33,333 bases of DNA from Oscillospiraceae bacterium. GTDB lineage: Bacteria > Bacillota > Clostridia > Oscillospirales > Oscillospiraceae. This document shows positions 1 to 33,333 of this stretch, piece by piece. The stretch spans positions 1 through 33,333 of the forward strand of contig JAFSBW010000025.1 in the NCBI GenBank assembly GCA_017437095.1, read 5' to 3'. The notes under the pieces were generated by a model. It was not told the origin of the DNA and searched no databases. It saw nothing but the letters and a program-made list of their open reading frames with translations. Numbering within the stretch: position 1 is the stretch's first letter; each line of letters starts with the position of its first letter. Position numbers and translations under genes: made by a program.

Positions 1-5
1 GAAGC

Positions 6-43
6 AAAAAGAGGAAGATACCGAATGGTATCTTCCTCTTTTT
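6..43 (-). terminator. intrinsic terminator of the leftward tRNA-Lys/Gln unit
   Basis: A perfect 17-bp stem (6-22 with 27-43, loop GAAT) lies directly after the tRNA-Lys CCA end on the minus strand and finishes in a U-tract. The A/T runs on both sides mean it could also stop rightward transcription entering the window. Confidence 0.85.
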
Positions 44-118
44 GGTGACCCGCTGGAGATTCGAACTCCAGACCCATTGCTTAAAAGGCAATTGCTCTGC
101 CAACTGAGCTAGCGGGTC
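43..118 (-). tRNA. tRNA-Lys (anticodon TTT)
   Basis: On the minus strand the sequence folds as a complete 76-nt cloverleaf. The acceptor GACCCGC pairs with GCGGGTC, the D arm carries AGCTCAGTTGG, the anticodon loop is CTTTTAA, the T loop is TTCGAAT, and the 3' CCA is encoded. It is co-transcribed behind tRNA-Gln(TTG), 7 bp away. Confidence 0.97.
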
Positions 119-125
119 AAATATT

Positions 126-201
126 TGGCTGGGATGGCAGGATTCGAACCTACGAAATGCCAGAGTCAAAGTCTGGTGCCTTACCGCTTGGCTACATCCC
201 A
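126..201 (-). tRNA. tRNA-Gln (anticodon TTG)
   Basis: A complete 76-nt minus-strand cloverleaf with acceptor TGGGATG/CATCCCA, anticodon loop CTTTGAC (anticodon TTG), T loop TTCGAAT, discriminator G and encoded CCA. The U1-A72 acceptor start is typical of bacterial tRNA-Gln. It is the first gene of the leftward pair. Confidence 0.96.
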
Positions 202-238
202 ATACATAAAAAGGCTGCGCCACAAGGACACACGCCGT

Positions 239-267
239 ATTATAGCACGCCCGCAAGGATTTTGCAA
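239..267 (-). promoter_or_regulatory. sigma-A promoter of tRNA-Gln/tRNA-Lys
   Basis: Minus strand: -35 TTGCAA (262-267), 17-bp spacer, -10 TATAAT (239-244), about 38 bp ahead of the tRNA. It is divergent from the tRNA-Gly promoter 45 bp away. Confidence 0.8.
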
Positions 268-311
268 CCATATTTTTCCCCAGCCGCAGGGATTTTATCG
301 ACAAAAAACAG

Positions 312-340
312 TTGAAATTTTCCCATTACTTTGCTATAAT
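312..340 (+). promoter_or_regulatory. sigma-A promoter of tRNA-Gly
   Basis: -35 TTGAAA (312-317), 17-bp spacer, consensus -10 TATAAT (335-340), 17 bp ahead of the mature tRNA 5' end. Confidence 0.85.
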
Positions 341-357
341 GCCCTTACAGCCAAAAC

Positions 358-431
358 GCAGGGTTCGTATATTGGTAATACAACGGCTTCCCAAGCCGTG
401 AAGGCGGGTTCGATTCCCGTACCCTGCTCCA
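358..431 (+). tRNA. tRNA-Gly (anticodon CCC)
   Basis: A 74-nt cloverleaf: acceptor GCAGGGT/ACCCTGC, anticodon stem ACGGC/GCCGT around loop TTCCCAA (anticodon CCC), T loop TTCGATT, discriminator T and encoded CCA. A strong promoter precedes it and an intrinsic terminator begins directly after the CCA. The last ten bases (CCCTGCTCCA) recur at 596-605. Confidence 0.96.
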
Positions 432-469
432 AAAATAAAAGACACCCGTGAAGGGTGTCTTTTATTTTT
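432..469 (+). terminator. intrinsic terminator of tRNA-Gly
   Basis: GACACCC (441-447) pairs with GGGTGTC (453-459), extended by complementary A-rich and T-rich flanks (432-440 with 460-468). It follows the tRNA CCA end immediately. Confidence 0.88.
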
Positions 470-605
470 GCCGCAGGCAGGGAACCGAACCAATCTAAAT
501 GCAGGTGTCCGGGGCACACCTGCTCGCTGACGGCTGGACGGCAGCGACACTATAATTTTCGCCCAAGGGGCGAAAATGCAAATCGATTCGAAGCACCCTG
601 CTCCA
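470..605 (+). repeat. three-hairpin block ending in a copy of the tRNA-Gly 3' end
   Basis: No gene is supported here. The stretch is a chain of palindromes: GCAGGTGT/ACACCTGC (502-524), CGCTG/CAGCG (527-548) and TTTTCGCCC/GGGCGAAAA (555-577). It closes with a degenerate T-loop-like CGATTC and an exact CCCTGCTCCA (596-605) matching the 3' end of the neighbouring tRNA-Gly. The long open frames through it look accidental, since they cross the hairpins on both strands. Confidence 0.6.
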
Positions 606-606
606 G

Positions 607-649
607 AAAAGAAACACCGTTTGTCTACCAGACAAACGGTGTTTCTTTT
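607..649 (+). terminator. strong intrinsic terminator after the tRNA-like 3' fragment
   Basis: A perfect 19-bp stem (607-625 with 631-649, loop TACCA) with A/T flanks. It begins right after the duplicated tRNA 3' end. The left boundary of the repeat array at 650 abuts its U-tract. Confidence 0.85.
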
Positions 650-818
650 CAACGAAATAAATCCCTTGCGGGATTTGTGAAATAACGCTCCGCATTATGA
701 AATAGCTGCCGCTATGAAATACGCTGCGGCGTATTAGGGATTTATTTCACATTCGGTGGAACACCGAATACTTCACAATGACCGCGGGTCATTATTTCAC
801 ATCCGGAGGATATTTCAC
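650..818 (+). repeat. GTGAAAT hairpin array, full copy 1
   Basis: It begins CAACGAAATAAATCCC-TTGC-GGGATTTGTGAAAT. Three short palindromes follow, separated by (G/A)TGAAAT (about 683-732), then AGGGATTTATTTCAC (736-750). Three more palindromes follow (751-769, 777-793, 801-811), separated by ATTTCAC or ACTTCAC. The GAAATAAATCCC near the start and GGGATTTATTTC in the middle form a long-range inverted repeat. The fixed end (about 36 bp) is the exact reverse complement of that of the copy at 12901-13080, whereas the hairpins differ. From 819 to 959 I see no gene. Confidence 0.85.
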
Positions 819-959
819 TTTTACGATTCAATGGGCGTAAAGAATGCATATATTCATTCCGTCTGACAAGCACATCTCCAACAGAACAGATAGCTCCGTT
901 CCCTGCAAGAGGTGCAGTGGCTGGCCTCTTATTATAAAGACTGGCCCTAGTTTTGATAC

Positions 960-993
960 AAATGCACCCCCTTTAGGTCAAGGGGGTGCATTT
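960..993 (-). terminator. hairpin terminator downstream of the 1007-1321 gene
   Basis: AAATGCACCCCCTT (960-973) pairs perfectly with 980-993 around a 6-nt loop. It lies just beyond the stop codon of the leftward gene. The U-tract is weak in both directions. Confidence 0.6.
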
Positions 994-1006
994 TCAATGT
1001 TATCAG

Positions 1007-1321
1007 CTAATATTTGCCCCAATCACGGAGCAACTCCCGGAAATATGACCGTTTATATGCTCCGCTTATCAATTCGATGTTTAAGAAAGAACAAAAACAG
1101 TTATTTTCCTTGCACCAATCGGCAACTGCATTATCAGTCAAAAAATCGGGTGGGGACATAAGGCATACAACAACACCGTTCTTGCTTCCGTAGTTTGAAA
1201 TATATCCAAACGCCTCAATTCCATTAGAAAGAGAGAACGGACTCTCAAACTGAAAACCAAATTCTTCTGCCGCTAACGCAAAATTATGCCTTGCAATTTT
1301 GAGTTTGTCGTCATGGATCAT
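1007..1321 (-). CDS. small hypothetical protein, 104 aa
   Basis: I do not recognise the family. The product is a soluble, acidic, aromatic-rich protein without signal peptide or membrane segment. It contains an internal VVVCLMSPPDF stretch and ends in a basic/aromatic tail (LLRDWGKY). An ATG at 1321 is preceded by AAGGCGG at good spacing. Further upstream TTGCGG and TATAAT (1343-1348) are 16 bp apart on the minus strand, and a hairpin follows the stop, so the gene has its own transcription unit. Base composition is clearly AT-richer than the housekeeping genes of the window, which together with the flanking repeat arrays suggests an acquired accessory gene. Size and isolation would fit an immunity or phage-derived protein, but nothing in the sequence proves that. 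Confidence 0.65.
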   Translation of the reverse strand: MIHDDKLKIARHNFALAAEEFGFQFESPFSLSNGIEAFGYISNYGSKNGVVVCLMSPPDFLTDNAVADWCKENNCFCSFLNIELISGAYKRSYFRELLRDWGKY

Positions 1322-1392
1322 ACAATCACCGCCTTTTCCTTATTATACCATAAAAGGAAAAAACCGCAACTTATATTAAAGGCGGGGTTACA

Positions 1393-1454
1393 AATGAAAT
1401 AAATCCACTCACGCCCGAAGCGTATTTCACAAATCCCGCAAAGGATTTATTTTG
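1393..1454 (-). repeat. GTGAAAT hairpin element, minimal copy
   Basis: Read on the minus strand it is AAAATAAATCCTTTGCGGGATTTGTGAAAT-like at its start, then one palindrome (ACGC..CGGGCGT), then GGATTTATTTCATTT. It therefore has the fixed end, one hairpin and the closing arm of the large arrays, with small mismatches. The rest of the 331-bp gap 1322-1652 shows no gene and no clear promoter other than that of the 1007-1321 gene. Confidence 0.7.
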
Positions 1455-1652
1455 CCTAAAAGCCACAACCCTTTTGGGTGATCGGATGAAGGATTCAAAT
1501 TCGGTTATCTCTGTCCATTCGCCGCCAGAACACCGCTTTTGGTATTATTAAGTACCATATGGCATCATCGGCATAAGGGGAAATCCATGAGTTCCTCATC
1601 CGCTCTTGCTACCCCAAACAGCAGGTGCAGAGACATTCGCGAAAAAACGCGA

Positions 1653-2531
1653 TCATTGCTTTTCATTAAAATGGAACAGCCATGTCCGGAACAGTGCCAC
1701 CGCAACCAGAGCGGCCAGGCTAAGCCCCATCAGCCAGCGTTCCAGAGGACTGGATACATTTCTGCCCATTAACACGATAAATATCACTGCGACTATAGGG
1801 ATTATCCACCACCCGAGATTCAGCAGCTTCATTAATTTCTTTCGATTTTCCAGCACATCCGGTTCAAAATCCTCCGGATACTTTACCTTGCACCGGATGG
1901 TGGCCACGGGGATTCCGCGCACAGCGTTATATATCCGCTCTGCCGTGTACTCGATTCCATCGATGGTAAATTCCGGGTACATACTCTCTTTTGTGATTAC
2001 CAGATTCAGACTATTCTTTTCTGCATAGGCAAACAGCGCATCGGTGAATTCCCTTGCATTCGTTACTGCATTATCCGCAATGAATGTAAACAGCTTTTTC
2101 TCTTCTGCGAGAACCACCTTGCGGTAATCCTCAACCCATTTTTGGAACATGCTCTGTGCATTTTCGGGAGATTCCATGCGGCTGATCATCTCGTCCACAT
2201 TCACAGCTTCCATAGTTTGGAATGTGCTCCATTCCTCGCAAAACCGGATGGCGGCAATGAGCTGTTCCTGCTGTGCTTTCAGCCTTTGAATTTGTTCCTT
2301 CGCTGCCGTTGCCGGGCTTATGGAGCCATCCAGAACCTGTTTGATCTGATCCAGCGGCATATCCAGCATACGCATGGCCCGTATCTTCTTCAAAGTATCA
2401 ATATGCTCCTGCCGGTATTCCCGGTAATCGTTCTCCGGATTTCTGTCTGGATTCAGCAAACCCTCCCGCTCATAAAACCTAATATTCTGCCGGGATACAC
2501 CCGACAACTCCTCTGCGGCCTTGATATTCAT
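1653..2531 (-). CDS. MerR-family regulator with C-terminal membrane anchor, 292 aa
   Basis: Residues 1-70 are a MerR winged helix-turn-helix (VSRQNIRFYEREGLL, then the DYREY wing and MRMLDMPLDQIK). A coiled-coil stretch rich in Q/E/K follows at about 78-100. The middle (about 110-230) matches no effector domain I know. The C-terminus carries two hydrophobic segments (about 240-256 and 267-283), so the protein should sit in the membrane with its DNA-binding domain inside. I chose the ATG at 2531 because AAAGGAGG lies 7 bp upstream; an earlier in-frame start would lie over this site. The promoter has the 19-bp spacer typical of MerR-controlled promoters, implying autoregulation. No partner gene is adjacent, so the signal is unknown. 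Confidence 0.85.
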   Translation of the reverse strand: MNIKAAEELSGVSRQNIRFYEREGLLNPDRNPENDYREYRQEHIDTLKKIRAMRMLDMPLDQIKQVLDGSISPATAAKEQIQRLKAQQEQLIAAIRFCEEWSTFQTMEAVNVDEMISRMESPENAQSMFQKWVEDYRKVVLAEEKKLFTFIADNAVTNAREFTDALFAYAEKNSLNLVITKESMYPEFTIDGIEYTAERIYNAVRGIPVATIRCKVKYPEDFEPDVLENRKKLMKLLNLGWWIIPIVAVIFIVLMGRNVSSPLERWLMGLSLAALVAVALFRTWLFHFNEKQ

Positions 2532-2554
2532 ATGTCCGCCTCCTTTCTGCACTT

Positions 2555-2585
2555 AGTATAAAGGTTAGAGTAGGTATAATGTCAA
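2555..2585 (-). promoter_or_regulatory. MerR-type autoregulated promoter (19-bp spacer)
   Basis: Minus strand: consensus -35 TTGACA (2580-2585) and -10 TATACT (2555-2560) separated by 19 bp rather than 17. MerR proteins activate such over-long spacers by twisting the DNA (established for the family). The -10 is 24 bp from the MerR start codon. Confidence 0.75.
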
Positions 2586-2659
2586 GCACTATTTTATGAA
2601 AATAAAAAAAGAGGCATTCGATTGAATCAAGATGCCGGTTCCGACGAACCTTTCTTCAT

Positions 2660-2791
2660 CCCAAAGTGGTTTCCGTCCACAGCCACAAGGGCTGCGTCCC
2701 GAAACCAATGGATTCTCCCACGGCCTAAACCCCTCGCCAGCTCTCAATTTTTGCACCAGTGTGCGCACTGGTGCCGCCCTTTCGAATCCCT
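2660..2791 (+). repeat. CCCACGGCCTAA element, copy 1
   Basis: No gene is supported. The unit starts with a stem GGTTTC (2668-2673)/GAAACC (2701-2706), continues with CCAATGGATT..CCCACGGCCTAA (2705-2728), then a hairpin CACCAGTG/CACTGGTG near 2754-2773, and ends GCCGCCCTTTCG. The order and the CCAATGGA..CCCACGGCCTAA and GCCG(C/G)CCTTTCG blocks recur at 12714-12830. Open frames on both strands here end in the terminator and look accidental. Confidence 0.65.
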
Positions 2792-2802
2792 TATCCGCTG
2801 CA

Positions 2803-2840
2803 AAAAAATCCCCAACCGCGTAAGCGGTCGGGGATTTTTT
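2803..2840. terminator. bidirectional intrinsic terminator
   Basis: A 17-bp stem with one mismatch (2803-2819 with 2824-2840, loop GTAA), flanked by A6 and T6. It ends the leftward GNAT/four-helix unit and lies at the edge of the preceding repeat. Confidence 0.8.
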
Positions 2841-2989
2841 GGCAGTATTGAACTTAATGCATATTATAAATGGCTTTTTTAGAAAATCAAAAAGAGAAAA
2901 TCTTAGAGCTGCAACGTTTTTTAGCATTCCAGTTCAGCAACACCGGATCAATTTTGCGTTTGAACTAAATAGATATTGCTTATTCTGTT

Positions 2990-3436
2990 TCAAAATATCT
3001 TCTTTAGATTCAATTGTTCTTTACCACCGGAATAACCACAGCGGCGATAGAATTCGTGGGCATCCGTTCTGGATGCACCGGATACCAACCGGATGCCAGC
3101 TGCGCCAGTTTTGCAGGCCCAATGCTCGACTTGTTGAAGCAATGCTCTTCCAATACCCTGCTGTTTGTGTTCGCTAGATACTGCTATGCCCATAATGTTT
3201 TTCATATGTGGTGCATACAAAACGTCATAATCATTTGCATGTACATAACCAACGACAGAACCATCATAAACCGCCACAAAGATTTTATCAGCGCTGCTGC
3301 GGAGAAGCTTCGTTATGTTTTGTGCAGTATCATCCAAAGGATATTGATATCCCATCTCACTACAATTGAGCCGCCAAATTGCAGCCGCATCAGATGCGAC
3401 GGCTTCACGAATAGAAAAATCATTATTGAGTTTCAT
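2990..3436 (-). CDS. GNAT-family N-acetyltransferase, 148 aa
   Basis: A single-domain GNAT protein: N-terminal IREAVASDAAAIWRLN, a central beta-strand VAVYDGSVVGYV, then the acetyl-CoA pyrophosphate-binding loop SSEHKQQGIGRALL (Q92-x-x-G94-x-G96) and the late YRRCGYS segment typical of the fold. The family transfers acetyl from acetyl-CoA to an amine. The substrate cannot be read from the sequence; homologues include aminoglycoside acetyltransferases, but nothing here is diagnostic. The start overlaps the stop of the upstream four-helix-bundle gene by 4 bp, so the two are translationally coupled. The gene is AT-richer than its surroundings. Confidence 0.88.
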   Translation of the reverse strand: MKLNNDFSIREAVASDAAAIWRLNCSEMGYQYPLDDTAQNITKLLRSSADKIFVAVYDGSVVGYVHANDYDVLYAPHMKNIMGIAVSSEHKQQGIGRALLQQVEHWACKTGAAGIRLVSGASRTDAHEFYRRCGYSGGKEQLNLKKIF

Positions 3437-3783
3437 TTTTGTGATTTCTCCTTCGCTGTATTGATTGAGGAAATCAAAATACGCTTTATTTCAATGCATC
3501 GGTTGAGAATTGTATCATCATTATAATAGCCACTTTCAATCAATAATTCCAGCCAGTATTCGCTTTCTGAACATTCTTTCAGTGCAATCTGCAACTTGGC
3601 AATAAAGTCCGCCCTTCCGTGGGCATAAAAGGCTTCGCGAATATTTGCCCCTATGCTTGTTCCCGACCGAATTAACTGGTTGGTTAGTACACTTTCTCTT
3701 TTGCTTTGTTTAATCTCGTTACATACCCGAATAATATCAAGTGCAAATGCTTTTGACTTTACAAGCAACGGACTGTCTGCCAT
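3433..3783 (-). CDS. four-helix-bundle protein (23S rRNA IVS-type family), 116 aa
   Basis: The sequence matches the four-helix-bundle family named for proteins encoded in 23S rRNA intervening sequences. Hallmarks are LLVKSKAFALDIIRVCNE, the LTNQLIRSGTSIGANIREA motif, KLQIALKECSESEYWLELL and a final helix. The family is small, basic and helical; a role in nucleic-acid binding is suspected but not established. I prefer the ATG at 3783, 5 bp after GAGGTGG, over the GTG nine bases upstream, which would lie inside that site. It is the first gene of a two-gene unit with the GNAT enzyme. Such genes are often stand-alone and mobile in Clostridia and Bacteroidetes, which fits the low GC here. Confidence 0.85.
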   Translation of the reverse strand: MADSPLLVKSKAFALDIIRVCNEIKQSKRESVLTNQLIRSGTSIGANIREAFYAHGRADFIAKLQIALKECSESEYWLELLIESGYYNDDTILNRCIEIKRILISSINTAKEKSQK

Positions 3784-3812
3784 AACTTCCACCTCACAAA
3801 AAGGATATTTTT

Positions 3813-3841
3813 ATTATAGCGGAAGCAACAAAGATTTGCAA
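3813..3841 (-). promoter_or_regulatory. sigma-A promoter of the four-helix/GNAT unit
   Basis: Minus strand: -35 TTGCAA (3836-3841), 17-bp spacer, -10 TATAAT (3813-3818), 30 bp ahead of the start codon. Confidence 0.75.
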
Positions 3842-3853
3842 TATAATTAGAAT

Positions 3854-3972
3854 TAGCGTTTCGCCAAAGCGAAACGCCACCGCACTTATTCACTATTCAC
3901 TATTACTTATTACTTGCCAAAAATCGACTCCCGGATTTTAGTGAAGAGTGAAGAGTGAAGAGGTAATAAGTA
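3854..3972. repeat. palindrome plus inverted pair of heptad repeats
   Basis: A hairpin GCGTTTCG/CGAAACGC (about 3855-3877) is followed by heptads TATTCAC, TATTCAC, TATTACT, TATTACT (about 3886-3914). After a spacer come AGTGAAG three times and AGGTAAT/AAGTAAA-type units (3939-3972). The two arms are roughly reverse complements, so they could fold on each other. No coding signal is present. Confidence 0.75.
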
Positions 3973-4008
3973 AAAATCGACATCCTTCTTTCGAAGAATG
4001 TCGATTTT
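3972..4008 (-). terminator. intrinsic terminator of tRNA-Gln(CTG)
   Basis: The stem AAAAATCGACAT(C/T)CTT pairs across a short loop with its complement and ends in a U-tract on the minus strand, immediately after the tRNA CCA. Confidence 0.85.
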
Positions 4009-4082
4009 TGGCAGAGGATGAGGGATTCGAACCCCCGCGAACGGAGTCAGAGTCCGGTGTGCTACCGTTACACTAATCCTCT
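4009..4082 (-). tRNA. tRNA-Gln (anticodon CTG)
   Basis: A 74-nt minus-strand cloverleaf: acceptor AGAGGAT/ATCCTCT, anticodon loop CTCTGAC (anticodon CTG), T arm GGGGG-TTCGAAT-CCCTC, discriminator G and encoded CCA. The anticodon stem has one C-U mismatch at its base. This is the second glutamine isoacceptor in the window. Confidence 0.93.
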
Positions 4083-4115
4083 GTATCGTTGCGACTCCGT
4101 TGTGGCACGGGTATT

Positions 4116-4143
4116 ATTATACCCAAAATGGGGAAAAAGTCAA
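4116..4143 (-). promoter_or_regulatory. sigma-A promoter of tRNA-Gln(CTG)
   Basis: Minus strand: -35 TTGACT (4138-4143), 16-bp spacer, -10 TATAAT (4116-4121). Confidence 0.8.
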
Positions 4144-4204
4144 GAACTTTTTTCCATATTTCTCGATTTCTTCCGCAAAAATAGGATGCCCTGAAAAGTT
4201 TTCT

Positions 4205-4756
4205 TTATTCCTCTTCCCAGGGGAAGGGTTTGCCTTTGAGAACGCTTTGCTTCATATAGCGGAAAGTAGCTTCTTCGCCCTGCTCTTTGAGCATGGTAAG
4301 CAGATACCGCAGCTCCCGCTTGGTCTGCTCATGCATCAGCGATTTCTCCCGGCTCTTGTCAAAATATTCCAGGGCAGAGCCGTCGGTATAGCGCTCGCCC
4401 TGGTAGACGATGCAGGCGGCCCGGCGGTCCATGACCATTTCTACCAGGTATTTTCTGGGCATGGGCACAGCTTCGTACTGCCCGGAGGCCCGGCTCATAT
4501 CCGTCCAGTATTCGTAGTGGTGGCGGTTGCGGCCCTTATGGTGCATCCAGGCCTGGCTGTAGCCGTTTTCCTCACGCTCGGCGGCGTTGGGGGAGCGGGT
4601 ACCCTGGTAGTATTTTACGCCGATGCAAAACTCTGTAGGGCTGTATTTGGAAAGATCGTGGGTCAGACCCTGCCACACAAGGCCCACCCGCAGGCAGCCC
4701 AGCATGACCAGGTTGCGGTGGCGGGTTATGGTTTTAAAATGCTGCCAAGCTTTCAT
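4205..4756 (-). CDS. DUF5662 family protein, 183 aa
   Basis: The sequence resembles the DUF5662 family of Firmicutes and their phages: KAWQHFKTITRHRNLV at the N-terminus, the conserved QGLTHDLSKYSPTEF (about 30-44), KYYQGTRSPNAAEREENG, and HHKGRNRHHYEYW near residue 75. The invariant histidines and aspartates in THDLSKY and HHKGRNRHH would suit metal binding, perhaps an HD-like fold, but no activity is established. No signal peptide or membrane helix is seen. The ATG at 4756 follows GGGAGGG by 7 bp; the open frame continues upstream but without a ribosome-binding site. It is transcribed divergently from fumarase, with which it shares a -35 element. Confidence 0.85.
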   Translation of the reverse strand: MKAWQHFKTITRHRNLVMLGCLRVGLVWQGLTHDLSKYSPTEFCIGVKYYQGTRSPNAAEREENGYSQAWMHHKGRNRHHYEYWTDMSRASGQYEAVPMPRKYLVEMVMDRRAACIVYQGERYTDGSALEYFDKSREKSLMHEQTKRELRYLLTMLKEQGEEATFRYMKQSVLKGKPFPWEEE

Positions 4757-4786
4757 TGTCAGCCCTCCCGGAAAAAATCTTACTCT

Positions 4787-4838
4787 ATTATAAAACAATT
4801 CGCGCCCAATTGCAACCGCCGGATTTTTGTGGTATACT
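4787..4838. promoter_or_regulatory. divergent promoter pair sharing one palindromic -35 box
   Basis: TTGCAA at 4810-4815 is its own reverse complement. On the plus strand it is followed after exactly 17 bp by -10 TATACT (4833-4838), leading to the fumarase genes. On the minus strand it is followed after exactly 17 bp by -10 TATAAT (4787-4792), leading to the DUF5662 gene. RNA polymerase could occupy only one direction at a time, so the two units should compete. Confidence 0.8.
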
Positions 4839-4863
4839 GGCAAAAACAGGGGAGGGAAGACCT

Positions 4864-5703
4864 ATGAAAACCGTAACCGCCCAGCAAATTACCGATACCG
4901 TGGCCCGGCTGTGCATCCGGGCCAACCGGGAGCTGCCCCGGGATGTGGCCCAGGCTTTGGCCGAAGCCCGCAGCCGGGAGCCCTGGCCCTTGGCCCAAAA
5001 CACCCTGAGCCTGCTCCAGGAGAATCTTAGCGTAGCATCCCAAAGCTGCCTGCCCATCTGCCAGGATACGGGCATGGCCTGCGTGTTTGTGGAGCTGGGT
5101 ACGGATGTGCATATCCAGGGAGATTTTGAGCAGGCCATCCATGAGGGCGTGCGCCAGGGCTATACCCAGGGGTATCTGCGCAAAAGCATGGTGGCCGACC
5201 CCTTGCGCCGGGGCAACACCGGGGATAACACCCCCGCCGCCATTACCGTGCATCTGACCGCCGGGGAAACCTGCCGCATTACCGTTGCCCCCAAGGGCTT
5301 TGGCAGCGAGAATATGAGCCGCCTGGCCATGCTCAAGCCTGCCGATGGGGTAGAGGGCTTTAAAAAATTCGTTGTGGATACGGTGCGCGCCGCCGGGCCA
5401 AACCCCTGCCCGCCGGTGATTTTGGGCATTGGCGTAGGCGGCAGCTTCGACAAGGTGGCCTGCCTTGCCAAAAAGGCGCTGCTGCGGCCGCTGGATACGC
5501 CCAACCCCGACCCCTATTATGCCGCCTTGGAGCGGGAGCTTTTGGCCGAGGTCAACGCCCTGGGCATCGGCCCTCAGGGCTTCGGCGGCAAGACCACCTG
5601 CCTGGGCCTGGCCATTGAGAGCATGCCCACCCATGTGGCGGGGCTTCCTGTGGCGGTAAATGTATCCTGCCATGTTACCCGCAGAGCTACGGAGGAGATC
5701 TGA
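4864..5703 (+). CDS. class I fumarate hydratase, alpha subunit (FumA N-terminal half), 279 aa
   Basis: Iron-sulfur hydro-lyase subunit that, with the next gene, interconverts fumarate and malate in the cytosol. The closely related tartrate dehydratase cannot be fully excluded. Family hallmarks are CQDTG (C66-G70), LRRGNTGDNTPA (about 114-125), APKGFGSEN (about 142-150), GIGVGGSFDKVACLAKKALLR (about 188-208) and GFGGKTTCLGL (about 239-249). C66, C246 and C182 or C200 are candidates for the oxygen-sensitive [4Fe-4S] ligands. The ATG at 4864 follows GGGAGGG. The length is normal for the split form found in anaerobes. The beta subunit begins one base after this stop codon. An incomplete TCA branch toward fumarate or malate is the likely context. 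Confidence 0.93.
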   Translation: MKTVTAQQITDTVARLCIRANRELPRDVAQALAEARSREPWPLAQNTLSLLQENLSVASQSCLPICQDTGMACVFVELGTDVHIQGDFEQAIHEGVRQGYTQGYLRKSMVADPLRRGNTGDNTPAAITVHLTAGETCRITVAPKGFGSENMSRLAMLKPADGVEGFKKFVVDTVRAAGPNPCPPVILGIGVGGSFDKVACLAKKALLRPLDTPNPDPYYAALERELLAEVNALGIGPQGFGGKTTCLGLAIESMPTHVAGLPVAVNVSCHVTRRATEEI

Positions 5704-5704
5704 C

Positions 5705-6271
5705 ATGGAGCATAAAATTACCGTACCCTGCGCCGCTGCCGACCTTGCAGCCCTGCGCGCCGGGGATACCGTTTTGCTTTCCGGCACGGTGTATACCGCC
5801 CGGGATCAGGCCCATATCCGCATGACTCAGGCCCTGGACGCCGGGGAAAGCCTGCCCTTTCCCATTGAGGGCAGCGCAATTTACTATGTAGGCCCTACCC
5901 CGGAGCAGCCGGGGCAGATCATCGGCGCGGCCGGGCCTACCACCTCTTGCCGGATGGACGGCTTTTCCCCCCGGCTTTTGCGCCTGGGCAACCGGGTAAT
6001 GATCGGCAAGGGAGAGCGCAGCGAAGAAGTGAAGCAAGCCGTGGCGGAAACCGGCAGCGTATACCTGGCAGCCCTGGGGGGCGCCGGGGCGCTGATGGCC
6101 CGGTGCATTCAAAGCGTGGAGACCGTAGCCTGGGAGGATCTGGGCTGTGAAGCCGTGCGCAAGCTCCGGGTGGAGAATATGCCCCTTACGGTTATTTTGG
6201 ATGCCCACGGCGGCGATCTGTACCGCCAAGGCCCGGCAAATTACCTGAGGGAAAATGAACATAAGATATAA
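5705..6271 (+). CDS. class I fumarate hydratase, beta subunit (FumA C-terminal half), 188 aa
   Basis: Partner of the preceding subunit. Diagnostic stretches are LAALRAGDTVLLSGTVYTARDQAH near the start, IYYVGPTPEQPGQ, GPTTSCRMDGFSPRLL (where most homologues have TTSGRMD), MIGKGERS, GGAGALMARCI and the closing VENMPLTVILDAHG. Start and upstream stop are separated by one base (TGA-C-ATG) with a GGAGGAG site inside the alpha gene, giving coupled translation. An oddity lies at the 3' end: the last codons Lys-Ile and the TAA stop fall within a heptad array (AAGATAT, AAGATAT, AACATAG) that runs on into the intergenic space. The end of the protein may therefore have been rewritten by repeat insertion. 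Confidence 0.92.
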   Translation: MEHKITVPCAAADLAALRAGDTVLLSGTVYTARDQAHIRMTQALDAGESLPFPIEGSAIYYVGPTPEQPGQIIGAAGPTTSCRMDGFSPRLLRLGNRVMIGKGERSEEVKQAVAETGSVYLAALGGAGALMARCIQSVETVAWEDLGCEAVRKLRVENMPLTVILDAHGGDLYRQGPANYLRENEHKI

Positions 6272-6366
6272 GATATAACATAGCGGACGGATATGGAGAG
6301 TGGAGATTTAAGAGTGAAGAGTGAAGATTTCCCTATCTTAACTCTTAACTCTTCAATCTTCAATCT
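6263..6366. repeat. heptad repeats, overlapping the fumarase beta stop codon
   Basis: Three blocks of strict 7-bp units: AAGATAT, AAGATAT, AACATAG (6263-6283); GAGTGAA twice, then GATTTCC (about 6312-6332); and CTTAACT twice, CTTCAAT twice (about 6338-6365). The second and third blocks are roughly inverted with respect to each other. The first block encodes the last two codons and the stop of the fumarase beta subunit. Confidence 0.8.
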
Positions 6367-6394
6367 GCGGTGCCTTTTTGTTTGCTGCAAAATG

Positions 6395-6428
6395 AAAATA
6401 AGCTTGCCCTGAGGGGCAAGCTTATTTT
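6395..6428. terminator. bidirectional intrinsic terminator
   Basis: A perfect 15-bp stem (6395-6409 with 6414-6428) with A4 and T6 flanks lies between the convergent fumarase and ECF genes, touching the stop codon of the latter. Confidence 0.88.
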
Positions 6429-7001
6429 TTATATGCTCAGGTGGCTCTTGTCCAGAGCCTTGCGGATGGCCACTGCCAGCAGCGGCGCGCCGATGATGGC
6501 CACGGCGGCGTTAAAGGCGGTAGCAGGCAGCTTGCCTACCACACCCAGCCAGGCGGTTTCGGCGCTCAGGCCCTGCATCAGCATGCCGCTGTAGAAATAG
6601 CTCTTGGAAAGGTACAGCACCGCGTAGGTAACCGCGCCGGCAACGGTAGCTGCCAAGGCCTTCAGGTACACGCCCCACTTTTTGGGCAGAGAGCGCATCA
6701 CCAGCCCGGCCACCAGGCCGTAAGCGCCTTTGGTAAGGAAGGTGATCCAGCATTCGGACATATAGGCCGGCTCCAGCAGGATGTCATACAGCGCGGAGCC
6801 CAGGCCGGAAGCCAGGCCGCCCAGCCAGGGGCCAAGCAAAATGCCGTCCAGAGCGCAAAGGGTATTGCCCAGGTGGAAAGCCGCCTGGCCGCCTACGGTA
6901 ATGGGGATACGGATGCGCAGGGTAGCGCTGACCATGGTAAGCGCTGCCATCAGGGCGGTAAATACGATCCGCCGGGTAGAAATTGCCTGCTTGTGCTGCA
7001 T
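6429..7001 (-). CDS. ECF transporter S component (substrate-binding membrane protein), 190 aa
   Basis: A small integral membrane protein with about six hydrophobic segments. After a short basic N-terminus comes IVFTALMAALTMVSATLRIRIP, then FHLGNTLCALDGILLGPWLGGLASGLGSALYD, a block typical of ECF S components of the ECF-ribofla_trS type. These proteins bind a vitamin or similar micronutrient and work with a shared EcfA-A'-T module. The substrate cannot be told from sequence, and no riboswitch class I recognise precedes the gene. The leader (7002-7052) contains a GGGCA..TGCCC hairpin before the GGGAGG site. The ATG at 7001 was chosen by that site; the -10 is TATAAT (7059-7064) with a weak -35. 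No ECF ATPase lies beside it, so it probably uses a remote module. Confidence 0.82.
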   Translation of the reverse strand: MQHKQAISTRRIVFTALMAALTMVSATLRIRIPITVGGQAAFHLGNTLCALDGILLGPWLGGLASGLGSALYDILLEPAYMSECWITFLTKGAYGLVAGLVMRSLPKKWGVYLKALAATVAGAVTYAVLYLSKSYFYSGMLMQGLSAETAWLGVVGKLPATAFNAAVAIIGAPLLAVAIRKALDKSHLSI

Positions 7002-7142
7002 AATGCTGCCTCCCTGGGGCAAAGGGGAAAACCCTGCCCGCAAAATCAAGATGGGCTCATTATAGCACCGTCTGGCAATAAATACAGTACCAAAATACGC
7101 CTTAAAAATAGGGCCAGTTTGGGTTTTGACCCCCAAATTTCC

Positions 7143-8258
7143 TTAACCCTTTCCCCTGGGGATCCGGGCCAGGGCGAAGCACACCGCGCTGTATACGGCC
7201 AGCCAGCCCAGCCGGGAGAAATCGGTAATGGCCCAAAGATAGTGGCTCAGGGGCATCAGGTAGCTTACCGGCTTCAAAGGATTCAGGGTAAGGAACACCG
7301 GCGAGCATACCAGCGCGGCCACCGTAACCACCGGCAGCGCCCCGGCCAGGGCGCTCAGGGGCTTTAGCAGCCGGGAAAGGGCCATAGAGAAGCAAACGCA
7401 GGCCAGGGCCAGCCCCAGGGCGCACAAAAGCTCCTTGTACCAGGCCACGCCCATGCCCGTTACCGCCAGGGCGGCCACAGCCGCCAGGCTCAGCGCCAGG
7501 CAGGTCCAAAGCCCGCCTACCAGCTCCGGCAGCCAGGCCAGGCGGTAGGGGAGGTAGCGGAAAGTGCCAGATTGCTCATCCCGCTTGTGGTACATGCTGC
7601 TGCCCAGGCCGCCCAGCAGCACGATGGCCGCCAGCAGGCCTCTAACCGGGGAAGCCAGGTGGCTTTCCGGCTGGGAGTAGCCGTCTACCTGGGTGTAGGC
7701 AAAAAGCTCTCCGGGGATCTGGGTGTTTTCCCAGAAGGCCAGCTTCTCCTGCTCAGAAAGCTGGGCCATGGCCTGGCTTTCTTCCGGCAGCCGGGCCAGG
7801 TACAGCTGGCGCACCATAGCCTCGTATACGCTCATATTCAGCCGCTCCCGGGCCAGGGTCAGCAGGGGCATTTCCTCCCGCTGGTAAACCGTCACAAAGG
7901 CATCCTTGGCCGAGCGGGTGCGCAGGAATTTCTTTACATTTTCCTCCATCCCGGCGTGGAACACCCAGGCGCAGTCGGCCTTGCCGTAGCGCACCTTGTC
8001 GGCGGCCTCCGCCCGGCTGTCGCACAGCACAAAGCGGATCAGCTCCGAGCTTTCCGGCAGGGCTTCCATAGTTGCTTTGGCCAGAGGGTCGGCTTGGTCA
8101 TCCCTGGCCAGAGCCACGGTGACCACACCCGCATCCCCCTTTGTCCCCGCGGCGTAGCCCAGGGTGAGCAGAGGAATCAGCGCCAGCAGCACCAGAAAAC
8201 CGGGCCGGCGCAGCAGCCGCTTGCCCAGCAGCCATACAAAAGCAAAAGGCTTACTCAT
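7143..8258 (-). CDS. ABC-2 type transporter permease, 371 aa
   Basis: Third gene of a three-gene ABC export system. An N-terminal transmembrane segment (about 18-36, PGFLVLLALIPLLTLGYAAG) is followed by a large extracytoplasmic domain to about residue 205. Four to five clustered membrane helices then run to the C-terminus, the layout of ABC-2 family half-permeases such as PF12698 proteins. The ATG at 8258 follows GGAGGTGG and overlaps the stop of the upstream permease (ATGA), indicating coupled translation. The open frame continues further upstream, but only as a shadow of that neighbour. The family exports drugs, peptides or lipids; the cargo is unknown here. Confidence 0.85.
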   Translation of the reverse strand: MSKPFAFVWLLGKRLLRRPGFLVLLALIPLLTLGYAAGTKGDAGVVTVALARDDQADPLAKATMEALPESSELIRFVLCDSRAEAADKVRYGKADCAWVFHAGMEENVKKFLRTRSAKDAFVTVYQREEMPLLTLARERLNMSVYEAMVRQLYLARLPEESQAMAQLSEQEKLAFWENTQIPGELFAYTQVDGYSQPESHLASPVRGLLAAIVLLGGLGSSMYHKRDEQSGTFRYLPYRLAWLPELVGGLWTCLALSLAAVAALAVTGMGVAWYKELLCALGLALACVCFSMALSRLLKPLSALAGALPVVTVAALVCSPVFLTLNPLKPVSYLMPLSHYLWAITDFSRLGWLAVYSAVCFALARIPRGKG

Positions 8259-9448
8259 GCGCCCACCTCCCCAGCGCGGATGCGCCGCACCCGGCCCACC
8301 AGAGCCAGGGCCAGAAAGGCAGCGCTGTAGCCCAGCAAGCCCCAAAGGGCGCTGCCGGAGCGGCCGGAAGCAAAATCGGTAAGGTATTGCCGGGCCATGC
8401 CCCCGGGCAGCACAGCCGCCAGGCGCTGGATGCTCTCCGGGAAAAACCAAACCGGGTACATGCACCCGCAAACCAGGGCCATGGCCAGCGCCGTAAAGAA
8501 ATACAGCAGCACGCCCCCCAGCAGCTGGCGCATCCAGCTATAGCAAAGAAAGGCCAGGGCAGCCACCATTGCGGCAATGGGCAGCATAGGCAGCATGGAT
8601 AGCTTGATCTGGGGAATGGCCAGGCTTACTCCCAGCAGCAGCACGGCAAGGCACACTACCTCTCCGGCGAAAAGCACCAGGTAGTCTATCAGGCTCTGGC
8701 CGATGTCGCTGCGGCCACGGCTGCGCAGCAGGATATTCACCCCCGCGTTTTGCAGCACCGACATAGGGGCAAAGCTCAGCGCCGCCATCAGCGCCAGAGT
8801 CACCGCCAGGCCGCAGGCCATATATTCGGCAAAGCCCGGGGCATCCCCCACGCCCAAAAGCTCTACCTGGCCGGTGCGGTTGCGCAAAAATATGTACTGG
8901 GCCAGCTCCTCGCTGAATTCATTGAGCACCCGGTTGGCCTCCTCATGGCCGATATAAGGCTCCAGGGCCGCGTAAGCGCCAAAGCTGGCTTTTTGGGATT
9001 GCAGCAGCAGCCGGGAGATAATGGCGGTGACCTCCTGCTGAAACAGGGTGTTCATGCCGCCGGCGTTGGCTTTGGTAATATAGCGGATGGTAAGGATCTC
9101 CCCCCGGTTGGCAGCGCTGACAAACCCCGGCGGGATCACGGCGTAGGCATTGATCTGGCCGCTTTCCAGGGCGGCTTCGGCCTCTTCCTCGGAAAATTCC
9201 TGCATATCTACGGCAAAGCCCAGATCGTCCAGGCTTTCAATGGCGCTCAGGCCCAGGCGGAGCATGCCGCTGTCCGGGATGCCTACGATGCCGATGGGAA
9301 ACCGCGTGCGGCTATCCTCCTGGCTTTGCCCGGCCAGCATAGCCATAGCGCCCAGCACCAGGCATACCGTAAGCAGCGCCATGGCAGGCACAGCCCAAAC
9401 CAGCGCCTTGCCCAGGCGCTTGAGTTGGATCAAGGTATATTTTCCCAT
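8255..9448 (-). CDS. ABC-2 type transporter permease, 397 aa
   Basis: Second gene of the exporter and a divergent relative of the next permease. It has an N-terminal helix at about 14-40 (ALVWAVPAMALLTVCLVLGAM), an extracytoplasmic domain of about 175 residues beginning SQEDSRTRFPIGIVG, then about five to six helices from residue 220 onward (MACGLAVTLALMAALSF and others). Together the two permeases should form the heterodimeric membrane channel served by the ATPase upstream. The ATG at 9448 sits one base after the ATPase stop codon, behind ACGGAGAG. Two permeases of this type with one ATPase resemble self-protection or antimicrobial peptide exporters, but no peptide gene or regulator is adjacent. 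Confidence 0.85.
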   Translation of the reverse strand: MGKYTLIQLKRLGKALVWAVPAMALLTVCLVLGAMAMLAGQSQEDSRTRFPIGIVGIPDSGMLRLGLSAIESLDDLGFAVDMQEFSEEEAEAALESGQINAYAVIPPGFVSAANRGEILTIRYITKANAGGMNTLFQQEVTAIISRLLLQSQKASFGAYAALEPYIGHEEANRVLNEFSEELAQYIFLRNRTGQVELLGVGDAPGFAEYMACGLAVTLALMAALSFAPMSVLQNAGVNILLRSRGRSDIGQSLIDYLVLFAGEVVCLAVLLLGVSLAIPQIKLSMLPMLPIAAMVAALAFLCYSWMRQLLGGVLLYFFTALAMALVCGCMYPVWFFPESIQRLAAVLPGGMARQYLTDFASGRSGSALWGLLGYSAAFLALALVGRVRRIRAGEVGA

Positions 9449-9449
9449 A

Positions 9450-10118
9450 TTACAGGCTCTCCGTCAGCCGCTGCAGGTCGCCATCGTATTGGTAGGGCGT
9501 TAAGCGGCCGTTTTTCAAGATGTACCAGCTGTCGCAAAGCTTCAGCTCCGATTCTTCGTGGGTAGTAAGCAGCACGATGCCGCCGCTTTGCCGGTAGGCG
9601 CGCAGATAGGCGGCGATATCCTGCTTGCATTGCAGATCCAGCGCGGCGGTAGGCTCGTCCAGCAGCAGCACCGGGGGGCGCTTTGCCATGGCGCAGCCGA
9701 TGGAAAGCCGCTTTTTCATGCCGCCGGAAAGCTTGCTTACCCGCTTGCCGATAAACTCCCCAATGCCCAGCATGGCAAGGATGCCCCCCTGCAGCTCCTG
9801 CTCCAGCTCCTTGCGGCTGTACCACAGCGCCAGATTGTCCCGGGCGGTAAGCTCCGGGATCAGGGGCGTGCCCTGGGGCACATAGCCCACCAGGCGGCTG
9901 CGCAGGCTTTCGTCGGAAAACAGCTGCTTGCCGTCTATGGCGAAGCTGCCGCCGTCCGGCTTCTGCACCCCCGCCAATATGGAAAGCAGGGTAGATTTAC
10001 CGCTGCCGTTGGCGCCTAAAATGGCGATGCAGCTGCCGCTTTGGGCGCTAAGGCAAATATCACACAGCACCTGCTGGCGCCGGTAACTCTTTTTCAGACC
10101 TTCGATGGTAAGCTCCAT
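9450..10118 (-). CDS. ABC transporter ATP-binding protein, 222 aa
   Basis: Complete ABC ATPase: Walker A GANGSGKST (35-43), Q-loop YVPQGTPLIPELT (about 79-91), signature LSGGMKKR (130-137), Walker B VLLLDEP (150-156), D-loop ALDL, and switch histidine H187 in LLTTHEES. It powers the two downstream permeases, to which it is coupled by a one-base gap. The GGMKKR signature and short length are typical of exporters of the CcmA/drug-efflux type. The ATG at 10118 follows TGGAGGG; the upstream extension has no such site and crosses the promoter. A consensus promoter at 10149-10177 drives the whole operon. Confidence 0.93.
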   Translation of the reverse strand: MELTIEGLKKSYRRQQVLCDICLSAQSGSCIAILGANGSGKSTLLSILAGVQKPDGGSFAIDGKQLFSDESLRSRLVGYVPQGTPLIPELTARDNLALWYSRKELEQELQGGILAMLGIGEFIGKRVSKLSGGMKKRLSIGCAMAKRPPVLLLDEPTAALDLQCKQDIAAYLRAYRQSGGIVLLTTHEESELKLCDSWYILKNGRLTPYQYDGDLQRLTESL

Positions 10119-10148
10119 ACGATCCCTCCAGGGTTTTTTATTGGTTAA

Positions 10149-10177
10149 ATTATACCACCGCCGCAGCCAAAAGGCAA
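10149..10177 (-). promoter_or_regulatory. sigma-A promoter of the ABC exporter operon
   Basis: Minus strand: -35 TTGCCT (10172-10177), 17-bp spacer, -10 TATAAT (10149-10154), about 31 bp before the ATPase start. Confidence 0.8.
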
Positions 10178-10209
10178 TCCCCCCAAAAAGCGACGGCTTT
10201 CCCATATGC

Positions 10210-10240
10210 AAAAAGCGCCTCCAAAAATCGGAGGCGCTTT
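10210..10240 (-). terminator. intrinsic terminator of the MORN-repeat gene
   Basis: AAAGCGCCTCC (10212-10222) pairs with GGAGGCGCTTT (10230-10240) and, on the minus strand, is followed by a U-tract. It starts 3 bp after the stop codon. Confidence 0.85.
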
Positions 10241-10242
10241 GG

Positions 10243-11400
10243 CTATTCAGCATTTTCCCGGGGCGGCTCCGGGCCGATAAATTCATCCTTTTCAAACCAG
10301 CCGGCCTGAACAGTTCCGTCCGCCTGGGTCAGCACGCCCTGGCCGTGGCGGCAGCCCCGGTGGTCAAGCTCGCCTATATAGATGCTGCCGTCGCTGTAGC
10401 GTTTTTCTCCCTGGCCCACGATTTCTCCCATTTCGTAGGTGCAGACCATACGGGTGCCGTCGGCATAGGTATAAACGCAGCTGCCATGGGCTTTGTCTCT
10501 TTCAAAATATCCGTCCAAAACATCGCCGCACGCAAAGGTGTATACGCATTTGCCGTGGCGTTGATCGTTTTCATAATATCCGGCATAGACATTGCCGTTT
10601 GCATAGCGGTTAACGCCATAGCCGTGGCGTTTTCCCTCCACAAATTCTCCCTCAAAATCATGCTTGGCGCTGGTATATTTGCCGTGCCCGTGCCGCTTAC
10701 CGAATTGCCACTGGCCCTCGTAGCAAACGCCGTTGGGATAGACCATAATACCGTAGCCGTGCCTTTCGTCGTTTCGGTACTCTCCCTCGTAGTGGCAGCC
10801 GTCGTCCCAATCCGTGATGCCCTTTCCGTGCCAAAGGCCGTTGAGAAAATCTCCTTCATAGCGATAGCGAACATATTGCCGCACGCCGTGGCCGGTAAAC
10901 ATATAGGCGCTGCCGGGGGCGGGGACATTTTTGTGAAACAGCAGCTTTCCGTTGTACCATAGGCCCCTATGGCGCTTTCCCGCGGCGTCGGTATAGCTGC
11001 CCCAGCCGGTAAAGCGGCCGTTGTAACGCAGGCCGGTATAGCTTTCGCCGCTGGGCCAGGTAGAAACGCCCCAGCCGTGGGCCATATCCCGGCTCCATTT
11101 GCCTTCATAAGCGGAATGATCGTGGAATACCTCACGGCCACGGCCCCAGCGAAGGCCATGTTTGTGCTGCCCTTCGTAGCGCTCACCCCTGGGCCCGGTA
11201 TATACCCCATTGCCCCAGCGCAGGCCCTTTCGGAATTCCCCTTCGTAAACCTCACCGCCGGGATAGGTCGCGGTTATTTTCCCCTGGGGGATGCCGTCTT
11301 TCCACTGGCCCTCAAAAACCGTGCCGTCGGGATGCTCCCAACGGCCCCAGCCGTTGAGCAGCCCCTGCTCGCCCCGCACTTGCTTAGGAAGATAACCCAT
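10243..11400 (-). CDS. MORN-repeat protein, 385 aa
   Basis: Almost the whole protein is a tandem of MORN units, about 23 residues each and roughly 13-14 in number. The consensus is YEGxWxxGxxHGxGxxxYxxG (examples: YEGEFRKGLRWGNGVY, YEGEYRNDERHGYGIMVYPNG, FEGEFVEGKRHGYG, YIGELDHRGCRHGQG). MORN repeats form elongated beta-hairpin solenoids. In eukaryotes they contact membranes or partner proteins, and in bacteria their role is mostly unknown. No signal peptide, transmembrane helix or catalytic domain is seen, so it should be a cytosolic scaffold. The ATG at 11400 follows AAAGGAGG; the 21 in-frame codons upstream overlap the promoter. It is a single-gene unit with its own promoter and terminator, directly downstream of a structured RNA. 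Confidence 0.92.
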   Translation of the reverse strand: MGYLPKQVRGEQGLLNGWGRWEHPDGTVFEGQWKDGIPQGKITATYPGGEVYEGEFRKGLRWGNGVYTGPRGERYEGQHKHGLRWGRGREVFHDHSAYEGKWSRDMAHGWGVSTWPSGESYTGLRYNGRFTGWGSYTDAAGKRHRGLWYNGKLLFHKNVPAPGSAYMFTGHGVRQYVRYRYEGDFLNGLWHGKGITDWDDGCHYEGEYRNDERHGYGIMVYPNGVCYEGQWQFGKRHGHGKYTSAKHDFEGEFVEGKRHGYGVNRYANGNVYAGYYENDQRHGKCVYTFACGDVLDGYFERDKAHGSCVYTYADGTRMVCTYEMGEIVGQGEKRYSDGSIYIGELDHRGCRHGQGVLTQADGTVQAGWFEKDEFIGPEPPRENAE

Positions 11401-11434
11401 AAAAACGCCTCCTTTGCCTGTAGCTGTTAAAATA

Positions 11435-11463
11435 ATTGTAACACGCCCACCTTGCGCCGTCAA
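11435..11463 (-). promoter_or_regulatory. sigma-A promoter of the MORN-repeat gene
   Basis: Minus strand: -35 TTGACG (11458-11463), 17-bp spacer, -10 TACAAT (11435-11440), 35 bp ahead of the start codon. Confidence 0.75.
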
Positions 11464-11489
11464 GGCAACGCTGAGAGATTTTATTGGGC

Positions 11490-11700
11490 TTCAGCAGTGC
11501 GTCCAGATAAAGAATCATCCCCCGCGCCCAATCCCTTCCCCCGGGGTGGTGCTACGCGCAGCGAATCAAAAACCCCATGATTTCTAGAAAGTGTCAGCCC
11601 ATAGGGCTGACGGATGAGGAACGCGGGCAGAAATCTGACTTTTCCCATCTGTCCAGGCTTCCTCCCGAGCCTAACTAGATAGAGAAGACACAGGACGGTT
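11490..11700 (-). ncRNA. structured non-coding RNA, possibly raiA RNA
   Basis: The 260-bp open frame here shows no protein character. The minus strand instead has nested pairings: CAGAT (11647-11651) with ATCTG (11504-11508); GATTTCT (11629-11635) with AGAAATC (11579-11585); a strong hairpin GTCAGCCC/GGGCTGAC (11593-11611); a small hairpin AGGCT/AGCCT (11655-11672); and a possible pseudoknot CCCGCG (11622-11627) with CGCGGG (11521-11526). Length (about 200 nt), GC-rich stems and purine-rich single strands (GGGAAAAGTC) fit a conserved Firmicutes RNA. From memory it most resembles the raiA RNA class, though I cannot run a covariance search. No clear promoter is visible upstream. Confidence 0.55.
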
Positions 11701-11796
11701 ATTTTGTTCCCTTTTGGTTTTGTGTTTTTGGGGAAGACCAGGGGCAATAGAATTGGCCCTTTGTCACTACGGACGGATTCCCTGTATCGTTCAAAA

Positions 11797-12009
11797 TTAC
11801 TTGTTAATTTCCGGTTTGTCGGTACGACACAAAATATAGTCGATGCTCACATTGTAGAACTCCGCCAATCGCAAAAGCGTCTCTGTAGGAGGAATCCTTT
11901 CTCCATTCTCAAACTTGGAGAGAAGCGCCTGCTCAATCCCCGTGTGCATTTGCAGAGAAATCTGTGTATACCCTCTGCTCTTTCGCAATGTTCTTAATCT
12001 GTTTTGCAT
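11797..12009 (-). CDS. XRE-family (HTH_3) transcriptional repressor, 70 aa
   Basis: A minimal Cro/CI-type regulator consisting only of the helix-turn-helix domain: LRTLRKSRGYTQISLQMHTGIEQALLSKFENGERIPPTETLLRLAEFYNVSIDYILCRT. The recognition helix is around IEQALLSKFENG. The ATG at 12009 follows GGTGAT. It is divergent from the 12106-12630 gene, and the 96-bp gap between them holds two near-perfect palindromes containing TGACA..TGTCA. The protein should therefore repress its neighbour and probably itself (inference). Both genes are AT-rich compared with the window and form a self-contained cassette. Confidence 0.88.
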   Translation of the reverse strand: MQNRLRTLRKSRGYTQISLQMHTGIEQALLSKFENGERIPPTETLLRLAEFYNVSIDYILCRTDKPEINK

Positions 12010-12019
12010 AATATCACCA

Positions 12020-12034
12020 ATGACATTATGTCAT
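12020..12034. promoter_or_regulatory. operator O1 of the XRE cassette
   Basis: ATGACATTATGTCAT is a palindrome broken only at its centre, located 11 bp ahead of the XRE start codon. It shares the TGACA/TGTCA half-sites with O2. Confidence 0.7.
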
Positions 12035-12042
12035 ATTTTATC

Positions 12043-12071
12043 TTGACTATTATGACAGGTTGTCATATAAT
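12043..12071 (+). promoter_or_regulatory. promoter of the zinc-ribbon gene with operator O2 in the spacer
   Basis: -35 TTGACT (12043-12048), 17-bp spacer, -10 TATAAT (12066-12071). The palindrome TATGACA-GGT-TGTCATA (12051-12067) fills the spacer and overlaps the -10, so a bound repressor would block RNA polymerase. Confidence 0.82.
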
Positions 12072-12105
12072 TAGATTGTCCAAAAAATAAAAGGAGAGGA
12101 ACAAC

Positions 12106-12630
12106 ATGAATTTTAACTTACGCGCTATGTTCAAAAAACCCGCTTCCGTAAAGGAAGCAAAGGAAAAGAAGGATACTGCTAAACTGGCAGCCTTAGGCTG
12201 CTTAGGGTCTGCTATTGTTTTAGCAGTTCTCGGCGGCTTGACAAACATTGGCTTTATAGAATCTCTTGGCATGATTCTAATTGTTTTGGCGGTTGTCTGT
12301 TTCTACTTTTGGTATTGTGCCAAGAGCGAAGTAGCTCGATTCCAAACAATTTACTGCGAATGTGGAGAGAAGTATACCTACCCCGATCATGTTACTTATA
12401 AAGAGATAGGAGAGCAAATCTCCTCCGGAAAAGATCCTAACAACGATAATATTATACGACATACCAGCACAAAAGTTACGTTGTTCTGCACATGCCGAAA
12501 GTGCGGCAAAGAACGGACCGTCGACACAACATTTGTTACACAGAAAGATACATTTAATAAACGCGGCGTACTCCTGACTACAAAGACTTATCCGATTGAA
12601 GATCTACTTAAAAATTTCTTTAAGCAATAA
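12106..12630 (+). CDS. membrane protein with cytosolic zinc-ribbon-like domain, 174 aa
   Basis: I do not recognise the family. A basic N-terminus (KKPASVKEAKEKKDTAK) is followed by two hydrophobic helices (about 25-45 and 53-72), then a soluble C-terminal domain with cysteines C84 and C86 (YCECGEKY) and C128, C130 and C133 (FCTCRKCGK), which could bind one zinc ion. The short loop between helices and the positive N-terminus predict both ends in the cytosol. AAAGGAGAGG precedes the ATG at 12106. The gene is controlled by an operator-embedded promoter and is divergent from an XRE repressor. GC content and codon use differ from the housekeeping genes, so recent acquisition is likely. Stress-induced or phage/plasmid-derived function is possible but unproven. 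Confidence 0.75.
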   Translation: MNFNLRAMFKKPASVKEAKEKKDTAKLAALGCLGSAIVLAVLGGLTNIGFIESLGMILIVLAVVCFYFWYCAKSEVARFQTIYCECGEKYTYPDHVTYKEIGEQISSGKDPNNDNIIRHTSTKVTLFCTCRKCGKERTVDTTFVTQKDTFNKRGVLLTTKTYPIEDLLKNFFKQ

Positions 12631-12662
12631 GCCATATCTTCGCACACAAAAAGCAGGAGACA

Positions 12663-12690
12663 GGAGACAAGGGGACGTTCTACTGTCTCC
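12663..12690. repeat. REP-like palindrome (GGAGACA..TGTCTCC)
   Basis: GGAGACA (12663-12669) pairs with TGTCTCC (12684-12690) around AGGGGACGTTCTAC. A direct copy AGGAGACA precedes it at 12655. The GGGGAC(G)TTCT..TGTCTCC pattern is seen in many genomes as REP elements mobilised by RAYT transposases (from memory). Confidence 0.55.
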
Positions 12691-12713
12691 AAGAAAGGCT
12701 GCTACAACCAATA

Positions 12714-12830
12714 ATTGGCAACCGCTAACAATCTTACAGATTGCCATCGGTTGCCAATGGACTTTCCCACGGCCTAAGAAACATGCCCCCGGCATGTTTC
12801 TTGCCTGCCCGCTGGGCAGGCCGGCCTTTC
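12714..12830. repeat. CCCACGGCCTAA element, copy 2
   Basis: An 11-bp stem ATTGGCAACCG/CGGTTGCCAAT (12714-12724, 12748-12758) runs into CCAATGGACTTTCCCACGGCCTAA, then hairpins GAAACATGCC/GGCATGTTTC and GCCTGCCC/GGGCAGGC, ending GCCGGCCTTTCG. Layout and shared blocks match the copy at 2660-2791. No gene is supported between 12631 and 13118. Confidence 0.65.
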
Positions 12831-12848
12831 GTTAAAATGTATAAATTA

Positions 12849-12891
12849 AAAGGCCCTGTGGTAGCTGATTGTCAGCGACCACAGAGCCTTT
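12849..12891. terminator. terminator-like hairpin
   Basis: AAAGGCCCTGTGGT pairs with ACCACAGAGCCTTT (one mismatch), with an inner GCTGA/TCAGC stem. It probably ends transcription of the 12106-12630 gene, which has no closer terminator. Confidence 0.6.
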
Positions 12892-12900
12892 GTTTATTCA

Positions 12901-13080
12901 GTGAAATCGTTCGCTTGCGCTCACGGTGAAATAATTTACTTTGCAAATTGTGAAATTTGATGCTTGCGCATCAAGTGAAATGAAATAAATCCCTATGTGC
13001 CGCAGCACATTTCACATTGCGAAGCAATATTTCACTGCCGAAGGCAATTTCACAAATCCCGCAAGGGATTTATTTCGTTG
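12901..13080 (-). repeat. GTGAAAT hairpin array, full copy 2
   Basis: Read on the minus strand: CAACGAAATAAATCCC-TTGC-GGGATTTGTGAAAT, then hairpins TGCCTTCGGCA, ATTGCTTCGCAAT and TGTGCTGCGGCACA separated by GTGAAAT, then AGGGATTTATTTC. Hairpins TTGATGCGCAAGCATCAA, AATTTGCAAAGTAAATT and CGTGAGCGCAAGCGAACG follow, separated by ATTTCAC. This is the same 3+3 layout as copy 1 with different hairpins. The fixed end abuts the U-tract of the tRNA terminator at 13081-13117. Confidence 0.88.
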
Positions 13081-13117
13081 AAAAAGGCTCTGATTGTATC
13101 ACAATCAGAGCCTTTTT
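13081..13117 (-). terminator. intrinsic terminator of the tRNA-Trp unit
   Basis: A perfect 17-bp stem (13081-13097 with 13101-13117, loop ATC) with A5/T5 flanks, directly after the tRNA-Trp CCA on the minus strand. Confidence 0.9.
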
Positions 13118-13118
13118 C

Positions 13119-13194
<76 letters not shown>

Positions 13195-13225
13195 ATATGA
13201 AAAGGCGAAAGCCTTATTGTATGCG

Positions 13226-13302
13226 TGGTGGGCCCTCAGGGATTCGAACCCGGGACTATCCGGTTATGAGCCGGAGGCTCTAACCAACTGAGCTAAGGGC
13301 CC
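13226..13302 (-). tRNA. tRNA with CAT anticodon (elongator Met or Ile2)
   Basis: A 77-nt minus-strand cloverleaf: acceptor GGGCCCT/AGGGCCC, D arm AGCTCAGTTGGTTA, anticodon stem TCCGG/CCGGA with loop CTCATAA, T loop TTCGAAT, discriminator A and encoded CCA. It lacks initiator features (no GGG/CCC stacked anticodon stem). The GGGCCCTTAGCTCAG start resembles tRNA-Ile2, whose CAT is modified to lysidine, but elongator Met cannot be excluded. One mismatch sits in the T stem. Confidence 0.85.
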
Positions 13303-13340
13303 ATGCAGTCACAGGTGCCAGAAGCACCATCACGCCGACT

Positions 13341-13369
13341 AGTATACCACCGCAAACGCTTTCTGTCAA
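13341..13369 (-). promoter_or_regulatory. sigma-A promoter of the tRNA-CAT/tRNA-Trp unit
   Basis: Minus strand: -35 TTGACA (13364-13369), 17-bp spacer, -10 TATACT (13341-13346). Confidence 0.85.
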
Positions 13370-13418
13370 GTTTTTCTTTGCGTTTTTGCCCACAAATCCG
13401 CCGGATCTATTTGTAGCT

Positions 13419-13497
13419 GTAGGGCGGGGGCTTGCTCCCGCCGAATGTCTGCCAATTGCAATCGTATCGCCAGGTTGGGGGCAAGCCCCCGCCCTAC
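13419..13497. repeat. long palindromic REP-like element (GTAGGGCGGGGGC)
   Basis: Two perfect 17-bp inverted arms, GTAGGGCGGGGGCTTGC (13419-13435) and its complement (13481-13497), enclose 45 bp. A further partly palindromic GTAGGGGCACCGTCCCC stretch follows at about 13510-13527. The gap 13370-13590 shows no gene. A related GTAGGGGCGGC palindrome lies near 19181-19210. Confidence 0.7.
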
Positions 13498-13590
13498 GAT
13501 GGCGGAATGTAGGGGCACCGTCCCCGGGTGTCCGTTTCGGTAACCCCGCTGTCATTTGCCCTAAGGCTTTCCAACGGGCGCAGCGGGGCA

Positions 13591-13622
13591 AAATTGTCAA
13601 CTGTCAATTGTCAATTGTCAAT
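13591..13622. repeat. heptad repeat (TTGACAA type) at the 3' end of the PfkB gene
   Basis: Four to five copies of the 7-bp unit ATTGACA/GTTGACA on the minus strand. The kinase stop codon TGA and its two preceding codons (Asp-Asn) lie inside the array. The same heptad type recurs at 17906-17938 and 27191-27223. Confidence 0.85.
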
Positions 13623-14543
13623 TTCTATGTCCAGCCCCAGCTCGGCAGGCTGGAAGCGGGGGCAGACGTTCTCCGAAGAGGTGATCACGGAAGCGGCCAG
13701 CATAGAGCCGATCTCGATGGCGTCATTCAGCTCCTTGCCGTAGGTAAGGCCGATGGAAACGCCTGCGCAGAAGGCATCGCCGGCGCCGGTAGTATCCTTT
13801 ACCTGCACCTTTCTTGCCGGGCAGATGCCCTTGCGGCCGGTAAGATCGGCGTACACCGCGCCCTGGCCGCCCATGGTGACCACCATGGCGGGGATCTCCG
13901 CCTGATCCACCTTTTGGGCCAATATCTCCACCATTTCCTCCGGGGAAAGGCCGGAATAATCGTCCAGAAACAGCATGCCCGCCTCCTGCTGGTTGCAGAT
14001 GAAGCAGTCGAAGCCCATTAAAAAGTCCCGCCGCTGAAGGGCGATGCTCATATTGGACACCAGGGCGAAGATCTTCAGGCCGTGCTTCTTGACCAGCTCG
14101 AATACCTTTTTTACGATCACCTTGTCGATATCCACCTCCAGCACCACGCTGCTGGCCTGGGAGAAGATCTCATCGCCCCGCTCCTCCAAAAGCTGCAGCA
14201 GGGGCAGAAGATTGGGCCGCTTGGAGATAGAGCCGGCCACCTCGCCGGTCTTGTCGAACACCGCCAGCCAGGTACCCATGCCGTCGGGCCGGGAGAGGAT
14301 ATATTGGGTGTCTACCTTATGGTTTTTCAGCTTTTGCATCACCGCCGCGCCCATGGGGGTATCGTCCACGATGCTCAAAAAAGTAGGCCGCAGCTCGGCG
14401 TTGGCAATGTCCTCCACCACATTGCGGGCCACGCCGCCGTGGATATACTCCACCCGGCCGGCATTGCGCCCGGTGGGGATATAGGTATCGTTGGGAAAGC
14501 CCTTAATGTCCACAAAGGTTGCGCCAATGACCACAATGCTCAT
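13611..14543 (-). CDS. PfkB-family carbohydrate/nucleoside kinase, 310 aa
   Basis: Ribokinase-like kinase that phosphorylates a sugar or nucleoside with ATP. It shows the N-terminal strand IVVIGATFVDIKG, the substrate-loop GGVARNVVEDIA (37-48) in place of the usual GGxxxN, and the C-terminal signature DTTGAGDAFCAG (250-261) with the catalytic Asp256. Length is normal. The GGVARNVAE-type motif and overall look resemble pseudouridine or adenosine kinases more than fructokinase, but the substrate is not decided. The ATG at 14543 follows GGGAGGATT. That site is locked in a 12-bp hairpin at the mRNA 5' end. The final codons Asp-Asn and TGA are supplied by a heptad repeat. The gene has its own promoter. 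Confidence 0.9.
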   Translation of the reverse strand: MSIVVIGATFVDIKGFPNDTYIPTGRNAGRVEYIHGGVARNVVEDIANAELRPTFLSIVDDTPMGAAVMQKLKNHKVDTQYILSRPDGMGTWLAVFDKTGEVAGSISKRPNLLPLLQLLEERGDEIFSQASSVVLEVDIDKVIVKKVFELVKKHGLKIFALVSNMSIALQRRDFLMGFDCFICNQQEAGMLFLDDYSGLSPEEMVEILAQKVDQAEIPAMVVTMGGQGAVYADLTGRKGICPARKVQVKDTTGAGDAFCAGVSIGLTYGKELNDAIEIGSMLAASVITSSENVCPRFQPAELGLDIEIDN

Positions 14544-14547
14544 AAAA

Positions 14548-14577
14548 AATCCTCCCACAGTAGCTTGTGGGAGGATT
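14548..14577 (-). promoter_or_regulatory. leader hairpin that sequesters the kinase ribosome-binding site
   Basis: On the minus strand AATCCTCCCACA pairs perfectly with TGTGGGAGGATT around AGCTAC, followed by U-rich sequence and the ATG at 14543. The 3' arm contains the Shine-Dalgarno GGGAGG. The promoter -10 lies just upstream, so the transcript should begin within or just before the 5' arm. Confidence 0.7.
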
Positions 14578-14603
14578 ATAGCATATTCCGGGCAAAATAT
14601 CAA
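14575..14603 (-). promoter_or_regulatory. sigma-A promoter of the PfkB kinase
   Basis: Minus strand: -35 TTGATA (14598-14603), 17-bp spacer, -10 TATAAT (14575-14580). The -35 overlaps the stop codon of the upstream ATPase gene. Confidence 0.75.
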
Positions 14604-16768
14604 ATAGTTCGGCTTTCGTGGCAGGTAAAATACAGAATCTGCCAATGCTCCGACAGCTGGCGCACCAGGGCCTTGGCCTTTTCCAGATGCTCCCCGTCCA
14701 AAAATACGAAGGGATCATCCAGAATAATAGGCCCTTTGTCCCCGGGGTACAGATTGTCCAGCAGCGCCAGGCGCAGGCACAGGGCCACCACCGCCCGCTG
14801 GCCGGCGCTGAGGTGCCGGTCCGGGTACTGGGCGCCCTTTTCCTGCAGGTAAAGGCCAAAATCCTTATCCAGAGCCACCTTTGCTCCCAGAGCATCCTCC
14901 AGGGCATCGGCGTAGAAATCAAACCGGGAGCGCACCGGGTCGATATGCCGGGCTTTCAGAGCCTGCTCCGCGCTGGCCAGGCAATCCCGGGCGGCGCATA
15001 GGAGCTTATGCTGCCGCTGCAGGGCTTGCTCCTGCTCCCGGGCTTCTTCCAGGCGGATATGGCAGTCCGCCAGGTCTTCCAGGCGGTATTCGGTGTCCAT
15101 GATCTGCCGCTGAAGGTTGGCAAGCTGGGGGCGCTTCGCCGCCAGGCTGCGGGAAAGCTGGGCAGGGTCAGCGGTAAGCTGGGGCATAGCCCCCTGCAGG
15201 GCGTATTTGCGCTGGTAATCCCCGGCGGCTTGCTCGGCCCGGCTGGCCTCTGCTTCCATAGGCTGCAGGGCGTCCAAATTGGCGCAAAGGCGGCGAATAT
15301 CCTCGGCTTCGTCAGCGCCAAGGCGCAGGCCGCAGCCGGTAAAGATGGCATCGGCCCGGGAAAGGGCAGCATCCAGCTCCTTTTGCAGCCGCAGGCGGCT
15401 TTCCTCCGCCTGGGTCTGCTCCCGGGAAAGGCTTTCCAGATAGAAACCGTCGCTGCGCAGCTGGGAATCAAAGCGGGCAAGGCCATAGGGGGATAATATC
15501 GCGGCAAGCCGGGCTTGGGTATCGTTTGCAGCTGCCTCCTGGGCATCCAAAGCTGCCCGGTAGGCCGCTTTTTCCTTGCGGCGCAAAAGATAGCCGCAAA
15601 GGGCAAGGCCCAGGCCCAAAGCCAGGGCGATAGCGCCCAAAACAAGGCTAAACAGCAGCCCAGCCCCGCCCCCAAGGGCCAAAACCGCGCCCGCGATGGC
15701 CAGAATCAAGCCCAAATTGCCGGGCTTTTCCGGGGCGGGGGGAGGGCAGTCCAGCGCCTGCTGCAGCTCCTGGGCCTGATCCAGCGCCTGCTGGGAGGGA
15801 ACGCCCTGGGGGTATTTTTCCTGCAGCGCAGCCAGGCGGCGGCTTTTTTCCTCCGGCAAGCCGGCAAAGCGCAAAGCGGAGCGGCGCTGGGCAATGATGC
15901 CGCAGCAATCCTCCAGCTCCCGGCGCTGAGGATCCGTAGGCAGGGTTTCACCGCACTGCCGGCGCAGCAGCCGGGCCTTTTCTTCCTTGGCATCGGCTTC
16001 GGAGCGCAGCGCCTGATAGCGCTGCCAGCGCTCCCGCTGGAGCAAAGCGGCCTGGTTTTCTTCCAGGGCCCGCTCCTCGGCTTCGATCTGCCCGGCCAGA
16101 GTATCCCGGGCGGCGTAGGAGGCTTCCAAGGCATCGGAAAGCTGGTTGCGGTCTAAAAGTTCCTGCTCCAGGCGGCGCACCAGCAGCTGCTGCTGGGGGA
16201 TCTTGCCGCTCATGCCCCGGGAAGCGTGCAGGCTGCGGGCGGCATCGTCCAGCTTGGCAAAGGCGGTGGCGTAGTCGCCGCCGGAAGTGTTATCCAAAAA
16301 GCTTTGCAGCCGGCCGGCAATGCCGGTAGTAGCCCCCAGCTCGCCGGGGTCGGCGGTAAAGAAGGCGGTGCGCTCAAAGGAATCGCTGTCCACCTGAAAG
16401 ATCGTTCTGCCGGGGATCTTCCCCAGGGCATCCGTAGGCGCGCCCTGGCAGGTTACGGTCATGGCGTCCTTTACTTCGCTTTTGGCATCAAACCGTCGGG
16501 TAATGCAGTAGGTTTCCCCCTGGAAGCTCAGGGTCAGGCTGCCGCCGTAAGCGCCGCCGCCGAAGGGGAAATAGTGCCGCCGGTCCTCAAAGCCCTTGGA
16601 ATTGGCCTTGTAGGAGGGCATGCCGTAGAGCATGGCCTTCAAAAACGCCGCCAGGGTGGATTTTCCCGCGCCGTTATGCTGGCAAAATACGCTCAAGCCC
16701 TCGTCAAAACGGTAGGATCTATCCTGCAAAGCGCCGAAGCCGGCAATGTAACATTCTATCAGCTTCAT
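14600..16768 (-). CDS. SbcC/YhaN-like AAA ATPase with membrane hairpin, 722 aa
   Basis: An SMC/RecN-like ATPase of the type paired with SbcD-like nucleases. The N-terminus has Walker A HNGAGKST (31-38) preceded by the KLIECYIAGFGAL strand. Long coiled coils occupy about 195-345 and 400-640. The signature LSAGQRAVVALCLRLAL (from 653) and Walker B PIILDDPF (about 680-688) complete the head. Unlike true SbcC it is short, lacks a zinc-hook CxxC, and has a hydrophobic double helix at about 351-395 in the middle of the coiled coil, as in Bacillus YhaN. It would thus be tethered to the membrane. The ATG shares one base with the stop of the nuclease gene (TAATG). A role in DNA-end or structured-DNA processing is likely. 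Confidence 0.88.
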   Translation of the reverse strand: MKLIECYIAGFGALQDRSYRFDEGLSVFCQHNGAGKSTLAAFLKAMLYGMPSYKANSKGFEDRRHYFPFGGGAYGGSLTLSFQGETYCITRRFDAKSEVKDAMTVTCQGAPTDALGKIPGRTIFQVDSDSFERTAFFTADPGELGATTGIAGRLQSFLDNTSGGDYATAFAKLDDAARSLHASRGMSGKIPQQQLLVRRLEQELLDRNQLSDALEASYAARDTLAGQIEAEERALEENQAALLQRERWQRYQALRSEADAKEEKARLLRRQCGETLPTDPQRRELEDCCGIIAQRRSALRFAGLPEEKSRRLAALQEKYPQGVPSQQALDQAQELQQALDCPPPAPEKPGNLGLILAIAGAVLALGGGAGLLFSLVLGAIALALGLGLALCGYLLRRKEKAAYRAALDAQEAAANDTQARLAAILSPYGLARFDSQLRSDGFYLESLSREQTQAEESRLRLQKELDAALSRADAIFTGCGLRLGADEAEDIRRLCANLDALQPMEAEASRAEQAAGDYQRKYALQGAMPQLTADPAQLSRSLAAKRPQLANLQRQIMDTEYRLEDLADCHIRLEEAREQEQALQRQHKLLCAARDCLASAEQALKARHIDPVRSRFDFYADALEDALGAKVALDKDFGLYLQEKGAQYPDRHLSAGQRAVVALCLRLALLDNLYPGDKGPIILDDPFVFLDGEHLEKAKALVRQLSEHWQILYFTCHESRTI

Positions 16769-17826
16769 TACTCTACCTCCCTGCCGTCCAGGGCCCGCAG
16801 GCCCAGCTGGATGATCTCCCGCCGCTCTTCTTCGCTTACGCCCTCCAGGGCTTGCACCCGGCGGACAAACTCGCCCGCCAGGGAGATCTCCTGGGTGTAG
16901 CTGTCCAGGTCAAAAGCGCGCACTGTGCGGTTTTTCACGCTGTAGTGGAAATACCGGCCGTCTAAAACAGGGGCAAGCTCCCCGGGCAGGTCGGAAGCGT
17001 CCCAGGCGGTTTCGCCCACCAGCTCCAGCCGCAGCAGATCCTCGCAGGCCGCAGGAAGCTCCTGCTGAATATGGCGCAGCGCCTGGTATTCATCGGCGCA
17101 GCCGGTAAGGTCGATCTCCAAATACCGGATCACCCGGCGGGAGCGCTTTACAAACTGGGGGGCGGAGAGATGATCGGTATCGATGACCGCAAAGCCCTTT
17201 TCCCCGGTTTCGTCGTAGCCCCGGCCCTCCAGGCAGCCGGGATAGCACCAGATGCCCCGGCTGTCCAAAGAGCCGATGCTGTAGCTGTGGATATGGCCCA
17301 GAGCCAGATAATCGATGTATTTTTCCCGCAGGCGGCTGGGGCAGATGCGGCCCTGGCCGGGGGAATCCGCCAGCTGGCCGTGGAGCATGACGATGTTTTT
17401 GCTTTCCTGCTCCGCCTGGAAAGCGGAGTAGAGTGTAGCTTCGTTGGTGCTGTCCAGCTCCAGGCCCCATATGGCGGTGTCGCCGTAGCGGTAGCAGCTC
17501 CAGCGGTCGTCAAAGGTTTTCAGGTTGGGCAGCTCCATATCGTAGGCGCTGCGCTGGTCGTGATTGCCCCGCAGGTAAAGAAAATCAATATCCGGGTTGT
17601 TTTTTACAACCTGGTAGAAAAATTCCTTGTCCTTTTTGCTGGGGCGGTCGCTGTCGAACACATCGCCGCACAGCAGGATCACCCCTATATTTTCCTGCCG
17701 GGCGTAGTCCACCATAGCGCTGAAGGCGGAGCGCAGCTCGCCCTTGCGGATAGCAGCCTTGTCCTTACCGAAGCGGGAGGTAAGAGCCGAGCCCAGGTGG
17801 ATATCGGCGCAGTGGATCAGTTTCAT
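16768..17826 (-). CDS. SbcD/YhaO-like metallophosphoesterase DNA exonuclease, 352 aa
   Basis: A Mre11/SbcD-type calcineurin-like nuclease with all metal-binding motifs visible: D8 and H10 in CADIHLGS, GDVFD (54-58), GNHD (87-90), H149 in VMLHGQ and GHIH (177-180). The C-terminal third forms the capping/DNA-binding region. The family acts as an Mn-dependent nuclease with a partner ATPase, here encoded immediately downstream with overlapping stop and start. The ATG at 17826 follows AGGCGGTGA. A TTTACA/TACAAT promoter precedes it. The pair probably handles palindromes and blocked DNA ends. In a genome with this many hairpin repeats that is a fitting activity, though any link is speculative. Confidence 0.92.
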   Translation of the reverse strand: MKLIHCADIHLGSALTSRFGKDKAAIRKGELRSAFSAMVDYARQENIGVILLCGDVFDSDRPSKKDKEFFYQVVKNNPDIDFLYLRGNHDQRSAYDMELPNLKTFDDRWSCYRYGDTAIWGLELDSTNEATLYSAFQAEQESKNIVMLHGQLADSPGQGRICPSRLREKYIDYLALGHIHSYSIGSLDSRGIWCYPGCLEGRGYDETGEKGFAVIDTDHLSAPQFVKRSRRVIRYLEIDLTGCADEYQALRHIQQELPAACEDLLRLELVGETAWDASDLPGELAPVLDGRYFHYSVKNRTVRAFDLDSYTQEISLAGEFVRRVQALEGVSEEERREIIQLGLRALDGREVE

Positions 17827-17862
17827 AGTATCACCGCCTGATGCGAAATTTTGTTTTGTTAT

Positions 17863-17891
17863 ATTGTACCACGAACTGTTTTAAATGTAAA
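17863..17891 (-). promoter_or_regulatory. sigma-A promoter of the nuclease/ATPase operon
   Basis: Minus strand: -35 TTTACA (17886-17891), 17-bp spacer, -10 TACAAT (17863-17868). Confidence 0.7.
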
Positions 17892-17905
17892 GTAGGGGCG
17901 ATTTT

Positions 17906-18049
17906 CAATTGACAATTGACAGTTGACAATGGACAATGCCGGTTGGTGACTGTAGGCGACGGACACGGAGAGTGAAGATTTGGGATTGGAGAGTGGAGAT
18001 GTCGGTATCTTAACTCTCAACTCTTCAATCTATAATCCCTATAATCTCC
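17906..18049. repeat. heptad repeats upstream of the nuclease operon
   Basis: First block (17906-17938): CAATTGA twice, CAGTTGA, CAATGGA, CAATGCC, identical over more than 30 bp to the block at 27191-27223. Second and third blocks: GAGTGAA/GATTGGA-type units (about 17970-17998) and CTTAACT, CTCAACT, CTTCAAT, CTATAAT (about 18009-18037), in inverted orientation to each other. No gene is supported in 17892-18211. Confidence 0.8.
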
Positions 18050-18052
18050 TCT

Positions 18053-18156
18053 CGCCCCGCAGGGCATATCGAATGCGCAGCATATATCGATGGCTGTTGG
18101 CCAATATCGAAAATCCCGCCAGGGATTTATATCGACGGGCGGCTATGCCGCCCATG
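18053..18156. repeat. hairpin array with ATATCGA separators
   Basis: Five palindromes separated by four exact ATATCGA heptamers (18066-18072, 18084-18090, 18104-18110, 18129-18135). The palindromes are GCCC-CGCA-GGGC, ATGC-GCA-GCAT, TGGC-TGTTG-GCCA, AAATCCC-GCCA-GGGATTT and GGGCGGC-TAT-GCCGCCC. The AAATCCC..GGGATTT hairpin is shared with the GTGAAAT arrays, so the two look like sister families with different separators. Confidence 0.85.
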
Positions 18157-18160
18157 GGGC

Positions 18161-18189
18161 TTTACCCTCGGCGGGATCTGTGATACAAT
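18161..18189 (+). promoter_or_regulatory. sigma-A promoter of the radical SAM gene
   Basis: -35 TTTACC (18161-18166), 17-bp spacer, -10 TACAAT (18184-18189), 22 bp before the start codon and directly after the ATATCGA array. Confidence 0.7.
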
Positions 18190-18211
18190 AGCCCCAAAGG
18201 AGGGGAGCGGC

Positions 18212-19051
18212 ATGCGCTTTCGCAAGGTTTATCTGGAAATTTCCAACATTTGCAACTTAAAATGCGCCTTTTGCCCGGGAACGAAACGGCCCAAGCACGC
18301 CATGGACGAGGCGGAATTTACCCAATTGGCCCAAAAGCTGCGCCCCTACAGCGATTATCTGTACTTCCACCTGATGGGAGAGCCCCTTTTGCACAGCCGC
18401 CTGGAAAGGTTTTTGGAGATCGCCGGGGGTCTGGGCTTTCGGGTGATCCTCACCACCAACGGCACGCTGCTCAAGAAGCAGCAGGAGCTGCTCCTGCGCG
18501 CCCCCGCTTTGCACAAGGTAAATATCTCCCTGCACGCCTTTGAAGCCAACGATCTTGCCATGCCTTTTGAAGAGTATCTCGCCGGCTGCACCGCCTTCGG
18601 CCAGGCGGCTGGAGGCAAATGCTTAGTCAGCTACCGGCTGTGGAACAGCGGCGGCCAGGAGGAAAAGAACCAGGAGATCTTAGCCGCCCTCCACGCCGCC
18701 TTCCCCGGAGAGTGGGCCGCTGTGCGCCGGGGGCAGCGGCTGGCAGACGGGGTGTACTTAGAGCATGGTGACAAGTTCGACTGGCCGGATCTTTCCGCCG
18801 CCGACGGCGGCGAGCAGGTCTTCTGCTACGGCCTTGGCGACCAGCTGGGCGTGCTGTGCGACGGCACGGTTGTGCCCTGCTGCCTGGATCACGAGGGGGA
18901 TATCCCCCTGGGCAATCTCCACCGCCAAAGCCTGGAAGAAATTTTGGAAAGCCCCAGAGCCAAGGCCATATTTGCCGGCTTCCGCCAGGGCAAAGCCAGC
19001 GAGGAGCTTTGCCGCAAATGCGGCTACGCCCGCCGCTTCCAAAGGAAATAG
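18212..19051 (+). CDS. radical SAM protein with SPASM-like domain, 279 aa
   Basis: The radical SAM motif CNLKCAFC (C14, C18, C21) binds the [4Fe-4S] cluster that cleaves S-adenosylmethionine. GEPLLH (56-61) and TTNGTLL (81-87) are the usual core strands. A shortened SPASM domain carries C205, C216, C223, C224, C267 and C270 (LCDGTVVPCCLDHEGDIPLGN and LCRKCGY), enough for one or two auxiliary clusters. Such enzymes often modify peptides or proteins, but no precursor peptide is visible within several hundred bases on either side. The N-terminus is short, with C14 close to the start as in PqqE/anSME-like proteins. The ATG at 18212 follows AAAGGAGGGG. It stands alone with its own promoter. Confidence 0.9.
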   Translation: MRFRKVYLEISNICNLKCAFCPGTKRPKHAMDEAEFTQLAQKLRPYSDYLYFHLMGEPLLHSRLERFLEIAGGLGFRVILTTNGTLLKKQQELLLRAPALHKVNISLHAFEANDLAMPFEEYLAGCTAFGQAAGGKCLVSYRLWNSGGQEEKNQEILAALHAAFPGEWAAVRRGQRLADGVYLEHGDKFDWPDLSAADGGEQVFCYGLGDQLGVLCDGTVVPCCLDHEGDIPLGNLHRQSLEEILESPRAKAIFAGFRQGKASEELCRKCGYARRFQRK

Positions 19052-19071
19052 CGCCGCCATATCAAGACCCT

Positions 19072-19210
19072 CCCCTACATTGGGTACGGCAGGCAATTGG
19101 CCCAGGAAAAACGGGCTTTCTCAAATGCCTAATGTAGGGAATGGCCTATGTGCCATTCCGATAAAATGCCCATAAAACAACAATAGGGGCGGCACACAGG
19201 CCGCCCCCTA
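19072..19210. repeat. palindromic repeat cluster (GTAGGGGCGGC type)
   Basis: CCTACATT (near 19074) is inverted at AATGTAGG (near 19131). AATGGC..GCCATT forms a small hairpin (about 19140-19159). TAGGGGCGGC-ACACAG-GCCGCCCCCTA forms a long stem (about 19182-19210). The gap 19052-19274 has no coding signal. Confidence 0.65.
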
Positions 19211-19236
19211 CGGGAAAATGGATAATCATTCTTTTT

Positions 19237-19270
19237 GGGGCTGTCTCATTCATTTTGAGACAGCCCCTTT
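19237..19270. terminator. hairpin between convergent genes
   Basis: GGGGCTGTCTCA (19237-19248) pairs with TGAGACAGCCCC (19256-19267). The following TTT favours the rightward direction. On the leftward side there is no U-tract, yet it sits 8 bp after the DHHW stop codon. Confidence 0.65.
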
Positions 19271-19274
19271 GCTG

Positions 19275-20423
19275 TTAGTTCATAAAGTCTTCGTCGGGGT
19301 TGTTCAGGGCCAGGGCGCTGAGCAGCACCAGCACATCGGCGTTCTCAAAGTCCACAAACCGGGCAAGGGAGGCAGGGGAGGTGACCCGCAGGTCGATCAG
19401 GGTGACCTTGGCGTAATCCCCGGCCAGCAGGGGCGCAATGGAGCTGCCGAAGGAATCCCGGATGAGGATCAGGTGTCGGTCGGTGGCAGCGTTGGGGTTT
19501 TCCATGACCACCAGGCCGTTTTTCGCGCCGGAGAGGAAGATGTTGTACTGGTCGCTGCTATTTAGCAGCGCCATATTGTACACATCCTGCTTGGGCGTGC
19601 CGTCTACGGTATAGGTGATACCCTCCAGCATGGGGCTTTCCATAATATACATGGTATCCGGGCTTACATTGGGCAGAGCCGCCTGGGCGTGGTACACGCC
19701 GTAGAAGGGCTTATCCACCTTTACCGGGGTAAAGTCCTCCGCTTTCGGCCCGGCAACGCCCATAGCCTGGCACAGATACGCTGCGGTGGGGATCAGGTTT
19801 TCCTGAGCCCAGTGGGTATCGGTGCGGTAGTAATCGCTAAGCTCCAGGGTGGGGGTAATGTCCAGATACTCGGCCCAGGGAAGGCCGGCTTTCAGCTTGT
19901 CTTCCAGCAGAGAGTAGTCCAGGCTGGGGAAGCCGTACTTTTGGGCCAGGTAGTAGCTCTTATCCGGCACCATGGATACATAGAAGCGGCTGCCGCTTTC
20001 GGCCATAGAGGCGGCGTACAGCTTGTTGAGAACTTCCAGCTTTTGGTCCACCGCCAGCTGATCGGAGCCTTCCATAGTGGTCAGGAAAAGGTCCTGCTTG
20101 GCAAGGTAGCCGTCTTTATAGTAGTAGCCGTTGTTGTCGCTCTGGCCCAGCACATAGCTGTGGAACAGAGCCTTTACGCTCCGCCAGGAATCCCGCAGGG
20201 GGAACTGATCCAGGGAGTAATCTTCAAAGCCGGCCATAAAGGGATGCTCGCCCTTTTCGTTGGTACCGAACACGGTATCGGCGTTAAACTCCGGCATTTG
20301 TTCCAGCTTGCGGTTTTCCGCATCGGAATATTTTTTGGGAGCGCTAAACCAAGCGCCCAGGGCAAGGCTCAGCCAAAGAGCCACCACCAAAGCAGCGCCA
20401 ACGGCGCGGATCTTGTTATTCAT
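19275..20423 (-). CDS. DHHW/AlgX-like SGNH-fold protein of surface O-acylation, 382 aa
   Basis: A secreted or membrane-tethered protein with an N-terminal signal anchor (about 8-26, VGALVVALWLSLALGAW type) and an SGNH-hydrolase-like core. The catalytic pair is seen in TDTHW (D202, H204), with the nucleophile region LILIRDSFGSS (D323, S324). These are features of the DHHW family that works with MBOAT acyltransferases, transferring acetyl groups to polysaccharides outside the membrane as AlgJ/AlgX do in alginate acetylation. It follows the MBOAT gene by 13 bp and should be its partner. The ATG at 20423 follows GGAGGG. Codon use is typical of the window. Confidence 0.85.
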   Translation of the reverse strand: MNNKIRAVGAALVVALWLSLALGAWFSAPKKYSDAENRKLEQMPEFNADTVFGTNEKGEHPFMAGFEDYSLDQFPLRDSWRSVKALFHSYVLGQSDNNGYYYKDGYLAKQDLFLTTMEGSDQLAVDQKLEVLNKLYAASMAESGSRFYVSMVPDKSYYLAQKYGFPSLDYSLLEDKLKAGLPWAEYLDITPTLELSDYYRTDTHWAQENLIPTAAYLCQAMGVAGPKAEDFTPVKVDKPFYGVYHAQAALPNVSPDTMYIMESPMLEGITYTVDGTPKQDVYNMALLNSSDQYNIFLSGAKNGLVVMENPNAATDRHLILIRDSFGSSIAPLLAGDYAKVTLIDLRVTSPASLARFVDFENADVLVLLSALALNNPDEDFMN

Positions 20424-20436
20424 TCGTTGGCCCTCC

Positions 20437-21822
20437 TTAGAAACGGAAATACAGGAAGGGGCTGAAAGAGCCGTCTACCAGATAGGCGGTGCAAAGGATC
20501 AAAAGCGCAGCCATGAGCAAGATTTCCAGCACAGCGCCAACTTTCGTCTGTCCAACCTTGGCAGCCACCGTTTTCACCACCGGGGTAGCGCCGATAAAGG
20601 CGGCGATAAACAGCGGGGCATAGGAGCGCAGGTAGTAAAGGGTATCGCTGTTGGCAAAGGCAAGCCCCTTAAATCCGAACATCTCCCCCAGCACGGTTAC
20701 GGCGGAGTAGTCCGCATGGTTGAAGATGACAAAGCTGATCAGCACCAGAAACAGCACATAAAAGTGCTTGACCGCACCGGGGAGCTTTTTCAGGGCAGGC
20801 ACCCATTTTTCAATCATCAGCAGCACCGCGAACATCAGCCCCCACAGCACAAAGTTCCAGTTCGCGCCGTGCCAAAGGCCGGTAAGCATCCAAACCGTAA
20901 GGGTATTGAACACCCAGCGGCCCTTGCTTACCCGGTTGCCCCCCAGGGGGATATACACATAGTCCCTAAACCAGCTGCCCAGGCTCATATGCCAGCGCCG
21001 CCAGAACTCCTGGATGGAAGAGGAGATATAGGGGTAGTTGAAGTTTTCGATAAACCGGAAGCCCAGCATGCGGCCCATGCCGATGGCCATGCAGGAGTAG
21101 CCGGAGAAGTCGAAATAAATGTTCATCATAAAGGCCACGGCGTACATCCAGCTAAAGAGCACGCTGTGGTTGGCGGAGTCCGCATAAATGCGCATGAGCA
21201 GGGCAAAATTGTCGGCAATGAGTACCTTTTTGGCCAGGCCGATCAAAAACCGCCGCATACCCTGGGCAAAATCGTCCCAGGTATGAACGCGGGTCTCCAG
21301 CTCCCGCACCACATCCACATACCTTACGATCGGCCCGGCGATCAGCTGGGGGAACAGGGCCACATAGGCGCCAAAGGTAATGGGGTTTTTCTGGGCAGGC
21401 ACATTGCCCCGGTATACATCGATGGTATAGCTCAGGCACTGGAAGGTGTAGAAGCTGATGCCGATGGGCAGGGCCAGCCGCAGAAAGGGGATGCCCAGGC
21501 CGGTAACGGAATTGAAGCTGTCAATAAAAAAGTCGGCATATTTAAAGATGCCCAGCAATGTCAGGCTGACTACTACGGAAACCGTAAGCCACAGCTTCTG
21601 CAGCTTTCGGTTGCCCTCGTATTTGCCGATAAGCAGGCCGCAGATATAAAACAGAGCGATGGTTGCTACCATCAGCAGCAGGTATACCGGCTCGCCCCAG
21701 CCGTAGAAGATCAGGCTCGCCAGCAGCAGCACCGCGTTTTTGAAAGGCCGGGGGACGGCAAAGTAAACCAGCAGCACCGCCGGGAAGAAATAGTATAAGA
21801 ATGGTATGCTGGAAAACAGCAT
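20437..21822 (-). CDS. MBOAT-family O-acyltransferase (AlgI/DltB-like), 461 aa
   Basis: A polytopic membrane enzyme with about 11-12 helices. Hallmarks are FSSIPFLYYFFPAVL at the N-terminus, LPIGISFYTFQCLSY (118-132), the EFWRRWHMSLGSWFRDYVYIPLGG block (from 272) and the catalytic histidine H318 in LTGLWHGANWNF. The family carries acyl groups, usually acetyl, from cytosolic acyl-CoA across the membrane. The DHHW protein just downstream then places them on a cell-surface glycan. The ATG at 21822 follows TAGGAGG. A terminator separates it from the lipoprotein gene upstream, so its promoter is not obvious; weak read-through is possible. The acceptor polymer (teichoic acid, capsule or peptidoglycan) is unknown. 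Confidence 0.93.
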   Translation of the reverse strand: MLFSSIPFLYYFFPAVLLVYFAVPRPFKNAVLLLASLIFYGWGEPVYLLLMVATIALFYICGLLIGKYEGNRKLQKLWLTVSVVVSLTLLGIFKYADFFIDSFNSVTGLGIPFLRLALPIGISFYTFQCLSYTIDVYRGNVPAQKNPITFGAYVALFPQLIAGPIVRYVDVVRELETRVHTWDDFAQGMRRFLIGLAKKVLIADNFALLMRIYADSANHSVLFSWMYAVAFMMNIYFDFSGYSCMAIGMGRMLGFRFIENFNYPYISSSIQEFWRRWHMSLGSWFRDYVYIPLGGNRVSKGRWVFNTLTVWMLTGLWHGANWNFVLWGLMFAVLLMIEKWVPALKKLPGAVKHFYVLFLVLISFVIFNHADYSAVTVLGEMFGFKGLAFANSDTLYYLRSYAPLFIAAFIGATPVVKTVAAKVGQTKVGAVLEILLMAALLILCTAYLVDGSFSPFLYFRF

Positions 21823-21850
21823 GGCTTCTTACCTCCTAGAAGGGTTTTGC

Positions 21851-21888
21851 AAAAAAGGCAGCAAACCAAGCTGCTTGCTGCCTTTTTT
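21851..21888 (-). terminator. intrinsic terminator after the lipoprotein gene
   Basis: AAAAAAGGCAGCAA (21851-21864) pairs perfectly with 21875-21888. T6/A6 on both sides make it effective in either direction. It separates the mntP-vanZ-lipoprotein operon from the MBOAT gene. Confidence 0.88.
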
Positions 21889-21899
21889 GGGTAGTTCAA

Positions 21900-22508
21900 T
21901 TAGCCGATGGCCTCTTCCACAGCTACGGTAGCGGTGGGGTAAGCGGTGGTCAGAGCGGTAACGAAGTCAGCAACCAGGTTGAAGCTGGGATCTTCCACAC
22001 CGGCCTTGCCGAAGCACATGACTGCATAATCGCCCACGGTAGCGATGACCAGCTTCTCGGGGAAGCCGCACATCCACTGGTTGCCCAGCACAGCGTCCTT
22101 CAGAGCGGTAATGAAAGCGCTCATATCGCCGGTAACCTTGAAAGCGCCTACGGTCAGGCTGTTGGCGTTCATGGCGTGGAGCATGGAAGCGCAGTCGGCA
22201 ACGTTGGCAGCCTGGTCAGCGGGCACCAGCAGCTGGTACATGATGGTGTCGGTGTCGGTGGCGGCAACAGCGCCGGGGCCTTCAAAGCTCATGGTATCGC
22301 CGGAGCCGCCCATGGTGAAGGGACGGTTTTCGGGGTTAGCATAAGAATTGTAGGTGTTCTCAAGCAGCTCCAGAGCGTTGGCGATCTCTACAGCGGCGGG
22401 GGTGGTGTCAGCGGGGGTGGTGTCAGCGGGCTTGGCGTCCTTCTTGGCGCAGGCGGCCAGGCTCAGAGCCATGGTCAGCACCAGCAGCATAGCGATGATT
22501 TTCTTCAT
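21900..22508 (-). CDS. small secreted lipoprotein (possibly DUF4358-like), 202 aa
   Basis: A type II signal peptide KKIIAMLLVLTMALSLAAC with lipobox LAAC gives a membrane-anchored lipoprotein. A low-complexity Lys/Thr/Pro/Ala linker (ADTTPADTTPA) follows, then one globular domain with LVIATVGDYAVMCFG near the end. It resembles the short lipoproteins called DUF4358 that often lie beside MBOAT/DHHW genes in Clostridia, but the match is by eye. The ATG at 22508 follows GGAGGAAAC and overlaps the VanZ stop (ATGA). Codon use is strongly biased toward GCG, GTA and GTT, suggesting good expression. It is the last gene before a strong terminator. Confidence 0.82.
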   Translation of the reverse strand: MKKIIAMLLVLTMALSLAACAKKDAKPADTTPADTTPAAVEIANALELLENTYNSYANPENRPFTMGGSGDTMSFEGPGAVAATDTDTIMYQLLVPADQAANVADCASMLHAMNANSLTVGAFKVTGDMSAFITALKDAVLGNQWMCGFPEKLVIATVGDYAVMCFGKAGVEDPSFNLVADFVTALTTAYPTATVAVEEAIG

Positions 22509-22963
22509 TTTGTTTCCTCCAAAAAATGTTTGTTTTTTGTTTGTTGATGTATTTTCTTCCCTGCGTAGCATAAGGCAATGCCAAAGGCAACGCCGGCGCA
22601 ATCGATGAGAACATCGCTTACGCAGCCCCAGCGCCCGGGAACGAAGCGCTGAATGCCTTCATCCAGGCAGGCCACCACCGCGCCGCAGGGCAGCGCCGGC
22701 CATTTGCGCCCGGAAAAGCTGCCCCAAAGCAGGCTCAGCACCAGGCCCAGGGAAGCAAACTCCAGAAAATGGGCGGTTTTTCTTACCAAACCCCTTCCGG
22801 AAAGGCCGGGTATGCCGCCATCCAGGATCAAGCCCCGGAAAATGGCGTGTACCCAGTTGCTGATCTGCCCGGAGATATGGCCGGGCAGCAGGGAGTTCCC
22901 CCAGATCACAGCCAGATTGATGCATAGCCATGCTAAGCACAGCTTTTTGCCCCGGGCCGTCAC
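22505..22963 (-). CDS. VanZ-like membrane protein, about 152 aa
   Basis: A small membrane protein with VanZ character: CLAWLCINLAVIWGNSLLPG, a middle RKTAHFLEFASLGLVLSLLWG with the conserved K-x-x-H-F-x-E/Y-F block, and a final helix SDVLIDCAGVAFGIALCY with the D-x-x-x-N/D motif. VanZ itself lowers teicoplanin binding by an unknown route; most homologues are of unknown function. Two starts are possible. The GTG at 22963 overlaps the mntP stop codon (GTGA) and would give coupling. A TTG at 22996 lies 33 bp earlier inside mntP with a poor AGGA site. I prefer the GTG. The stop overlaps the lipoprotein start. Confidence 0.8.
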   Translation of the reverse strand: MTARGKKLCLAWLCINLAVIWGNSLLPGHISGQISNWVHAIFRGLILDGGIPGLSGRGLVRKTAHFLEFASLGLVLSLLWGSFSGRKWPALPCGAVVACLDEGIQRFVPGRWGCVSDVLIDCAGVAFGIALCYAGKKIHQQTKNKHFLEETK

Positions 22964-23559
22964 AGCCCCAGCCAGCCTTTCAGCCGGCCCAACCAATCCA
23001 GGTGGTCCTGCAGGATCTTCAGACCCAGAAGGATCAAAATGATACCCCCCGCGATCTGGGCAGGCTTTTCAAAGCGGCTGCCAAAGACGCTGCCGATCTT
23101 CACGCCCAGGGCGCTGAAGAAAAAGGTAGTAGCGCCAATGAAGGCCACCGCCAGGAAAATGTTCACATTGCCTGCCATAGCCAGAGAGATGCCTACTGCC
23201 AGAGCGTCGATAGAGGTGGCCACCGCCATGACAAACATGGTTTTTACGCTCAGGTCTGCATTGGCATTCTGGCAGCAATCGCAATCGGAAGAAAAGGCTT
23301 CCTTTAGCATATTGATGCCGATAATGCCCAGCAATCCGAAGGCGACCCAATGGTCAACGGCCTCAATGGCCGCGGCGAACAGCGTGCCCAGAAAATAGCC
23401 CAGCAGGGGCATAAGCGCCTGAAACGAGCCAAACCAGCCGCCGCAGATCGCCTGAGCCTTTGCGCCGGCGTTTTTCATGGACAGACCCTTGCACACGGAA
23501 ACGGCGAAAGCATCCATGCTCACGCCTACCGCCAGGGCCAGCAGCTGACCAATTCCCAT
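22960..23559 (-). CDS. mntP: manganese efflux pump MntP, 199 aa
   Basis: Six-helix exporter of Mn(II) across the cytoplasmic membrane. The family's internal repeat is plain: LALAVGVSMDAFAVSVCKGL (D16) and MAVATSIDALAVGISLAMAG, each with the metal-binding Asp after Ser/Ile. GWFGSFQALMPLLGYFLG and the closing GGIILILLGLKIL are also typical, and length is normal. A short Cys-rich loop (SSDCDCCQNANAD) between helices 3 and 4 might sense or bind metal. The ATG at 23559 follows GGAGGG. The leader is only about 45 nt with one GGCGGCC hairpin, too small for the yybP-ykoY manganese riboswitch that often precedes mntP, so control is probably different. It is first in an operon with vanZ-like and lipoprotein genes. 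Confidence 0.93.
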   Translation of the reverse strand: MGIGQLLALAVGVSMDAFAVSVCKGLSMKNAGAKAQAICGGWFGSFQALMPLLGYFLGTLFAAAIEAVDHWVAFGLLGIIGINMLKEAFSSDCDCCQNANADLSVKTMFVMAVATSIDALAVGISLAMAGNVNIFLAVAFIGATTFFFSALGVKIGSVFGSRFEKPAQIAGGIILILLGLKILQDHLDWLGRLKGWLGL

Positions 23560-23578
23560 CGGTTCCCTCCATAGTAGT

Positions 23579-23639
23579 GGCGGCCTTTTCGGCCGCCTCT
23601 CTCCTGGTGCATTATATCAGCGCCCGGTAGGAAAGTCAA
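23579..23639 (-). promoter_or_regulatory. mntP promoter and leader hairpin
   Basis: Minus strand: -35 TTGACT (23634-23639), 17-bp spacer, -10 TATAAT (23611-23616). The leader contains the hairpin GGCGGCC/GGCCGCC (23579-23585, 23591-23597) shortly before the ribosome-binding site. Confidence 0.8.
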
Positions 23640-23732
23640 GGGAATAAGCCTATAAGTTTGTGAACTTTTATTTAATTTTAAATATTTGTTATAGTTTTCC
23701 GGGGAGGGTGGGTTTTATGCAGGGCGCTGCTG

Positions 23733-26312
23733 TTAAGCAGGGTATTTTTCCTGCAGGCGCTCCAGCTTTTTCAGCATCCCGCTGCCCATAAGGGCCAGGA
23801 AAAAAGCGGTAGCCAGGCCGTGGATCAGATCCATGGGCAGCCCCGTTACCATGTAGCCCGCTACGATGGGCCAGCTCAGGGCCTGGGCGTGCCAGGTAAC
23901 AGCGGAGGAAAAATTCATGATCACCCCGTACACCCCAACCGCCGCCAGGCCGCCGAAAAGGCTCAGCACCGGGCCGCCGGGGCTGCGGCGGCGAAATACC
24001 AGCCCGCTTAAAAACCCGCAAAGGCCCATGGCGAACATCTGCCAGGGGGTCCAGGGGCCTTGGGAAAAGAGCATATTGGAGCAAAGCATGGTCAGCGCCC
24101 CTACCAAAAAGCCCTGCTGGGCTCCCAAGCCCGCGCCGGCCACTACGGTAAGCGCCAAAACCGGCTTAAACTGGGGCAGCCAGGCAAAGGCGCTGCGCCC
24201 GGCCACCCCCAGGCCGCACAGCACCGCCAGGGTAACCAGCTCCCGGGGCTGGGGCTTGCGCCCCTCAAACAGCAGCGCAAAGGGGGCCATGCATTCTACC
24301 AGCAGGGCAATGGCGATCAGGTTATAGTGCTTTCCCCCCATGGGGCCGATGCCGATATATAAGGTAACCGGCGCAGCCAGCAGGCAGATAAAGCTGGCAG
24401 CCTTGGCCCAGGGGCTGCTGGGCCTTTTGGGGGCGGCTTTCTTTTTGGGCCTGCCCAGGCAGGTATACAGCCCCGCCAGGCAAAGCAGCAGAGCGCCATA
24501 GCAGCCCAGGCGCTGCCAGCCCAGGGCGTTGAGATAGCCGCCGGAAAACAGCCCGGCGGCGCTGGCGTTTGCCAGGCAGTACGCCGCCAGGGCCAAAGCC
24601 CCCAGGCCAAAGGCCCAAGCAAGGCAGCGGCGCCAAAGGGGCAGCTTTTTGGCTTTCTGTGGCGCTTTCGCCGGGGGCGGGGGAAGCTCCTCCTCCGGCA
24701 AGGGAGGCTGAGGTGCTTCGCCGCCGCAAAGGGCAATCACATCCTCCACCGTAACGGCCTGGGGCTCAATGCTGCGGGCAATGCGGTTGGCGGCGGTGGT
24801 ATAAAAGCTGCTGCCGCTGAAAAATTCCCGGGGCGCTGCCTGGGCTACCAGGCAGCCGTCGAAGAAAAGGGCGCAGCGGTGGGCATAGCTTGCGCAAAAG
24901 TGGGTATCGTGGCTAACCAGCAGAATGCTTACCCCCTGGGCGCAAAGCTGCTGCAAAATTGCGCCAAAGCTGCGGCGAAAGCCGGGGTCGAAGCCCTTGG
25001 TAGGCTCGTCCAGCAGCAAAATGTCCGGCTGGGTCAGCAGCACCTTGGCAAGGGCGGCTCGTTGCTGCTCGCCCCCGGAAAGGTCGTAGGGGTGGCGGCC
25101 CAGCAGGGAAGAAAGGCCGCAAAGGCTTACGGTTTTGGCGAAAACCGGGGAATCTGCCGGGCAAACCGTCGCCAGATCCTGGCCCAGAGTATCCTTTATA
25201 AACAGCGCCTTGGGGTTTTGGGGCAGCAGGGCCAGCTTTCCGTGGACACGCACTTTGCCCCGGTAGGGCTTTTCCAGCCCGGCCAGCAGCCGCAGGGCGG
25301 TAGTCTTGCCGGTGCCGTTGCCGCCCATAAGGGCCAAAAACTCCCCCTTGCCCAGCCGGATATCCAGCTGGCGCAGCACATCGGGGCTGTCCTTTTCGTA
25401 GCGAAACCAAAGCCCCTTGCCCTCCAGCACCGCTTCCCCCGCTGGGGGAATATACTGCACCGGCAGGGGAGAGAGGGGCTGCTCTCTTCCCCGGTTTTCC
25501 AGAAATTCCCGGCCCTGGGGCACGGTGACCGGGCAGCCCAGAGCGGTATCCACCCCCGCCCATATGCGCATGGCCGCAGGCATAGCCGCAAACATGGGGC
25601 TTTTGCGCTGCTTCAGCGCCAGGGCAACCTGCCGGGGCTGGCCGTCGGCTGCGATGCGCCCGGCTTCCATTACCCAAACGCGCCCGGCGTAGGCAAAGGC
25701 ATCCTCCAGCTGATGCTCGCTGAGGATCACCGCAGTGCCCAGCTCCCGGTGGATGCGGCCCAAAAGGGCCATAAAATCCGCGGCGGCGATGGGGTCCAGC
25801 TGGGCGGTAGGCTCGTCCAGCAGCAGCACCTTGGGCTGCATGGCCATTACGCTGGCCAGATTCAGCAGCTGCTTCTGCCCCCCGGAAAGCTGGGAAATAT
25901 CCTTATAAAACCAATGCTCTATGCCGAAAAAGGCGGCGATCTCCGCGACCCGGCGGCGGACGGTGGCCTGGGGCAGCCCCAGGCTTTCCAGGCCAAAGGC
26001 CAGCTCATGCCAAACCTTGTGGGTAACGGCCTGGCTGTCCGGGCTTTGCAGCACAAAGCCGATGCCCCCAGCCTGGGCTTTGGCATCCACCTGCTCCAGG
26101 GGCGTTCCCTCAAACAGCACCGCCCCGGAGCGCTCCCCCTGGGGGGCAAGGCAGGTTTTCAGCTGCCGCAGCAGGGTGCTTTTGCCGCTGCCGGAGGGGC
26201 CGCACAGCAGAATAAACTCCCCAGCCTTTACGCTCAGGGAAATATCCCGCAATGCAGGCGCAGCCCCGCCGGGGTAGGTAAAAGTTAAATTTTGGAGTGT
26301 AAAGAGTTCCAT
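23733..26312 (-). CDS. fused ECF transporter: two ATPase domains plus S component, 859 aa
   Basis: One chain contains three normally separate subunits. ATPase 1: Walker A GPSGSGKST (38-46), signature LSGGQ (142-146), Walker B VLLLDEP (162-168). ATPase 2: GGNGTGKTT (330-338), LSGGE (411-415), ILLLDEP (about 431-437). A Pro-rich linker (about 533-556) leads to a membrane domain with about eight to nine helices (557-850). Its motif SQGPWTPWQMFAMGLCGFLSGL and QFKPVLALTVVAGAGLGAQQG mark an ECF S component of the CbrT/PF12822-like type. Together with the adjacent T protein it would be a complete vitamin importer; cobalamin-type or related substrates are a guess. The ATG at 26312 follows GGGAGGAG and lies 28 bp inside the T gene. 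Rare architecture; a frameshift or assembly fusion looks unlikely because the frame is continuous. Confidence 0.9.
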   Translation of the reverse strand: MELFTLQNLTFTYPGGAAPALRDISLSVKAGEFILLCGPSGSGKSTLLRQLKTCLAPQGERSGAVLFEGTPLEQVDAKAQAGGIGFVLQSPDSQAVTHKVWHELAFGLESLGLPQATVRRRVAEIAAFFGIEHWFYKDISQLSGGQKQLLNLASVMAMQPKVLLLDEPTAQLDPIAAADFMALLGRIHRELGTAVILSEHQLEDAFAYAGRVWVMEAGRIAADGQPRQVALALKQRKSPMFAAMPAAMRIWAGVDTALGCPVTVPQGREFLENRGREQPLSPLPVQYIPPAGEAVLEGKGLWFRYEKDSPDVLRQLDIRLGKGEFLALMGGNGTGKTTALRLLAGLEKPYRGKVRVHGKLALLPQNPKALFIKDTLGQDLATVCPADSPVFAKTVSLCGLSSLLGRHPYDLSGGEQQRAALAKVLLTQPDILLLDEPTKGFDPGFRRSFGAILQQLCAQGVSILLVSHDTHFCASYAHRCALFFDGCLVAQAAPREFFSGSSFYTTAANRIARSIEPQAVTVEDVIALCGGEAPQPPLPEEELPPPPAKAPQKAKKLPLWRRCLAWAFGLGALALAAYCLANASAAGLFSGGYLNALGWQRLGCYGALLLCLAGLYTCLGRPKKKAAPKRPSSPWAKAASFICLLAAPVTLYIGIGPMGGKHYNLIAIALLVECMAPFALLFEGRKPQPRELVTLAVLCGLGVAGRSAFAWLPQFKPVLALTVVAGAGLGAQQGFLVGALTMLCSNMLFSQGPWTPWQMFAMGLCGFLSGLVFRRRSPGGPVLSLFGGLAAVGVYGVIMNFSSAVTWHAQALSWPIVAGYMVTGLPMDLIHGLATAFFLALMGSGMLKKLERLQEKYPA

Positions 26313-27172
26313 TTTCTCTCCTCCCACAGGTCATACAGCAGCGGCAGCGCGCATACGAGCGCCTGCGCAGCAAAGCAGAAACACTCAAAAACCCCCGGGG
26401 CGTTCCAGCCCAGAGCGGGGAAATAATCAAAGCGGAAGCAGCCGGCCAAACCCCCGGCAATCAGCGCCCCCCCGGCCAGCAGCACCGCCGCCAAAAGGCA
26501 GCCATCCAGCGCGGTAAAGGGGTAAAGGGCGTAGCGGCTGCGCTTGCCGCCGTAGCCCCGGCTTTTCATAGAGTCGGCAGTGTCCGCCGCGTTTTCCAGG
26601 GCCCAGCTTAGGGTGACCGACAGCACCGCGGCGGCGTTTTTCCCCCGCTGCACCCAGCTGCCCCGGGTCATATCCCTGCCAAGCCCTTTCTGGGCATCGC
26701 TTACCGCCCGGTATTGGCCAATAAACCGGGGGATAAACCCAATGCTCATGCTCAGCACCAGGCTCAGCCCCGGCATAAGGCCGCCGAAGAGGTACAAAAA
26801 CCGGTCGGTAGGCAGGGCTTCATTGAAGCAGGCAAACCAAAGCATTATGCCAAACAGCATCGCCCCGGCGCTCAGGCCGTAGAGCAGGCTCTCCAGGGTC
26901 ACAAAGCCGCCCCAGGGCAGAGAAAACAGGGGAGTAAGCCCCCGGTGGTTAAAAAGAGGGTTCAGCACCGCCGTAAACAGCGCCAGGGGCAGGCTCAGCT
27001 TTACCAAAAGCCAAAAGCCAGGGCTTCCGGTAAGCTTCCGGGCATACAGCCCGGCGCAAACCAGGCTGATTGCCTGGCATATAGGGTGCTGCACCGCCAG
27101 GGAAAAGCCGATCACCAGGGCAAAATAACAAAAATTCACCGCCGGATGCAGCTGAGAAAAACGGTCCTTCAT
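26285..27172 (-). CDS. ecfT: ECF transporter T component (EcfT), 295 aa
   Basis: Integral membrane scaffold that links the ATPases to the S component. It has five to six helices, then the cytosolic coupling helices. DSMKSRGYGGKRSRY (S201-Y214) carries the Ser/Ala-Arg-Gly motif that docks on the ATPases. The first coupling motif corresponds to the RGSWVQRGKN area. The ATG at 27172 follows AAAGGAG; upstream codons belong to a heptad repeat. The gene overlaps the ATPase/S fusion by 28 bp. A block of heptad repeats begins 19 bp upstream, and no clear promoter lies between it and the terminator at 27411, so the promoter may be in the repeat region (TTGACA units there could serve as -35 boxes). Confidence 0.88.
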   Translation of the reverse strand: MKDRFSQLHPAVNFCYFALVIGFSLAVQHPICQAISLVCAGLYARKLTGSPGFWLLVKLSLPLALFTAVLNPLFNHRGLTPLFSLPWGGFVTLESLLYGLSAGAMLFGIMLWFACFNEALPTDRFLYLFGGLMPGLSLVLSMSIGFIPRFIGQYRAVSDAQKGLGRDMTRGSWVQRGKNAAAVLSVTLSWALENAADTADSMKSRGYGGKRSRYALYPFTALDGCLLAAVLLAGGALIAGGLAGCFRFDYFPALGWNAPGVFECFCFAAQALVCALPLLYDLWEERKWNSLHSKI

Positions 27173-27190
27173 GCCAAACTCCTTTCTTTC

Positions 27191-27395
27191 CAATTGACAA
27201 TTGACAGTTGACAATGGACAATGCAGGGCTGCGCTGCCGCAGGCCAGGCAATTACAAATCACAAATTACAAATTGGCCGCTAAACCGGCGAGGAAAATTC
27301 CTCATTCCTAGTTCCCAATTTACAGCATTGCCCCAGGACGGAAAACCCGTCCCCTTGTATCTTATATCTCATATCTTATATCTTATATCTTGCAA
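27191..27395. repeat. cluster of heptad repeats upstream of ecfT
   Basis: Block 1 (27191-27223): CAATTGA twice, CAGTTGA, CAATGGA, CAATGC. Block 2 (about 27251-27275): TTACAAA, TCACAAA, TTACAAA. Block 3 (about 27300-27322): CATTCCT, AGTTCCC, AATTTAC. Block 4 (about 27358-27393): ATCTTAT, ATCTCAT, ATCTTAT twice, ATCTTGC. Four unrelated units all share the 7-bp period. There is no gene in 27173-27410. Confidence 0.8.
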
Positions 27396-27410
27396 AGCCC
27401 TTTCGTAAAC

Positions 27411-27437
27411 AAAAAGCCCCCTGCAAAAGCAGGGGGA
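27411..27437 (-). terminator. intrinsic terminator ending the structured RNA
   Basis: On the minus strand CCCCCTGC-TTTT-GCAGGGGG is followed by CTTTTTGTTT. The strong U-tract only on this side sets the direction. Confidence 0.85.
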
Positions 27438-27675
27438 CATTTTGGGCGCAAAGACCCTATCCAAACAAACCCTACCGGCCGTCCCCAAGAGCCTGCGGGC
27501 AAAAGCGTGCCTCAGCCCAAGTATTCCGGCTCGGAGCGCCTTTTTGCCGCAAACCTTCTCGGCTAACCAATGCTTTGCGGCGGCTTATTGCTCCTCTACG
27601 GCGGCTTGGTACCGCTGGGATGCTCCCATTCCATAGTGGCTGAGTGTTTTCAGGCGGGAAAAGCCCGCCTTATTG
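27412..27675 (-). ncRNA. structured non-coding RNA candidate, class unknown
   Basis: A 260-nt GC-rich stretch without protein-coding character ends at a strong minus-strand terminator. Nested pairings: CTCAGCC with GGCTGAG (27638-27644, 27511-27517); GGAGC with GCTCC (27590-27594, 27533-27537); GCCGCAAA with TTTGCGGC (27574-27581, 27546-27553); hairpins TGGG-AGCAT-CCCA and GGCGGG-CTTT-TCCCGCC. A long central stem broken by internal loops, about 200 nt in size, would suit 6S RNA or a large riboswitch. Motifs of cobalamin, TPP, FMN, SAM, lysine and T-box leaders were not found, nor RNase P, SRP or tmRNA signatures. A TATACT box (about 27679-27684) could start it; it follows the acetyltransferase stop codon. 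Confidence 0.5.
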
Positions 27676-27700
27676 AATAGTATAAAATAGTTTTCCCCTT

Positions 27701-28318
27701 TTATTCTGCCGGAGGGTACAGCCGGTGGCTCTCGTTGGTGCTGATCTGCCGGGCGGGGATGCCCCCTACTACCGCGTTCTGCGCCACATCCTTGACCACC
27801 ACCGCGTTTGCCCCTACGATGGCGTTATCCCCCAGGGAAATATCGCCGATCACCTTTGCTCCGGCGCAAACTCTTACGCCGTTGCCCAGCCGGGGGCGGT
27901 TGGGGTTGTCGATATCGTAGCCGATGGTAACCTGCTGGTTGATCCAGCAGTAGTCGCCAATGGCATCGGCAGAAATGGTGGTGGCGTAGCCATGCTGAAT
28001 GAACAGGCATTCGCCAATGTTCTGGGTAAGGATAAACAGGCTCTTTACCCCGGGGTACAGCAGCTTTACAAACCCGGCGCGCAGCTTGCCCCCGCCTACG
28101 GTGCGGATGCGCTGGTGCAAAAGGTTGCGGTATTCTTTAAACTGGCTCAGCAGCATGCTGAAAGCCCCCAGCCCCTGGCCGGGCATACGGGTAAGCTTTG
28201 CCCAGTAGCAAAACTCCCGGCGGATGATGCCGCGGGCGTTTTTGTTCAGGCTAAGCAAAACCAGCAGTGTAGGGATCGTGCGGAATAAATTGGCAACGGT
28301 ATAAAACAGCTTTTTCAT
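27701..28318 (-). CDS. serine O-acetyltransferase-like left-handed beta-helix enzyme, 205 aa
   Basis: The C-terminal half (about 100-195) consists of hexapeptide repeats forming a left-handed beta-helix: GECLFIQHGYATTISADAIGDYCWINQQVTIGYD, then RLGNGVRVCAGAKVIGDISLGDNAIVGANAVVVKDV and VVGGIPARQI. This is the pattern of CysE-type serine acetyltransferases and related sugar or lipid acetyltransferases. His108 in IQHG corresponds to a catalytic position. The N-terminal half is shorter and more basic than in CysE, so a polysaccharide acetyltransferase is an alternative. No cysK neighbour is present. The ATG at 28318 lies after AAGGGCGGG. A consensus promoter precedes it, divergent from lysR. Confidence 0.85.
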   Translation of the reverse strand: MKKLFYTVANLFRTIPTLLVLLSLNKNARGIIRREFCYWAKLTRMPGQGLGAFSMLLSQFKEYRNLLHQRIRTVGGGKLRAGFVKLLYPGVKSLFILTQNIGECLFIQHGYATTISADAIGDYCWINQQVTIGYDIDNPNRPRLGNGVRVCAGAKVIGDISLGDNAIVGANAVVVKDVAQNAVVGGIPARQISTNESHRLYPPAE

Positions 28319-28341
28319 AAAAAACCCGCCCTTCTTTCAGA

Positions 28342-28370
28342 ATTATACCCCCAAATGGCCCAAAAGGCAA
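28342..28370 (-). promoter_or_regulatory. sigma-A promoter of the acetyltransferase
   Basis: Minus strand: -35 TTGCCT (28365-28370), 17-bp spacer, -10 TATAAT (28342-28347). Confidence 0.78.
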
Positions 28371-28428
28371 GGCTTTTCTGCGCCGCAGCTTCCCGCTGGC
28401 CGGGGCCCGGATTATGGGGCGGCAAACC

Positions 28429-28456
28429 TTGATTTTTCTTTATTTTGCGCTATAAT
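28429..28456 (+). promoter_or_regulatory. sigma-A promoter of the LysR gene
   Basis: -35 TTGATT (28429-28434), 16-bp spacer, -10 TATAAT (28451-28456), 40 bp ahead of the start codon. Confidence 0.75.
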
Positions 28457-28495
28457 AAAAGAGTGCAAACTACATGGCTTGGAAGGAGGCTCTTT

Positions 28496-29422
28496 ATGAA
28501 TCTGCTGCATATGAAATACGCGGTGGAGGTAGCCAGGCTTGGCTCGCTGAACAAGGCGGCGGAAGCGCTGATGACTGCCCAGCCCAATATCAGCCGCTCC
28601 ATCAAGGAGCTGGAAGCCGACCTGGGCATTACCATCTTCCAAAGAAGCTCCAAGGGTATGGTGCTTACCGCGGAGGGTGAGGAATTTGTGGACTACGCCC
28701 GGGACATTCTCCACCGCATCGACAAAATCGAGCAATCCTACCGGGACGGCTCTCACAAAAAGCGGAAATTTTCCATCTCCGTTCCCCGGGCGTGCTATAT
28801 TTCCGCGGCTATGGCGGAGTTTTCCAAGCAGATCGGCGATACCCCGGTGGAGATCTATTATAAGGAAACCAACTCCAAGAAGACTATCAAAAAGCTGCTG
28901 GAAAATGAGTTCAAGCTGGGCATCATCCGCTATTGCGACAGCTACGATAAGCACTATAAATCCATGCTGGAGGAAAAGGGCCTGGTCGGCGAGCTGGTGG
29001 CGGAGTTTTCCTATGTGCTGCTTATGAGCCGGGACCATCCCCTGGCCGATAAGCCCACCATCACCTATGAAGACCTTTCCGGCTATATCGAGATCGCCCA
29101 CGCAGACCCTTATGTGCCTGCCCTTTCCGCCTCCAAGGTATTCCGGGAGGAGCTGCCGGACAAGGTGGACCGCCGGATCTTTGTATATGAGCGGGCCAGC
29201 CAGTTTGACCTGCTTTCGGAAAATCCCCAAACCTTTATGTGGGTATCTCCGGCTTCCCAGCAGATCCTGGACAGATACGGCCTGGTGCAGCGCGTATGCG
29301 AAGGCAACCACAGAACCTATAAGGATGTTTTGATCTACCAAAAGGGCTATAAGCTGACAAAGCTGGATAAGGATTTTATCACCGCCCTTTGCGCGGCCAG
29401 AAGAAAATTTATTAAGCGCTGA
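28496..29422 (+). CDS. LysR-family transcriptional regulator, 308 aa
   Basis: The N-terminal winged helix-turn-helix is textbook: MKYAVEVARLGSLNKAAEALMTAQPNISRSIKELEADLGITIFQRSSKGMVLT (about 6-58). A linker helix and a periplasmic-binding-like effector domain (about 88-300) follow. The ATG at 28496 follows GGAAGGAGG; upstream codons overlap the promoter. It is followed by its own terminator and then by a dyad operator in front of the iron alcohol dehydrogenase, which it probably activates (inference from position, the weak -35 there and the LysR-type dyad). The effector is unknown; a metabolite of the redox or alcohol pathway is plausible. Confidence 0.92.
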   Translation: MNLLHMKYAVEVARLGSLNKAAEALMTAQPNISRSIKELEADLGITIFQRSSKGMVLTAEGEEFVDYARDILHRIDKIEQSYRDGSHKKRKFSISVPRACYISAAMAEFSKQIGDTPVEIYYKETNSKKTIKKLLENEFKLGIIRYCDSYDKHYKSMLEEKGLVGELVAEFSYVLLMSRDHPLADKPTITYEDLSGYIEIAHADPYVPALSASKVFREELPDKVDRRIFVYERASQFDLLSENPQTFMWVSPASQQILDRYGLVQRVCEGNHRTYKDVLIYQKGYKLTKLDKDFITALCAARRKFIKR

Positions 29423-29432
29423 AAAACCTATG

Positions 29433-29459
29433 TCCCCAGGGCGTAAAAACCGCCCTGGG
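29433..29459 (+). terminator. intrinsic terminator of the LysR gene
   Basis: CCCCAGGGCG (29433-29442) pairs perfectly with CGCCCTGGGG (29450-29459); the following CTTATGTTTT is a moderate U-tract. Confidence 0.8.
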
Positions 29460-29477
29460 GCTTATGTTTTGGTACAG

Positions 29478-29506
29478 TTATATCGATAATGATAATACCG
29501 ATATAA
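29478..29506. promoter_or_regulatory. LysR-type operator dyad
   Basis: TTATATCG (29478-29485) is inverted as CGATATAA (29499-29506) with a 13-bp AT-rich centre. It ends 11 bp upstream of the dehydrogenase -35 box, the usual place for a LysR activator site. Confidence 0.7.
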
Positions 29507-29517
29507 CATTTTAATTA

Positions 29518-29546
29518 TTCCAAAACCTGCCCCTGCGTGGTATATT
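29518..29546 (+). promoter_or_regulatory. activator-dependent promoter of the iron alcohol dehydrogenase
   Basis: Poor -35 TTCCAA (29518-29523), 17-bp spacer, good -10 TATATT (29541-29546). The weak -35 next to a LysR dyad suggests positive control. Confidence 0.65.
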
Positions 29547-29589
29547 GTAGGCGTGAACAAAAACTTACATAACTATGGAGGAAAAACTT

Positions 29590-30807
29590 ATGGCACGTTT
29601 TACTTTACCCCGTGACCTGTACCACGGCAAGGGAGCCCTGGAGGCTCTGAAGAATCTGAAGGGCAACCGGGCAATGGTTTGCGTTGGCGGCGGCTCTATG
29701 AAGCGCTTTGGTTTCCTGGACAAGGTAGTTTCCTACCTGAAGGAAGCCGGCATGGAAGTTGAGCTTTTCGAAGGCATTGAGCCCGATCCTTCTGTAGATA
29801 CCGTTATGCGCGGCGCTGAGGCTATGACCAAGTTCCAGCCCGACTGGATCGTAGCCATCGGCGGCGGCTCTCCCATCGATGCTGCCAAGGCTATGTGGAT
29901 CAAGTACGAGTATCCCGAGATCACCTTTGAGCAGATGTGCGTAGTATTCGGCATTCCCGAGCTGCGTAAGAAGGCCCGCTTCTGCGCCATTCCTTCCACC
30001 TCCGGCACCGCTACCGAGGTTACCGCTTTCTCTGTTATTACCGACTATGCCAAGGGCATCAAGTACCCCCTGGCTGACTTCGAGATCACTCCCGATGTAG
30101 CCATCGTTGACCCCGAGCTGGCCGAGACCATGCCCAAGAAGCTCACCGCTCACACCGGTATGGACGCTATGACCCACGCCATCGAGGCTTATGTTTCCAC
30201 CGCTAACTGCGAGTTTACCGATCCTCTGGCCATCTTTGCCATCAAGATGATCCAGAACGACCTGGTAGCTTCCTACAACGGCGACATGACCAAGCGCGCT
30301 TCCATGCACAATGCTCAGTGCCTGGCCGGTATGGCTTTCTCCAACGCTCTGCTGGGTATCGTACACTCCATGGCCCACAAGACCGGCGCTGTGTTTGAGG
30401 ATCTGGGCGCCCACATCATCCACGGCGCTGCCAACGCTATGTACCTGCCCAAGGTCATCGCCTTCAACGCCAAGGAAGAAACCGCCAAGAAGCGCTACGG
30501 TGTCATCGCTGACTACATGGGCCTGGGCGGCGAAAACGACGACGAGAAGGTTGCCAACCTGATCGCTTACCTGCGTGGCATGAACGATGCTCTGAACATT
30601 CCCCAGTGCATCAAGAACTACGGCCTGGACAGCCTGCCCTGCGAGAACGGCTTCGTTCCCGAGAACATCTTCCTGGAAAGACTGCCTGAGATCGCTAAGA
30701 ACGCAGTTGCCGATGCCTGCACCGGCTCCAACCCCAGAACTATTTCTGTAGAGCAGATGGAAAAGCTGCTTAAGTGCTGCTACTACGACACTGAGGTAGA
30801 TTTCTGA
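29590..30807 (+). CDS. iron-containing alcohol dehydrogenase, 405 aa
   Basis: Group III NAD(P)-dependent dehydrogenase. GGGSPIDAAK (91-100) binds the cofactor. The metal ligands are D192 and H196 (TGMDAMTHAIEA), H259 in GIVHSMAH, and H278 in AHIIHGAANA. STSGTATEVTAFSVI (136-150) and ITPDVAIVDPEL are family hallmarks. It probably reduces an aldehyde to an alcohol during fermentation (ethanol, propanediol or butanol type); the exact substrate is open. The ATG at 29590 lies 8 bp after GGAGG; an ATG at 29575 overlaps that site and is rejected. Codon use is highly biased (GCT, GTT, AAG), unlike most neighbours, which marks a very strongly expressed protein. LysR and NfnAB flank it. Confidence 0.93.
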   Translation: MARFTLPRDLYHGKGALEALKNLKGNRAMVCVGGGSMKRFGFLDKVVSYLKEAGMEVELFEGIEPDPSVDTVMRGAEAMTKFQPDWIVAIGGGSPIDAAKAMWIKYEYPEITFEQMCVVFGIPELRKKARFCAIPSTSGTATEVTAFSVITDYAKGIKYPLADFEITPDVAIVDPELAETMPKKLTAHTGMDAMTHAIEAYVSTANCEFTDPLAIFAIKMIQNDLVASYNGDMTKRASMHNAQCLAGMAFSNALLGIVHSMAHKTGAVFEDLGAHIIHGAANAMYLPKVIAFNAKEETAKKRYGVIADYMGLGGENDDEKVANLIAYLRGMNDALNIPQCIKNYGLDSLPCENGFVPENIFLERLPEIAKNAVADACTGSNPRTISVEQMEKLLKCCYYDTEVDF

Positions 30808-30831
30808 TAACGGGTAACCCGTAAATATTTC

Positions 30832-30868
30832 AAATGACGGTTACCGGCTTTCGGTAGCCGTCATTTTT
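30832..30868 (+). terminator. intrinsic terminator after the alcohol dehydrogenase
   Basis: AAATGACGGTTACC (30832-30845) pairs with GGTAGCCGTCATTT (30853-30866, one G-U pair), followed by T5. The nfnA ribosome-binding site begins only 6 bp later, so read-through may feed nfnAB. Confidence 0.85.
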
Positions 30869-30887
30869 ACAAACAGGAGAAGATACT

Positions 30888-31742
30888 ATGTATAAGATCG
30901 TTGACAAAAAGATGCTCAACCCTACTGTTGTGCAGCTGCAGGTGGAAGCGCCGCTGGTGGCCAATAAGGCCAAGCCCGGCCAGTTTATCATTTTGCGGGT
31001 GGACGAGCAGGGCGAGCGCATCCCCCTTACCGTTGCGGGGGTAGACAAGCAGGCCGGTACGGTAAAGATCATTTACCAGATTGTAGGCGCTACCACCGAG
31101 GCCCTTTCCCATAAGCAGGCCGGCGATTACCTGCAGGATTTTGTAGGGCCTCTGGGCGTAGCTACCCACCTGGATGGGCTGAAGAAGGTATGCATCGTAG
31201 GCGGCGGCGTGGGCTGCGCCATTGCTATGCCCATTGCCCAGGCGCTGCATGAAATGGGCGCGGAGGTTACCAGCATCATCGGCTTCCGCAGCCGGGATCT
31301 GCTGATCTTGGAGGATGAATTCCGGGCCTGCTCCCACAGCCTGCACATTATGACCGACGACGGCTCTTACGGCGAAAAGGGCAATGTTACCGCCCCGCTG
31401 AAGCGGCTGCTGGAGGCCGGGGAGCGCTATGACATGATCATTACCATCGGCCCGCTGATTATGATGAAATATGTGGTTGCTACCGCAAAGCCCTTTGGCA
31501 CTCCGGTTACCGCATCCATGAACCCCATTATGATCGACGGCACAGGCATGTGCGGCGGCTGCCGGCTTACGCTGAATGTAGACGGCAAGAAGGTTACCAA
31601 ATTTGCCTGCGTAGACGGGCCGGATTTCAACGGCTACGAGATCGATTTTGACGAAGCTATGGCCCGGGGCAGAATGTACAGCGCCTTCGAGCGCCATAAG
31701 CACAGCGAAACCTGCAATCTTTTCAGCAAGGAGGTGGGCTGA
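30888..31742 (+). CDS. nfnA: NfnA: ferredoxin-NADP+ reductase-type FAD/NAD and [2Fe-2S] subunit, 284 aa
   Basis: Small subunit of the electron-bifurcating NADH-dependent reduced ferredoxin:NADP+ oxidoreductase. FAD-binding beta-barrel 1-95 (KPGQFIILRV, RIPLTVAG), NAD-binding CIVGGGVGCAIAMPIA (102-117), and a C-terminal [2Fe-2S] site with C222, C225 and C241 (GTGMCGGCRL, KFACVDGPDF) plus an acidic ligand. Paralogues serve in glutamate synthase or dihydroorotate dehydrogenase (PyrK), but the paired downstream GltA-like protein supports Nfn or SudAB. The ATG follows AGGAGA. No separate promoter is seen, so expression probably depends on read-through from the dehydrogenase. Confidence 0.9.
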   Translation: MYKIVDKKMLNPTVVQLQVEAPLVANKAKPGQFIILRVDEQGERIPLTVAGVDKQAGTVKIIYQIVGATTEALSHKQAGDYLQDFVGPLGVATHLDGLKKVCIVGGGVGCAIAMPIAQALHEMGAEVTSIIGFRSRDLLILEDEFRACSHSLHIMTDDGSYGEKGNVTAPLKRLLEAGERYDMIITIGPLIMMKYVVATAKPFGTPVTASMNPIMIDGTGMCGGCRLTLNVDGKKVTKFACVDGPDFNGYEIDFDEAMARGRMYSAFERHKHSETCNLFSKEVG

Positions 31743-31744
31743 CC

Positions 31745-33160
31745 ATGGCAAAAGCAAATATGCGCCTTACCCGCAACCCCATGCCCACTCAGGATGCCCA
31801 GCTGCGTGGCCATAATTTCCAGGAGGTAGCCCTGGGCTATACCGAGGAAATGGCCATCGACGAGGCAAACCGCTGCCTGGGCTGCAAGAATATGCCCTGC
31901 GTGGCAGGCTGCCCGGTAAAGGTACACATCCCCCAGTTTATTGAAAAGATCAAGCAGGGCGAGTTTGAAGAGGCTTACCAGATCATCAGCCAGTCCTCCT
32001 CTTTGCCTGCGGTATGCGGCAGAGTTTGCCCCCAGGAGACCCAGTGCGAGTCCAAGTGTGTTAGAGGCATCAAGGGCGAAAGCGTAGGCATCGGCCGGCT
32101 GGAGCGGTTTGTGGCCGACTGGCACAATACCTTCTGCACCCAGCAGCCCCAGCGCCCCGCTTCCAACGGCCACCGGGTAGCCATCGTAGGCTCCGGCCCC
32201 TCCGGCCTGACCTGCGCCGGCGATCTGGCCAAGAAGGGCTACGAGGTTACCGTATTTGAAGCCCTGCATACCCCCGGCGGCGTGCTGGTTTACGGCATCC
32301 CCGAGTTCCGTCTGCCCAAGGCCATCGTAGCCAAGGAGGTGGACACCCTGGAAAAGCTGGGCGTTCAGATCCAAACCAATGTGGTCATCGGCAAGACCCT
32401 TACCATCGACGAGCTGTTTGAAATGGGCTACGAGGCGGTGTTCGTAGGCTCCGGCGCGGGCCTGCCCAACTTTATGGGCATTCCCGGCGAGGCTCTCAAC
32501 GGCGTATATTCGGCAAACGAATTCCTTACCCGCAGCAACCTGATGAAGGCCTACCTGGACGATCCTGACACCCCCATTATGAAGGGCGGCAAGGTAGCCG
32601 TAGTGGGCGGCGGCAATGTGGCCATGGACGCAGCCAGAACGGCCCTGCGCCTGGGGGCGGAAAAGGTGTACATCGTATACCGCCGCTCTATGGAAGAGCT
32701 TCCCGCCCGGCGGGAAGAGGTGGAGCATGCCCAGGAAGAGGGCATTGAGTTCTGCCTGCTGTGCAACCCCACCGAGATCCTGGGCTACCAAAACCCGGAT
32801 GACCCCCGGGACCCCAAGAACGGCTTTGTAAAGGCCATCTCCTGCATTCGCATGGAGCTTGGCGAGCCGGACGACCGGGGCAGACGCCGCCCGGTAGCTG
32901 TACCCGGCAGCGAATTTACCATGGATGTGGATACGGTGATCATGTCCATCGGCACTTCCCCCAACCCCCTGATCAAATCCACCACCGAGGGGCTGGAAGT
33001 AAACCGCTGGGGCGGCATCGTGGTAAACGAAGACGGCCTTACCTCCCGCAAGGCTGTGTACGCCGGCGGCGATGCCGTTACCGGCGCCGCTACCGTGATC
33101 TCCGCCATGGGCGCGGGCAAAACCGCCGCCCGTGCCATTGACGAGGCCCTTTCTAAGTAA
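31745..33160 (+). CDS. nfnB: NfnB: glutamate synthase-like large subunit with two [4Fe-4S] clusters, 471 aa
   Basis: Large subunit of Nfn. Eight cysteines in two groups, C44/C47/C52/C56 (CLGCKNMPCVAGC) and C91/C95/C101/C105 (CGRVCPQETQCESKC), bind two [4Fe-4S] clusters. VAIVGSGPSGLTCAGDLA (145-162) binds FAD and VAVVGGGNVAMDAARTALRLG (about 284-304) binds NADPH. The final GGDAVTGAATVISAMGAGK motif closes the FAD site. Length fits NfnB/GltA. Two bases separate it from the nfnA stop and GGAGG lies before the ATG. It lets the cell exchange electrons between ferredoxin, NADH and NADPH, which fits a nearby strongly expressed alcohol dehydrogenase. A lone glutamate synthase small subunit is less likely since no large GltB subunit is present. 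Confidence 0.9.
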   Translation: MAKANMRLTRNPMPTQDAQLRGHNFQEVALGYTEEMAIDEANRCLGCKNMPCVAGCPVKVHIPQFIEKIKQGEFEEAYQIISQSSSLPAVCGRVCPQETQCESKCVRGIKGESVGIGRLERFVADWHNTFCTQQPQRPASNGHRVAIVGSGPSGLTCAGDLAKKGYEVTVFEALHTPGGVLVYGIPEFRLPKAIVAKEVDTLEKLGVQIQTNVVIGKTLTIDELFEMGYEAVFVGSGAGLPNFMGIPGEALNGVYSANEFLTRSNLMKAYLDDPDTPIMKGGKVAVVGGGNVAMDAARTALRLGAEKVYIVYRRSMEELPARREEVEHAQEEGIEFCLLCNPTEILGYQNPDDPRDPKNGFVKAISCIRMELGEPDDRGRRRPVAVPGSEFTMDVDTVIMSIGTSPNPLIKSTTEGLEVNRWGGIVVNEDGLTSRKAVYAGGDAVTGAATVISAMGAGKTAARAIDEALSK

Positions 33161-33163
33161 AAC

Positions 33164-33194
33164 AAAGCGCCTGCCGATGCTTCGGCAGGCGCTT
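33164..33194 (+). terminator. hairpin after nfnB
   Basis: AAGCGCCTGCCGA (33165-33177) pairs with TCGGCAGGCGCTT (33182-33194). The U-tract is weak, but a second perfect hairpin follows at once. Confidence 0.75.
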
Positions 33195-33333
33195 CAGTCT
33201 GTCGAAAAAGTATTTTTCGACAGACTGTCAGAGGTCGAGAAAGCCACAAAGACAAGCAAACCGCACTCGTCGGCGTACAGGTGGTACGGTAGAGGGCGGT
33301 TTGCGCAGTAAGTCAAAATGCCTTGCGAAGCAA
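33195..33333. repeat. palindromic repeat cluster running off the window end
   Basis: A perfect 15-bp inverted repeat CAGTCTGTCGAAAAA (33195-33209)/(33213-33227) with a 3-nt loop is followed by GCAAACCGC (33256-33264)/GCGGTTTGC (33296-33304) enclosing 31 bp. TTGC-GAA-GCAA forms the last bases of the window. It looks like another non-coding repeat or MITE-like element, cut by the window edge. Confidence 0.6.

Follow-up and report, generated by a model that had tools for sequence, protein, structure and literature searches.

The hairpin arrays analysed here have a gene as their partner, that for the four-helix 23S-rRNA-intervening-sequence protein (IVP; PF05635), and the reading favoured, with moderate confidence, is that the arrays are DNA elements and not small RNAs, representing stand-alone, non-autonomous 5' modules of a mobile unit made of array and IVP gene. 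The existence of this array-IVP unit is shown by adjacency in a fixed order, co-occurrence in genomes, joint change, and the presence of one block in unrelated loci and families. The arrays were first seen in a stretch of 33,333 nucleotides from an Oscillospiraceae bacterium (contig JAFSBW010000025.1), referred to below as the window. The initial annotation of this DNA knew of no formal name for the element; its halves do have one, matching the Rfam family Gut-1 (RF01706).

Two full arrays are present in the window where that annotation had placed them. Copy 1 (650–818, plus strand) runs from its left fixed end at 650 to a right end formed by ATTTCAC (812–818), and copy 2 (12901–13080, minus strand), inverted with respect to copy 1, has its fixed end at 13080. 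The two copies agree letter for letter in their fixed end, CAACGAAATAAATCCCTTGCGGGATTTGTGAAAT, which in copy 1 (650–683, plus strand) comprises CAAC, GAAAT and an AAATCCC/GGGATTT hairpin, followed by the first separator. Both copies have three plus three hairpins around the centre AGGGATTTATTTC, which in copy 1 (736–748, plus strand) is complementary to the fixed end, as judged by folding. The separators described as fixed GTGAAAT/ATTTCAC are so in general, but copy 1 is imperfect, with two left separators reading ATGAAAT and one right separator ACTTCAC. Direct reading also bears out the one-hairpin minimal form (1393–1454, minus strand), with the fixed end, one separator, one hairpin and the centre. 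Both full copies are intergenic and lie beside terminator-like stems: a perfect stem of 21 bp with a T-run (606–649, plus strand) borders copy 1 immediately at its fixed end, and a perfect stem of 18 bp (13081–13118, minus strand) is placed between copy 2 and its upstream neighbour, tRNA-Trp (13119–13194, minus strand). No PF05635 gene adjoins either of these stand-alone copies.

Folding of the arrays as DNA gave z-scores of -6.6 for copy 1 and -5.3 for copy 2, with none of 200 shuffles as good in either case, and the whole genome contains 34 GTGAAAT..GTGAAAT pairs (17 per strand) versus none for the reversed pattern. The compensatory change of the stems was confirmed in 24 elements from 12 genomes (taken from 35 full elements, of which 11 were excluded for a shifted register), where 441 of 480 stem cells are Watson-Crick pairs, while shuffles gave a mean of 233 and a maximum of 259. 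With one element per genome, pairing is retained in 221 of 240 cells (shuffles: mean 121, maximum 145). This covariation supports the proposed selection on secondary structure and, together with the folding z-scores and the genome-wide separator pairs, rules out a chance clustering of palindromes. Regarding the module count, said to be fixed, the uniform 3+3 of the 35 full elements is circular, as they came from a script demanding it. GTGAAAT clusters taken from the collected loci without that requirement number 47, two of them cut by an edge; at least 4+3 separators, equivalent to three hairpins per side, are seen in 31 of the 45 uncut clusters, and the remainder are one-sided, partial or broken up by the 55-nt gap rule. 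Three plus three is thus the rule and not a law.

The link between arrays and IVP genes is one of position. In the first locus set, at least two members of which recur in the GTDB set (L099 = L244, L148 = L293), hairpin arrays lie 5' of the IVP gene at 20 of 42 loci and heptamers at 15, with either type at 32 (both at three); the corresponding values for far controls (n = 78) are 0, 1 and 1. In a scan that was queried with seven array-linked IVPs and therefore samples that IVP clade, and from which the 80 best matches were retained out of more than 586, hairpin arrays are found directly 5' of the gene in 57 of 79 loci, compared with 1 of 139 distant controls and 1 of 79 Markov sequences. Within 450 nt on the 3' side, arrays were seen at none of 80 loci. 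The association extends to whole genomes: among 60 examined, IVP is present in 29 of 30 Gut-1 genomes (in one of them, G032, as a weak match below the family cut-off) versus 8 of 30 others (p = 1.5e-8). The Gut-1 genome with no IVP match is G049, and 8 of the 37 genomes with IVP gave no match to Gut-1. Furthermore, the 7-nt separator, with words assigned by eye, follows the IVP lineage (Mantel r = 0.527, reached in 0 of 10,000 permutations, 33 genes), and the nearest IVP neighbour differs by at most one position in its separator in 30 of 33 cases (shuffles: mean 8.7, maximum 20). This joint change could reflect plain co-inheritance instead of binding.

Many unrelated loci have in common a block of about 600–650 bp that starts with the fixed end and closes with the stop codon of IVP. 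It begins at about -235 to -300 and contains IVP as its only ORF. Two genomes from different families, for example, are 89.1% identical along 622 nt of it. Some of the shared blocks terminate before the IVP stop (down to -127). A tRNA gene lies 5' of 49 of 83 hairpin-array units (three of which, L146, L156 and L157, also score as heptamers, and which include one identical pair) versus 0 of 25 Y1 loci; after removal of those three, 47 of 80 units retain an upstream tRNA. Of 29 elements, 22 have a terminator-like stem immediately next to their fixed end, compared with 10 of 942 control windows. The site of copy 2 is occupied in G211 and empty in G008, a diverged genome that is 68% complete, which leaves the insertion ends and any target duplication unreadable at the empty site. 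No array was seen in the stretch read beside tRNA-Trp in 20 further genomes of the genus, nor beside tRNA-Trp at five more loci (L189, L192, L193, L195 and L196); only G008 (L196) shows both flanks, and it is therefore the sole clean empty site. No gain of an array was seen between near-identical strains. The occupied and empty sites of copy 2, and the block common to unrelated loci, support the link to mobility that the initial annotation had raised. An origin from phages or plasmids is unsupported, since blastn of copy 2 against phage and plasmid collections gave no match. Separately, one of seven IMG/VR loci (L297) carries a GTGAAAT array with IVP.

The position of the arrays, which immediately precede the promoter region of the IVP gene, and the covariation of separator and IVP, would also fit an operator or processing site through which IVP regulates its own gene, the dispersed copies being decoys or other targets. 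We regard this as unlikely, as the dispersed copies lie behind tRNA terminators and not before a common gene set, copy numbers reach up to tens per genome, and the array-IVP block is common to different families.

A complete unit of a related heptamer type is found in the window itself at positions 4082–2990, all on the minus strand. It is headed by tRNA-Gln (4009–4082), followed by an inverted tandem heptamer array (3880–3975, lag-7 score 23/28) lying 5' of an IVP gene of 119 aa (3433–3792; PF05635, 23S_rRNA_IVP, E = 7e-24). A GNAT acetyltransferase gene (2990–3436; PF00583, E = 2.1e-18) begins in the IVP stop codon through an ATGA overlap (offset -4). Array and IVP might form the head of a cassette system that captures accessory genes via this ATGA end. 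Of 83 units, 23 have an ATG within the stop codon of IVP (offset -4), in 15 of them with an ORF of at least 60 aa, and an ORF of that length begins within -14 to +20 in 28 of 83. In addition, WapI-like proteins follow different IVP types (L137, ATGATGT; L223, GTGAAAT), and cytidine deaminases recur (L078, GTGAAAT; L287, GCGATAT; L289, heptamers). However, such a gene is absent from most units, an ATG arises wherever an A precedes a TGA stop, and the 3' side of IVP is free of arrays as described above, which makes this explanation rather improbable.

A closer inspection of the Rfam matches bears on the possibility, in line with the Rfam entry, that Gut-1 is transcribed as a small RNA whose hairpins are conserved. 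Weinberg et al. (2010, PMC2864571) describe a noncoding RNA from metagenomes of the human gut, and the family counts as a "human gut only" RNA. The covariance model matches the window three times, at 76.3, 59.5 and 50.9 bits (gathering score 50), and the left half, from its CAAnGAAAU end onwards, agrees with Gut-1 in both sequence and structure. These gathering-level scores, the stem covariation and the CUUCGG-type loops that by reading are common in the left half would all suit an RNA. Nevertheless, the model matches both halves, on opposite strands, and stops inside hairpin 3; the inverted DNA element, here tied to IVP genes, is therefore larger than the model, which spans roughly half of it. 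The terminator-like stem abutting the fixed end, and a TATAAT that in IVP units lies past the array, ahead of the IVP gene, and faces away from the array (27 of 86 cases, 3 of 155 controls), also speak against a transcribed array. So does the patchy distribution: within the genus, 17 of 37 genomes have Gut-1 matches, and the number per genome varies from 0 to 30. Nor is the element confined to the human gut: it occurs in many Clostridia genomes of gut and rumen, and GTGAAAT arrays, recognised by their separator and not by the Rfam model, are present at IVP loci of goat, deer, sheep and buffalo gut MAGs. A small RNA is thus quite doubtful. The genome of the window has 31 Gut-1 matches versus 6 IVP genes, so that most arrays are distant from any IVP.

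REP/BIME sequences are dispersed palindromic non-coding repeats, with a low-copy RAYT gene beside the same repeat. The arrays resemble them in their dispersed palindromes and in the low-copy protein gene adjoining the same repeat, but the protein here is IVP and not a Y1 HUH transposase. A Y1_Tnp match is found in 17 of 30 Gut-1 genomes versus 11 of 30 others (p = 0.20, 60 genomes), and an array lies 5' of only 1 of 25 Y1 loci; the RAYT-like (Y1) partner that had been suggested was rejected on this p value. A passive REP- or MITE-like repeat, for which IVP is a mere hitch-hiker and an ordinary transposase, for instance Y1/HUH, does the moving, would agree with the short, palindromic, intergenic and multi-copy character of the arrays and with those 17 genomes, yet is very unlikely given the strong IVP association and the lack of one with Y1, the family tested.

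Returning to the array as the 5' module of a mobile IVP unit, an IVP oligomer would read the repeated 7-nt separators. The hairpins would serve as spacers, folding once the DNA is single-stranded, and a tree would result, with forward separators paired with reverse ones. In this way IVP may mark the element to be copied, or to be inserted behind terminator hairpins. The enzyme, be it a nuclease, a polymerase or a reverse transcriptase, would presumably be provided in trans.

Split 23S rRNA genes are the long-familiar source of the IVP/S23 four-helix protein; to our knowledge it has no established function, and we know of no nuclease activity for it. Tandem intergenic heptamer repeats with a patchy distribution are also familiar from cyanobacteria (STRR). 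IVP genes in 23S rRNA, in RNase P RNA and on cyanobacterial plasmids have adjoining tandem heptamers, usually inverted; the insertion at locus L123, for example, sits in RNase P RNA and not in 23S rRNA. The available text on the Coxiella intervening sequence places tandem heptamers (GACAGAT) just 5' of the S23/IVP ORF (PMC4990558). Such 23S rRNA insertions share with the present units the PF05635 family (including the window gene at 3433–3792) and inverted repeats around the ORF. Gut-1-type units, in contrast, lie behind terminators, often of tRNA genes, and not in rRNA; their heptamers are spaced by hairpins, and arrays with no ORF also occur. TAACTGA repeats of Beggiatoaceae, Cyanobacteria and Bacteroidetes, reported with no evident transfer mechanism in the portion accessible (PMC4679880), are likewise tandem 7-nt words, intergenic and patchy across phyla; a link to IVP is absent from that portion, whereas here such arrays lie beside IVP genes. 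The Avd protein of diversity-generating retroelements is related to the PF05635 four-helix proteins (PMC10053308), but heptamer flanks scoring at least 18/28 were found at 0 of 5 annotated avd genes (best 17). Neither a Gut-1-IVP link nor a general link of IVP with heptamer arrays was found in the open-access literature, judged mostly from listings.

These likenesses allow the tentative proposal that IVP (PF05635) defines a class of mobile DNA which is large, has gone unrecognised and uses arrays of 7-nt (sometimes 8-nt) words, usually inverted, as its cis signals. Taken as a whole, and with the same reserve, the proposal would unite 23S rRNA intervening sequences, RNase P RNA insertions, cyanobacterial heptamers, TAACTGA-type repeats and Gut-1 arrays. 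Each IVP clade would read its own word, and in the Oscillospirales the words would be spaced by hairpins, with insertion behind terminators and accessory genes acquired via the ATGA end.

IVP genes have been noted in cas loci (PMC3936711), and a figure legend dealing with CRISPR-linked genes mentions them (PMC10910872). The arrays differ from a CRISPR array in having 7-nt repeats in both orientations with self-complementary hairpins between them, and they do not follow a plan of identical repeats and unique spacers. If the proposal is true, the link of IVP with heptamers may explain those genes, and the function of IVP, the spread of heptamers and the identity of Gut-1 would become jointly testable. 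Gut-1 is an orphan RNA family, and the IVP link, if true, would correct an Rfam entry. The link to the arrays offers a route to the role of the widespread four-helix IVP protein.

The window is contig C19 of a draft genome of 1.73 Mb (completeness 77%). It carries two hairpin arrays, copy 1 at 650-818 on the forward strand and copy 2 at 12901-13080 on the reverse, and the initial annotation of each as three plus three palindromes set between fixed GTGAAAT and ATTTCAC separators was matched by the sequence. Both correspond to Rfam family Gut-1 (RF01706), with matches at 650-725 (+), 13004-13080 (-) and 12899-12986 (+). The model starts at the fixed end and stops within the third hairpin, and since the left and right halves of copy 2 are matched on opposite strands, the Rfam entry represents about half of the element. 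Weinberg et al. 2010 (PMC2864571) class Gut-1, known from environmental sequence, among noncoding RNAs and mark it "human gut only". The window's own genome holds 31 matches.

From the fixed end, the array runs through CAAC, GAAAT, hairpin 0 (AAATCCC/GGGATTT in the main type), three separators each followed by a hairpin, the centre AGGGATTTATTTC, three reverse separators each followed by a hairpin, and a closing ATTTCAC. The reverse separators are complementary to the forward ones, and hairpin 0 has a first arm complementary to two sites, its local partner and the centre. A 6-nt triple of this kind, a few sitting elsewhere in the stretch as the script takes any of them, occurs in 44 of 82 arrays linked to a gene for IVP (the four-helix protein of PF05635, 23S_rRNA_IVP), against 3/82 Markov versions and 5/75 distant stretches. 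Folded as DNA, copy 2 forms a tree of stacked junctions (z=-5.3) and copy 1 pairs its centre with the fixed end instead (z=-6.6); the tree is thus not the sole fold of the arrays. The stems co-vary: over 24 elements drawn from 12 genomes (11 of 35 elements left out owing to register), 441 of 480 stem cells are Watson-Crick, where shuffles averaged 233 and reached 259 at most; taking a single element from each genome gives 221 of 240. When 3+3 was not required, 47 clusters were found (two edge-cut), and 31 of the 45 uncut ones have at least 4+3 separators. Other copies in the same genome use, by reading, a different separator throughout (GTGAAGT, GCGATAT or GTGATGT).

Under filters stricter than those behind the own-genome count, Gut-1 matches at E<=0.001 were seen in 30 of 60 genomes (own included; 27 above the family cut-off) and 14 of 24 genera; within the window's genus they occur in 17 of 37 genomes, with 0 to 30 each. 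Species rich in copies beside sister species with none make a pattern of mobile DNA. The first clue to a partner was a PF05635 gene in the gap between arrays of one genome (G004), and IVP genes repeatedly adjoin arrays in 26 genomes hand-chosen as Gut-1-rich or Gut-1-free. In an even test on the same 60 genomes, IVP was present in 29/30 with Gut-1 (one call, G032, being a weak match below cut-off) and 8/30 others (Fisher p=1.5e-8). The RAYT-like transposase family Y1_Tnp was not associated with Gut-1 in this set (17/30 vs 11/30, p=0.20), and 25 Y1 loci, taken as a gene control for the upstream arrays, had one hairpin array and two heptamer arrays upstream. Contig C33 of genome G000 (L029, L312) has a GCGATAT-type array (1716-1792) with a Y1_Tnp gene (769-1125) some 600 bp away.

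The 26 genomes gave 54 IVP matches, of which 49 loci were analysed; these yielded 43 distinct genes (six repeat genes of other loci), 42 with enough upstream sequence. Upstream of these 42 stand hairpin arrays in 20, tandem heptamers in 15 and either in 32, against 0, 1 and 1 of 78 far controls and 0/42 Markov versions. Among the best 80 of more than 586 GTDB loci, retrieved with seven aligned array-linked IVPs as a query that favours their clade, hairpin arrays lie upstream in 57/79 (far 1/139; Markov 1/79) and downstream in 0/80. Separator and IVP distances are correlated over 33 array-linked IVPs (Mantel r=0.527; 0/10000 permutations as high, maximum 0.282), and for 30 of the 33 the closest IVP relative has a separator at most one base different (shuffle mean 8.7, maximum 20). 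Whether the word is read by the protein or the two are always inherited together, they are one system.

Many otherwise unrelated locus pairs share a block whose start is the terminator or fixed end, some 235-300 nt 5' of the gene, and whose end falls about 10 nt or less from the IVP stop, in some pairs earlier (L097/L143, of different families in one order, 89.1% over 622 nt; L223/L227, 86.6% over 657 nt). At true orthologous loci, similarity continues past the block. A same-strand tRNA gene, of many kinds, lies on the left in 49 of the 83 hairpin-array units classed by script, 8/40 heptamer units, 7/38 of neither type and 0/25 Y1 loci. For the 29 of 35 GTGAAAT elements, with or without IVP, whose left end was located, a perfect stem of at least 8 bp abuts the fixed end in 22 (control windows 10/942), and 15 have a tRNA no more than 250 bp away. 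In genome G008, which gave no Gut-1 match in the 60-genome search, the two flanks of copy 2 stand about 45 nt apart with no array between them, an empty site; G211 has an array at this position (84% identity over 540 nt including flanks) with altered hairpins. In G039, of another family, an array with a different separator and an IVP gene adjoin the tRNA-Trp terminator. By eye, stems behind tRNA-Trp in the genus (L189, L192, L193, L195-L216) are terminator-like, long, near-perfect and species-variable in sequence, as if these stems were also drifting in a compensated way. A second repeated element near tRNA genes, also noted by eye (window 500-600; L010, L199, L202, L205, L216), combines a partial tRNA copy, a TTTGCATTTTNGCC-type inverted sequence and an inverted CAACAGTCCACCGGACTGTTG-like stem, and seems to be a further tRNA-associated element.

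The window's own IVP unit is of the heptamer type and lies on the reverse strand, headed by tRNA-Gln (4082-4009) with a terminator next, then inverted heptamers (3975-3880), the IVP gene (3792-3433) and a GNAT gene (3436-2990) whose start falls within the IVP stop. IVP genes often end in AAGGAGA..ATGA, which would provide a ribosome site and start codon. An ATG stands at offset -4 in 23/83 hairpin units (15/83 with an ORF of at least 60 aa), and ORFs of this length begin within -14..+20 in 28/83. Fourteen of 20 hand-picked downstream proteins match Pfam families (GNAT, cytidine deaminase, WapI-like immunity, ASCH, MutY-like, Mntp and others) and six match none; the families recur behind different IVP types, and these genes may be either cargo or mere neighbours.

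Outside the hairpin type, Bacillota IVP genes are accompanied by degenerate tandem heptamers, usually inverted between the two sides. In the 26 of 29 loci parsed they lie upstream in 18 and downstream in 16 (far 6/51, Markov 0/26), other repeat lengths reaching 0 to 4 of 26. Tandem heptamers 5' of the S23 ORF are likewise reported for the Coxiella IVS (PMC4990558). Four of five heptamer loci tested with Rfam are in 23S rRNA genes (L117, L121, L128, L343 (Azospirillum)). At the fifth, L123, which is 95.7% identical to L125, the IVP gene and inverted heptamers lie within a bacterial RNase P RNA gene (Rfam); structured RNA genes besides 23S rRNA are therefore also targeted. Ten plasmid IVP genes picked from 37 records (Cyanobacteriota, Azospirillum, Gemmatirosa) have heptamers scoring at least 18/28 on one or both sides in eight cases, direct rather than inverted at L340, and 8-nt repeats in the other two (lag-8 scores of 28: L342, Gemmatirosa, 24 and 26; L337, 18 and 20). 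None of five avd genes of diversity-generating retroelements reached 18/28. The IVP gene lies between cas10/cmr2 and cmr3 at L337 (Picosynechococcus plasmid) and between cas6 and cas4 at L340 (Pseudanabaena plasmid), so the reported CRISPR link of IVP may reflect unit insertion. At L165 (G047:C41), tandem heptamers and a hairpin array apparently share one IVP locus by eye, which may make it intermediate between the types.

IVP units have a terminator-like stem left of the array and, in 27/86 (controls 3/155), a TATAAT right of it towards the IVP gene; across such an array, only read-through transcript is therefore predicted. Array and IVP gene very probably form one transferable unit; a role of IVP in reading the separators and driving movement, as we infer it, has about an even chance. 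Set against known kinds, the unit is a new variety of intervening-sequence-type element, and it may hold the key to a wider class.
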